This document shows, piece by piece, positions 1 through 64,000 of a DNA stretch of 64,000 nucleotides; the stretch's first letter is position 1, and the number at the start of each line of letters is the position of its first letter. Made by a program: the position numbers and the translations under genes. The stretch covers positions 1,757,743 through 1,821,742 of the forward strand of contig NC_089316.1 in NCBI RefSeq assembly GCF_036669915.1, written 5' to 3'. This stretch comes from Pocillopora verrucosa. Its lineage: Eukaryota; Cnidaria; Anthozoa; Scleractinia; Pocilloporidae. A model generated the notes under the pieces. The model saw only the letters and a program-made list of their open reading frames with translations, was not told the DNA's origin and did not search any database.

Positions 1-159
1 GATGTGAACTATGACAATCAAGCTCACAGGTGATGGAAACTGTTCGATCTGGTATCAAATTCTCAGAAGCCGCATGATAAGAAATCTAAGGCAAACAGTG
101 GGGAGAATTACATAATTGTGACCTTTGGAGTTAGGGGTTAAAATTCAATTTCTCCTCAC

Positions 160-3100
160 CTGCAAGGAACAACAGACTGCAAGAATTCAACAAACTTGCG
201 AGCATCTGCTCTAGATGCATAGAAGAAGTCCACCCCGTCTAAATATGATTAGAATAACAAAGCAAAGTTCAGTTATTAAATGTCAAACAACAATAGCAGG
301 GCTGACACAGTGGAACCTCTCCCATTCCACAAAAGTCACCTGAATTTCACTAAATTTTAAAATAAATGTCTCTCTTACCTGACTCTTGCTTGACCTTCAC
401 AGTATTCTGATGGGCTCCATGTTTCAAAATCAACTGTTCAAGATAGAAGAATGTCTTCTTGTGTGATGTCTGGAAAAAACATCAAACAATATTTCATTGT
501 TGTACTCTTGATTACAGTTAACATTTTCATTTAATTTAGCAGTTACAACCCGCCTAAAACATAAGCACATCTTGGTGGCTAATGGTTTGCAGAGGAAGAA
601 AGACTTATTTGAGTACTGGTTAGTCCTCAAGACTCCCATGCTCAGTTAATCAAAGTGCAGATTACACCATCTTATGGATAAATCCCTAAGAGTTAAAAAA
701 AGTACTGCACTGTCCAGTGGATGGCAATTTATCCAGTGTTATCCACCCAACAAACAACTGAAGCTTTATAAAAAGTTCTGGATTCAAGGCATTATCAAGG
801 ATTTTCTATTGTGTTCTTGAACATGACCATAACTTCTCAGAGGTTCAAACTATTAGAAAGAACTTTTCTTATTATTAAAAGGATACTTATGGAGAGGCAT
901 TTCATGTCCCTTCATGGTCTAGAAACTGTGATAAGCTACCATGGCGATGAGCTAATAAATGCACAAGACTAAGTTCCTCCATCCTCATTGGCTAAATTGT
1001 GAATATGCTGTTAACTTAATTTTGAATTTAAGTTGAAAAGAATTCCTGTCCAAGACTCATGACTGTGCCTTTTGATCCAAAATATGACATGACCAAATTT
1101 CATTTCCCAGTTCTCCCACACTAAAAAAAATGCAATTACTTTAATAAGCACACAGTACCTTCTGTCTGACTTGGACAACAGCCTTCCAGTAATCCTGAGC
1201 AGCCTGTCGATGACATGCATCACACATCTGATTTTGCACAACAAACTCCACTACAAACACCTGCTGCAATATTGTTGAATTTACCACCTGCAATGGAAGA
1301 GGTTTTACTAATCAGTTTTACACTTTCCTCCCAATGAATATGAGTAAAGGGCATGATGTCTGGTTCTAAGTTTTTTTAATTTTAATTTCTCAATTACTTT
1401 GAATCTTAAAGACAAAGTTTCCAGGGAATGATGACTCAAATTTTTATCACTAACACAATAAGAAACAAACCTCTTTCTGAATGGTTAATTTCACTTTGAT
1501 TCTTTTAGAATGAGGCTCTGTCCAAACAAACCCTGCATCAACCAAGCGAACCTGAAGTAAGATGTATCATTAATCACATACAAGGTTCTAATTCATAACA
1601 AGGTGACATATAGCTCTTTGGATGAATGAATAATTATTAACTTCTTGGCAATGCGGTGAGTAAGTTTGAGACAATAAGCTCCAAGAGAATCCTCAGAAGA
1701 TGCATGATTTTCTTCTGGTGAATCAAAATCTTAGTCTCCTGAATGTATTTTTGAAATTTTCTCTTTAAGTTCAAATGGTAAGTATCTCACTTTTCCTACC
1801 AACTGAGTTACAATTAATAACTCCTTTTGGTCGTAACAGACCAAAATCTGATTTTTTCCTTATATCATGATATAAACACAAATACAAAATGGACATGAGT
1901 GAAAATAAAGGAAATCTCTGGCAAGAACACTGACCCTTTAAATCCCAAGATCTCACTAGTAATTCTCTTTACTGTGTGTCATTTAGTTCTTGTGATGTTA
2001 GTTTTGAGAATTTGGTATTGGATCAACTAACAATCCCATAATTAATATTTTTCTTTATTCTCAACACTTGTCTGCTTGATATTGTATTGATATCGTAAGG
2101 GGAAGTTCTGTCCTGGTCACTCATGGGAGTTAAAGGGTTTAGTAAGTATCTAACACCTAATTCTACAATCCAAAATACAAGAAAATGTGTAGCAGTCAGA
2201 AAAGAGGATTTATATTCCTTACTGCACCTTATTCAACCCTTTTAGCTTTTTCAAACACAGTGCCAAAAGTTCTCTTGATTCTAATGCACATGTTGTCCAC
2301 TGGCTTGGCGGCTGAAGATATCTGAAGACAAAACAGAAAATAGAGGAGATCCGTTAGTATGGAAATGTTAAGGTGTATGAATCAGCAAGCTGGCATATCA
2401 CCAAAATTTGATTTTTACCATAACAATAATTATTAATTACATTAATAGGACTGGGTGGAATCCAATTTGGTCCATAATCATCACTGATTTATGATCACAA
2501 GTAAGATTACAGAGAGAATTGGATGATGCAAAGTCCTGTTACCAATTAATTAAAACTATGACAAAATTTGCGAAAGAAACTAGACATTGTTTATAAATTT
2601 TCACACAAAGACAACAGTTAACTAGGAAAAATGCATGAGAACAGCATGTGTACATGACACCTACAGTCCAGTTACACAGGCGTGATGTGTCAACTTTCAC
2701 ATTACGCTGTCCTATGAAAAGCACGACATGTACACTGTCCTATTAGTGCTCAACTTGGGCTGGTGACATCAAACACGTTCGAGAATCTTGTTATAGTTTT
2801 GATAAAGAAAATAATAATAATAATAATAATGATGATGATGATGATAATGACATATTACATTTTTAAAATTTGAACTCTTGTAGGTACAATTCACCCGATT
2901 GAAAATCTTTTATAGTCACTTTACGAATGTCAACACTGTTCTCATGTTCTTCTTTAGTTGCTATCAGCACATTTTTTTCAATAACACAATTTATAGTTAT
3001 GACGCGACAAAATCTATGAAGTAAACGAGTTTCCGTCGATTTTTAAGCATCGATATGAGGTCAAGATTAAATCAGTCTGAAAAACTTACCTTTCACACGC

Positions 3101-3366
3101 TTTGCAGAAATATAAATTACTTTGCTTGGGAATTCCCTCAGTGATGTCGACTTGCGTTCGTAGGCACCCAACGCACATGTTGGATGGGTTCGGAGTAGTA
3201 AGCACACCACATTGACAACAAAGGCTGAAGATAGTAACCAAAGGAAATATTTTCAGCGAGTGTTTCCTTTAAAAGACTAGATCAAAGTATAAGTAAAGCT
3301 AAGTTTGGCAAATCGTCTGTGTTTTTGATACCTGGTTTGGTTTTCGGAAGAAGGGATTTCGTCCAT
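160..3366 (-). CDS. NMD3: NMD3, 60S ribosomal export adaptor, 5' half (partial at window start)
   Basis: NMD3 binds nascent 60S subunits and carries them through the nuclear pore with CRM1. Exons read on the minus strand: 3366-3332, 3224-3090, 2321-2228, 1551-1471, 1287-1159, 469-379 and 238-160. All have GT donors and AG acceptors and their phases join without a stop, giving about 214 of the usual roughly 500 residues. The conserved N-terminal metal-binding cysteines are visible: C14xxC17, C29xxC32, C52xxC55 and a later CDACH. Blocks typical of the family include GIPKQ, CALESRELLALCLKK, GFVWTEPHSKR and WKAVVQVRQK. The start was chosen at 3366 because it gives a short first exon (MDEIPSSENQT) whose phase fits exon 2; a second upstream ATG does not fit. 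The next exon should lie left of the window. A MITE sits in the third intron (2227-1552). Confidence 0.93.
1933..2140 (-). repeat. MITE-like element, family A, in NMD3 intron
   Basis: About 208 bp bounded by inverted ends related to CCCTTTAAATCCC and GGGAGTTAAAGGG. Its interior matches the elements at 8214-8428, 23995-24197 and 56158-56367: shared blocks are GAATTTGGTATT, GATCAACTAA and GTCACTCATGGGAG. No coding capacity, so a non-autonomous DNA transposon is the natural reading. Seen in an intron only. Confidence 0.7.
2810..2850. repeat. Microsatellite (ATA)n-(ATG)n
   Basis: A run of AAT/ATA triplets passes directly into GAT/ATG triplets, about 41 bp, within the NMD3 intron between exons 2 and 3. 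No other function is visible. Confidence 0.85.
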
Positions 3367-4063
3367 ATACTCCATGTTGGATTGTTGCTTAAGAAGAATT
3401 GTGGGTAGTATTGCGCAACATGGCGTAAGAGTTTATTACTCAGTGGGGCTGGGTGGGGATGGAATTGCACATGATCATGATGACTCGAATAAACAGACGA
3501 GGTCGATTTCTGGGGAGCAAAATGGATAAATAAATTCCTTTATGTCGAAGATACAACGATTTCTTCTTCCGTCTTCTCCTTCATTATCATTCGAACATCG
3601 TTTCTGTAACGTTCTCGATTTCTCGTCATCCAAATATGGAAAGGGCAGAATAACTCTTTGAAATATCTAGTGTAGGGCTTTATAAGCGCACAACCGTTTT
3701 AAGATCTTGCAGGTTGGTACCATTTTTCCAAACGCTTTCCAGAATTTACAGTGACAATAGGAATAAGTCTGTAAAAGGCTGTCTCTGTGTTTCAATTCCA
3801 CGTCACTACAAATAGCGCAAAGTGTATTCTGGCGTACAACGCACTTTGAACGCGCGCGCGCTGTAGAACATAACGACACAGACAAAACTGTAGTTAACGA
3901 ACTGAAGCAAACTGTGAATTATACTCGGGTACAGGGACATCTCAGCGCAGTAGACGGTGAATCTTTAACGAGGTTTGATAAGTAGTTTTCCGCCCTACTT
4001 TAAATAAAGGAAGTTCATTTCGCTAACGACGTACAAAGAGCGTATTCGTTGATTGAGGGAATC
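3367..4063. promoter_or_regulatory. Divergent intergenic region between NMD3 and the three-exon orphan gene
   Basis: The 697 bp between the two start codons hold no supported exon. A short GC-alternating tract (GCGCGCGCGC) lies near 3851-3860 in an otherwise AT-rich sequence, which fits a small CpG-rich promoter. Head-to-head placement implies that promoter elements for both genes lie here. No TATA box is convincing, and transcription starts cannot be placed by eye. Confidence 0.45.
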
Positions 4064-5379
4064 ATGAACTTGAAAATTTTGGAGGAAAGTTCAAAACGAT
4101 CTAAGTCACTCAAACGGTACAGCTTAAACAGGAAAACTAAAGAAAAAGAAAGGTTTGTGTATCATATATTATATTTCTTAATCATTTAGAAAACTTTTCT
4201 AATTAATTAAGTATTGTTTGCTTGATTGGTATTTTCCTAGATTTAGCTTTGACAAACGAATGATCCAAACGCCCAATTATTTGCAAACGTAGGTCTCAAA
4301 AATATCAGTGTAAGCTCTTTGATTCCTTTCAAAGAACTCGATCCCAAACAGTGATCAGACATTTGCTTCTCTCCTAACCTGTTGCTCAGTTTTGAAACTC
4401 ATATAAAAGTAGTGCTTTGTTGGCATCTAAGGGTCACGTGTTCCAATCCTCCAGAAACTGCACTTTATTCCATTGACATGCGCGAGAATCAGTTCCTCAT
4501 CCACTAACCCGTAAGTGAAATAACATTATGTAATATAATTTTAAACTTGTGATGGTAAATATTCTGCATGTACTGTTTTAAAAGGAAAGAGCGGATGACT
4601 AAATCTGTTGAAGACGAAACGCAGTCCTTGCCGTGCTCCCCGGCCTGTGGGGCAGATGCAAATGCAACCTGCGAAGATGCCGAGAAGGATACTTTGTGCC
4701 TTAACGCGAGAAAAGAAGACTCAACTGGAAAGCAAGAAAATGTTATATCGGCCGCCACAGTCGTCGTTAGCCAGGAGCTACCAATTGGTAGGTTAAATCT
4801 TTCCTTGCCTTAGACATGAGATAACAACGGTAACTTCTTGATATCTTTGCTGTATTACAATTCCTAGGGACGATAAAAAAGACACATCAACCTGCGTACG
4901 GTGTAAACACTCATGTGATGTCACAACGCCTTGCTCCAACTTCCGTGAGGCCCGACACCAAAAACCCTCCCATGGCTCCTTGTGGCCCGGCTGAATTAAG
5001 AAGCGTGCGCATTGCTAGTCAGTTAAAGAACCATCCTTCCAAACAGACGGAGAGCCTATTTCCTGCTCAACTGCAATGTACTGGTCGTGCTCCTAACTAT
5101 GTGCCACATCATGAAAATTTTCGAGCGTCACCCAGATACGTTCTGGCTCCAAATTTACCTTATAATGGAAATACAATCATGCATTCGGCATTCATGAACA
5201 TTCCACAAAACAACCCCGTCATGTATACACACACCTATATGACGCCGTTTCAAAGTCCAGGATTTCATGCCAGTCAAATTACGCATACTCAGATCAGGAT
5301 GCAGCAGAACAGAGAAGCTTACAATGCGTTCACTGCATATGGACATCCATTTGGAGTGTTCTGGAGTAGACAGAATTAA
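4064..5379 (+). CDS. Three-exon gene of unknown function (267 aa)
   Basis: Exons 4064-4152, 4585-4787 and 4868-5379 join in frame (phases 2 and 1) through GTTTGT and GTAGGT donors and AAAG and CTAG acceptors, giving 267 residues. I do not recognise the family. Residues 1-35 are strongly basic (Lys/Arg with Ser). The middle is acidic to neutral with several cysteines. The last 150 residues are rich in Pro, Asn, Gln, His, Tyr and Met and look disordered. There is no signal peptide or membrane segment. The start is the first ATG of the exon and fits the splice phase. The gene is divergent from NMD3. The left end of the large tandem duplication falls inside its last exon (about 5340), so the last 39 coding bases recur at 21103-21141. 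A nuclear or RNA-binding role would be a guess. Confidence 0.6.
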
Positions 5380-6450
5380 ACTTCTCCTTTAAATTGAACG
5401 ATCTAGAAGGCTTAGATTTACACAAAGAAATAGTTCATGTGTGCCTGCCCCGTTGGAAAAGGCCATGCCCTAAAGAATAACGGAATTTTACGATAAATAT
5501 TTACATCACGGAAGCCAGCTCTGAACGGTCAAAATTTCTTCTTTTTGCTCATTAAAAAGCATGACATATAAATTTATGAACCTTATGAACGAGAATGCTT
5601 TACTTTGAAATAGAAAAGATTCAAATTTATTTTCTATTTGAATCCTTCAACGTCTTAATCTTAATCTCTTGTGGCAGACTTCTTTTAACTTACAGCATTT
5701 TTCTTAGTCTTGTACAAACACCTAATTTTCCTTTTACTCTATCAGTTCATGTTGCTTATAGTGAAAAAGAAGTTATAATTTGAGAATTCTCCTACTTATT
5801 TGATCGTGAAAAATATATATTTATCATGACACTTAGAATAAAAAATCATCTTTCTCTTCTTGCTTTGTCTGAGAGTTATTTGTCGAGGACGACGTGGCTA
5901 TTATTCTGATAATCTCCAAGACAGTTCCAAGCCTGAGGCGGGTAGTTGTTTTAAAATAGACTTTGAATGTGTATCAAGAGCTCGGGGCCCATTACAGCCA
6001 GCTCAACCCGGTAAGTTTAGCGCCCCTTATCGTTGCTTCATTACAATCCGTTAAATTTTATTCATCTTGAGTTATCCTGGTTTCTTCTTTCTTATCATTT
6101 GACCTGGCGCTAATCGCATGGGGCAGCTTCTCTTAGATCATTCTCTCTTGAGTTCTGCAACCGAAAAGTGCATTCGTAGAACGAGGACAAACATAGAAAT
6201 AAAAATTAAGCAATTGAGTAAAATCCGTGCAAAAGTATGCATAAGGTGACATTAAAATTTATTCGATTCTGTGTGGCAAAGGCAGGCACCTAGGCGGTCC
6301 TCTCGTTCCCATTCTTTCTCTTCTTTTTCACTTTACAACTTTGCGTGACACAAATATTAGATCACGTGATAACCCCTGTTGATTTGTTTCTGGACCGCAG
6401 CGTCACTCGCCCAGCCTGCAGACTTTTCATCCATTTAATTCCCTGCGACG
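5380..6450. other. Gene-free stretch between orphan gene and SDR-1
   Basis: About 1.07 kb, AT-rich, holding the 3' flank of the orphan gene and the upstream region of SDR-1. Short open frames here are not supported by splice context. The whole stretch recurs at 21142-22212 with few changes. I see no RNA gene. SDR-1 promoter elements should lie just before 6451, but no motif stands out. Confidence 0.5.
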
Positions 6451-9400
6451 ATGTGGCTGATTTTCGAGATCTTTGTGGTGTACTTTAAGCTTGTTTTTTA
6501 TTGGCTGGAAGCAGCTTTTCGTCGAATTATTCCTCCACCTAAGAAAAACATCGAAGGCCAAACGGTGTTGATCACAGGTGAGGCACAGCACGTCTCAATG
6601 ATATTGCTAAAGCTGCTACAGGCGTTGCTCACGATATAGGAAGGATTGATCATACTCAAAATTTGGTGTGCAAACAGCTTTGGAAATTTTTTTTTGCTAT
6701 AGACGTTTTACTCGTGCATTTGAGATACCATCTTCTCTCATTAGAATATTGGTCCAGTGACCTGCAGAATTAAAGTTGATTTTTTTTCTTGCTTATTGAT
6801 TAGCTATAACAGTAAGGACAAAATTATGTGTGCATTTCAACTCTGCATGTTTTTATCGATGTTCTACATGAGCATTTGAGATATTTTCCATCTCGGTATG
6901 CCAAAAAACTGATCCACTGACCTCCAGAAGGTTATTTCTTGCTTACTGCTCCTGTAAAAATAGTGAATAATTAAATATAAAATTATGCGCGATTTCCATA
7001 CGATTAAATTAATGCTAAGAGTGTTCGACAACTCGTCATTCCTTTGATGGTAAGAAGGAGGAGAATTTCAGATCTCAGTTCAATTTATAACGCAAACCGT
7101 TCAGTTTTATATTTAAACGATAAATGTCTCCTTTATTGATATACTTTCGACAATTCATGCGTATTCGGTAGAAGGTACTCTCTGGATCAAGTTTGTAACC
7201 TCTTCGTTGTTTTACAGATGTTGGAGTTTAAGCGCTCAATGTTTTCTTCTTATTTCATAGGTTCCTTATATCTTATGAACAAGATTTATGATTTAATTAC
7301 TTTTGAACGTTCAGCCACTGAGCACTACTCAAACCTCACTGATAATGATTTAGAAGTAATTAAATTTTCCAAGGTGTGGTATTCAATTTCACGATAGTCC
7401 TTGTAACAAGTGGTCCTGGAAAGCTGCCCTTTACATTCATTATTGAGATATTTATGCTTTGTAAATTAAACCAATAAAATATCAGCACAGAGCTAAGACA
7501 TGCATTGCATTAGGTTTTAAAATTCAGCTTTGGACCAATTATATTTCTGGGATTTTCAAGAAAACAGGGGCCTGCTTCTACTTGTTGAAATACATATATC
7601 AGATGTTTTGGTATGTAGTATCGCTGAGTATTTTTACAAGGTGTGCTATACTTTGATAAGCCTGTAGGGGCTTGTCAAAATACAAACAACAAGTAAAAAT
7701 ACTCAGCAATACTACACACCTTAATGTCTAGTGAGTTATTTGTTATCCAACTGCTTGTTTATCTGCTAAGTCTTTCTACTCATTTCTCATAGGGCGGGAA
7801 AAGCAAAGCAGATAGATAAACATAGTGCGCACTGCTGACTGGTTAAACAGGTTTTTTTACAGTACAAAATAACCAACTGTCCAAATAGCCATACAATATT
7901 GCAGGATATCTGTTCTCTATTCATGTGTTATTTGTTCTTTACTTTGTGCCATTGGATAATAAATGCTGCATATTTACATGTCTTTTGTTTTGCCGATTTT
8001 CATTTAAGGTGCTGGTGGTGGGATTGGTAGACTACTTTCTCTCCAGTTTGCTGCTCATGGAGCAAAACTTGTCCTGTGGGATATAAACAAAGGTAAGTTA
8101 CAGAAGAAGAAGATGACACAACACCCCTGGCCAGGCCGCATGCTCTGAATAATTCAAACCTGGGCCCCTTGATCTGAAGACAAAGGCATCTCTGCTCTCC
8201 AGAAAGATGGCTGTTAACCCTTTAACCCCCATGAGTGACCAAGACAGAATTTCTCTTAACAATATCAATTCATTATCAAGTAGACAAATGATGAGAAACA
8301 AGAAAAATATTAATTAGGGGATTATCAGTTGATCCAATACCAAATTATCCAAAGTAACACCACAAGACTTATATGGAGGACAGTAAGGAGAATTATTACT
8401 AATGAGATCTTGGAAGTTAAAGGGTGAACTGGTTTGTAGGCTTCAAGATGATCAGTGTAATGTAAAAAGGTCACATCATAGAGGCATTGCCAACTTTTAG
8501 GTGACAGTGATTTGAACAATTCTTTTTGTGTAGATTCAAATGAAGAAACTGCTGCACAAGTCCGTGCCCTTGGTAGGGTGGCTCACACCTATATTTGTGA
8601 CTGCAGCAACAGAGAGGATGTCTATCGTGTTGCTGCAAAGGTGCAGCGTGAAGTTGGTGAAGTGGACATATTGGTAAACAATGCTGGAATCTTGTCTGGA
8701 AAGAAACTGTTGAATCTAAAAGATGTAGAGATTGAGAGAACCATGAGAATTAACACTCTGGCACACTTCTGGGTAAGGTTTGAACTCTCTAAGTTCTCCC
8801 AGAATTTTATCATCTTGAGTGTGTTATATGGAATTGGAACCAAACTCTCTCAACTTTTTTAAAGGAAAATGTACACTAAATGGAAGGAGAATATTGTAAT
8901 AATCAGATCCATAGTCAACATGTGTTTTTAAATTTGATTTCAAGACTGTCACCAGCTCGCTTACATGGCATCTCTTCCTTAAATGTTATTTTGTATTAAT
9001 CTTTTACATCCCAACATCAGTATGAATATTCTCCATACTGTTCTCCATACATCTCTTGAGATGCTACGAAGGAGATTTTGTGGAACAATCAAGAGTTTTG
9101 TCCTTCAATCTTGAAACATTAATGTGTGATTCAGGGGTGATGTTGTAAGGGGAAATTAGATGCTAGTCACTCTCAGGGCTCCAAGAAACTATTGTAAATT
9201 AATACTTATTTTTATCACTGTAGACTGTGAGGGCATTCCTTCCAGATATGATGGAGAAGAACAAGGGCCACATTGTCAACATAACCTCCATAGCAGGCAG
9301 CTTTGCTACAGCCAACTTGACTGACTACTGTGCATCAAAATTTGGTGCCACAGGTTTCAGTCAATCATTAACCTTGGAGCTGCGTGAAATGGGAAAAACT

Positions 9401-10438
9401 GGCATTAAAGTGACTTGTGTTCAACCCTATACAGTAAACACTGGACTAGTGTGGTATCCAAAGGCTCGGTAAGCCAGTCAACCGGTCTCTACAGGCATTC
9501 CTTAGGTTTTCAGAGACTGGAAAATTTTCTGGCTCAAATGCCATTGGAAAAATTTAAATGGCCTAAGCCATTTGTTTATCAGTCTGCTCTGGTAATTATT
9601 TGTTTGTTTTTTCTGTAGTTTTCCATCACTATACCCAGTCCTCGAGCCAGACTATGTGGCCAAGGAGGTTGTGGCAGCCACTCTTAGAGATGAGGAAATT
9701 CTCTTAATTCCCCGTGCTCTAGCTGTGAACTTCTTTTTGACTGGGTAAGTCATCATATGCTGCCATCATCCTTAGGCTCTCTAGCTGGGATGTGTCACTC
9801 CACAAATCTTAACAACATCTGGTCCCACAGAGCAGCTACCCCCAGCTGTGTCTGCATCCCTGTGTCTATAGATCTCAACTGCTGTGTGATAAGCTGTATG
9901 TTTATTGATTATTTCTGAAAGGAACAACTTGTATAGTTTGAGGTTGAAAGTCCCAGGGGACATTTCTAACTGCTCTTGGATGGATGCCAGATTTTTGATA
10001 TCCAACAGGTCCACCTAGATTCAATATATGTTCTTGCCAAAAGGCCCCAACTTGGCAGTTTGAATCGCAATTGTGAAAGATGGTCATTTTTTTATTCTTA
10101 TAATTCAGGGACTGTACTGTTTTCATTTGTGCTCATGTCAGAATGAGAAACAGTAAAAATTTAGACAAAGTATACTTCCATTAGATTCTTCCTTTTCTGT
10201 CTTTTGTTTGTTTTCATATTTTCAATTGTTTCCTTCCCTAAATTTTCTTTCTTTCTTCAACACTTTTATGTATGTATTGTCAAGCATTCGCTGTAAGAGC
10301 CATCTCATGATATTAATTTGATGTTTTTTTTAATGTTGTTACAGGATATTACCATTTAAAGCTCTTCTTGTTTTGAGTGACTTCCTTCAAGTTGGAGTCT
10401 CTGAACACACTCCAAGAGATGAAAAGAAGTCTGATTAA
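6451..10438 (+). CDS. SDR-1: short-chain dehydrogenase, SDR16C type (retinol or 17-beta-hydroxysteroid dehydrogenase-like), complete
   Basis: Six exons, 6451-6577, 8009-8092, 8534-8772, 9224-9468, 9619-9744 and 10345-10438, join in frame to 304 residues, close to RDHE2 and HSD17B11/13 (about 300). Residues 1-25 form a hydrophobic anchor, as in ER or lipid-droplet members. The Rossmann signature is T42-G43-AGG-G47-I48-G49, with D67 after strand 2 (favours NAD), NNAG at 119-122, N144, catalytic S172, and Y185-CAS-K189. All residues needed for NAD(P)-dependent oxidation or reduction are present. Substrate (retinol, steroid or another lipid) cannot be read from sequence. Introns 2 and 3 carry MITEs. 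The TAA stop coincides with the terminal TTAACC of another MITE-like element. The gene converges on a cGLR fragment. A twin lies at 22213-26207. Confidence 0.93.
8214..8428 (+). repeat. MITE-like element, family A, in SDR-1 intron 2
   Basis: Begins TTAACCCTTTAACCCCC and ends near GAAGTTAAAGGGTGAA, so the ends are inverted repeats. The 215 bp interior matches 1933-2140 and 56158-56367 in reverse. Duplicated with its host intron at 23995-24197. Confidence 0.75.
8986..9183 (-). repeat. MITE-like element, family B, in SDR-1 intron 3
   Basis: Starts TTAATCTTTTACATCCC and ends in GATGCTAGTCACTCTCAGGG. The interior blocks AACATCAGTATGAATATTC and TTCAGGGGTGAT recur at 55147-55358, 56899-57108 and 63187-63396. 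Its copies in the other SDR genes and fragments are at about 24765-24957, 17700-17890 and 34525-34720. Confidence 0.65.
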
Positions 10439-11030
10439 CCTTTCACCCCTATGGGTGACTGGCTTCTAATGTGTCAATTAATTTGAAGCTTTGACATCCC
10501 CCCCTCCCCCCACCTCACTGGGCTATCCACAAACATTTGACTGTCCCTCGTGCAAGGGGGGTGGAGAATTCAACCCTGCTGGAAGTGTCAAATATTTTCA
10601 GCAGAGTGAACTTGTTTTATTAAGTTATATGGAAGTGTTTATAGATAAAGAGTTCAGTTGTGCATGTGAATAGCCCAGATAAAAAAGGTCTACAAGGTAT
10701 GATCATGCCTTTAAAAATTAAATTGACCATCAAATCCACACACAATTTAAGCCCCAGGAGACTGATATTTGGAAAAAGCAATCTTCAAAAGTTCAAATGT
10801 CCAGGGGTTGGGGAGATACTGAAGCTTCAAATTAATTTACACATAATTTCTCCGTGCAATAACACCCCTGAATCAAATATAAAGGCCAAAAGAATGAGGA
10901 TATGATCACCAATTTAAGTAGCACTTGATTGTCAAAATAAATTCTCCTTGACAGTAGCCAACATAGGAAATGTAAAAAGAACCAGTGTGGAGAATATGAT
11001 TGAATATTAATGTTGGGGTGTGAGTGGTTC
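10436..11030 (+). repeat. Family B MITE with a second element nested inside, forming the SDR-1 3' end
   Basis: TTAACCTTTCACCCCTATGG at 10436 is a family B terminus, and the rest of family B resumes at about 10838. Between them sits a different element of about 360 bp with 16-bp inverted ends AATTAATTTGAAGCTT (10476-10491) and AAGCTTCAAATTAATT (10822-10837). The composite recurs at about 26205-26800, 41203-41820 and, inverted, at 16330-16907 and 32690-33281. Confidence 0.65.
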
Positions 11031-11221
11031 TCTAGAAATTGAGACTCAACTAACACCTCATGAACTTTTTAGCTCACAAATTTGTAGTAAGTTAGAGCTT
11101 AAACTTCAGCAAAAATATATATCCACAGATTCATTTTGTTATACTCTTTACTAGTTATATGACTGCAGTGAAAATCAACTGCTTCTTTCACTTTCTTACA
11201 CAAATAATGCTCTAATTGAAT

Positions 11222-11353
11222 AATCAATCCATCAGTTGGTCAGTAAGTCACTCACTTAGCCTGAGTCAGTCAGTCCACAATTAGTCATCAATCAATCAAA
11301 TCAATCAAACAGTCAATCAGTCTGTCAGTTAATCAATCAATCAATCAATCAAT
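11222..11353. repeat. Microsatellite (ATCA)n, interrupted
   Basis: Repeated ATCA/GTCA tetranucleotides, interrupted. The same tract lies at about 16005-16130 (inverted), 26990-27121, 32352-32480 (inverted) and 42020-42152, moving with the duplicated SDR tail. Open frames of Ser/Ile/Asn/Gln over it are by-products. Confidence 0.85.
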
Positions 11354-11979
11354 TGTGCTTGCCTGAGCTTTCCAAATTTATTACTGTACATCTATTTGAG
11401 TAATAGGCTTCTCCTCAATCTCAGTTCAGCATTTCTGTGGGGTCTCACTATTAATACCATCAACTTTCCAAACATCTATCTTAGCGTTTCTTTTATGGTA
11501 GCTAACTGCATTTTATTTGTCAGTAGAATCATTATTCAATATTGTACATAAAATTGCACATAAAATGTCAATTTTGGGCTATTTACATCCTAACGCTGGG
11601 AGGAAAAAATACTTGCGTATGTATAGTCTAGCGACAATAACTTGATGTCAGATGTAGTGAGACAAAGCATTTAAAATTGTTCGCGAATATTTGGGCGGTA
11701 ATTAAGGATAACGCCCTTGATATTTTTTTTTACTTATTTTTTGGGCGTTTTCGGCTCCCCCAATCAATCACGATTAAAAAATTATAAAATTGTGCAAATT
11801 ATAGAGTGTAGTAGGCCGACTAACCGCAGCTTTGGTTTTCTGACAGTACACGGCTTATGAACGTTTCCGTGGAAACGGCCCCGTATGCCAACTTACCGAC
11901 CAAGTGAGAACCGATCAGAACACTCAGATTTACCTCAGGACTACCTTGCCGAGGAAAGAGATATTTCAATTTCTACAGC

Positions 11980-12409
11980 TTAGTCCAAATCTAGCTCTGC
12001 ACAGGAGATAGGCTTTTGCTCAGGAATAGTGATGTGATCAAGTACAAGTTTCAGCGCTTCCTTTGAATGCAAAAACGTTTCCTTGATAAAATAAACGATG
12101 GCCTTTATTATAGACTCTTCGGGAATCCCTGATAAGTACTTGTTGAGAACTTTCTCGAAAATAGCCAGTGCCTCTTTGCTGCCTTTTCCATGGCTATGTC
12201 TGCAATTACTTGAAGAGGACTGTCATCTGGCAGACAGGATTCAAGAGGAAGTATTTTGTGTGTACTTGACAAAGTCGTATTGTCGTTATCCATGTACTTT
12301 TGAATGACGTGGACAAAAAGCCAGTCGCTTACAAGTTCACAGGCTCTTACTTCTCGAACTTCCTCTTTAGACAGGTGTGGCTGCTCGGCCTGGAATCTCT
12401 TTATCTTCT
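11980..12409 (-). pseudogene. cGLR 3' fragment (codons about 493-627), left palindrome arm
   Basis: Reverse strand matches the C-terminal 135 codons of the intact cGLR at 13264-15147, ending at a TAA at 11982-11980. It carries a one-base deletion in the AMEKGSKE region, which breaks the frame. The 5' part is deleted: at 12409 the coding match stops and inverted cGLR promoter sequence follows. The identical junction in unit 2 (28172) shows that the deletion came before the tandem duplication. Not expected to encode protein. Confidence 0.88.
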
Positions 12410-13263
12410 GTGGAAGTCAAACTAATGCAACTCAAACATGCGCTGTCTCTTGGAACATAAGTGTTCCTTTCTTTCTCGGAATAATTACAAACAATTTAAC
12501 AAGTGAAAATTGTCCTTCAATAGTGAAACAGGAAAATAACGTGGACACATTGAGCTTTTGGACAATCAACCTTTAATTTTGTGGGTTATCGTGATCTATA
12601 AAAGTTTTCAAAAATAAAAGTAAGATCAACAAAGATTAACTCTCCCAGCTCGCATAGCTGCTGAGAGAAATATGAATCGTTAGATTATGAACGTCAAGGG
12701 GTGCATTCTCAACTGACATTTTCAGGGTTAAATAACTATTATGAGATAGCTTTTGCTTTTCGTCTCATATTATTTTTGTACAACCTAAAGCACTTTTTCC
12801 TTTAAGTTGTTTGTTTTATTTTGTTTTTTACTACAAATCTGAGTTTAATTAGACTGGTCTAATTTGTAAGTCTAACAAATTAAAGTTTTGAATAGTAAAT
12901 CCTCAAACTAATATATTTATTACCTCCTTGGAGGCGTTCGATAAACAATTTTGGTGGGTTGAATTATGAGAAAAATCTCAATGTGTCCACGTTATTTTCC
13001 TGTTTCACTATTGAAGAGCAATTTCCGCTTGTTAAATTGTTTGTAATTATTCCGGGAAAGAAAGGAACACTTATGTTCCAAGAGACAGCGCATGTTTGAG
13101 TTGCATTAGTTTGACTTCCTTGATTTTGCGTAAGACAATAGGCACCGGAAACAACGTAACGCCTTCAAAAGCCCATATAAGGAAGGTAAAATATTCAATA
13201 TTTCATATTCGGTGATACATAAACGCAAAGTTCTTGCTTAGGGTTAGCGAGTTTTTGGCCATC
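12410..13263. promoter_or_regulatory. cGLR-1 promoter region, with inverted promoter copy and central spacer
   Basis: 12410-12554 is an inverted copy of the cGLR promoter, 12555-12976 is the spacer, and 12977-13263 is the working promoter. Elements upstream of the 13264 start codon are CCATATAAGG at 13173-13182 (a CArG-type box that also contains a TATA-like core, about 82-91 bp upstream) and the palindrome GGAACACTTATGTTCC at 13064-13079 (185 bp upstream). Both positions are kept in cGLR-2; cGLR-4 keeps the first box and half of the palindrome. The spacer includes sequence found downstream of SMNDC1. Confidence 0.5.
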
Positions 13264-15147
13264 ATGTCGTACATTGTGGAGCGATTTGAAGAAAAAGCTA
13301 GGTTTAAAAACGAAAGCGAAGCCGAACTGATTCGAGAGAGACTCGAAATACTTGTAAACAACATTGTAACCCAAATGGAAAAGCACGACAGCCGATTTCA
13401 GTGTACATTGGTCAAAAGCGGAAGTGTTTACGAAGGAACGAAAGTTTGCGAGCCGAATGAATTCGACTTCATGGTAAAGATAACCCCTCTTACAGACAAA
13501 CCATCAATCTTGCAGAGCTCCTGTGCGAGGGATGACGGCTACGTGCAGTTATCTCTTGAGGAAGATCAGTGGAAAGACTTCAGAGATGAAAAGGGCTTCT
13601 TCAGCCCATACTTGCTTTCCCGTCACTTCAAAAAACTTATCATGGAATCAATCTCTGATGTGGAAACTCCTGAAGGATTGAGCATTTACAGAGCTCCCCA
13701 GGACGAGTCGGAAGGACGTTTGTGGTTCCTTTATCGTGGAATACTTTGTGACAATGGTGAGGAAAATGCAGCTGGTGTCACATACTCCGAAACGCATGGA
13801 CCATCGACGACCCTCAATATTCATTGGAAAGGGGTCAAACCTTATGACAACTTGAAAGTGAATGTGGACTTGACGCCAACTATCGACCTGCCCATATCCA
13901 GTCTTCCCGTTCAGCCCATAACTGATGTACGCCCCGAAGTACTGCCAAAAATTCAAGGAATTCTACAGAAGACTGGATTCCATGTCGTTCCTGCTGGATT
14001 TGACGAGTGGCGCATCTCGTTTTCTAAGGCCGAGAAAGAAATTCTGGCCACTTCCCCTAACGGTTTTAAAGCATGTTACAAAGTCTTAAAAGTCTTACGA
14101 GATGACGTGTCTAAGAATCTGGGATTGAGGACCTCCTTGTTACCGTCGTACTTATTTAAGACTGTTCTCTTGTCCCAGTTGTTCACCAAAGATGTCCATG
14201 CCTGGGAGAAGGAGTTCCGATCTCAAATGATCATCGATGTTTTGGAGCTCATTTTGCAAGCAATAAAGCAGGAAAAGCTTCCAAGTTTCTTCATTCCCTC
14301 ATCTCTACTTCTATCCAAGGCACACGAGAACAGATTGCAGGAATGCCTCGTGGAAGACATGATAAACGAAGTGAAGGGCTTCAAAATGGCCAACTCATTG
14401 ATGGACGTTGAAGAGAAAAAACAACAGGTGAAGATTTTACAACTAATTGAGCTGTTGGAGTACATATTTTCGTGCCTTAAAGATGGAAAGAATCCAACTA
14501 ATGTTTGGAAAATGATGTTTGCTAACATCGACAGCGTACCTGGAGCTCGCACCGCTACAGAAAAATTTGACGTCAGTTGGATCGATATCATTGACGTAAA
14601 CGACAAAGAACTTTGCCCAGCCGCTTACAGGAATTTAAAGAAGACAATGAACATTTGGGAAGCCTTTGTACCGCTTTTTCGTGAAGCTCTTCAAGGTGAG
14701 GAAACACAACTGGCTCAAAAATACCAATTCTTCGTCTCCGAGAAGATAAAGAGATTCGAGGCCGAGCAGCCAGACCTGTCTAAAGAGGAAGTTCGACAAG
14801 TAGGAGCCTATGAACTTGTAAGCGACTGGCTTTTTGTCCACGTCGTTCAAAAGTACATGGAAAAAGACAATACGACTTTGTCAAGTACACACAAAATACT
14901 TCCTCTTGGATTCTGTCTGCCAGATAACAGTCCTTTTCAAGAAATTGCAGACATAGCCATGGAAAAAGGCAGCAAAGAGGGACTGGCTATTTTCGAGAAA
15001 GTTCTCAACAAGTACTTATCAGGGATTCCCGAAATCTTTATAATGATGGCCATTGTTTATTTTATCAAGGAAACGTTTTTACATTCAAAGGAAGCGCTGA
15101 AACTTAAACTTGATCACATCACTATTCCAAAGTTAGATTTAGACTAA
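13264..15147 (+). CDS. cGLR-1: cGAS-like receptor / Mab-21-type nucleotidyltransferase, intact, intronless (627 aa)
   Basis: cGAS-like receptors are cytosolic enzymes that sense foreign nucleic acid and make cyclic dinucleotides for STING. The core aligns with cGAS: G53-S54, then E66-F-D68 in PNEFDFM, a GPSTTL strand at 179-184, third metal residue D202 in NVDLT, and EWRISFSKAEKEIL at 248-261. The zinc thumb cluster of cGAS is absent. The fold continues to about residue 375 with the usual helices (HAWEKEF at 312, FFIPSSLL at 342). Residues about 380-627 are a helical extension I do not recognise. Start: M at 13264 (MSYIVERF) was taken because cGLR-4 begins there; an in-frame ATG lies 10 codons upstream. 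Single exon. It is head to head with the relic left-arm cGLR and converges on a broken SDR. Activity and ligand are inferred, not shown. Confidence 0.93.
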   Translation: MSYIVERFEEKARFKNESEAELIRERLEILVNNIVTQMEKHDSRFQCTLVKSGSVYEGTKVCEPNEFDFMVKITPLTDKPSILQSSCARDDGYVQLSLEEDQWKDFRDEKGFFSPYLLSRHFKKLIMESISDVETPEGLSIYRAPQDESEGRLWFLYRGILCDNGEENAAGVTYSETHGPSTTLNIHWKGVKPYDNLKVNVDLTPTIDLPISSLPVQPITDVRPEVLPKIQGILQKTGFHVVPAGFDEWRISFSKAEKEILATSPNGFKACYKVLKVLRDDVSKNLGLRTSLLPSYLFKTVLLSQLFTKDVHAWEKEFRSQMIIDVLELILQAIKQEKLPSFFIPSSLLLSKAHENRLQECLVEDMINEVKGFKMANSLMDVEEKKQQVKILQLIELLEYIFSCLKDGKNPTNVWKMMFANIDSVPGARTATEKFDVSWIDIIDVNDKELCPAAYRNLKKTMNIWEAFVPLFREALQGEETQLAQKYQFFVSEKIKRFEAEQPDLSKEEVRQVGAYELVSDWLFVHVVQKYMEKDNTTLSSTHKILPLGFCLPDNSPFQEIADIAMEKGSKEGLAIFEKVLNKYLSGIPEIFIMMAIVYFIKETFLHSKEALKLKLDHITIPKLDLD

Positions 15148-15489
15148 ACTGTAAAAAATTAAAATATCTCTTTCCTCGGCAAGGGAAAAGGTAGTCCTGA
15201 GGTAAATCTGAGTGTTCTGATTGGTTCATACTTGGTCAGTAAGTTGGCATACGGGGCCGTTTCCACGGAAATGTTCATAAGCCGTGTACTGTCAGGAAAC
15301 CAAAACTGTGGTTAGTCGGACCACTACACTGTATAATTTGCACAATTTTATAATTTTTTAATCGTGATTGATTGGGGGAGCCGAAAACGCCCAGAAAATA
15401 GGTAAAAAAAATATCAAAGGCGTTATCCTTGATTTCCGCCCAAATATTCGCGAACAATTTTAAATGCTTTGTCTCACTACATCTGACAT

Positions 15490-15875
15490 CAAGTTATTGT
15501 CGCTAGACTATACATACGCAAGTATTTTTTCCTCCCAGCGTTAGGATGTAAATAGCCCAAAATTGACATTTTATGTGCAATTTTATGTACAATATTGAAT
15601 AATGATTCTACTGACAAATAAAATTCAGTTGGTTACGATAAAGAAAACGCTAAGATAGGAGTAGTAATATAGAGACAGTATAGCGCCCAGCCAATCAGAA
15701 TCGAGTATTAAGGTCAAGTTATTTTCGCTAGACTATACATACGCAAGTATTTTTCCTCCCAGCGTTAGGATGTAAATAGCCCAAAATTGACATTTTATGT
15801 GCAATTTTATATACAATATTGAATAATGATTCTACTGACAAATAACATTGCAGTTGGCTTCCATAAAGAAAACGC
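15490..15875. repeat. Local direct duplication downstream of cGLR-1
   Basis: A block of about 165 bp starting CAAGTTATTGTCGCTAGAC (15491 on) is repeated from about 15714, separated by some 55 bp containing CAGCCAATCAGAATCGAG. The left palindrome arm has only one copy (about 11490-11650), so this arose in the right arm. Unit 2 has the same double copy at about 31843-32225. Confidence 0.7.
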
Positions 15876-16904
15876 TAAGATAGATGTTTTGAAAGTTGAT
15901 GGTATTAATAGTGAGACCCCACAGAAATGCTGAACTGAGATTGAGGAGAAGCCTATTACTCAAATAGATGTACAGTAATAAATTTGGAAAGCTGAGGCAC
16001 GCACAATTGATTGATTGATTGATTAACTGACAGACTGATTGACTGTTTGATTGATTGATGACTAATTATGGACTGACTGATTCAGGCTGAGTGAGTGACT
16101 TACTGACCAACTGATTGATTGATTATTTGATTAAAGTATTATTTGTGTAAGAAAGTGAAAGAAGCAGTTGATTTTCACTGCAGTCATATAACAAGTAAAG
16201 TGTTTGACAAAATGAATCTGTGGATAAATATTTTTGCTGAGGTTTAAGCTCTAACTTACTATAAATTTGTGAGCTGAAAAGTTCATGAGGTGTCAGTTGA
16301 GTCTCAATTTCTAGAGAACCACTCACACCCCAACATAAATATTCAATCATATTCTCCACACTGGTTCTTTCTACATTTCCTATGTTTGCTACTGTCAAGG
16401 AGAATTTATTTTGACAATCAAGTGCTACTTAAATTGGTAATCATATCCTCATTCTTTTGACCTTTATATTTGAAAGAGAAATTATGTGTAAATTAATTTG
16501 AAGCTTCAGTATCTCCCCAACCCCTGGACAGTTGAACTTTTGAAGATTGCTTTTTCCAAATATCTGTCTCCTGGGGCTTAAATTGTGTTTAAATGCCCAC
16601 GTGTTGGATTTGATGGTCAATTTAATTTTTAAAGGCATTCCCATACCTTGTAGACCTTTTTTATCTGGGCTATTCACATGCGCAATTGAATTCTTTATCT
16701 ATAAACACTTCCATATAACTTAATAAAACAAGTTCACTCTGCTGAAAATATTTGGCACTTCCAGCAGGGTTGAATTCTCCATCCCCCTGGCACAAGGGAC
16801 AGTCAAATGTTTCTGGGTTGCCCAGTGAGGTGGGGGGAGGGGGGGATGTCAAAGCTTCAAATTAATTGACACATTAGAAGCCAGTCACTCATAGGGGTGA
16901 AAGG

Positions 16905-17660
16905 TTAACCAGACTTCTTTTCATCTCTTGGAGTGTGTTCAGAGACTTTAACTTGAAGGAAGTCACTCAAAACAAGAAGAGTTTTAAATGGTAATATCCT
17001 GTAACAACATTAAAAAAACATCAAATTAATATCATGAGATGGCTCTTACAGCGAATGCTTGACAATACATACATAAAAGTGTTGAAGAAAGAAAGAAAAT
17101 TTAGGGAAGGAAACAATTGAAAATATGAAAACAAACAAAAGACAGAAAAGGAAGAATCTAATGGAAGTATACTTTGTCTAAACTTTTACTGTTTCTCATT
17201 CTGACATGAGCACGACTGAAAACAGTACAGTCCCTGAATTATAAGAATAAAAAATGACCATCTTTCACAATTGAGATTCAAACTGCCGAGTTGGGGCCTT
17301 TTGGCAAGAACATATATTGAATCTAGGTGGACCTGTTGGATATCAAAAATCTGCCATCCATCCAAGAGCAGTTAGGAATGTCCCCTGGCACTTCCAGCCT
17401 CAAACTATACAAGTTGTTCCTTACAGAAATAATCAATAAATCAGTCTTTACTGTGTAGGGTTGAACACAAGTCACTTAATGCCGGTTTTTCCCATTTCAC
17501 GCAGCTCCAAGGTTAATGATTGACTGAAACCTGTGGCACCAAATTTTGATGCACAGTAGTCAGTCAAGTTGGCTGTAGCAAAGCTGCCTGCTATGGAGGT
17601 TATGTTGACAATGTGGCCCTTGTTCTTCTCCATCATGTCTGGAAGGAATGCCCTCACAGT
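16905..17660 (-). pseudogene. SDR pseudogene (exon 4 part and exon 6 only), inverted
   Basis: Exon 4 begins at 17660 and keeps the NITSIAG, YCASK and GFSQSL blocks, then loses one base in the GIKVTC region. The remainder of exon 4, intron 4, exon 5 and part of intron 5 are deleted (junction near 17425-17445). Exon 6 (16998-16905) keeps its acceptor, with substitutions including Gly for the last Asp. Exons 1-3 were never included, because the palindrome arm ends in intron 3. It cannot make an enzyme. Confidence 0.9.
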
Positions 17661-18102
17661 CTACAGTGATAAAAATAAGTATTAATTTACAATAGTTTCT
17701 TGGAGCCCTGAGAGTGACTAGCATCTAATTTCTGCTTAAAACATCACCCCTGAATCACACATTAATGTTTCAAGATTGAAGGACAAAACTCTTGATTGTT
17801 CCACAAAATCTCCTTGGTACTATCTCAGGAGATGTATGGAGAACAGTTAATGGAGAATGTTCATACTGATGTTGGGATGTAAAAGATTAATACAAAATAA
17901 CATTTAAGGCAGAGATGCCATGTAAGCGAGCTGGTGATAGTCTTGAAATCAAATTTAAAAACACATGTTGACTATGGATCTGATTATTAAAATATTCTCC
18001 TTCCATTTAGTGTACATTTTCCTTTAAAAAAGTTGAGAGAGTTTGGTTCCAATTCTATATAACACACTCAAGAAGATAAAATTCTGGGAGAACTTAGAGA
18101 GT

Positions 18103-18712
18103 TCTGGGCTCACTTTGATTTTTTGGGGCCTTTTTGCCTTCGCCATGCCTGGACGACTTTGTTGAATTTTTTCTGCCTCACTGCTGGCTTTGATTGTTAG
18201 CCATGACTCTGGAAACCTGTTCAAGGCCTTCTCTTACATTCTTACGGCTGAAGAATCTTCTAGGCTTTTCCAGTAAGGCACCTGCATAGTACAGATGCTT
18301 AAGTTGCACAGCAATAGTACGCATTACATCTACACGAAATGTGGAACAAAACAATGAAAAATCAATCACTTTCTCACCTCAATTTGGAATTTTGAATAGT
18401 ATGCAAATGTAAATGAAAAAATGCCATTTTTACCTCGTTAATCGAGTCGCCGGTTAACAGAGTCAAGCCATCTTCTCAGTCGGGATGAAACGTTACCTTC
18501 ATGTATTCATTGACATCGCCTTCTACAACATCGTTGTTGATTTCGTGATCGCTTTCACAGGAATCACTGTCGATGTCAGCTCTGACTTTCTTGGACTCTG
18601 ATGTCCTGTCGATTGCTACTTGCTTCGAATTCCAAACACCGAACAGCTTTTTGTGCCGCTTTATTTTGTAAGATTACAGACGCAGTGATTCAGTAAGTTC
18701 AAGCTTGGTCAT
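18103..18712 (-). pseudogene. Decayed exon-like sequence of an unrecognised gene
   Basis: On the minus strand an ATG at 18712 opens MTKLELTESLRL, then a TAA (18676-18674). The same frame stays open for 65 codons (18673-18479) with an acidic Asp/Ser/Glu stretch (DIDSDSCESDHE) ending near a GTAACG donor-like site. A second open segment at 18369-18178 follows a GTAG acceptor-like site. Both recur at about 34930-35540, with the same internal TAA. It looks like part of a gene copied with broken reading; family unknown. Confidence 0.35.
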
Positions 18713-20205
18713 CTCATTACGCGTAAACATCGGAGCGCGCGCGCTAACTATTGATTTAACTTGAACATTTTTATTCTGTGATCATCTGGCGAAATGTTAC
18801 AAGAGTTTGTATGGAAATACTTACGACCGTTCTTAGGAATAAAAAATACAGTCAAATTCTGAATACAAAATACCTCACCTCACTTCCACAGTGCGTCGCT
18901 TAGTATATGACCGCTTCATGTTGAAAAGAACCTGTTATGTTGAAAAGAATCTGTTATCCATTTCTAGGTTTACTACGTACATAAGAAAGGCTCCTAGATA
19001 ACTGATGATGTGCTCCCTTTATTTTGCAAACAGTGAAGAGTGTTGGTCTACAAAACTGATGAAAGGAAATGCAAACTTGCTAAAACAGCCTATCTTGGTC
19101 CAAATGATGATAAAGATGCAAATATTAATGATAACCAAAAAAAGGATGGCACATTCAGGTGGCCAAAACAGAGAGACACTGACATAGTCAGCCATAGATA
19201 TATCTTCACATGTGCAAGAGTGCAGAAAGTTGGTAATTGTTTTGTTGTTAGTTCCCTTGAGAGTATTGATCACAAGTGTAAAACATATCAAGAAATTTAC
19301 ATGAATGCTGTTACACAAGTAGACATTATAATAACTGTCCATAACATTTTACACATGATATTAGACGAAGGAAATGATATTTGAAGTTTACATGAGGAGC
19401 TTTGGACCCCCAAAAAATTCGCAACATGCATTCTACGGAGGCGCTATATTTCTGTCATCAGTGTAGAGAATTACATCAACGTTTGCGGTCGATAGGTGTC
19501 TATACGGTTACTTAAACCTGTTGATTATAAGTTAAAGGTTCACCTAATAATTAATACTTCATCTATGCTCGAATTTCAATTACGAAAACACAAGAAATCT
19601 GGCATTGAAATCACTTGGCGCGATCTTATCATGGAGGCCGAAGTCTTCGATCGATCGGCTGAGCTTTCTATAGTTACGGGATCCAATCTTGACCCCAAAA
19701 AGTACTGGTATGTGCTAACGAAAAGTTAATGTGAAATCAGGCCGAAAACTTTTGCAAAGAACGAATTGTTTCGTCGATTCCGAGTTGAATACAATATGTT
19801 CTGTCCCGCCAGCAGGTCTCAAGCGCGCCAACAAAGGCTGTTCGTTCAACGCCGAGTAACCAAACAACATGCATGTTATATCTTCAATTGGTCTCCGTGC
19901 CGGACTAATTAATTAGACAGGGAGAAATCCAGCAGATGGATTCGCAAGGTCTCAAAACATAATCTTGTTGTTGATACGGTAAATCAAATCGCCCTCGACC
20001 GTACACTTTAGGCGGGCAAAGGCCTCCGGTCGAAATATCATGAGAAATTGCAATGATGTCAGTCAAGAATAGCCGAGCGAGCATTCGGGAACTAGTAAAG
20101 GATCATAATTAAATAAGTTAATGGTGGATGCCTAAACTTTCAGTCAAAAGAAAGAGTCCAGACAAAGAGCGGTCTCCTGATATAAAATAGTGTGGATTCA
20201 ATTTT
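18713..20205. other. Orphan duplicated segment with a 114-codon open frame
   Basis: An open frame at 19040-19384 (plus) is also open at 35866-36210 in unit 2, with four amino-acid differences. It begins at GTG next to a CAAACAG acceptor-like site, so it would be an internal or terminal exon. It has no recognised motif; a TFRWPKQRDTDIV segment and four cysteines stand out. A further frame at 19496-19729 (RLLKPVDYKLKV, then RKHKKSGIEITWRDL) is cut short in unit 2. Coding status is unproven. The remainder, about 19730-20205, shows nothing. Confidence 0.3.
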
Positions 20206-21102
20206 TCGTGCCCTCTTGGGTAGTGTATACCCGAGGATTACCTTTAATCTCTTGCATACCTTCTTGGGTAGTGTATACCTGAGGGTTGTTTTAATCTCTT
20301 GCATACCCTCTTGGGTAGTGTATACCTGAGGATTATTCTTAATCTTATGCATACCCTCTTGGGTAATGTATACCTGAGGGTTTTTTTAATCTCTTCTATA
20401 CCCTTTTGGGTAATGTATACCTAAGGGTTTTTTTAATCTCTTGCATACCCTCTTGGGTAGTGTATACCTGAGGGTTATTCTTAATATCTCCTATACCCTC
20501 TTGGGTAGTGTATACCTGAGGGTTATTTCAATCTCTTCTATACCCTCTTGGGTAGCGTATACCTGAGGGTTATTGTTAATCACTTCTATACCCTCTTGGG
20601 TAGTATATACCTGAGGGTTTTTTTAATCTCTTGCATACCCTCTTGGGTAGTGTATATCTGAGGGTTATTTTTAATCACTTCTATACCCTCTTGGGTAGTG
20701 TATACCTGGGTTTTTTTTTAATCTCTTGCATAGCCTCTTGCGTAGTGTATACCTGAGGATTATTTTCAATCTTATACATACCCTCTTGGGTAATGTATAC
20801 CTGAGGGTTTTTTTAATCTCTTCTATACCCTTTTGGGTAGTGTATACCTGAGGGTTATTTTTCATCTCTCCTATACCTTCTTGGGTAGTGTATACCTGAG
20901 GGTTATTCTTAATATCTCCTATACCCTCTTGGGTAGTGTATACCTGAGGGTTATTTCAATCTCTTCTATACCCTCTTGGGTAGCGTATACCTGAGGGTTA
21001 TTTTTAATCACTTCTATACCCTTTTGGGTAGTGTATACCTGAGGGTTTTTTTAATCTCTTGCATACCCTCTTGGGTAGTGTATACCTGAGGGTTATTTTT
21101 AA
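20206..21102. repeat. 48-bp minisatellite, unit 1 (about 19 copies)
   Basis: Tandem repeats of 46-49 bp, each with TACCCTCTTGGGTA (a 5-bp stem with a 4-base loop) followed by GTGTATACCTGAGGGTTA. Copies vary by a few bases and by the length of a T run. Because 48 is divisible by three, open frames of 16-residue repeats appear on both strands. The right end joins directly to the start of unit 2 at 21103. Confidence 0.92.
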
Positions 21103-21141
21103 TGGACATCCATTTGGAGTGTTCTGGAGTAGACAGAATTA
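21103..21141 (+). pseudogene. Last 39 coding bases of the orphan gene, start of unit 2
   Basis: This is identical to 5341-5379, including the stop codon, and continues into the copied 3' flank. It is preceded by minisatellite, not by the gene, so it is a leftover that marks the duplication junction. Confidence 0.85.
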
Positions 21142-22212
21142 AACTTCTCCTTTAAATTGAACGATCTAGAAGGCTTAGATTTACACAACGAAATAGTTCA
21201 TGTGTGCCTGCCCCGTTGGAAAAGGCCATGCCCTAAAGAATAACGGAATTTTACGATAAATATTTACATCACGGAAGCCAGCTCTGAACGGTCAAAATTT
21301 CTTCTTTTTGCTCATTAAAAAGCATGACATATGAATTTATGAATCTTATAAACGAGAATGCTTTACTTTGAAATAGAAAAGATTCAAATTTATTTTCTAT
21401 TTGAATCCTTCAACGTATTAATCTTAATCTCTTGTGGCAGACTTCTTTTAACTTACAGCATTTTCTTAGTCTTGTACAAACACCTAATTTTCCTTTTACT
21501 CTATCAGTTCATGTTGCTTATAGTGAAGATGAAGTTATAATTTGAGAATTCTCCTACTTACTTGATCGTGAAAAATATCTATTTATCATGACACTTAGAA
21601 TAAAAAATCATCTTTCTCTTCTTTCTTTGTCTGAGAGTTATTTGTCGAGGACGACGTGACTATTATTCTGATAATCTCCAAGACAGTTCCAAGCCTGAGG
21701 CGAGTAGTTGTTTTATAATAGACTTTGAATGTGTATCAAGAGCTCGGGGCCAATTACAGCCAGCTCAACCCGGTAAGTTTAGCGCCCCTTATCGTTGCTT
21801 CATTACAATCCGTTAAATTTTATTCATCTTGAGTTATCCTGGTTTCTTCTTTATTATCATTTGACCTGGCGCTAATCGCATGGGGTAGCTTCTCTTAGAT
21901 CATTTTCTCTTGAATTCTGCAACCGAAAAGTGCATTCGTAGAACGAGGACAAACATAGAAATAAAAATTAAGCAATTGAGTAAAATCCGTGCAAAAGTAT
22001 GCATAAGGTGACATTAAAATTTATTCGATTCTGTGTGGCAAAGGCAGGCACCCAGGCAGTCCTCTCGTTCCCATTCTTTCTCTTCTTTTTCACTTTACAA
22101 CTTTGCGTGACACAAATATTAGATCACGTGATAACCCCTGTTGATTTGTTTCTGGACCGCAGCGTCACTCGCACAGCCTGCAGACTTTTCATCCATTTAA
22201 TTCCCTGCGACG
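21142..22212. other. Gene-free stretch before SDR-2
   Basis: Copy of 5380-6450 with scattered substitutions. No exon, RNA gene or clear promoter motif is seen. Short open frames at 21358-21540 and 21999-22250 lack splice support. Confidence 0.5.
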
Positions 22213-25200
22213 ATGTGGCTGATTTTCGAGATCTTTGTGGTGTACTTTAAGCTTGTTTTTTATTGGCTGGAAGCAGCTTTTCGTCGAATTATTCCTCCAC
22301 CTAAGAAAAACATCGAAGGCCAAACGGTGTTGATCACAGGTGAGGCACAGCACGTCTCAATGATATTGCTAAAGCTGCTACAGGCGTTGCTCACGATATA
22401 GGAAGGATTGATCCTACTCAAAATTTGGTGTGCAAACAGCTTTGGATATTTTTTTTTGCTATAGACGTTTTACTCGTGCATTTGAGATACCATCTTCTCT
22501 CATTAGAATACTGGTCCAGTGACCTCCAGAATTAATTTAAGTTGATTTTTTTTCTTGCCTATTGATTAGCTATAACAGTAAGGACAAAATTATGTGTGCA
22601 TTTCAACTCTGCATGTTTTTATCGATGTTCTACATGAGCATTTGAGATATTTTCCATCTCGGTATGCCAAAAAACTGATCCACTGACCTCCAGAAGGTTA
22701 TTTCTTGCTTACTGCTCCTGTAACAATAGTGAATAATTAAATATAAAATTATGCGCGATTTCCATACGATTAAATTAATGCTAAGAGTGTTCGACAACTC
22801 GTCATTCCTTTTGATGGTAAGAAGGAGCAGAATTTCAGATCTCAGTTCATTTTATAACGCAAACCGTTCAGTTTTATATTTAAACGATAAATGTCTCCTT
22901 TATCGATATACTTTCGACAATGCATGCGTAATCGGTAGAAGGTACTCTCTGGATCAAGTTTGTAACCTCTTCGTTGTTTTAGAGATGTTGAAGTTAAAGC
23001 GCTCAATGTTTTCTTCTTATTTCATAGGTACCTTATATCTTATGAACAAGATTTATGATTTAATTACTTTTGAACGTTCAGCCACTGAGCACTACTCAAA
23101 CCTCACTGATAATGATTTAGAAGTAATTAAATTTTCCAAGGTGTGGTATTCAATTTCACGATAGTCCTTGTAACAAGTGGTCCTGGAAAGCTGCCCTTTA
23201 CATTCATTATTGAGATATTTATGCTTTGGAAATTAAACCAATAAAATATCAGCACAGAGCTTAAAAGACATGCATTGCATTAGGTTTTAAAATTCAGCTT
23301 TGGACCAATTATATTTCTGGGATTTTCAAGAAAATAGGGGCCTGATTCTACTTGTTGAAATACATATATCAGATGTTTTGGTATGTAGTATCGCTGAGTA
23401 TTTTTACAAGGTGTGCTGTACTTTGATAAGCCCGTAGGGGCTTGTCAAAATACAAACAACAAGTAAAAATACTCAGCAATACTACACACCTTAATGTCTA
23501 GTGAGTTATTTGTTATCCAACTTCTTGTTTATCTGCTAAGTCTTTCTACTCATTTCTCATAGGGCGGGAAAAGCAAAGCAGATAGATAAACATAGTGCGC
23601 ACTGCTGACTGGTTAAACAGGTTTTTTTACAGTACAAAATAACCAACTGTCCAAATAGCCATACAATATTGCAGGATATCTGTTCTCTATTCATGTGTTA
23701 TTTGTTCTTTACTTTGTGCCATTGGATAATAAATGCTGCATATTTACATGTCTTTTGTTTTGCCGATTTTCATTTAAGGTGCTGGTGGTGGGATTGGTAG
23801 ACTACTTTCTCTCCAGTTTGCTGCTCATGGAGCAAAACTTGTCCTGTGGGATATAAACAAAGGTAAGTTACAAAAGAAGAAGATGACACAACACCCCTGG
23901 CCAGGCCGCATGCTCTGAATAATTAAAACCTGGGCCCCTTGATCTGAAGACAAAGGCATCTCTGCTCTCCAGAAAGATGGCTGTTAACCCTTTAACCCCC
24001 ATGAGTGACCAAGACAGAATTTCTCTTAACAATATCAATTCATTATCAAGCAGACAAATGATGAGAAACAAGAAAAATATCAATTAGGGGATTATCAGTT
24101 GATCCAATACCAAATTCTCCAAAGTAACACCACAAGACTTATATGGAGGACAGTAAGGAGAATTACTAATGAGATCTTGGAAGTTAAAGGGTGAACTGGT
24201 TTGTAGGCTTCAAGATGATCAGTGTAATGTAAGAAGGTCACATCATAGAGGGATTGCCAACTTTTAGGTGACAGTGATTTGAACAATTCTTTTTGTGTAG
24301 ATTCAAATGAAGAAACTGCTGCACAAGTCCGTGCCCTTGGTAGGGTCGCTCACACCTATATTTGTGACTGCAGCAACAGAGAGGATGTCTATCGTGTTGC
24401 TGCAAAGGTGCAGCGTGAAGTTGGTGAAGTGGACATATTGGTAAACAATGCTGGAATCTTGTCTGGAAAGAAACTGTTGAATCTAAAAGATGTAGAGATT
24501 GAGAGAACCATGAGAATTAACACTCTGGCACACTTCTGGGTAAGGTTTGAACTCTCTAAGTTCTCCCAGAATTTTATCATCTTGAGTGTGTTATATGGAA
24601 TTGGAACCAAACTCTCTCAACCTTTTTAAAGGAAAATGTACACTAAATGGAAGGAGAATATTTTAATAATCAGATCCATAGTCAACATGTGTTTTTAAAT
24701 TTGATTTCAAGACTATCACCAGCTCGCTTACGTGGCATCTCTGCCTTAAATGTTATTTTGTATTAATCTTTTACATCCCAACATCAGTATGAACATTCTC
24801 CATTAACTGTTCTCCATACATCTCCTGAGATAGTACCAAGGAGATTTTGTGGAACAATCAAGAGTTTTGTCCTTCAATCTTGAAACATTAATGTGTGATT
24901 CAGGGGTGATGTTGTAAGGGGAAATTAGATGCTGGTCACTCTCAGGGCTCCAAGAAACTATTGTAAATTAATACTTATTTTTATCACTGTAGACTGTGAG
25001 GGCATTCCTTCCAGACATGATGGAGAAGAACGAGGGCCACATTGTCAACATAACCTCCATAGCAGGCAGCTTTGCTACAGCCAACTTGACTGACTACTGT
25101 GCATCAAAATTTGGTGCCACAGGTTTCAGTCAATCATTAACCTTGGAGCTGCGTGAAATGGGAAAAACTGGCATTAAAGTGACTTGTGTTCAACCCTATA

Positions 25201-26207
25201 CAGTAAACACTGGACTAGTGTGGTATCCAAAGGCTCGGTAAGCCAGTCAACCGGTCTCTACAGGCATTCCTTAGTTTTTCAGAGACTGGAAAATTTTCTG
25301 GCTCAAATGCCATTGGAAAAATTTAAATGGCCTGAGCCATTTGTTTATCAGTCTGCTCTGGTAATTATTTGTTTGTTTTATCTGTAGTTTTCCATCACTA
25401 TACCCAGTCCTCGAGCCAGACTATGTGGCCAAGGAGGTTGTGGCAGCCACTCTTAGAGATGAGGAAATTCTCTTAATTCCCCGTGCTCTAGCTGTGAACT
25501 TCTTTTTGACTGGGTAAGTCATCATATGCTGCCATCATCCTTAGGCTCTCTAGCTGGGATTTGTCACTCCACAAATCTTAACAACATCTGGTCCCACAGA
25601 GCAGCTAACCCTAGCTGTGTCTGCATCCCTGTATCTATAGATCTCAACTGCTGTGTGATAAGCTGTATGTTTATTGACTATTTCTGAAAGGAACAACTTG
25701 TATAGTTTGAGGTTGGAAGTCCCAGGGGACATTCCTAACTGCTCTTGGATGGATGCCAGATTTTTGATATCCAACAGGTCCACCTAGATTCAATATATGT
25801 TCTTGCCAAAAGGCCCCAACTCAGCAGTTTGAATCTCAATTGTGAAGGATGGTCATTTTTTATTCTTATAATTCAGGGACTGTACTGTTTTCAGTCGTGC
25901 TCATGTCAGAATGAGAAACAGTAAAAATTTAGACAAAGTATACTTCCATTAGATTCTTCCTTTTCTGTCTTTTGTTTGTTTTCATATTTTCAATTGTTCC
26001 CTTCCCAAAATTTTCTTTCTTTCTTCAACACTTTTATGTATGTATTGTCAAGCATTCGCTGTAAGAACCATCTCATGACATTAATTTGATGTTTTTTTTT
26101 AATGTTGTTACAGGATATTACCATTTAAAGCTCTTCTTGTTTTGAGTGACTTCCTTCAAGTTGGAGTCTCTGAACACACTCCAAGAGATGAAAAGAAGTC
26201 TGATTAA
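22213..26207 (+). CDS. SDR-2: SDR16C-type short-chain dehydrogenase, complete duplicate of SDR-1
   Basis: Exons 22213-22339, 23779-23862, 24301-24539, 24993-25237, 25388-25513 and 26114-26207, with the same phases and splice sites as SDR-1, give 304 residues. By eye only one residue differs (Lys164 to Glu), alongside about two silent changes. Cofactor and catalytic residues are unchanged: TGAGGGIG at 42-49, N144, S172, Y185 and K189. Intron 1 (about 1.4 kb) contains a 137-codon open frame at 22751-23164 that is interrupted in unit 1 and so is probably not a gene. The same MITEs lie in introns 2 and 3 and at the stop codon. Confidence 0.93.
23995..24197 (+). repeat. MITE-like element, family A, in SDR-2 intron 2
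   Basis: Copy of the element at 8214-8428, carried along by the segmental duplication. It is a few bases shorter: one GAATTATTACTAAT repeat is contracted. Confidence 0.7.
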
Positions 26208-26989
26208 CCTTTCACCCCTATGGGTTACTGGCTTCTAATGTGTCAATTAATTTGAAGCTTTGACATCCCCACCTCACTGGGCAATCCACAAACATTTGAC
26301 TGTCCCTCGTGCAAGGGGGATGGAGAATTCAACCCTGCTGGAAGTGTCAAATATTTTCAGCGGAATGAACTTGTTTTATTAAGTTATATGGAAGTGTTTA
26401 TAGATAAAGAGTTCAGTTGTGCACGTGAATAGCCCAGATAAAAAAGGTCTACAAGGTATGGGAATGCCTTTAAAAATTAAATTGACCATCAAATCCAACA
26501 CGTGGGCATTTAAACACAATTTAAGCCCCAGGAGACAGATACTTGGAAAAAGCAATCTTCAAAAGTTCAAATGTCCAGGGGTTGGGGAGATACTGAAGCT
26601 TCAAATTAATTTACACATAATTTGTCCGTGCAATAACACCCCTGAATCAAATATAAAGGTCAAAAGAATGAGGATATGATCACCAATTTAAGTAGCACAT
26701 GATTGTCAAAATAAATTCTCCTTGACAGTAGCCAACATAGGAAATGTAGAAAGAACCAGTTTGGAGAATATGATTGAATATTAATGTTGGGGTGTGAGTG
26801 GTTCTCTAGAAATTGAGACTCAACTAACACCTCATGAACTTTTTAGCTCACAAATTTGTAGTAAGTTAGAGCTTAAAGTTCAGCAAAAATATTTATCCAC
26901 AGATTCATTTTGTCAAACACTTTACTAGTTATATGACTGCAGTGAAAATCAACTGCTTCTTTCACTTTCTTACACAAATAATACTTAAA

Positions 26990-27121
26990 TCAAATAATCA
27001 ATCAATCAGTTGGTCAGTAAGTCACTCACGTAGCCTGAGTCAGTCAGTCCACAATAAGTCATCAATCAATCAATCAATCAAACAGTCAATCAGTCTGTCA
27101 GTTAATCAATCAATCAATCAA
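26990..27121. repeat. Microsatellite (ATCA)n, unit 2
   Basis: Counterpart of 11222-11353, with different repeat number and interruptions. Confidence 0.85.
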
Positions 27122-27742
27122 TTGTGCTTGCCGCAGCTTTCCAAATTTATTACTGTACATCTATTTGAGTAATAGGCTTCTCCTCAATCTCAGTTCAGCA
27201 TTTTTGTGGGGTCTCACTATTAATACCATCAACTTTCCAAACATCTATCTTAGCGTTTTCTTTATGGAAGTCAACTGCAATGTTATTTGTCAGTAGAATC
27301 ATTATTCAATGTTGTACATAAAATTGCACAGAAAATGTCAATTTTGGGCTATTTACATCCTAACACTGGGAGGAAAAAATACTTGCGTATGTATAGTCTA
27401 GCGACAATAACTTGAAGTCAGATGTAGTGAGACAAAGCAGTTAAAATTGTTCGCGAGTATTTGGGCGGTAATTAAGGATAACGCTTTTCATTTTTTTTTA
27501 TTCTTATTTTTTGGGCGTTTCGGCTCCCCCAATCAATCACAATTAAAAAATTATAAACTTGTGCAAATTATAGAGTGTAGTAGGCCGACTAACCGCAGTT
27601 TTGGTTTTCTACACGGCTTATGAACGTTTCCGTGGAAACGGCCCCGTATGCCAACTTACCGACCAAGTGAGAACCAATCAGAACACTCAGATTTACCTCA
27701 GGACTACCTTGCCGAGGAAAGAGATATTTCAATTTCTACAGC

Positions 27743-28172
27743 TTAGTCCAAATCTAGCTCTGCATAGGAGATAGGCTTTTGCTCTCGAATAGTGATGTGA
27801 TCAAGTACAAGTTTTAGCGCTTCCTTCGAATGCAAAAACGTTTCCTTGATAAAATAAACAATGGCCTTTATTATAGACTCTTCGGGAATCCCTGATAATT
27901 ACTCGTTGAGAACTTTCTCGAAAATAGCCAGTGCCTCTTTGCTGCCTTTTTCCATGGCTATGTCTGCAATTACTTGAAGAGCACTGTTATCTGGCAGACA
28001 GAATCCAAGAGGAAGTATTTTGTGTGTACTTGACAAAGTCGTATTGTCGTTATCCATGTACTTTTGAACGACGTGGACAAAAAGCCAGTCGCTTACAAGT
28101 TCACAGGCTCTTACTTCTCGAACTTCCTCTTTAGACAGGTGTGGCTGCTCGGCCTGGAATCTCTTTATCTTC
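27743..28172 (-). pseudogene. cGLR 3' fragment, left arm of palindrome 2
   Basis: Matches codons about 493-627 of the intact genes on the minus strand, ending at TAA 27745-27743. It has the same 5' deletion junction as the unit 1 fragment. Unlike unit 1, the A run in the AMEKGSKE region is full length. No start and no N-terminal catalytic half, so not functional as an enzyme. Confidence 0.88.
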
Positions 28173-29611
28173 TGTGGAAGTCAAACTAATGCAACTCAAA
28201 CATGCGCTGTCTCTTGGAACATAAGTGTTCCTTTCTTTCTCGGAAATATCAAATATTGAATATTTTGACTTCCTAATATGGACTTTTCAAGGCGTCACAT
28301 TCTTTCCGGTGCCTATTGTCTTACGCAAAATCACGGAAGTCAAACTAATGCAACTCAAACATGCACTGTCTCTTGGAACATAAGTGTTCCCTTCTTTCTC
28401 GGAATAATTACAAACAATTTAACAAGCGGAAATTGTCCTTCATTGGTGAAACATGATGGCAAAAAACTCGCTAACCTTAAGCAAGAACTTTGCGTTTATG
28501 TATCACTGATTATCAAATATTGAATATTTTGACTTTCTAATATGGACTTTTCAAGGCGTCACATTGTTTCCGGTGCCTATTGTCTTAGGCAAAATCACGG
28601 AAGTCAAACTAATGCAACTCAAACATCCGTTTTCTCTTGGAATATAAGTGTTGCTTTCTTTCTCGAAATAATTACAAACAATTTAACAAGTGAAAATTGT
28701 CCTTCAATAGTGAAACAGGAAAATAACGTGGACACATTGAGCTTTTGGACAATCAACCTTTAATTTTGTAGGTTATCGTGATCTATAAAAGTTTTCAAAA
28801 ATAAAAGTAAGGTCAACAAAGATTAACTCTCCCAGCTCGCATGGCTGCTGAGAGAAATATGAATCGTTGGATTATGAACGTCAAGGGGTGCATTCTCAAC
28901 TGACATTTTCAGGGTGAAATAACTATTATGAGGATAGCTTCTGCTTTTCGTCTCATATTATTTTTGTACAACCTAAAACACTTTTTCCTTTAAGTTGTCT
29001 GTTTTATTTTGTTTTTTTATTACAAATCTGAGTTTAATTAGACTGGTTTCATTTGTAAGCTTAACAAATTAAAGTTTTGAATAGTAAACCCTCAAACTAA
29101 TATATTTATTACCTCCTTGGAGGCGTTCGATAAACAATTTTGGTGGGTTGAATTATGAGAAAAAGCTCAATGTGTCCACGTTATTTTCCTGTTTCACTAT
29201 TGAAGGACAATTTCCGCTTGTTAAATTGTTTGTAATTATTCCGAGAAAGAAAGGAACACTTATGTTCCAAGAGACTGCCCATGTTTGAGTTGCATTTGTT
29301 TGACTTCCTCCATTTTGCCTAAGACAATAGGCACCGGAAACAACGTAACGCCTCTAAAAACCCATATTAGAAAGGTTAAATATTCAATATTTGATATTTC
29401 CGAGAAAGAAAGGAACACTTATGTTCCAAGAGACAGCGCATGTTTGAGTTGCATTAGTTTGACTTCCTTGATTTTGCTTAAGACAATAGGCACCGGAAAC
29501 AACGTAATGCCTTCAAAAGCCCTTATAAGAAAGGTAAAACATTCAATATTTGATATTCGGTGACACATAAACGCAAAGTTCTTGCTTAGGGTTAGCGAGT
29601 TTTTGGCCATC
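28173..29611. promoter_or_regulatory. cGLR-2 promoter region with repeated, inverted promoter cassettes
   Basis: The promoter block containing GGAACATAAGTGTTCC and the GGTGCCTATTGTCTT / AATATGGACTTTTCAA segment occurs in tandem copies on the left (about 28173-28260, 28260-28420, 28535-28690) in inverted orientation, and twice on the right (about 29245-29400 and 29400-29540) in sense. The last sense copy holds the palindrome at 29412-29427, exactly 185 bp before the 29612 start codon, as in cGLR-1. The CArG/TATA-like site is CCTTATAAGA here. The 28747-29160 spacer has no gene. Confidence 0.5.
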
Positions 29612-31495
29612 ATGTCGTACATTGTGGAGCGATTTGAAGAAAAAGCTAGGTTTATAAACGAAAGCGAAGCCGAACTGATTCGAGAGAGACTCGAAATACT
29701 TGTAAACAACATTGTAACCCAACTGGAAAAGCACGACAGCCGATTTCAGTGTACATTGGTCAAAAGCGGAAGTGTTTACGAAGGAACGAAAGTTTGCGAG
29801 CCGAATGAATTCGACTTCATGGTAAAGATAACCCCTCTTACAGACAAACCATCAATCTTGCAGAGCTCCTGTGCGAGGGATGACGGCTACGTGCAGTTAT
29901 CCCTTGAGGAAGATCAGTGGAAAGACTTCAGAGATGAAAAGGGCTTCTTCAGCCCATACTTGCTTTCCCGTCACTTCAAAAAACTTATCATGGAATCAAT
30001 CTCTGATGTGGAAACTCCTGAAGGATTGAGCATTTACAGAGCTCCCCAGGACGAGTCGGAGGGACGTTTGTGGCTCCTTTATCGTGGAATACTTTGTGAC
30101 AATGGCGAGGAAAATGCAGCTGGTGTCACATACTCCGAAACGCATGGACCATCGACGACCCTCGATATTCATTGGAAAGGGGTCAAACCTTATGACAACT
30201 TGAAAGTGAATGTGGACTTGACGCCAACTATCGACCTGCCCATATCCAGTCTTCCCGTTCAGCCCATAACTGATGTACGCCCCGATGTACAGCCAGAACT
30301 TCAAGGAATTCTACAGAAGACTGGATTCCATGTCGTTCCTGCTGGATTTGACGAGTGGCGCATCTCGTTTTCTAAGGCCGAGAAAGAAATTCTGGCCACT
30401 TCCCCTGACGGTTTTAAAGCATGTTACAAAGTCTTAAAAGTCTTACGAGATGACGTGTCTGAGAATCTGGGATTGAGGACCTCCTTGTTACCGTCGTACT
30501 TATTTAAGACTGTTCTCTTGTCCCAGTTGTTCACCAAAGATGTCCATGCCTGGGAGAAGGAGTTCCGATCTCAAATGATCATCGATGTTTTGGAGCTCAT
30601 TTTGCAAGCAATAAAGCAGGAAAAGCTTCCAAGTTTCTTCATTCCCTCATCTCTACTTCTATCCAAGGCACATGAGAACAGATTGCGGGAATGCCTCGTG
30701 GAAGACATGCTGAACGAAGTGAAGGGCTTCAAAATGGCCAACTCATTGATGGACGTTGAAGAGAAAAAACAACAGGTGAAGATTTTACAACTAATTGAGC
30801 TGTTGCAGTACATATTTTCGTGCCTCAAAGATGGAAAGAATCCAACTAATGTTTGGAAAATGATGTTTGCTAACATCGACAGCGTACCTGGAGCTCGCAC
30901 CGCTACAGAAAAATTTGACGTCAGTTGGATCGATATCATTGACGTAAACGACAGAGAACTTTCCCCAGCCGCCTACATGAATTTAAAGAAGACAATGAAC
31001 ATTTGGGAAGCCTTTGTACCGCTTTTTCGTGAAGCTCTTCAAGGTGAGGAAACACAACTGGCTCAAAAATACCAATTCTTCGTCTCCGAGAAGATAAAGA
31101 GATTCGAGGCCGAGCAGCCAGACCTGTCTAAAGAGGAAGTTCGACAAGTAGGAGCCTATGAACTTGTAAGCGACTGGCTTTTTGTCCACGTCGTTCAAAA
31201 GTACATGGAAAAAGACAATACGACTTTGTCAAGTGCACACAAAATACTTCCTCTTGGATTCTGTCTGCCAGATAACAGTCCTTTTCAAGAAATTGCAGAC
31301 ATAGCCATGGAAAAAGGTAGCAAAGAGGGACTGGCTATTTTCGAGGAAGTTCTCAACAAGTACTTATCAGGGATTCCCGAAATCTTTATAATGATGGCCA
31401 TTGTTTATTTTATCAAGGAAACGTTTTTACATTCAAAGGAAGCGCTGAAACTTAAACTTGATCACATCACTATTCCAGAGCTAGATTTGGACTAA
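29612..31495 (+). CDS. cGLR-2: cGAS-like receptor / Mab-21-type nucleotidyltransferase, intact, intronless (627 aa)
   Basis: Duplicate of cGLR-1 with 19 amino-acid differences by eye. The catalytic set is intact: G53-S54, E66, D68 and D202. PNEFDFM, GPSTTLDIHW and EWRISFSKAEKEIL are kept and there is no zinc thumb. Compared with cGLR-1, several Lys/Asn positions are Glu/Asp (in the segments near residues 185, 229, 266, 284, 579 and 623), making this protein about ten charge units less basic. Since nucleic-acid sensors of this fold bind ligand on a basic face, ligand preference may differ. Single exon; start chosen at MSYIVERF as for the paralogs. Confidence 0.93.
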   Translation: MSYIVERFEEKARFINESEAELIRERLEILVNNIVTQLEKHDSRFQCTLVKSGSVYEGTKVCEPNEFDFMVKITPLTDKPSILQSSCARDDGYVQLSLEEDQWKDFRDEKGFFSPYLLSRHFKKLIMESISDVETPEGLSIYRAPQDESEGRLWLLYRGILCDNGEENAAGVTYSETHGPSTTLDIHWKGVKPYDNLKVNVDLTPTIDLPISSLPVQPITDVRPDVQPELQGILQKTGFHVVPAGFDEWRISFSKAEKEILATSPDGFKACYKVLKVLRDDVSENLGLRTSLLPSYLFKTVLLSQLFTKDVHAWEKEFRSQMIIDVLELILQAIKQEKLPSFFIPSSLLLSKAHENRLRECLVEDMLNEVKGFKMANSLMDVEEKKQQVKILQLIELLQYIFSCLKDGKNPTNVWKMMFANIDSVPGARTATEKFDVSWIDIIDVNDRELSPAAYMNLKKTMNIWEAFVPLFREALQGEETQLAQKYQFFVSEKIKRFEAEQPDLSKEEVRQVGAYELVSDWLFVHVVQKYMEKDNTTLSSAHKILPLGFCLPDNSPFQEIADIAMEKGSKEGLAIFEEVLNKYLSGIPEIFIMMAIVYFIKETFLHSKEALKLKLDHITIPELDLD

Positions 31496-33278
31496 GCTGT
31501 AGAAATTAAAATATCTCTTTCCTCGTCAAGGGAAAAGGTAGTCCCGAGGTAAATCTGAGTGTTCTGATTGGTTCTTGCTTGGTCGGTAGGTTGGCATACG
31601 GGGCCGTTTCCACGGAAACGTTCATAAGCCGTGTACTGTCAGGAAACCAAAACTGTGGTTAGTCGGACCACTACACTGTATAATTTGCACAATTTATAAT
31701 TTTTTAATCGTGATTGATTGGGGGAGCCGAAAACGCCCAGAAAATAAGTAAAAAAAATATCAAAGGCGTTATCCTTGATTTCCGCCGAAATATTCGCGAA
31801 CAATTTTAAATGCTTTGTCTCACTACATGTGACATCAAGTTATTGTCGCTAGACTATACATGCGCAAGTATTTTTTCCTCCCAGCGTTAGGATGTAAATA
31901 GCCCAAAATTGACATTTTATGTGCAATTTTATGTACAACATTGAATAATGATTCTACTGACAGATAAAATGCAGTTGGTTACGATAAAGAAAACGCTAAG
32001 ATAGGAGTTGTAATATAGAGACAGTATAGCGCCTAGCCAATCAGAATCGAGTATTAAGGTCAAGTTATTTCCGCTAGACTATACATACGCAAGTATTTTT
32101 TCCTCCCAGCGTTAGGATGTAAATAGCCCAAAATTGACATTTTATGTGCAATTTTATATACAATATTGAATAATGATTCTACTGACAAATAACATTGCAG
32201 TTGGCTTCCATAGAGAAAACACTAAGACAGATGTTTAGAAAGTTGATGGTATTAATAGTGAGACCCCACAGAAATGCTGAACTGAGATTGAGGAGAAGCC
32301 TATTACTCAAATAGATGTACAGTAATAAATTTGGAAAGCTGAGGCACGCACAATTGATTGATTGATTGATTAACTGACAGACTGACTGACTGTTTGATTG
32401 ATTGATTGATTGATGACTAATTGTGGACTGACTGACTCAGGCTAAGTGAGTGACTTACTGACCAACTGATTGATTGATTATTTGATTCAAGTATTATTTG
32501 TGTAAGAAAGTGAAAGAAGCAGTTGATTTTCACTGCAGTCATATAAATAGTAAAGTGTTTGACAAAATGAATCTGTGGATAAATATTTTTGCTGAGGTTT
32601 AAGCTCTAACTTACTACAAATTTGTGAGCTAAAAAGTTCATGAGGTGTCAGTTGAGTCTCAATTTCTAGAGAACCACTCACACCCCAACATTAATATTCA
32701 ATCATATTCTCCAAACTGGTTCTTTCTACATTTCCTATGTTGGCTACTGTCAAGGAGAATTTATTTTGACAATCATGTGCTACTTAAATTGGTGATCATA
32801 TCCTCATTCTTTTGACCTTTATATTTGATTCAGGGGTGTTATTGCACAGACAAATTATGTGTAAATTAATTTGAAGCTTCAGTATCTCCTCAACCCCTGG
32901 ACATTTGAACTTTTAAAGATTGCTTTTTCCAAATATCTCTCTCCTGGGGCTTAAATTGTGTTCAAATACCCACCTGTTGGATTTGATGGTCAATTTAATT
33001 TTTAAAGGCATGATCAGACCTTGTAGACCTTTTTTATCTGGGCTATTCACATGCGCAACTGAATTCTTTATCTATAAACACTTCTATATAACTTAATAAA
33101 ACAAGTTCATTCTGCTGAAAATATTTGGCACTTCCAGCAGGGTTGAATTCTCCATCCACCTGGCACAAGGGACAGTCAAATGTTTGTGGGTTGCCCAGTG
33201 AGGTGGGGGGGATGGGGGGATGTCAAAGTTTCAAATTAATTGACACATTAGAAGCCAGTCACCCATAGGGGTGAAAGG
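31496..33278. other. Shared cGLR/SDR tail, unit 2 right arm
   Basis: Inverted copy of the SDR 3' tail. It contains the double block at 31843-32225, the microsatellite at 32352-32480, and the nested MITE composite at about 32690-33281. No gene. The matching stretch in unit 1 is 15148-16904. Confidence 0.7.
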
Positions 33279-34486
33279 TTAACCAGACTTCTTTTCATCT
33301 CTTGGACTGTGTTCAGAGACTCCAACTTGAAGGAAGTCACTCAAAACAAGAAGAGCTTTAAATGGTAATATCCTGCAGCAGCATTAAAAAAAAATCAAAT
33401 CAATATCATGAGATGGCTCTTACAGCGAATGCTTGACAATACATACATAAAAGTGTTGAAGAAAGAATAAAAAAATTTCGGGAAGGAAACAATTGAAAAT
33501 ATGAAAACAAACAAAAGACAGAAAAGGAAGAATCTAATGGAAGTATACTTTGTCTAATTTTTTACTGTTTCTCATTATGACATGAGCACGACTGAAAACA
33601 GTACAGTCCCTGAATTATAAGAATAAAAAATGACCATCTTTCACAATTGAGATTCAAACTGCCAAGTTGGGGCCTTTTGGCAAGAACATATATCTAGGTG
33701 GGCCTGTTGGATATCAAAAATCTGGCATCCATCTAAGAGCAGTTAGGAATGTCCCCTGGGACTTCCAACCTCAAACTATACAAGTTGTTCCTTTCAGAAA
33801 TAATCAATAAACATACAGCTTATCATACAACAGTTAAGATCTATAGACACAGGGATGCAGACACAGCTGGGGGTAGCTGCTCTGTGGGACCAGATGTTGT
33901 TAAGATTTGTGGAGTGACACATCCCAGCTAGAGAGCCTAAGGATGATGGCAGCATATGATGACTTACCCAGTCAAAAAGAAGTTCACAGCCAGAGCACGG
34001 GGAATTAAGAGAATTTCCTCATCTCTAAGAGTGGCTGCCACAACCTCCTTGGCCACATAGTCTAGCTCGAGGACTGGGTATAGTGATGGAAAACTACAGA
34101 ACAAACAAACAAATAATTACTAGAGCAGACTGATAAACAAATGGCTCAAGCCATATAAATTTTTCCAAGCATTTGAGCCAGGAAGTTTTCAAGTCTCTGA
34201 AAAACTAAGGAATGCCTGTAGAGACCAGATGACTGGCTTACCGAGCCTTTGGATACCACACTAGTCCAGTGTTAACTGTATAGGGTTGAACACAAGTCTC
34301 TTTAATGCCAGTTTTTCCCATTTCACGCAGCTCCAAGGTTAATGATTGACTGAAACCTGTGGCACCAAATTTTGACGCACAGTAGTCAGTCAAGTTGGCT
34401 GTAGCAAAGCTGCCTGCAATGGAGGTCATGTTGACAATATGGCCCTTGTTCTTCTCCACCATATCTGGAAGGAATGCCCTCACAGT
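33279..34486 (-). pseudogene. SDR partial copy (exons 4-6), inverted
   Basis: Exon 4 34486-34242, exon 5 34093-33968 and exon 6 33372-33279 are all in frame with intact splice sites. Exons 1-3, including the Rossmann signature and the start codon, are absent because the arm ends in intron 3. Changes include Met160 to Val, Ile170 to Met, a Glu in place of Val after GIK, and Gly for the final Asp. Without a cofactor-binding half it is not an SDR enzyme. It could only be expressed as part of a chimeric transcript from the segment to its right. Confidence 0.88.
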
Positions 34487-34925
34487 CTACAGTGATAAAA
34501 ATAAGTATTAATTTACAATAGTTTCTTGGAGCCGTGAGAGTGACTAGCATCTAATTTCTCCTTACAACATCACCCCTGAATCACATATTAGTGTTTCAAG
34601 ATTGAAGGACAAACCTCTTGATTGTTCCACAAAATCTCCTTGGTAGCATCTCAGGAGATGTATGGAGAACAGTATGGAGAATGTTCATACTGATGTTGGG
34701 ATGTAAAAGACTAATACAAAATAACATTTAAGGCAGAGATGCCACGTAAGCGAGCTGGTGACAGTCTTGAAATCAAATTTAAAAACACATGTTGACTATG
34801 GATCTGATTATTAAAATATTCTCCTTCCATTTAGTGTACATTTTCCTTTAAAAAAGTTGAGAGAGTTTGGTTCCAATTCCATATAACACACTCAAGAAGA
34901 TAAAATTCTGGGAGAACTTAGAGAG

Positions 34926-37026
34926 TTCTGGGCTCACTTTGATTTTTTGAGGCCTTTTTGCCTACGCCATGCCTGGACGACTTTGTTGAATTATTTCTGC
35001 CTCACTGCTGGCTTTGATTGTTAGCCATGACTCTGGAAACCTGTTCAAGGCCTTCTCTTATATTCTTACGGCTGAAGAATCTGCTAGGCTTTTCCAGTAA
35101 GGCACCTGCATAGTACAGATGCTTAAGTTGCACAGCAATAGTACGCATTGCATCTACACGAAATGTGGAACAAAACAATGAAAAATCAATCACTTTCTCA
35201 CCTCAATTTGGAATTTTGAATAGTATGCAAATGTAACCTGAAAAAAAAGCCATTTTTACCTCGTTCATCGAGTCGCCGGTTAACAGAGTCAAGCCATCTT
35301 CTCAGTCGGGATGAAACGTTATCTTCATGTATTCATTGACATCGCCTTCTACAACATCGTTGTTGATTTCGTGATCGCTTTCACAGGAATCACTGTCGAT
35401 GTCAGCTCTGACTTTCTTGGACTCTGATGTCCTGTCGATCGCTACTTGCTTCGAATTCCAAACACCGAACAGCTTTATGTGCCGCTTTATTTTGTAAGAT
35501 TACAGACGCAGTGATTCGGTAAGTTCAAGCTTGGTCATCTCATTACGCGTAAACATCGGAGCGCGCGCGCTAACTATTGATTTAACTTGAACATTTTTAT
35601 TCTGTGATCATCTGGCGAAATGATACAAGAGTTTGTATGGAAATACTTACGACCGTTCTTAGGAATAAAAAATACAGTCAAATTCTGAATACGAAATACC
35701 TCACCTCACTTCCACAGTGCGTCGCTTAGTATCTGACCGCTTCATGTTGAAAAGAACCTGTTATGTTGAAAAGAATCTGTTATCCATTTCTAGGTTTACT
35801 ACGTACATAAGAAAGGCTCTTAGATAACTGATGATGTGCTCCCTTTATTTTGCAAACAGTGAAGAGTGTTGGTCTACAAAACTGATGAAAGGAAATGCAA
35901 TCTTGCTAAAACAGCCTATCTTGGTCCAAATGATGATGAAGATGCAAATATTAATGATAACCAAAAAAAGGATGGCACATTCAGGTGGCCAAAACAGAGA
36001 GACACTGACATAGTCAGCCCTAGATATATCTTCACATGTGCAATAGTGCAGAAAGTTGGTAATTGTTTTGTTGTTAGTTCCCTTGAGAGTATTGATCACA
36101 AGTGTAAAACATATCAAGAAATTTACATGAATGCTGTTACACAAGTAGACATTATAATAACTGTCCATAACATTTTACACATGATATTAGACGAAGGAAA
36201 TGATATTTGAAGTTTACATGAGGAGCTTTGGACCCCCAAAAAATTCGCAGCATGCATTCTACGGAGGCTCTATATTTCTGTCATCAGTGTAGAGAATTAC
36301 ATCAACGTTTGCGGTCGGTAGGTGTCTATACGGTTACTTAAACCTGTTGATTATAAGTTAAAGGTTCACCTAATAATTAATACTTCATCTATGTTCGAAT
36401 TTCAATTACGAAAACACAAGAAATCTGGCATTGAAATCACTTGGCGCGATCTTATCATGGAGGCCGAAGTCTTCGATCGATCGGCTGATCTTTCTACAGT
36501 TACGGGATCCAATCTCGACTTCAAAAAGTACTAGTATGTGCTAACGAAAAGTTAATGTGAAATCAGGCCGAAAACTTTTGCAAAGAACGAATTGTTTCGT
36601 CGATTCCGCGATGAATACAATATGTTCTGTCCCGCCAGCAGGTCTCAAGCGCGCCAACAAAGGCTGTTCGTTCAACGCCGAGTAACCAAACAACATACAT
36701 GTTATATCTTCAATTGGTCTCCGTGCCCGACCAATTAGACAGGGAGAAATCCAGCAGATGGATTCGCGAGGTCTCACAACATAATCTTGTTGTTGATACG
36801 GTAAATCAAATCGCCCTCGACCCTACACTTTAGGCGGGAAATGCCTCCGGTCGAAATATCATGAGAAATTGCAATGATGTCAGTCAAGATTAGCCGAACG
36901 AGCATTCGGGAACTAATAAAGGATCATAATTAAATAAGTTAATGGTGGATGCCTCAACTTTCAGTCAAAAGAAAGAGTCCAGACAAAGAGCGGTCTCCTG
37001 ATATAAAATAGTGTGAATTCAATTTT
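34926..37026. other. Orphan duplicated segment, unit 2
   Basis: Counterpart of 18103-20205. The minus-strand decayed exon (about 34930-35540) keeps the same in-frame TAA but lacks the GTAACG donor (it reads ATAACG). The 114-codon frame is open at 35866-36210. The 36322-36534 frame stops early at KKY. No recognised domain. Confidence 0.3.
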
Positions 37027-38262
37027 TCGTGCCCTCTTGGGTAGTGTATACCTGAGGGTTACCTTTAATCTCTTGCATACCTTCTTGGGTAGTGTATACT
37101 TGAGGGTTGTTTTAATCTCTTGCATACCCTCTTGGGTAGTGTACACCTGAGGATTAATTTTTAATCTCTTCTATACCCTCTTGGGTAGCGTATACCTGAG
37201 GGTTATTTTTAATCACTTCTATACCTTCTTGGGTAGTGTATACCTGGGGTTTTTTTTAATCTCTTGCATACCCTCTTGGGTAGTGTATACCTGAGGATTA
37301 TTTTTAATCTTATGCATACCCTCTTGGTTAATGTATACCTGAGGGTTTTTTTTAATCTCTCCTATACCCTTTTGGGTAATGTATACCTAAGGGTTTTTTT
37401 AATCTCTTGCATACCCTCTTGGGTAGTGTTTACCTGAGGGTTATTTTTCATCTCTCCTATACCCTCTTGGGTAGTGTATACCTGGGGGTTATTCTTAATA
37501 TCTCCTATACCCTCTTGGGTAGTGTATACCTGAGGGTTATTTCAATCTCTTCTATACCCTCTTGGGTAGCGTATACCTGAGGGTTATTTTTAATCACTTC
37601 CATACCCTCTTGGGTAGTGTATACCTGAGGGTTCTTTTAATCTCTTGCATACCCTCTTGGGTAGTGTATACCTTAGGGTTATTTTAATCTCTTCTATACC
37701 CTTTTGGGCAATGTATACCTGAGGGTTTTTTGAATCTCTTGCATACCCTCTTGGGTAGTGTATACCTGAGGGTTATTCTTCATCTCTCCTATACCCTCTT
37801 GGGTAGGGTATACCTGAGGGTTATACTTAGTCTCTCCTATAACCTCTTGGGTAGTGTATACCTGAGGGTTATACTTAATCTCTCCTATACCCTCTTGGGT
37901 AGCGTATACCTGAGGGTTATTCTTAATATCTCCTATACCTTCTTTGGTAGTGTATACCTATGGGTTATTCTTAATATCTCCTATAACCTCTTGGGTAGTG
38001 TATACCTGAGGGTTATACTTAATCTCTCCTATACCCTCTTGGGTAGCGTATACCTGAGGGTTATACTTAATCTCTCCTATACCCTCTTGGGTAGCGTATA
38101 CCTGAGGGTTATTCTTAATATCTCCTATACCTTCTTTGGTAGTGTATACCTATGGGTTATTCTTAATATCTCCTATACCCTATTGGGTAGTTTATACCCG
38201 AGGGTTATTTTTAATCTCTTGCATACCTCTTGGGTAGTGTATAGCTGAGGGTTATTTTTAAC
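37027..38262. repeat. 48-bp minisatellite, unit 2 (about 26 copies)
   Basis: Same repeat as 20206-21102 but longer, including a higher-order stretch near 37840-38160 where a block of several repeats is itself repeated. An open frame at 37730-38248 reads as 16-residue repeats (LLGSVYLRVILNLSYT type). I regard that as a consequence of the repeat length and not a gene. Confidence 0.92.
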
Positions 38263-39101
38263 CTTTTCTTATCCCTCCTAACTCGGCAGTCGTGTAAGAC
38301 GATATTCATACGAGTGAATTTGTTCCCAATGACCTAAAATGCAATAACAATGTTTTAGACCAGCTTCTCCCCTGTTAAAGTCGATTTTGGCAAGACTGAT
38401 GTCTTCGGAAAAGCTAAAAGTGCCGTTCCAAACTGAAACCTTCGCACATAAAAAGTCATTATAAGAATAATTGCATTGCGCCGAAGCTTGTGGACCGAAC
38501 GGGGAGACCATCAGTTGAAAGCGATGTGTATTCTCTGAATTATCTAATCAACACAGTTTCTGGACTTTAAAAGTTAAAAACCATGACCTGTATAAAGAAG
38601 GGTTTGTCGGAGTTAGCCTTAAATAGGCCTAGGTCTTCGATCATGAAGGTGAAATCAGCTTTACCGGTGCCGCTTTTTAGACTATTTTTAGTTTCTTCGT
38701 TTTACGTGCTTTTAATTGTTCCTGTTATATGTTTCTGTAACATTTGATCAGGAATACTTGTGGACCTTGTGTTAACAATTTACTGTTGTCTTCTTTAGAC
38801 ATGTATTATCTCTAGAGAGAAAATAAGCTTAGCGTACCGCCCCTTAAGTTTTTTCGAATTAGACCCGTTAAGTTTGTATGAGACAATTCTCTGGAATCTT
38901 GTTTCTGGAAAATGAGTGAACAAGGTAGAGTTGTTTCTTGAAAAATATTAGAAATGTAATCATCGGAAGTTGCGGTTTTTTCCATTTCATTCGAGGGGAG
39001 AATAATTACATTTATTGAAGCGATTATCGGATGTCCTGGAATGTTTAGCGAACACCTCATGCCACCAAGAGGCGTCGAACCTTGGCTCGAATTACTTATG
39101 C

Positions 39102-39142
39102 AAATTAGCTGGCTGCACATTGAATGTGCAGCCAGCTAATTT
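39102..39142. repeat. 41-bp palindrome (20-bp arms, 1-base spacer)
   Basis: AAATTAGCTGGCTGCACATT is followed by G and then its exact reverse complement. It would extrude as a hairpin or cruciform. No flanking transposon signature was seen. Confidence 0.9.
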
Positions 39143-39649
39143 TTCACATCAAATTTATTTATAATATACCTTCAAAATAGTTTAAATATACAGAAATATT
39201 TTTAATGTACAGCCACAATAATTTAAATCAGAGTAAACAGATATGAAGAAATATAGGACCAAAATCTGTCTCCACAAGGAAAATCAGTGATATCAAAATA
39301 GAGTTAAAAATCATTAACATCTTAATTTTATTGCAGAAAAATTCATACCAATTTTTTTGATTTAAGAAAATGTAAACTGAATTATCACAATTTTGGAATC
39401 CTAAAATAATATTTATGTACAACTGGTGAAACAAAATAAATTATCAGAGAATCGAGACTTCTGGTCATGTCTTTCATGTGTGTGTGCCTGTACAACAGGA
39501 CCAAGAAGTTTCACAGAGAGGTTATCTCTTCAGTGTATAATTTAAGTGATAGCGTATGTATTACAGTTATGGTATACTGCAAGCTATACACTGAGTACAG
39601 TCTTTGGTACAAGAAAAGTGAAGACTTTTTAATTCCAAATTCATAGGGT

Positions 39650-40140
39650 TTCCAAAGAATTTTCATGGTGCTTGCATATTCCCAACAACCCCATGAAAAC
39701 TAACTGGCAATTAACTTTCATGTGCCATGAAAAAACCATGGAGAGGCCATGAAAATTCAAGAAAAATTTTCCTGGTCAATGAATTTTTTACATATTCACA
39801 GGATATTCATGGGTCATGATTTGCTGCGACCCATTAAAAACTAGTGAACTTTGACACCATGAAATTTTGGGGCATGACATTCATGGGTTTCTCAGTACCT
39901 TTGAAAAGGCCATGAAATGCCATTTTCATGGGTATTTCATGGCTTCTAGGTCGCTTTACTCAATATTCCATGGGTCATGAATATGAAAAATTTCACAGGT
40001 TGTTCATGGGATTTTTCAGGTCTTTTTCATGGCACTGAGACCATGAAAAATGTCATTGATTTAACCATGAAAATCCTGTGAAAAATCTGTGAGTTTACAA
40101 TAAATTATTTCACAAGATTTTCATAAGTTTTGATTTCATA
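39650..40140. repeat. CATG-rich repeat-like stretch
   Basis: More than fifteen occurrences of CCATGAAA or TTTCATGG variants in about 490 bp, on both strands, ending immediately before the truncated SDR copy. It looks like a degenerate simple or foldback repeat. Not periodic enough by eye to define a unit. Confidence 0.5.
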
Positions 40141-40142
40141 GT

Positions 40143-41205
40143 GCTTGGAGCTGCGTGAAATGGGAAAACTGGCATTAAAGAGACTTGTGTTCAACCCTAC
40201 ACAGTAAACACTGGACTAGTGTGGTATCCAAAGGCTCGGTAAGCCAGTCAACTGGTCTCTACAGGCATTCTTTAGTTTTTCAGAGACTGGAAAATTTTCT
40301 GGCTCAAATGCCATTAAAAAAATTTAAATGGCCTGAGCCATTTGTTTATCAGTCTGCTCTGGTAATTATTTGTTTGTTTGTTCTGTAGTTTTCCATCACT
40401 ATACCCAGTCCTGGAGCCAGACTATGTGGCCAAGGAGGTTGTGGCAGCCACTCTCAGAGATGAGGAAATTCTCTTAATTCCCCGTGCTCTAGCTGTGAAC
40501 TTCCTTTTGACTGGGTAAGTCATCATATGCTGCCATCATCCTTAGGCTATCTAGCTGGGATGTGTCACTCCACAAATCTTAACAACATCTGGTCCCACAG
40601 AGCAGCTACCCCAGCTGTGTCTGCATCCCTGTGTCTATAGATCTTAACTGCTGTGTGATAAGCTGTATGTTTATTGACTATTTCTGAAAGGAACAACTTG
40701 TATAGTTTGAGGTTGGAAGTCCCAGGGGACATTCCTAACTGCTCTTGGATGGATGCCAGATTTTTGATATCCAACAGGCCCACCTAGACTCAATATATGT
40801 TCTTGCCAAAAGCCCCAACTTGGCAGTTTGAATCTCAATTGTGAAAGATGGTCATTTTTTATTCTTATAATTCAGGGACTGTATTGGTTTCAGTCGTGCT
40901 CATGTCAGAATGAGAAACAGTAAAAATTTAGACAAAGTATGCTTCCATTAGATTCTTCCTTTTCTGTCTTTTGTTTGTTTTCATATTTTCAATTGTTTCC
41001 TTCCCAAAATTGTCTTTCTTTTTTCAACACTTTTATGTATGTATTGCCACGGATTCGCTGTAAGAGCCATCTCATGATATTGATTTGATGTTTTTTTTAA
41101 TGTTGTTACAGGATATTACCATTTAAAGCTCTTCTTGTTTTGAGTGACTTCCTTCAAGTTGGAGTCTCTGAACACACTCCAAGAGATGAAAAGAAGTCTG
41201 ATTAA
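40143..41205 (+). pseudogene. SDR partial copy (end of exon 4, exons 5 and 6), third locus copy
   Basis: The match begins inside exon 4 at the LELREMGK codons and has lost one base in the following A run, so the frame is broken. Exon 4 ends at 40248, exon 5 is 40389-40514 and exon 6 is 41112-41205, with normal splice sites. It marks the third, truncated copy of the SDR> <cGLR arrangement. Confidence 0.88.
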
Positions 41206-42786
41206 CCTTTCACCCCTATGGGTGACTGGCTTCTAATGTGTCAATTAATTTGAAGCTTTGACATGCCCCCTCCCCCCCCACCTCACTGGGCAACCCACAA
41301 ACATTTGACTGTCCCTCGTGCAAGGGGGATGGAGAATTCAACCCTGCTGGAAGTGTCAAATATTTTCAGCAGAATGAACTTGTTTTATTAACTTATATGG
41401 AAGTGTTTATAGATAAAGAGTTCAGTTGTGCGTGTGAATAGCCCAGATAAAAAAAGGTCTACAAGGTCTGATCATGCCTTTAAAAATTAAATTGACCATC
41501 AAATCCAACATGTGGGCATTTTTAAAATTTTTGTGTTTAAAAACACAATTTAAGCCCCAGGAGACAGATACTTGGAAAAAGCAATCTTCAAAAGTTCAAA
41601 TGTCCAGGGGTTGGGGAGATACTGAAGCTTCAAATTAATTTACACATAATTTGTCCGTGCAATAACACCCCTGAATCAAATATAGAGGTCAAAAGAATGA
41701 GGATATGATCACCAATTTAAGTAGCACTTGATTGTCAAAATAACTTCTCCTTGACAGTAGCCAACATAGGAAATGTAGAAAGAACCATGTGGAGAATATG
41801 ATTGAATATTAATGTTGGGGTGTGAGTGGTTCTCTAGAAATTGAGACTCAACTGACACCTCATGAACTTTTTAGCTCACAAATTTGTAGTAAGTTAGAGC
41901 TTAAACCTCAGCAAAAATATTTATCCACAGATTCATTTTGTTAAACACTTTACTAGTTGTACGACTACAGTGAAAATCAACTGCTTCTTTCATTTTCTTA
42001 CACAAATAATGCTTCAATCAAATAATCAATTAATCAGTTGGTCAGTAAGTCACTCACTCAGCCTGAGTCAGTCAGTCAACAATTAGTCATTAATCAATCA
42101 ATCAATCAATCAAATAGTGAATCAGTCTGTCAGTTAATCAATCAATCAATCAATTGTGCTTGCCTCAGCTTTCCAAATTTATTACTGTACATCTATGTGA
42201 GTAATAGGCTTCTTCTCAATCTCACTTCAGCATTTCTGTGGGGTCTCACTATTAATACCATCAACTTTCCAAACATCTATCTTAGCGTTTTCATTATGGA
42301 AGCCAACTGCATTTTATTTGTCAGTAGAATCATTATTCAATATTGTATGTAAAATTGCATATAAAATGTCAATTTTGGGCTATTTACATCCTAATGCTGG
42401 GAGGAAAAAATACTTGCCTATGTATAGTCTAACGACAATAACTTGATGTCAGATGTAGTGAGACAAAGCATTTAAAATTGTTCGCGAATATTTGGGCGGT
42501 AGTTAGGGATAACGCTTTTTATATTTTTTTCACTTATTTTTTGGGCGTTTTCGGCTCCCCCAATCAATCACGATTAAAAAATTATAAAATTGTGCAAATT
42601 ATAGAGTGTAGTAGGCCGACTAACCGCAGTTTTGGTTTTCTGACAGTACACGGCTTATGAACGTTTCCGTGGAAATGGCCCCGTATGCCAACTTACCGAC
42701 CAAGTGAGAACCAATCAGAACACTCAGATTTACCTCAGGACTACCTTTTCCCTTGTCGAGGAAAGAGATATTTTAATTTCTATATC
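41206..42786. other. Shared SDR/cGLR tail, third copy
   Basis: Contains the nested MITE composite (about 41203-41820), an (ATCA)n microsatellite at 42020-42152, and the convergent 3' flank of the next cGLR. No gene seen. Matches 10439-11979 and 26208-27742. Confidence 0.7.
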
Positions 42787-44579
42787 TTAGTCCAAATCTA
42801 GCTCTGCACAGGGGATAGGCTTTTGCTCTGGAATAGTGATGTGATCAAGTTTACGTTTCAGCGCTTCCTTTGAATGTACAAACAATTCCTTGAATCCCTG
42901 ATAAGTACTCGTTGAGAACTTTCTCGAAAATAGCCAGTCCCTCTTTGCTGCCCTTGTCCAAGGCTATGTCTGCAATTGCTTGAAAAGGACTGCCATCTGG
43001 CAGACAGAATTCAGGAGGAAGTATTTTGTGTGTACTTGGCAAAGTCGTATCGTCGTTATCCATGTATTTTTTAACGACATGGACGAAAATCCAGTCGCTT
43101 ACAAGTTCACAAACTCCTACCGGTCGAACTTCCTCTTTAGACAGGTGTGGCTGCTCGGCCTCGAATTTCTTCTTCTTCTCTGAGATGGAGAATAGGTATT
43201 TTTGAGCCAGTTGTTTATCCTCACCTTGAAGAACGGCAAACAAAAGCAGTACAAAGGCTTCCAAAATGTTCCATATTTTCTTTAAATTCCTGTAGGCGGC
43301 TGGGCGAAGTTCTGTGACGGTCACGTCTATGATATCGATCCAACTGACGTCAAATTTTTCTGAAGCGGTGCGAGATCCAGGTACGCTGTCGATGTTGGCA
43401 AACATCATTTTCCAAACATTAGTTGGATTCTTTCTAACTTTAAGGCACGCAAATATGTACTCCAACAACTCAATTAGTAGTAAAATCTTCACCTGTTGTT
43501 TTTTCTCTTCAACGTCCATCAATGAGTTGGCCATTTTGGAGCCCTTCACTTCGTTGAGCATGTCTTCCACGAGACATTCCCGCGATCTGTTCTCATGTGC
43601 CTTGGATAGCAGTAGAGATGAGGGAATGAAGAAACTTGGAAGCTTTTCCTGCTTTATTGCTTGCAAAACGAGCTCCAAAACACCGATGATCATTTGAGAT
43701 CGGAACTCCTTCTCCCAGGCATGGACATCTTTGGTGAACAACTGGTACAAGAGAACAGTCTTAAATAAGTGCGATGGTAACAAGGAGGTCCTCAATCCCA
43801 GATTCATAGACACGTCATCTCGTAAGACTTTTAGGACTTTGTAACATGCTTTAAAACCGTCAGGGGAAGTGGCCAGAATTTCTTTCTCAGCCTTAGAAAA
43901 TGAGACGCGCCACTCGTCAAACCCAGCAGGAACGACATGGAATCCAGTCTTCTGTAGAATTCCTTGAATTTTAGGCTGTACTTCGGGGCGTACATCAGTT
44001 ATGGGCTGAACGGGAAGACTGGATATGGGCAGGTCGATAGCTGGCGTCAAGTCCACATTCACTTTCAAGTTGTCATAAGTTGTACCCCCTTTCCAATGAA
44101 TATCGAGGATCGTCGATGGTCCATGCGTTTCGGAGTATGTGACACCAGATGCATTTTCCTGGCCACTGTCACAAAGTATTCCACGAAACAGGAGCCACAA
44201 ACGTCCCTCCGACTCGTCCTGGGGAGCTCTGTAAATGCTCAATCCTTCAGGAGTTTCCACATCACAGATTGATTCCATGATAAGTTTTTTGAAGTGACGG
44301 GAAAGCAAGTATGGGCTGAAGAAGCCCTTTTCATCTCTGAAGTCTTTCCACTAATCTCCCTCAAGAGATAACTGCACGTAGCCGTCATCCTTCGCACAAG
44401 AGCTCTGCAAGATTGATGGTTTGTCTGTAAGAGGGGTTATCTTTACCATGAAGTCGAATTCATTCGGCTCGCAAACTTTCGTTCCTTCGTAAACACTTCC
44501 GCTTTTGACCAATGTACTCTGAAATCGGCTGTCGTGCTTTTCCATTTGGGTTACAATGTTGTTTACAAGTATTTCGAGT
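42787..44579 (-). pseudogene. cGLR-3 pseudogene
   Basis: Matches cGLR-1/2 from about codon 28 (44579) to the stop (42789-42787). The 5' end is missing: at 44579 the sequence changes to SMNDC1 downstream flank. An in-frame TAG replaces the codons around LEEDQW (near 44354). A deletion near codons 590-600 (about 42885-42900) joins SGI to a new frame. The catalytic blocks VKSGSVYEGTKV, PNEFDFM and NVDLTPAID remain readable, so it died recently. It lies in the original convergent orientation to the SDR fragment at 40143-41205. Confidence 0.9.
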
Positions 44580-44599
44580 CATGTCAGTTGAGAATGCAC

Positions 44600-45976
44600 C
44601 CCGTGACGTTCATACATGATCCGACGATTCATATTTCTCTCAGCAGCTATGCTAGCTGGGAGAGTTAATCTTTGTTGACCTTACTTTTATTTTTGAAAAC
44701 TTTTATAGATCACGATAACCCACAAAATTAAAGGTTGATTGTGCATCTATAAAGAGTGTAAACTTAAAATGTGTCTGTACAGTTTTGATAGAGTTTTTAC
44801 CGTCATGTACAAGGTCACTCTTCTTGGTTTCGTGACAGCGTGACACTGACGGAATTATCATCTCTTGTAAAACGAGTTTGCCTGGTTGAGTGAATTGCGT
44901 CATGGGTTGTCCCCCGATTCTACATGTTCCAACACCAGCCCTGAAAGGCAAGAATAATTATGTTAGTGTTTTTGCCCATCTCAAATAAATCATCATGTTG
45001 TTCTTGTAGTCATCTTCTATATATATTTATGACAAGTCATAGCACTGTCCTCTAAATCAGAGGATTAACCGCGTTTCCTTAGCATGGCAGGCAGTTATGC
45101 ATTACTAAGAATATCCGGTACGCCTCGCTTTTTCTCACATCAGTTCTTTACACTCTTCAAGATTGTTCCAAGTGTACAAACTACAAGTTGGATAACAGTC
45201 TCCTTTTAATCATCATCCTTATCAGTTCATTATCATTATTATTACTATCATCATGATCATAAGCATAATTATCATCATCAGAATGAACAATTTTGTTGCA
45301 GTATTTTTATTTCTGTTACCATTCTGGTCCATAAGTCTCGTCCCTGAGTAGAAGTTGAGATTCTTGAAAATGAGGCCGTCTCCAGTAGCGTAACTGTGAT
45401 TTAATTTGGCAAATTTTCAAGGTGAATCAAAAATGCGTCTACACCTCCAGCATTTGACAAAACTTAACTAAAACTCCCTGGCATGCCCAACTCGCACGGG
45501 AGTAACGCAACGCACGACAGAACACATATTATCACTAATATTATCAATATCATCATTAACATCATTATCAAGCCATGACTTACTACATTGCGGTAGATCG
45601 ACTCACCTTTCCCTGTATTGATTCTGGAGAGGCAAAAATGCTCTTTTTTGACACACCCTTTAAACTCTTTCTAGATTTGCTGGATCCACCTCCCTAAATC
45701 AAGTAGAAAACAAAAACAAAAACAAAAACAAAAATCTAGTCACCACAAACAAACAAACGTATGCTCAGCTTAGTACATAATGCAGTGTGTCGCGACAACA
45801 TGGTAACTCAAGTAACCCTCCAAAAGAGGCCTTTAAACGTTCTCAGTTTCTAAAAAAATTATAATTGATCTACAACTGCAGACAAAGACAGTTCAAACAA
45901 CTTATGTACATAAGCTAGTATATTCAAGTCTCCCGGCTCCTTCACTCCCTTTCAATGTTGTTCGATATGTTTTTAT
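44600..45976 (-). pseudogene. Duplicated 3' end of SMNDC1 (exons 9 and 10), with flank
   Basis: Exon 9 copy at 45693-45607 encodes SLKGVSKKSIFASPE as in SMNDC1. Exon 10 copy from 44940 keeps VGTCRIGGQPMTQFTQP but has a changed acceptor and an extra T, so frame and stop are lost. The left flank (44600-44860) matches sequence downstream of SMNDC1. The right end stops inside the copied intron 8 near 45976, where cGLR pseudogene sequence begins. Upstream exons are absent, so it is not expressed as SMNDC1. Confidence 0.88.
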
Positions 45977-45983
45977 CCTTGGG

Positions 45984-47000
45984 CATGAAGAAAGTTGGAA
46001 GCTTTTCCTGCTTTATTACTTGCAGAATGAGCTCCAAAACGTCGATGATCGTTTGAGATTGGAGCTCCTCCCAGTCATGGACATCTTTGGTGAACAACTA
46101 GGTCAAGAGAACAGTCTTAAATTTTTACGATGGGACTAAGGAGACCCTCAATCCCAAATTTACAGACGGCGTCATCTCATTTGTAACCTGCTTTAAAACC
46201 GTCATGGGAAGTGGCCAGAATTTCTCTCCCGGCCATAGAAAACGAGATGCGCCACTCGTCAAACCCAGCAGGAACGGCGTAGAATCTAGTCTTCTGGGGA
46301 ATCCCTTGAATTTTTTTGCTTCGGTTCGTAGAACAGGAAGCTTGGATATGGGCAAGTCCATAGCTGGTGTCAAGTCCACATTCACTTGTTATAACGTTTG
46401 CCCCCTTTCCAGCACATATCGAGGGTCGTCGATGGTCCATGCGTTTCGGAGTATGTGACACCAGATGCATTTTCCAAAGTATTCCACGAAACAGGAGCCA
46501 CAAACGTCCCTCCAACTCGTCCTGGGTAGCTCTGTAGATGCTCAATCCTTCAGGAGTTTTCACATCACATGTTGATTTCATGATAAGGTTTGTGAAGTGA
46601 CGGAAAAGCAAGTTTGGACTGAAGGAGCCTTTTCATCTCTGAAGTCTTTCCACTGACCTTCCTCAAGAAATAACTGATCAGCAAGATTAATGGTTTGTCT
46701 GTAAGAGGGGTTATCTTTACCACGAACTCGAATTCATTCGGCTTGCAAACTTTCGTTTCTTCGTAAACCATTTATGAAGAAACGAAAGTCATGGTCAACG
46801 CATGGTCAAAAGCGGAAGTCACTTCCGCTTTTGACCATGCGTTCAAAAATCTTGGATCGCGTTTTCCTATATCTGCCATGATGTCGGTGACAAGCGTTTC
46901 GAGTCTCTCTCTCGTATTAATTCGGCTTCGCTTTCGTCTTGAAACCTGGCTTTATCTTCGAAATTTTCTAAAATTTCTGACCTGATAAGGGTTCTCGCCG
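45984..47000 (-). pseudogene. cGLR pseudogene, heavily decayed
   Basis: Scattered matches to cGLR on the minus strand from the N-terminal DKARFQDESEAELIRE (about 46950) to FIP codons about 345 (45984), with many frameshifts and small deletions. Its 46751-46843 part holds two inverted-repeat insertions, one of them a 47-bp palindrome built from the KSGS-coding sequence. No C-terminal third. Confidence 0.85.
46797..46843. repeat. 47-bp palindrome inside cGLR pseudogene
   Basis: Two exact 23-bp inverted arms (46797-46819 and 46821-46843) separated by one C. A smaller inverted pair, TTTCGTTTCTTC and GAAGAAACGAAA, lies just left of it. The arms are coding sequence of the cGLR GS-motif region copied in both orientations. 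Confidence 0.9.
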
Positions 47001-48432
47001 TTTCAGGTAAGGACACGATTACAACAGAACGTGACGGAAGCTCTGAGCGATTGGGGTCACGCAGTTTCCCAGTTATATGCGTAATATCTTTTATAGTCAA
47101 AGCTGACTTTTACGTGAAGCATTTTAATTGCTACTTACATTTGATCAATCAGAGGAAAGACATATAGATAACGTCATTATGTGCGACGTTTATTTCCTGC
47201 TTTTTTATTACCTAAATGGAAAGACTCTATGTCACCGGGTTGTTTCTTTTCAGTAAAAGATAGCAGGTGAAGTCAAAACGTGTTACGAACATCAGTTATA
47301 CACTTGCTGAGTGTGCCACTTTTTTGTTCTTAGGTTAGGTACCATACATCTGTAATCTATTTCTAAACAGATCATTATGAAAACGTGGTAATTTTGTCGT
47401 ACAATATTTTGTCCCAGAGCAGTTGATGCATGAGGAATTTGTGTTTCCGTGAAAATTCGGCCATCACCTCAGGGTGTCGTACCGAGCCTCAACATGTTGC
47501 TAATACGTCTCAGCCATCGGATTTGTGCTTATCAAAAGGGAACAATTTTGCGGACTTCCCTTTACAGAATCCTTGAATTGTATCGTACGTAGGCTTTTAA
47601 TTTCTAACAAAGGTTCGGGACAGCATTGGTACCGGCGGGCAAGTGAAACATTTAATTGATTATCTAGTTATAATATTATTTGCTCCACCCCTCTTATTCC
47701 TTTTGACTGTCGCTCACCCCTTAGGTCCGAATTTATCTCTCCCCCCGACCTTCCGCTTTCGTAAAAAGCAAAGATGGCTGTTATTATTTTCACCTAGGGA
47801 ATACTGAGCACTCGCTCGCCAAAGTTACGGTTGTTCTGCAGCCTACACCCGTGAGGGTCATATTTGAAAACATATATGCTCAAAAACAAGTCAAGTCAAG
47901 TGAAGTCAATTCAGTTCTTAATTCATGCGAATATTTACAACTGAGATAATTAATTACCGACACACACTGGTAGGGAGATTCCGTAAATACAGTAAAAGGG
48001 GAAAAATAAGCAATAAAGCATTTCTTTATCACAGGAAAATCACACAGCTTTTGGACAAGTTGTTGAAAATAAATATTCTATATCCATAAAGTTCGCTTAA
48101 GTTCAAACGTTTGTTTTATACCGTTGAAATATATTTTTACTTTACAAATACATTATTGCTTCAAATTCTCTATAGTAGGCAATATGTTTTGACCACAATT
48201 GGCATTAATGTCGCAAACTGATTGGCCAATTTGCTTTAGTCGATAAGAGTACAGAGAACGCTGCTTGCGTCAACGTGCCTTGCTATGCCTTTATCAGCTC
48301 TCAAACATGGATGGTGAATCGTCTTATTTATCGTAGTTATTGTAATATCTTGATATTTATACCCAGCGATATACAGTAAAATTAGATTTTCAGTAACCAA
48401 GTCAAAGCAAAATATATTAAAGTTCAATGTGC
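47001..48432. other. Gene-free stretch between cGLR pseudogene and cGLR-4
   Basis: About 1.4 kb, AT-rich, without a recognised exon, repeat family or RNA gene. It includes the 3' flank of cGLR-4. A short AAGTCAAGTCAAGTGAAGTC simple run lies near 47887. Confidence 0.5.
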
Positions 48433-50280
48433 CTAATCTAGATCCAACTCTGGAATTGAGACATGCTCAAGTTTAAGTTTCAATACTTCTTTGGCATGAA
48501 CAATTATGTGCCTGACATAGTCAACAATGCCGTCCATGAGGTACTCCTCAGGGACCTTGAAAAGGTACTGCTTTAATTGCTGTTTCAGCTGAGCAAGGCC
48601 TCTGCTACTGCCCTCTCTCGTTGCCACTTCAGCAACACCCTGGAAGAAACCTGATGATTTAAATTCAGGACGGATTGCTTTATGAAGGTTTGGCAAAGTT
48701 GAGTTTTCTTCCTCGACGTAACAGTCAACAAAACTATCATCTATAAACTCCAAGGCAAATTGATGGAGGGACACTTTTCCAACTTCATTTTCTGTTAAAC
48801 GCATATGTTGACGCTCGAAGTTCTCTTTCTTCATAAAAAGTAAGATCTTAAACTTCTGAGCCAATAAGTTCAGTTCCCCTTTGAGTGCGGTTAATAATTT
48901 CCTGAAGAAATCTTCCGTGAAATTCCATATCTGAATCAACTTGAAATAAGCTTTCTCACTAAGCTCTGTGCAGTTAAGGTCGGTAAGCTCATTCGTGAAC
49001 CAACCATGCTTTCTAGCGTTTGGGACGTTGTTGATGTTGACAAACACTTTATTCCAGACAACAGAAAGATTCTTTCCACGAAGAAAAGACGAGATCATGT
49101 AGTCGAGGACATCAACCATTTCCAAGACCCTTATCTGCAGTTTTCTTTCTCTAGCTTCTTCCCTAGAAAAGGCCATTTCTGTTCCTCTCATCACACGCAG
49201 CATTTCCTCCAAGACACACTGGCGCAGCTTGTTCTCGTGATCGGATGGAGAAAGCAGGTTGTACCTCCTCAGAAAGCAACTCTGAATCTTTTCCGCTTTC
49301 ACACCTTGGATAACGTGATCCAAATGTTCGATTATCGTTTGGGAGCGACGATCCTTCTCCCAGGGATGACCATTCGTGAACAGCTGAGAAAGAAGAACTG
49401 TCTTGAACACGTACGACGGAACCAGAGATGCATCCCATCCAAGATTCTCACACACAACATCTCTCACGATTTTCAGTATTCGGTAGCACGTTTGGAAGCC
49501 GTCAGAAGAAGATGCCAGAACTTCTTTCTCGACCACAGAAAACGAAATGCGCCAACTGTCAAGTCCCGCGGGAACGACGTGAAATCCGCACCTCTGAAGA
49601 ATGCTATTCGCCTCGGCCAAAGGAATTTCTGCCAACGGAACAGGGAGTTTGGATATGGGGTAATCTATGGACAGTGTTAGATCAACACTCATCGTTAAAT
49701 CCTTGTAACTACTTCCTCCTTGCCACCGTACATAAAGTGTTGTAGCTGGACCATGATTTTCCGAGTACATAGCACCAGATTGGCTTTCTTCGCCACTTTC
49801 TCCGAGCAGATCTGCATACACAGGCCACCACGTTTCTTTAAATAATGATGGTCTCGTTCGTAGTACGGCCAAACCTTCAGGTACTTTGATATCGTCAAGC
49901 GATTTATTCACAAGCTTCTTGAAGAAGCGGGACAGCAGATTTGGACTGAAAAAGCCATCGGCATCTTTAAAGTCTTCCCATTCACGGCTTTCGAGGGAGA
50001 GCTTCGCATATCCATCGCCTTTGTCACAGGGACAAAGTAATGGCGTGTTCGTAAGAGAATCCATTTGAATCATGAAGTCAAACTCATTTGGCTCACGAAC
50101 TTTGGTTCCTTCGTAAACGCTTCCGCTTTTGACCAATGTACTCTGAAATCGGCTGTCGTGCTTTTCCACCTGGGTTACGATGTTTCTTACGAGGATTTCG
50201 AGTTTCTCTCGAATCAATTCGGCTTCGCTTTCGTTTATAAACCTAGCCTTTTCTTCAAATCTCTCCACAATGTACGACAT
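48433..50280 (-). CDS. cGLR-4: divergent cGAS-like receptor, intact, intronless (615 aa)
   Basis: Complete frame from MSYIVERF at 50280 to TAG 48435-48433; there is no in-frame ATG upstream, which supports this start for the family. The catalytic set is present: G53-S54, E66, D68 (PNEFDFM) and D200 in SVDLT. WRISFSVVEKEVLASS follows, there is no zinc thumb, and the C-terminal extension of about 240 residues (KLKLEHVSIPELDLD at the end) is kept. Residues 1-70 are about 93 percent identical to cGLR-2 (five changes), but the rest is only about half identical, so the 5' end seems to have been homogenised. Upstream, the CCATATTAGG box sits at the same distance as in cGLR-1. This gene is probably the oldest intact type and may sense a different ligand. 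Confidence 0.93.
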   Translation of the reverse strand: MSYIVERFEEKARFINESEAELIREKLEILVRNIVTQVEKHDSRFQSTLVKSGSVYEGTKVREPNEFDFMIQMDSLTNTPLLCPCDKGDGYAKLSLESREWEDFKDADGFFSPNLLSRFFKKLVNKSLDDIKVPEGLAVLRTRPSLFKETWWPVYADLLGESGEESQSGAMYSENHGPATTLYVRWQGGSSYKDLTMSVDLTLSIDYPISKLPVPLAEIPLAEANSILQRCGFHVVPAGLDSWRISFSVVEKEVLASSSDGFQTCYRILKIVRDVVCENLGWDASLVPSYVFKTVLLSQLFTNGHPWEKDRRSQTIIEHLDHVIQGVKAEKIQSCFLRRYNLLSPSDHENKLRQCVLEEMLRVMRGTEMAFSREEARERKLQIRVLEMVDVLDYMISSFLRGKNLSVVWNKVFVNINNVPNARKHGWFTNELTDLNCTELSEKAYFKLIQIWNFTEDFFRKLLTALKGELNLLAQKFKILLFMKKENFERQHMRLTENEVGKVSLHQFALEFIDDSFVDCYVEEENSTLPNLHKAIRPEFKSSGFFQGVAEVATREGSSRGLAQLKQQLKQYLFKVPEEYLMDGIVDYVRHIIVHAKEVLKLKLEHVSIPELDLD

Positions 50281-51480
50281 GATGGCGGAAAAACTCTTTC
50301 GCTAACCCCAAGCAAGAACTTTCCATATGCGTCTCACAGAATATCAAATATTGAATATTTGAACTTCCTAATATGGGCTTTTCAAGTTGTTGCGTTGTTT
50401 CCGGTGCCTATTATCTTGTGCAGAATCACGGAAGTCAAACTGATATAACTCAAACAAGCAATGTTTCTTGGAACATAAGGAAGACACGGTATATAAGGAG
50501 AGACTATTCTCAGAAATGGGACATTTTAGGTACCCCTTTCTTTCTCGGAATAATTACAAACAATTGGACGATCGGAAATTGTCCTGGGCAATGGTAAAAC
50601 AGGAAAATAATGTGTACACATTAAGCTTGTTCTTGCAATTCCACTAACCAAAGTTTTTAATCTAACGCCTCCAAGGGGTTAATTTATTTGTTTGAGGATT
50701 TACCATTCCAAACTTTAAATCATTAAGCTTACAAATGAAACCAGTCTAATTAAATACAGATTTAAGGTGAAAAACAAAATAAAACAAACAATTTAAAGCA
50801 AAAAGTAGTTAAGGGAATAGAAGGGTAACACGAGATGAAGAGCGAAAGCCATCCTCATAATAGTTATTAAACCCTGAAAATGTCAGTTGATAATGCACTC
50901 TGACTGCTCCTAATCCGGCCGACGGTTCATATTTCTCTCAGTAGTTGTGCGAGCTGAGATAGTTAATTTTTGTTGATCTCAGTTTTATTATTAAAAACTT
51001 TCATAGATCACTATAAACCACAAAATTATAATCTTGATTGTGCATCTACGTGGAGTGTAAACTTAAAATGTGTCTGTACAGTTTTGATAAAGTTTTTACT
51101 GTCGTATACACAGTCACTATTCTTGGTTTCGTGACAGCGTGACACGAATGATTATGACAGTGTTTTTGCCCATCTCAAATAAATTATCATGTTGTTCTTG
51201 TAGTCAGCTTCTAGAACTGAATGCCAGGATATTTATGACAAGTCACAGCAATGTCCTCTCACTCAGAGGATAAACCGTTTTCTTAGAATGGCGGGCAGTT
51301 ATGCATCACTAAGAATATCCGGTACGCCAAGCTTCCTCTCACATCAGGTCGACGTCGTTACGCTCTTGAAGATTGTTCCAAGTGTACAAACGTTTTGGAT
51401 AACATTTTGGATAACAGTCTCCTTTTAATGTGTAACTGATGGCAAATTTCCCCCTTTTTTTTGTCCCAATACATTTCTCT
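50281..51480. promoter_or_regulatory. cGLR-4 promoter and copied SMNDC1 downstream flank
   Basis: The proximal 200 bp matches the cGLR-1/2 promoter: CCTAATATGG at 50367-50376 (the CArG/TATA-like site in reverse) and the half palindrome GGAACATAAGG at 50470. Farther right, 50980-51430 matches sequence downstream of SMNDC1 but with exon 10 deleted. No gene seen. Confidence 0.5.
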
Positions 51481-51754
51481 TAGATTAAAGAATCCTAAAG
51501 GAGCAAATAAACTATATCTATCGTGCAAAACCAAAGTTTCTAGAAACCTTTTTTGACGTTTAATCGACGGCAATTTGGAAAGGTTCCGATCCAGGAAACG
51601 TCACACGTATGTAAGGCAGCGAAAAAGGTCACGTTTAGACCTGAAAGTAACAACTTCGTCCTTGCCGTCCTGCTGCTACCTACTCTGAGCAACCCAAGGG
51701 CATTTGACTGTCCTCCACGCAAGGGTGGGTGAGAATTTAAACCTGCCAGGTAGT

Positions 51755-52091
51755 GTCGCAGAGTATGTGACACCAGATGCAAGTCTTCCTATTCACGGCT
51801 TTCGAGGGAGAGCTTCACATATCCATCGCCTTTGTCGCAGGGACGAAGTAATGGCGTGTTCGAAAGAGAATCCATTTGGATCATGAAGTCGAACTCATTT
51901 GGCTCACGAACTTTGGTTCCTTCGTAAACACTTCCGCTTTTGACCAATGTACTCTGAAATCGGCTGTCGTGCTTTTCCACTTGGGTTATAATGTTGCTTA
52001 CGAGTATTTCGAGTTTCTCTCGAATCAGTCCGGCTTAGCTTTTGTTTATAAACCTAGCTTTTTCTTCAAATCTCTCCACAATGTACGACAT
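51755..52091 (-). pseudogene. cGLR N-terminal fragment
   Basis: Starts like cGLR-4 at 52091, but an in-frame TAA follows FINKS. The frame then stays open from the LVKSGSVYEG region through PNEFDFM to about codon 100 and jumps to GVTYS-coding bases. After that it runs into sequence resembling the SDR tail (about 51690-51740). It is truncated and inactive, and it is the copy closest to SMNDC1. Confidence 0.85.
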
Positions 52092-52927
52092 GATGGCGTA
52101 AAACTCTTTCGCTAACCCTAAGCCAGAACTTTCCTTTTACGTATCACTAAATATCAAATATTTTCTCTTTCTAAACCGCGGTTTTGTGCGCTGCATTTTT
52201 TGTGGAGCCCATTGTCTTGCGCAAGGTCACGAAAGTCAAAGTAATACAATAGTCAAACATCCGCTTTTTCCTGGAACATAAGAAAGACACGATAAACAAG
52301 CAGAGATATTGCTCAGAAATAGGATATTTTAAGTCTCTCTTTCTTGAACAAGCGAGAATTGCCATCAATGGTAAAGCAGGAAAATAAAGAGGACGCATTT
52401 AACTTGTTCTTTTAATTCAACTAACCAAAATTGTTTATAAAACGCCTCTTAGGAGTTAATATATTTGAGTGGAGGATTCACCATTCAAAACCTTAATTCA
52501 TTAAGCTTACAAGTGAAACTAGTCTAATTAAACACGATTTATGGTAAAAACAAAATAAAACAAACAAGTTAAAGGCAAAATTGGTTTAGGTTATAGAGAG
52601 GTAACACGAGATGAAGAGCGAAAGCTATCCTCCTAATCGCTATTTAACCCTGAAAATGTCAGTTGAGACTGCACTCTGACGTTCCTAATCCGACGATTCA
52701 TATTTCTCTCAGCAGCTGTGCGAGCTGGGAGAGATAATCTTTGCTGATCTCAGTTTCATCTTTAAAAAATTTTGTAGATCACTAAGACCCACAAAACTGC
52801 AAGGTTGATTGTGCATCTATATGGAGTGTAAACTCAAAATGTGTCTGTACAGTTTTAATAGAGTTTTTAAAGTCGTATACACTGTCACTCTTCTTGGTTT
52901 CGTGACAGCGTGACACTAACGGAATTA

Positions 52928-55900
52928 TCATCTCTTGTAAACAAGTTTGTCTGGCTGTGTGAACTGCGTCATGGGTTGTCCCCCGATTCCACATGTTCCA
53001 ACACCAACCTTGAAAGGTAAGAATAATTATGTTGGTGTTTTTGGCCATCTCAAATAAATTATCATGTTGTTATTGTTGTCAGCTTCTAGAAATGCCAGGA
53101 TATTTATGACAAGTCACAGCACTGTCCCCTAAATCAGAGGATGAACCGTTTCCCTAGCAAGGCGGGTAGTTATGCATTACTAAGAATATCCGGTACGCCT
53201 CGCTTCTTCTCACATCAGGTCTTTACGCTCTTCAAGATTATTCCAAGTGTACAAACTACATTTTGGATAAGTCTCCTTTTAATGCACATTTTTCTTATTG
53301 TTCTGGTCCATTAGTCTCGTCCCTGAGAAGAGGTTAAAATTTTTGAAAACGAGGCCGTCTCCGTGATTTATTTTGACAAATTTTCAGGGTGAAGCAAGAA
53401 TTTGAAAACACCGCCAGTACATGACTCAACTTAACTAAAATTCCCCGGCATGCCCAACTCGCACGGGAGTAGCGCAACGCATGACAGAACACATATTATC
53501 ACCAATATTATCAGTATCATCATTAAAATTATTATCAAGCTAAGACTCGCAACATTGCAGTAGACTAACTCACCTTTCCCTGTATTGATTCTGGGGAGGC
53601 AAAAATGCTCTTTTTTGACACACCCTTTAGACTCTTTCCAGATTTGCTGGATCCACCTCCCTAAATCAAGCAGAAAAAAAAGTCTGATAACCACAAACAA
53701 ACGTGTGCTTAGCTAAGTGTGTCGTGACTGCAGAATAACACAAGTTCCCTCCAAAAGAGGCCATTCAACATTCCTAATTTCTAAAAAACATATTACAATT
53801 GATCTACAACTGCAGACAAAGACAGTTGAAACAACTTATGTACATAAGCTTTTATATCCGACTCTTCCAGCTCCTTCACAACCTGTCAATGTTGTTTGAT
53901 ATGTTTTTTATCCTAGGAAAACATATCTTGATATACAGTAGGTGAACAAGATCAATTAACATTCACAAAGCAAGAGGAGGAAGGTATTAATATTTGGAGG
54001 CATCTTCTGCTCACGGACAAATTGTCTCCACAGGTTTTGTCACTAATTTTAACCTCTTCCATTCCTGGGTTTGGGAGTCCTTAAGTAAGTCTGCATAACT
54101 GCGTCAAAGGTGTCAGTTATGCGTGTGTCTTACTGGCCTAGCCACCCATAACTGCTCTTGCTTGTCCCCAGTTTCTGCAACATGAAGCAGGCTGCTTCAA
54201 AGCAGGTTAGGCAACACCCCCCCCCCCCCTGAGAGTTCACCAGTACCCATTTAGACTCATGAGGTGGAGAGGAGCATTATGAGAGAGAGTTGTCATGCCA
54301 AACAATAGAACACAATAAATTGGCCGTGGCTTGATGGCTTAAATCTGGATCCCTTGATCTGGGGCTCAGCTTATAACCATCAGCCCTCTGCATCCCTCAA
54401 CTGCACAAGTGTGAGTCGAGTAAAATGATTTTCATGATGATGTACCCAGAAAAGTACACATTTCCATGACACTTTGGCAGAAACCCATTCAGGCTTTCTG
54501 ACAAGGAGTAAGTGAAACAACTGTACAAATACTGCCACAGTGGAAAAAAAATTGATGATGATGATAATGATAATGGTAATTTAAATTATCATAAAACACA
54601 CACACTCTGCCTTACTTTTGAATTATGGAAGAAATCCAACCAGTTCTGTTTGTCTTTTTCCCTTTGTTCTTCAATTTCCTTAGAAGAGATGTACAAAGCA
54701 ATTTACAAACATGCACTATGTCGCAACAGTATAGTTATGACTGTTGCTTGCCAATGACCCTCAGATTAATCATTGGACAATACAATACTGTGTAGAGCAA
54801 GAATTCTACAAGATATTAATTTTGTAGATTTGCAATATTTTGGTGTCTTGCTGGAGCAAGGTTTTGTACTTTGATTTCACCAAACCTCTGACTTCCCTTA
54901 TTTACAACTCTTTACCTTGGCTCTTTGTTTCTTTTTCATCATTTTCTTCTTTTTCTGTTCACGAAGAGCATCCTCATTGGCCCTACCCCCAAAAAAAAAA
55001 AATTAATAAAACAGATGTCTTGAAATCATTGAAAGAGACTGCAATTTAACACGAATTGCACAAATTGAATAAATTTCGAAAGTTAAGGATATTAGAAAGT
55101 GCTTTAAGTCAGAGTAGAGGACTTTACATGTAGTTTCTCCAATTTAACCCTTTAACCCCTTGGAGTGACTAGCATCTAATTTCTCCCAACAATTTCATCC
55201 CTGAAATTCACACATTAAGGTCTCAAGAATAAAGGAAATGATCACCAACTAAAGAACCTCTTGATTGTTAAACAAATTCTTCAAGTCTGTGCCTTAGGAA
55301 ATGTGTAGCGAACAGTACAGAGAATATACAAACTGATGTCAGGGTGTAAAGGGTTGAATTTCATCAGAATTATGACTTGACCAAGAAAGTCAGGTCATTG
55401 AGCAAGAAGTAAATTTTCACAAAGCCTCCTTCTCCTCCCAGGAATAAAATGATACTAGCTAACTGTCGGGAAAACCTGATTGACTGGCAACCCATCCAGG
55501 GGGGAGTAGCAGCAGTCCTAGATGATTCAAGCTGCTGAAAGCAAAACACATAACTCTGGCAGTTATTGGCCCACTGGTTTTCACTTTAGCTATTGTTTGT
55601 TCTTTAGGTTGAGGCTAAATTTGGTGAAGGTGATTCTGCCTTTGAAACCAAACTTCTCTTTCATGCCTTTCAGAAAGAGAATGTTTTCCAATTGTCATAT
55701 TTAGCAAATAGGCCACTTAAATGATAATCTACAATGTGTGAAAAAAGGAACAGGACCTGAAAAGGTTGAGTTAACCTCTGGTATAATCTTATCTGATGAG
55801 AAGAGGTATAGTAGGTACACATGCAAGTTTATGAACAGCAGTACCTAGATTTCTTTGAAGTGCTTGGTGCAGCCATAATGCTAGTTTCAGCCACCCTTTT

Positions 55901-58518
55901 AGGTGCGGAGGAATCAGCTTGTTCTTTTTCTCTTAGTGATGAAACCTGCATGAAATTGAAATGCACCGTGTGAATCAACACTGTTTGATTTCTGTTCACT
56001 TTGTTTGTGAATATTTTTATGTAAAATTCTTGCTTCTCTTTCCCACACTGGTATGTTTTGTTCACATGTGCTGTGTGTGTGTTTCCCTAGCTTTAATAAA
56101 TCACAATCATGGAGTATATAGTGTACAATACATATAATCTGGTGATAGTGAACACTTTAACCCTTTAACTCCCATGATCTTTTTAGTAATTCTCCTTACT
56201 GTCTGCTATAAAATTCTTCTCATGTTACTTCTGAGAATTTGGTATTAGATCAACTAATAATCCCCCAATTGATACTTTTCCTGGTACTCATCACTTTTCT
56301 TCTTGATTTTGTATTGATGTTGTAAGGAGAAATTCTGTCTTGGTCACTCACAGGAATTAAAGGGTTAAATGGGAAGTGATTTCTTAAAAAAGAAAAAAAA
56401 GTAAAAGAAAACCTGACTTTGCCACAAAGACCAGCATGGCTTGAAACACAGTGCAACATCAGAAGAGGGAGAGAATCAGAGCAACACTTTTCACCTTGGT
56501 GGCACTTTGAGGATAAATCTGTGCTCCAGTAAGGGTGGGAAATACTTCTTGTTTCAGAACTATTAATATGGCTTATTACTCACTGACCTTTACAATTTCT
56601 GTATTTCCATATTTTTCAAATGAAACTGTGCATGTTGTGAAGTCTTCTGATATACTATCGATAGTTGCATCATAGTAACTGAAGAAAGAAAATAACCATC
56701 ATAGCTTATTTATGATCAAACTCCATAACAAAAGCACAAATTAAAGAAAGAAAAGGAACAAAGTTAACACCAATTCTTATGATTACAAAATTCAGCTTCT
56801 GTCTTCCCCACCTGCCTGAATCCAAGGAAGGGTCCCTAGATATACTTCATTATCTCCCTCTGGCTGAAACACCATTCCTTGAATATTAATTTTATTAATT
56901 AACCCTTTGATCCCTTAGAGTGACCAACATCTAAAATCTCCTAACAGTATCACCTCTGAATCACTCATAAAGGTGATAAGAATAAGGGAAATGATCACAA
57001 ATTAACGAGGCTTCTGACTGTTAGACAAATTCTCCTTGTCAGCACCTTAGGAAATATATAGAACACAATATAGAGAATATGGATACTGATGTTTGGGTAT
57101 ACAGGGTTAAGGACCTCATTCAAAAAAAGTACAAAATGTAGGAAACATGGTGATGCTCCAGATTTTACCTTCCATCCTGACTCCACACAGCTTGACATTT
57201 TTGTCCAACTTTCCATTTGAAGGCAGCCGAGGGAATGACAGTTTTCTAATTGAAAGGAGGCACACACATGTAAAAGATCTTAAACATGTCTGACATGAAT
57301 CTCAATACGGGTGAAATCTTTCTCACATATGTTATCATACATCAAGTATGTGATCATACAATCCTTAAGTTTGTATATCTGCTGATTCAATCTTCATCAC
57401 AGACCATCTGGAATTCTTGACAGGTCTCATGTTTTCTATGTACATTGTATGGGAATCAATAAAGTATATACTGAGGTTTTCGAATATTTCAATCTTGTTT
57501 GACATGTTTTTGTAGGTTTGGAGACTACTGTAAAACAAATTGAAAAGGATAAAAAAAAAAAACAAAACAAGTCAAACTTGTCATTGTGACCAGAAATTAA
57601 TTTCATACTTCAACCATAAATAATAATTATCTCAGGAAGAATATTTCTTTGAGCAATTTTCAAAGACAATCTCTTGAGTATTATCTAGAATGGGTCAACA
57701 AATTAACAGGAAAAATGACCTCTGTTCCTTTTCATTTGCTTTGCTTCAAAAAGGTGGCTGTAACTTTAGTATGACTTAAAGATCAACTGAGAATATTTTC
57801 CTTTGTCTATTTAACTGATGCATGATTTATTCTTAGTGCTAAATCAGTTGCACACTCAAAATATTGAAGTTTTACACTTGATGGCGTACTGTGTATTACC
57901 TGAATGCCAATCTTAACTTCAGTAAACTGCGCAATGTGTAGTTTACTGATGTAAAGAGAATGATTGAATACATACATGATGTAAACCTTACCTCGTTCAC
58001 CTTCAGAAGATCTAATGTAAGATTTATCACCTCCTGGAGTAAAAAAACAACAACAACAACAAAAATAAAGTAAATAACCATGAGTATTTGAGGGAACATA
58101 GTAACTTCAATATTCTGCAATCATTTGGTTTTGTGTGCATTTGACCGGAGACACTCTTTTGTGTGTTGAAGTACTGCACTACACACTCAAAGGCCAAACG
58201 CGAAAGAGATGATTTACCAGCAAATAAAAACAATCAAAGAGTAAACTTTACCTGTAAATCTTGTTTCAGCTTGATGAGTTCGTCATTATCTGGATCCGTC
58301 GTCAGCGCGGCTTCGACCTGGTTCAGGAAAACGTACATTTACATGTTTTCTTCTCAATTATGGACTGTTCGAAAGAATACTCAAATAGAGCTCAATAGAG
58401 CTAAAAATTGGCTATCCTGATTCATTCTTATATCTTTCAAACATTAAAAGAAACTCGCCTGTCTGAACTGAGCACGATATTCGGTAAGATTCGCTTGTAA
58501 TTCTCTCGCATCCGCCAT
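52928..58518 (-). CDS. SMNDC1: SMNDC1 (SPF30), Tudor-domain splicing factor, complete
   Basis: SMNDC1 is a nuclear splicing factor needed for tri-snRNP recruitment; its Tudor domain binds dimethyl-arginine. Exons on the minus strand: 58518-58459, 58317-58252, 58033-57992, 57245-57169, 56678-56588, 55945-55845, 54982-54916, 54678-54616, 53660-53574 and 53008-52928. Together they give 244 residues (human 238). Signatures are MADARELQANLTEYRAQ, VEAALTTDPDN, the Tudor core from WKVGQKCQAVWSQDG through YYDATIDSI to FEKYGNTEIV, a basic helix, and KSIFASPESIQGKVGVGTCG near the end. Intron 1 appears to use a GC donor (CAG then GCGAGT), since only that keeps the frame. Three MITEs lie in the introns. 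The gene is head to head with the zinc-finger gene. Its 3' end was copied at least twice into the cGLR array. Confidence 0.95.
55147..55358 (+). repeat. MITE-like element, family B, SMNDC1 intron
   Basis: Begins TTAACCCTTTAACCCC and ends TGTAAAGGGTTGAA, so the ends are inverted. The interior TAGCATCTAATTTCTCC, AATGATCACCAACTA and ACTGATGTCAGGGTG match the other family B copies. Confidence 0.7.
56158..56367 (-). repeat. MITE-like element, family A, SMNDC1 intron
   Basis: ACCCTTTAACTCCCATGA at the left and GGAATTAAAGGGTTAA at the right are inverted ends. The interior is the reverse complement of 8214-8428. Confidence 0.72.
56899..57108 (+). repeat. MITE-like element, family B, SMNDC1 intron
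   Basis: TTAACCCTTTGATCCC at the left and TACAGGGTTAA at the right, with an interior like 55147-55358. Confidence 0.7.
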
Positions 58519-58666
58519 CTTTGTTTCACCCAACTTTAACCGCGTGGCTCCTAAGCTTTCAATGTCCCGGATAGAGAAACAGGGTGAGCGGCTGCTAAGC
58601 TGTTAGGGTTCCAACGAGTAGTGTGTGCTAACACTACAAGGTTGTGTTTGCCTGTTATTGACAGAA
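58519..58666. promoter_or_regulatory. Bidirectional promoter between SMNDC1 and zinc-finger gene
   Basis: Only 148 bp separate the two start codons, so both promoters and 5' UTRs must share or overlap this interval or extend into introns. A TATTGACAG just before 58665 could be a splice acceptor for an upstream non-coding zinc-finger exon. No TATA box seen. Confidence 0.5.
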
Positions 58667-59557
58667 ATGTCAGACATCAAGACACCAGATGATGGTTCAT
58701 TCATTTGCAGTGAATGTGGAAAGACATATGAATCACTGTCACATCTCAAACAACACGAAAATATGCACAATTCTGAGAAACCGTTCAAATGTAATTATTG
58801 CAAGAAGTCGTTTGCAAAATCATCAGGCCTCCGTAGACATAAGAAATTACACAAAGCAAAGAAAGACTATCAGTGCCCAGAGTGTGATAAGAGTTATATA
58901 TATTTAAGTTACCTGAAAGAACACTTTAGAATTCACACAGGGGAAAAGCCAGAAAAATGTACTGAATGTGACAAGGCATTTGTAAAACGTTCAGCTCTTG
59001 TGCGCCACAAAAGGACTCACAATGGACAAAAACCTTACAGGTGCGACCAGTGCGATCAGAGGTTCTCAGAAAGTGGAACCCTTAAAAAACACAAAAGGAC
59101 TCACACTGGAGCCAGGCCCTACAAGTGTGAACATTGTGAGAAGGATTTTAAGGAGGCTTCAACTCTAACAGTGCATATAAGGACACACACTGGAATGTTA
59201 CCTCATAAATGTCCAATGTGCAGCAAAGCTTTTAACATCAAACGCCACCTGAAGAACCACATCAGAACTCACACAGGGGAAAAGCCAGAAAAATGCTCTG
59301 AATGTGACAAGTCATTTGCAGATAGCTCATCCCTTCGGCGCCATAAAAAGATTCATTCTGGAGAAAGACCTTTCAGGTGTGACCTTTGTGATCGGAGATT
59401 CCTTGATAGTTGGGGTCTTAAGAAACACCAAAGAAGACACACTGGTGCCAAGCCGTTTCAATGTGAACATTGTTCTAAATATTTTGGGTATGCATCTTCT
59501 CTTAAGTATCACATGGGTGTGCATACCAAAGTGTTGTCCTTTCAATGTATAGCTTGA
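58667..59557 (+). CDS. C2H2 zinc-finger protein, ten fingers (296 aa), truncated relative to ancestor
   Basis: Ten consecutive C2H2 fingers follow a short N-terminus (MSDIKTPDDGS). The first uses C14, C17, H30 and H34. Several linkers are of the TGEKP type, as in DNA-binding poly-zinc-finger proteins. No KRAB, BTB or other effector domain is present. The start at 58667 has a good context (GAAATGTC); an in-frame ATG at 58625 would add 14 hydrophobic residues. The stop TGA at 59555 stands where the second cysteine of an eleventh finger should be, and recognisable finger sequence continues behind it. Likely a nuclear DNA-binding factor; the target is unknown. An upstream exon is possible. Confidence 0.88.
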   Translation: MSDIKTPDDGSFICSECGKTYESLSHLKQHENMHNSEKPFKCNYCKKSFAKSSGLRRHKKLHKAKKDYQCPECDKSYIYLSYLKEHFRIHTGEKPEKCTECDKAFVKRSALVRHKRTHNGQKPYRCDQCDQRFSESGTLKKHKRTHTGARPYKCEHCEKDFKEASTLTVHIRTHTGMLPHKCPMCSKAFNIKRHLKNHIRTHTGEKPEKCSECDKSFADSSSLRRHKKIHSGERPFRCDLCDRRFLDSWGLKKHQRRHTGAKPFQCEHCSKYFGYASSLKYHMGVHTKVLSFQCIA

Positions 59558-60335
59558 AGCAAAGCCTTCAACATCCATCAGGACTGGGAGCTTCACATGA
59601 AAATGCACACAGCAGAAATTGGAAATAAATGTACAGAGTTTGACTAAAAAATTTTTCTGAAGGATCAGCTGCTCTGACTGGTGTTTGTGATAACAGACTG
59701 ACAACTCTAGTCCATGAAACTGTTCATGAAAGGGAGTGCAGTGCCCAAAAACCTTTTAAATGCTTATATGATCTTGAATAGATCATGAAAAGAAAAATTT
59801 CCACACTTGGTTATGTATGTAGGAGATTGGTGTTACAAGTGAAGGTTATATGACAGAAAGTTTTTCAGGAAACAATCCCTTGTTATCCACACCAGACTGC
59901 ATAATAATGTCAGTGTAAAGAAGTGTGCTTTGTGTAATATGCACTTTTCTACTGAATCTCAGCCCGTTCAGCATGGCATAATTCAAAATGGTAAGCCTCC
60001 CTATAAATGTGGTTTTTGTGAGAAAAGGTTCAAAACTTTGAGCAATGCCAAAGTCCTCAAGAGAAGGCTACATAGTGGAAAGGAAGGTTATCCAAAGGAA
60101 TCTAAATCCTAAAGGAGCAAACAGAATGCAGCAGGTGTGAAGAATGTTTTGTAATTGTAGCACTGTACACAAACACAAGAAGATGTTATACACTTTTAGA
60201 AAGCCCCTTACCTTCCCAGATTGTTGTGAATCTCCTGGTCCTGAAAGACCCCATACGTGTTATCAGTGCAAAAGAAGGTTTAAATCAGAATAAAGTCTCG
60301 AACCACATAATTATGTTGTTGCATAATTCTTGAGA
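59558..60335 (+). pseudogene. Decayed zinc-finger repeats downstream of the ZNF stop
   Basis: In the frame of the gene, SKAFNIHQDWELHMKMH follows the stop directly. Further relics are QKPFKC (59745), a run of two damaged fingers with CALCNMHF and YKCGFCEKRFKTL (59930-60112), and ERPHTCYQCKRRFKSE (about 60245). Stops and frameshifts separate them. They show the gene once had perhaps 15 or more fingers. Confidence 0.8.
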
Positions 60336-61102
60336 GGGGCAAAAGTGTGTTCAGGTTTTTTGAAAGTTGGATTCCACCATATTGAATTTAAATATTCAGA
60401 GTTTGGCACATGGTATGATTTATAAGTGAGTTTATTTGGTATGTACTAAAATCATATTCAAGGTATTCAAGTGAACACTTGACACCTCCTTGACTCCATG
60501 TCACACAGCGTGGAATGCTTTCATGAATAAATACAAAGGTACATATCTGAGAATTAGTCTTGCACTTTTTTTTTTTTTTTTGAGATGTGAGCTTGGGATG
60601 CCTGTGGTCTACCACATCTCTGACCCAAAATTCCCATGTGCTTAATAAAATAATTTGTGTGGCACATCAGTAAATGTTGTTTTCCTCTCGTTTGATGTTA
60701 GTTTTGGATCTGCTTCCGTCTAGAGTTCTACTCGTAGTAATAACGTGTTTCTTCATTTTAGAACAGATTGAAAAAAACTAATAAATAAAATAAACAACAA
60801 AAGCAATGTCCCAGTTTACAAACAACAGTCCACAAAGCCACATTTTCTCGAAGTTGGTGCTGAGTAAAGTTCCAATTTAAATTTTTGTCATTAATGTTAT
60901 TAAGAGTAGTATTATTTTTCAAATATCATTTGATTTAGCCAACAGTAATTTCATTTACAAGGAGAGTGTGTATTTGAAAAGTAGAATAAATGAAATGTTA
61001 CAGTGTAAGTGTTATACAACAGTCATGATTATTCTTGGTGATGCTACATGCCTTCATCTGATTGGTTTTAAGAGAATCTTTGTGGTTCTATATTTGTTTT
61101 AG
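60336..61102. other. Gene-free stretch with poly-T
   Basis: AT-rich, with an 18-base T run near 60567. I see no exon or repeat family and no further TLDc coding sequence. Confidence 0.5.
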
Positions 61103-61331
61103 GTCTGGCCAAATGTGCATATGCCACTGATAATGACACATTTATCTCCATGTTGTACAACAAAGACGGTTATAAGCCTACGAAACTTCACATAAATCCC
61201 AACATGGCAAACAATGCCAATTATCAATGTTCCTCATTTGGCCCAAATTTTTGTGGTGACAATGACATCCACATAAAGTCAAATGCCATCAGCATGGAAG
61301 AGTCCTACACTGGTTGTGGTAATACCTACAG
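61103..61331 (+). CDS. TLDc-domain exon (partial gene or relic)
   Basis: An open exon bounded by a TTTTAG acceptor and a CAG/GTATGA donor (entry phase with two leading bases). It encodes TFISMLYNKDGYKPTKL, then NANYQCSSFGPNFCGDNDI, then SNAISMEESYTGCGNTYR. That pattern (lysine-leucine strand, SxYGPxFGxGxDI, SNxxSYTxLGxTY) is the C-terminal half of cnidarian TLDc domains. Neighbouring exons were not found within 1 kb on either side, so this may be an isolated relic or part of a gene with long introns. Function of the family: oxidation resistance or extracellular roles; not assignable here. Confidence 0.55.
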
Positions 61332-62029
61332 GTATGACACACTTCAGGTTACTTGAGCAGTGACCAAGTAGCAGCAGGTTGCCCTTGCAACCACTTTATG
61401 GGAAGCTACTAGTTCACCCTAGATGATGTTGGATTGTTACATGTATTATAGGAACATGAAGTATGGATTACCTCTTAGATTACCTCATGTGCATGCACAC
61501 TGCCCAAAGTCACATTGGAATAGGATGGAGTTAGAGAAACAGGTGATGGCAAGTTACTGATTCATTAGGATTCAAGTATTATTTTGTATGGTTTGTGCTC
61601 CAATGTTGACAATAAAGGTACATAATGCCTTGACTGACAATGGCTTTGTTTCATGCATACAGGTGGTAGTGGATCCAGGGGAAAACCCTGAGGTGTAGCC
61701 AAAAGAAACAAATAATTAGATATGTGAGTTTACAAAAGAATGAAATAATAGTCCTGCCTCTAAACTCTTTATATTGGGTTTGCAATATCTGATCCCCTCT
61801 CTGTTCCCCCCCTGAGAACAATCTACATACATACATACATACTTTATTTATTCCAGAAGCAGATGATAACTATTATATACAAATAAAACTAAAAAGAAAA
61901 TACTTCTAGAAAAGGAAGTTAAGAGGTTATCCCTGTGTAAAAACTCCCTTAAAAGAAAAGACAAAAGTTGTAAAGTTCTCTTCCACACTGGCGATGAATA
62001 TAGACTGGTCCCTTTTGTTAAAATTACAC
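61332..62029. other. Intergenic stretch with ACAT tract
   Basis: No gene is recognised. CATACATACATACTTTATTT at about 61830-61850 resembles the 3' tail of a LINE in reverse, but no reverse-transcriptase coding sequence accompanies it. Confidence 0.4.
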
Positions 62030-63573
62030 TCAGTCACAAATTTCTTCAAAGTGATCAAAGTTGATGTGTCCCCAGCCACCAGAGTGATTGTCAATCAAAC
62101 GCAGTTGTGCCTCTCTATTTTTGTAACCAGTTACATCCCAGCTTCTTTGAGCCATACTTTCATGACAACTCCCAGTCTCTTGGAGCACTACATATCCTTC
62201 CACCAACAGCTCAGCTCGAACCTTAGATGCATCGCAACCTCCACCAATCAGAAACTTAAAAGTGTCTCCAGTGATGACAAAAATTGGTGATGTCAGTGTA
62301 CCTATTTTGCCATCACCTTGAATTCTACCGCCAGGATCAGAGGGCCTGGGACGATTTTCGTAGGTTCCTATCCACCAGTCTCCCTCGTGTCTGGACGGCT
62401 GACCCTTGTTTCTTGCTGTGGGATTATCCCCGTATGTTGGCTGGTTGTTGAAGGCCGTACCACTCAAGGTCCAGCCAGATAAACCATGCTCAAAATCGAA
62501 CAGAGTGCATCCTAATAGTAACAAGTAGAAACAAAACATTTGTAAATAATAAAACCAAACGCTACAAGCAATAATAGAGATAGCATTAAATCTTATCATT
62601 CCTACTCATAGGCATTCAGTCTTCTACAGTCCCCTCCTCCCTTATACTATGTTGGCGACGACTGATGTCCCCACTGTTGGTCCTCCTAAAAATAATGTAA
62701 TCTCCCCAAAAATTCCTCCATGCTCTCTCCCCCCCCCCCCCCCCCACGCTCACTTAACACGATTATAGCTACATTTCAACTTCTTTGAGCGTAGTACTGA
62801 GTACTGTAGTTCTGCGCCAATTGGAAGCTTCTTTTTCGAAAAGGAGCCTATACACGAAATATCTTGGCTAATAATTGCACTTTATCATTTGTGTTGAGTG
62901 TTTTTAAAGATATGAGCTAAGTGTTGTCCGAGAGGTCCGCAACCCAATTTCATATTCTGAGCTGATAGTAATCTAATGGTGGGTAGCATGAAGATCATAG
63001 TGGTAATGTCGGTCGAACGACATCCAAAGAAAACAGAAATAAGCAGCAAGAGTGCACCCGCGCTCAAAAATTCCGTTTCCATCTAGATCTAGAAATTACG
63101 GTCGTGGGATTAACATACTGTACCAGCCGACTACTCCATTAAACCTAACATACACTCACATATTCCCTCGTTACCAATCAGCACTTAACCCTTTTATACC
63201 CTAACATCAGTATGCATATTCTCCACACTGTTCTCTTTACATTTTTTAAGGTGCTGACGAGGAGAACTTGGATAACAATCAAGAGCCTCTTTAGTTAATG
63301 AACCGTTTCTTCATACTCGTGACCCGAATGTGTCATTCAGGGGTGATATTTTTGGGCGAAATTAGAAGTCATTCACGCTTAGGGGTCAAAAGATTAGCTG
63401 CGCTTCGGATAGAACAATACTTCTAGAAAAATTATCTTATATTCCCATTACAGTTTACCTTTCTCACATAGTTCTCCTTCCATGCCAGTCGCACATAAAC
63501 AGCGAAACATTTTGTTCGTAAATCCGCTCTGACACGTCCCATTGTTTAAACAAGGAGCTGATTGACAGGCATT
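62030..63573 (-). CDS. Secreted EGF-like plus beta-sandwich domain protein, 3' part
   Basis: Two exons join in phase 1: 63573-63459 (38 codons, one EGF-like domain: C-x4-C-x5-C, then C-x-C and C, with NNGTC) and 62511-62030 (160 codons to the stop). The second encodes LFDFEHGLSGWTLSGTAF, then GTLTSPIFVITGDTFKFLIG, then SWDVTGYKN and a GGWGHINFDH motif. This jelly-roll pattern is known next to GH32 glycosidases and in cnidarian extracellular proteins and probably binds carbohydrate. The 5' exons (signal peptide, other domains) are upstream of 63573, perhaps outside the window. An extracellular matrix or membrane-anchored adhesion role is inferred. Confidence 0.75.
62888..63082 (-). CDS. Possible alternative first exon with signal peptide
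   Basis: Inside the intron between the EGF and beta-sandwich exons, the minus strand opens METEFLSAGALLLLISVFFG, a convincing signal-peptide shape (charged start, hydrophobic core). It continues 45 codons to a stop and includes SAQNMKLG, faintly like a PAN/apple domain start. A weak GTTCGA donor after GGATGTC would join it in frame to the beta-sandwich exon. It could be an alternative start or chance. Confidence 0.25.
63187..63396 (-). repeat. MITE-like element, family B
   Basis: TTAACCCTTTTATACCCTAA at the left and TAGGGGTCAAAAGATTA at the right, with an interior reversed relative to 55147-55358 (CATCAGTATGCATATTCTCC and TTCAGGGGTGATATT). Confidence 0.68.
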
Positions 63574-63779
63574 CTATATAAAGGAATATATGAATAAATA
63601 GATAGATGCATAATTATTTTGTATTAATGAATCTATTAGTTGAGCAATATATGACATGCTATTGATTAATGAATTAGTCACAAAAAAGGGAAGATAAAGT
63701 AACAAAAGAAAAATTGCGTCATTGGGTGGTTGAATGCATGACGGATGATTGCAAGTACTCAGAGTTGGCACGAATGATT

Positions 63780-63975
63780 CACTCATGCATTTTAAAATGG
63801 CGCTTGAATGTTTTTCTGCGCAAACAGATGAATAGATTTAAGTTTGAATAGTGCATGAATACATGCATAAAAGCTGATATTAAGGAACTGGATGTATGAA
63901 ACATGCATGTGGATGGATGGCCTGAAGGATGCATGCATGCATGCAAGTGTCTATACATGCATGCACGCACGCAAA
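63780..63975. repeat. Degenerate (GCAT)n tract
   Basis: Repeated ATGCATGC/GCACGCACGC motifs, densest at 63925-63975. Purely simple sequence; the open frame over it is not a gene. Confidence 0.75.
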
Positions 63976-64000
63976 GATTTTGAACTCATGCATTTCTGCA

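Follow-up and report, generated by a model that had tools for sequence, protein, structure and literature searches.

The window, meaning the whole 64,000-nucleotide stretch of DNA that was analysed, contains three intact genes that, judged from their sequences, have about an even chance of encoding catalytically competent cGAS-like nucleotidyltransferases, whose cyclic dinucleotide product would be read by the STING proteins of the same genome and whose trigger would more probably be a protein or a positively charged ligand than nucleic acid. Gene 1 (P0001; 13264–15147, plus strand; 627 aa), gene 2 (P0002; 29612–31495, plus strand; 627 aa, 97% identical to gene 1) and gene 3 (P0003; 48433–50280; 615 aa, 49% identical to gene 1) each form one uninterrupted open reading frame from ATG to stop, as the preliminary description had stated. 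Gene 3 lies on the minus strand, opposite to gene 1, a point absent from that description. Its term "intronless" holds for the single open reading frames; the 5′ untranslated part may carry an intron. In gene 1, a Mab-21 nucleotidyltransferase domain (aa 56–262) is followed by a Mab-21_C domain (aa 269–361) and a C-terminal module (aa 362–627; 14347–15144, plus strand), with equivalents of the module at 30695–31492 (plus strand) and 48436–49215 (minus strand). Together with one more gene elsewhere in the genome, L013 (46% identical to gene 1), the window genes make up a subfamily with four full-length proteins.

Assignment to the Mab-21/cGAS superfamily, as first proposed, is borne out by matches above the curated cut-off to Pfam Mab-21 (PF03281; E 4.6e-17 to 7.6e-17) in all three intact genes, each adjoined end to end by a match to Mab-21_C (E 1.3e-11 to 6e-6), and by PDB matches across both domains. 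A profile built from all four full-length proteins matched cGLR1 (8gjy, 1.7e-16) and pig cGAS (3.4e-15) more strongly than Mab21L1 (5eog, 5.2e-9), so the closest kin of the window family is not Mab21L1, a weaker match within the same superfamily. The genome has its own Mab21L1-type gene, L001 (420 bits to 5eog), in which the site residues are altered in the alignment, and grouping of the window family with L001 was disfavoured (AU p 0.020, for a group defined after viewing a quick tree) in trees of this genome's own proteins.

The catalytic residues of gene 1 (G53 S54, E66, D68 and D202) have counterparts at the aligned positions in genes 2 and 3 and likewise in L013, and the claim of an intact GS, E-x-D and D set therefore stands. 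The catalytic core domains and residues are those of vertebrate cGAS (pig 4jlx and others). Zinc-thumb ligands follow the pattern H-CC-C, and the window proteins have no insert aligning with the thumb of pig cGAS, as had been noted. Spacing "as in cGAS" applies to the 13 residues from GS to E and the two from E to D, but not to the interval from D68 to D202, which spans 134 residues, whereas a visual count on the pig cGAS alignment gives 94. Other differences from vertebrate cGAS are the acidic rather than basic charge and the extra C-terminal module. In NCBIfam, the GS region of gene 3 gave a CBASS cyclase match that falls far below cut-off (E 0.059) and a RimM match at chance level, and no relative was found among phage records and viral contigs.

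How such proteins are to be classed depends on the definition used. Culbertson and Levin 2023 (PMC10732462) define the cGLR superfamily as the clade with Pfam PF03281. The motif given for high-confidence cGLRs by Li et al. 2023 (PMC9980059) is h[QT]GS-X8-20-[DE]h[DE]h-X50-90-h[DE]h. Read literally, this string does not describe the window genes, which have KSGS in place of h[QT]GS and a gap of ~130 rather than 50–90 residues. KSGS is shared with cGLR1 in PDB 8gjw, where the gap is ~100 residues (estimated by eye), so the published string looks stricter than the family, and the claim made here is therefore one of superfamily membership and of working like cGLRs rather than of a place on the list of Li et al. 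Two further marks of a high-confidence cGLR are present: the GS, [DE]x[DE] and D residues at aligned positions, and homology that extends across the nucleotidyltransferase core as well as the helix bundle at the C terminus. Animal cGLRs (Li et al. 2023, PMC9980059; PDB 8gjy and 8gjw) have in common with the window proteins the two-domain core and the GS, ExD and D residues, and differ in that the window proteins carry an extra 265-residue C-terminal module, have a longer D-to-D spacing and are acidic.

The core would fold as the usual cage, a nucleotidyltransferase lobe joined to a Mab-21_C helical lobe (structure prediction of the full protein from three aligned window sequences gave a pLDDT of 36.4, too low for comparison with the AlphaFold2-type models like known cGLR/CD-NTase structures that mark high-confidence cGLRs). 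The GS loop and the carboxylates of E66, D68 and D202 would bind two metal ions and NTPs, which would be joined into a cyclic dinucleotide for detection by the STING proteins that this genome encodes.

Intact catalytic residues do not prove activity, because Mab21L1/2 have complete putative sites yet no known product (Li et al., PMC9980059), and shrimp Mab21 proteins neither bound dsDNA or dsRNA nor made cGAMP in response (PMC12928593). The same source reports that the shrimp proteins bind IKKε, and an unlikely reading of the window genes is that they encode non-catalytic or differently catalytic Mab-21 proteins that work through contact with other proteins, such as the activation of kinases seen with the shrimp Mab21 proteins. 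The extra C-terminal module could serve as a contact domain, and the departure from the published cGLR motif fits such a role. The catalytic residues are nonetheless kept in gene 3 and L013, at just 49 and 46% identity to gene 1, and in every one of the 16 rows that form the window family's clade (33 of 50 aligned Mab-21 rows across the genome), which argues for catalysis.

In the preliminary description, the genes encode active cGLRs that respond to double-stranded RNA or DNA by producing a cyclic dinucleotide, a reading now considered unlikely. It is favoured by a core and catalytic residues as in cGAS and by the finding that dsDNA (2) or dsRNA (7) activated 9 of the 15 active cGLRs examined in detail (Li et al., PMC9980059). 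The DNA- and RNA-sensing cGLRs of the published panel have pI values above 8.5, and acidic ones have been proposed to have non-nucleic-acid ligands (Li et al. 2023, PMC9980059). Against this threshold, the four full-length proteins have pI values of 5.0–5.8 (Biopython scale, compared with DTASelect for the published values; the pI of an entire protein reflects only crudely how its binding or ligand face is charged), and the core alone has a pI of 5.1–5.6 and a net charge of −8 to −16. This weakens the case for nucleic-acid sensing, for which basic Mab-21 proteins of the same genome (e.g. L005, pI 9.51, and L042, pI 9.34) appear better suited. The acidity of both whole proteins and cores points instead to a positively charged or protein ligand as the more likely trigger of the proposed cyclase activity. 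Coral proteins of this acidic type have been described: Pd-cGLR of Pocillopora damicornis is auto-active with a pI of 5.0, and Sp-cGLR2, named with it, has a predicted negative ligand face (PMC9980059).

The acidity of the proteins and their C-terminal module had both been missed in the earlier account. The conserved module comprises ~265 residues and ends in a conserved IPxLDL tail, and its structure prediction from four window rows was almost entirely helix (pLDDT 46.0, too low for a fold search). Searches against Pfam at E values up to 10 gave nothing close to any cut-off, and the best PDB match, XRCC4 at E 0.25, was taken as chance. Within the genome the module was found only in this subfamily, and homology to tails of further Mab-21 proteins was rejected after 10 hhalign comparisons, all with a probability below 2%. 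No mention of such a module was found in the titles and abstract openings of the literature searched. According to Li et al., 87% of cGLRs lack an appended domain, the named exceptions being ankyrin, TPR, multi-cGLR fusions and death domains (PMC9980059). The module is a candidate site for binding a ligand or partner. A tentative extension, possible but doubtful as a whole, is that this coral cGLR subfamily would use an undescribed all-helical C-terminal module with an IPxLDL tail to sense a cationic or protein signal and drive cyclic-dinucleotide synthesis, with the modules of the paralogs diversifying as sequence exchange homogenises their promoters and first ~70 codons. The upstream DNA and first ~70 codons of gene 3 do resemble those of gene 1. 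A CArG box in the promoter was considered and rejected (the window has 4 matches, compared with an expectation of 5.7; none at that place in gene 2). Between gene 3 and genes 1 and 2, amino acid change is constrained in both core and module (dN 0.28–0.55, dS 1.6 to saturation), and between genes 1 and 2 constraint was indistinguishable from neutrality (p 0.07–0.14).

The same genome contains 59 Mab-21 matches, in keeping with the expanded set first proposed, and the search for STING yielded eight loci above the Pfam cut-off. Judged by eye, one genomic STING exon is near-identical to PDB 8efn and another, L060, is about 90% identical to 8gjz, both STING structures from the coral Stylophora pistillata; this likeness lends indirect support to a cnidarian origin and points to a pocilloporid, the genome most likely being that of a stony coral. 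Six ankyrin–Mab-21 fusions (L006, L020, L024, L025, L026 and L055) belong to the same 16-row clade and have the same catalytic residues; their ankyrin repeats are N-terminal, and they do not figure among the sites at which the C-terminal module was found. L035 and L046 gave TPR matches just above cut-off. Large coral cGLR sets are already published, with 42 cGLRs and 7 STINGs in S. pistillata (PMC9980059), and the cluster adds to them; a word search of the Astrangia poculata genome paper (PMC12005167) found no mention of cGAS, STING, Mab-21, cGLR or cyclic GMP–AMP. The ligand of acidic cGLRs is an open question in the literature (PMC9980059). With three intact paralogs, to which L013 adds a fourth, an apparently intact core, a removable private module and several STING loci in the genome, the cluster makes non-nucleic-acid sensing and the part responsible for it directly testable.

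Genes 1 and 2 are carried by the two copies of a tandem segmental duplication (5339–21103 and 21102–38277, units of ~16 kb), which are 97.1, 96.6 and 97.2% identical over 7171, 4421 and 2772 bp. Most alleles are expected to diverge by less than ~3–5% with structural differences, and the units reach a divergence of about 3–5% and differ structurally, by a two-copy 159-bp repeat at 29239–29557 and a longer minisatellite. This makes it highly improbable that some of the array arose through misassembly, with uncollapsed haplotypes standing in tandem and genes 1 and 2 as alleles, as adjacent units ~97% identical within one contig might suggest. Gene 3 is clearly distinct, as are the damaged copies in inverted orientation.

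Five damaged relatives, all on the minus strand, were confirmed in the window. The copy at 42790–44578, 87% identical to gene 1 across aa 27–591, is near full length, with no counterpart found for the first ~26 codons and with an in-frame stop plus a frame break close to the end. That at 45981–46980 spans aa ~2–345 in three frames with several stops, and an N-terminal fragment (51780–52091; aa 1–106, 90% identical to gene 3) has two stops. Only the C-terminal end is left at 11983–12410, split over two frames, and in its second-unit counterpart at 27746–28174, with one stop in the aligned piece. Segmental copies and damaged genes together support the local duplication and decay put forward as active birth and death, and the cluster would grow and decay through segmental duplication, inversion and probable sequence exchange, in an immune gene family of what is very probably an early-branching animal. 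The motifs said to be present in all copies (GS, PNEFDFM and VDLT) occur as exact patterns in all three intact genes, but in one damaged copy alone are all three retained (42790–44578); GS and EFDF remain at 51780–52091, VDLT is the only motif recognised at 45981–46980, and the other two have none because only their C-terminal ends are left.

The three intact reading frames of the window (C5:1757743-1821742, in a genome of 353 Mb and 52 contigs) lie where the preliminary description placed them, at 13264-15147 on the plus strand (gene 1, 627 aa), 29612-31495 on the plus strand (gene 2, 627 aa), and 48433-50280 on the minus strand (gene 3, 615 aa), and each is open from ATG to stop. All three encode, above curated Pfam cut-offs, a Mab-21 nucleotidyltransferase domain followed by Mab-21_C; identity to gene 1 is 97% for gene 2 and 49% for gene 3. 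Outside the window, the genome yielded one more full-length relative of the subfamily, the intact locus L013 (C2:17861653-17863509), which shares 46% identity with gene 1. Five damaged relatives, all on the minus strand, sit between and around the intact genes (11983-12410, 27746-28174, 42790-44578, 45981-46980, and 51780-52091). All of these had been credited with the catalytic motifs, but by exact pattern the three motifs occur together in one only; the other four are incomplete, and two of the five are C-terminal ends alone. The cluster therefore amounts to three intact genes accompanied by remnants rather than a major enlargement of the subfamily. Beside it, at 58622-59557 (plus strand), an open frame matches the C2H2 zinc finger ten times.

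Searches of the PDB with gene 1 alone returned cGAS-like receptor 1 (cGLR; 8gjy, E-value 9.5e-13) and pig cGAS (4jlx; 8.4e-12), with Mab21L1 at 5e-7 and MB21D2 at 0.96. A profile built from genes 1, 2, and 3 and L013 at full length gave 1.7e-16 for 8gjy, 3.4e-15 for pig cGAS, and 5.2e-9 for Mab21L1. In the profile-PDB alignment, GS, E66 and D68, and D202 of the window genes fall on the cGAS motif positions, the catalytic ones of that enzyme, and the cGAS insertion bearing the zinc thumb has no counterpart, as had been proposed. The cGAS-like spacing of the motifs holds from GS to E and from E to D but not from D68 to D202, which are 134 residues apart, compared with 94 in the pig enzyme by a visual count on the alignment. 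This longer loop is not odd in this genome, because the D-to-D spacing ranges from 96 to 370 across the 33 rows with a full residue set and is 133, 132, and 134 in the Mab-21 loci L013, L022, and L036. At the level of sequence, the core family and the intact catalytic residues are established. The cGLR superfamily is described as defined by PF03281 (PMC10732462); the strict published cGLR motif (PMC9980059) is not matched to the letter, and therefore the window genes are assigned to the Mab-21/cGLR superfamily as genes that would work like a cGLR, with no place claimed on the published high-confidence list.

A Pfam profile search found 59 PF03281 places in the genome, about a dozen of which fall outside a 50-row alignment from which nine ORF rows (duplicates, fragments, or window genes under other names) had first been removed. 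GS, [DE]x[DE], and the third D are kept in 33 of the 50 rows; in the Mab21L1-type gene L001 (420 bits to 5eog), the site residues are altered as aligned here. In a tree of 49 of this genome's proteins, excluding truncated L011 and built without reference cGAS, MiD51, and ITPRIP sequences, genes 1-3 and L013 group together (100/100, bootstrap/SH-aLRT) within a 16-row group (100/99) that includes ankyrin-fused and short basic proteins. All 16 rows of this group keep the catalytic residues, compared with 17 of the 33 remaining rows. A constraint joining the window group to L001 was disfavoured (AU p 0.020), with the reservations that the group was chosen post hoc, once a quick tree had been inspected, and that the tree has long branches. 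The ankyrin-repeat/Mab-21 fusions (L006, L020, L024, L025, L026, and L055) are each a single long open frame with intact catalytic residues, L025 being cut at the locus end.

The nucleic acid sensing originally proposed for the window genes was set aside, mainly because of their acidic charge. Full-length pI is 5.37, 5.02, and 5.76 for genes 1, 2, and 3 and 5.29 for L013 (cores alone, 5.06-5.56, net charge -8 to -16), versus above 8.5 for DNA- and RNA-sensing cGLRs (Li et al., PMC9980059). The argument is indirect, the values here being for whole proteins and on a scale other than that of the published work. Some auto-active cGLRs, among them the Pocillopora damicornis protein Pd-cGLR with a pI of 5.0, are reported by Li et al. 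as acidic, with a positively charged, non-nucleic-acid ligand as the proposed trigger. Judged by charge, a trigger other than nucleic acid is more likely for the window genes. Synthesis of a cyclic dinucleotide by their products is likely. Basic Mab-21 proteins also occur in this genome (L005, pI 9.51; L042, pI 9.34). A second cluster at C5:13.01-13.13 Mb (L041-L045 and L047) encodes short Mab-21 proteins with open frames of 336-430 aa, of which six of seven have the full catalytic set and L047 has AS where GS is expected; those with computed pI (L042, L043, and L045) are basic. These short proteins are better nucleic-acid-sensing candidates than the window genes.

STING was indeed found in the same genome, at eight PF15009 places above cut-off. 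Six are in tandem within ~25 kb (C1:7932859-7958062; L059-L062, L064, and L066) and match the STING ligand-binding domain, and the others lie at C8:13098719 and C1:79749. Eight is a count of loci rather than of working genes, since a stop interrupts the matched segment of two of them. By eye, L062 and PDB 8efn are almost identical across ~130 residues, and L060 is ~90% identical to 8gjz, both structures presumably being Stylophora pistillata STINGs, a similarity that suggests a pocilloporid coral, most likely Pocillopora. Structures of such STINGs are described in PMC9980059. Their shared genome makes STING a plausible reader of the cyclic dinucleotide.

Genes 1 and 2 occupy two adjoining copies of a ~16-kb unit; identity between the copies is ~97% for the greater part of the unit and 94.8% in a single segment. 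The assembly may possibly have duplicated them falsely. The two genes differ by 2.4% silent divergence, with 9.5 silent and 19.5 replacement changes, a ratio not distinguishable from neutral (p 0.07-0.14). Further copies are inverted at 40144-44580 and diverged at 49274-53917. Each tandem unit is closed by a 47/48-bp minisatellite (20211-21103, ~19 repeats; 37032-38277, ~26 repeats), which may mark the recombination point. Short-chain dehydrogenase exons at 8482-9472 (the copy examined for its Pfam match) recur at 24249-25241 and partly at 34238-34486, carried in the duplications. By sequence comparison gene 3 is a mosaic, its first ~70 codons and upstream DNA being gene-1-like and its C-terminal module closer to L013: residues 1-70 are identical to gene 1 at 64 of 70 positions and to L013 at 48 of 70, and the module is identical to L013 at 123 of 256 positions and to gene 1 at 92 of 258. 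Genes 1 and 3 share 75% identity in the ~700 bases upstream, and past codon 60 their 30-codon windows range from 48 to 78%. Strong N-terminal constraint alone would leave the upstream DNA unexplained, so sequence exchange spreading promoter and N terminus would be the simplest account.

Expanded cGLR sets in corals, accompanied by several STINGs, have already been published, as have ankyrin fusions and acidic members (PMC9980059), and no mention of the private C-terminal module or the mosaic cluster was found in the titles and abstract openings surveyed. The cluster is a known sort of gene set with one unexplained part, the module. This region (residues 362-627) follows the complete catalytic core and had no significant match in Pfam and no sequence match in the PDB. 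When the genome was searched with the module of L013, seven places were found, all in the window subfamily, and 10 of 10 comparisons with tails of other Mab-21 proteins of the genome detected no relationship. Values of dN 0.43 and dS 2.1 between gene 3 and L013, and dN 0.55 with dS near saturation between genes 1 and 3, show the module to be under constraint, and an IPxLDL end is common to all four full-length proteins. Two AlphaFold2 runs gave confidence too low for use; an all-helical module is the only hint from modelling, and contact with a ligand or partner is the best guess for its role. Tails not detectably related to the module occur in the long-tailed Mab-21 proteins L032, L034, L038, L048, L049, and L050, as well as L029, L035, L046, L054, and L056; among those scanned, L035 and L046 have TPR matches just above cut-off.
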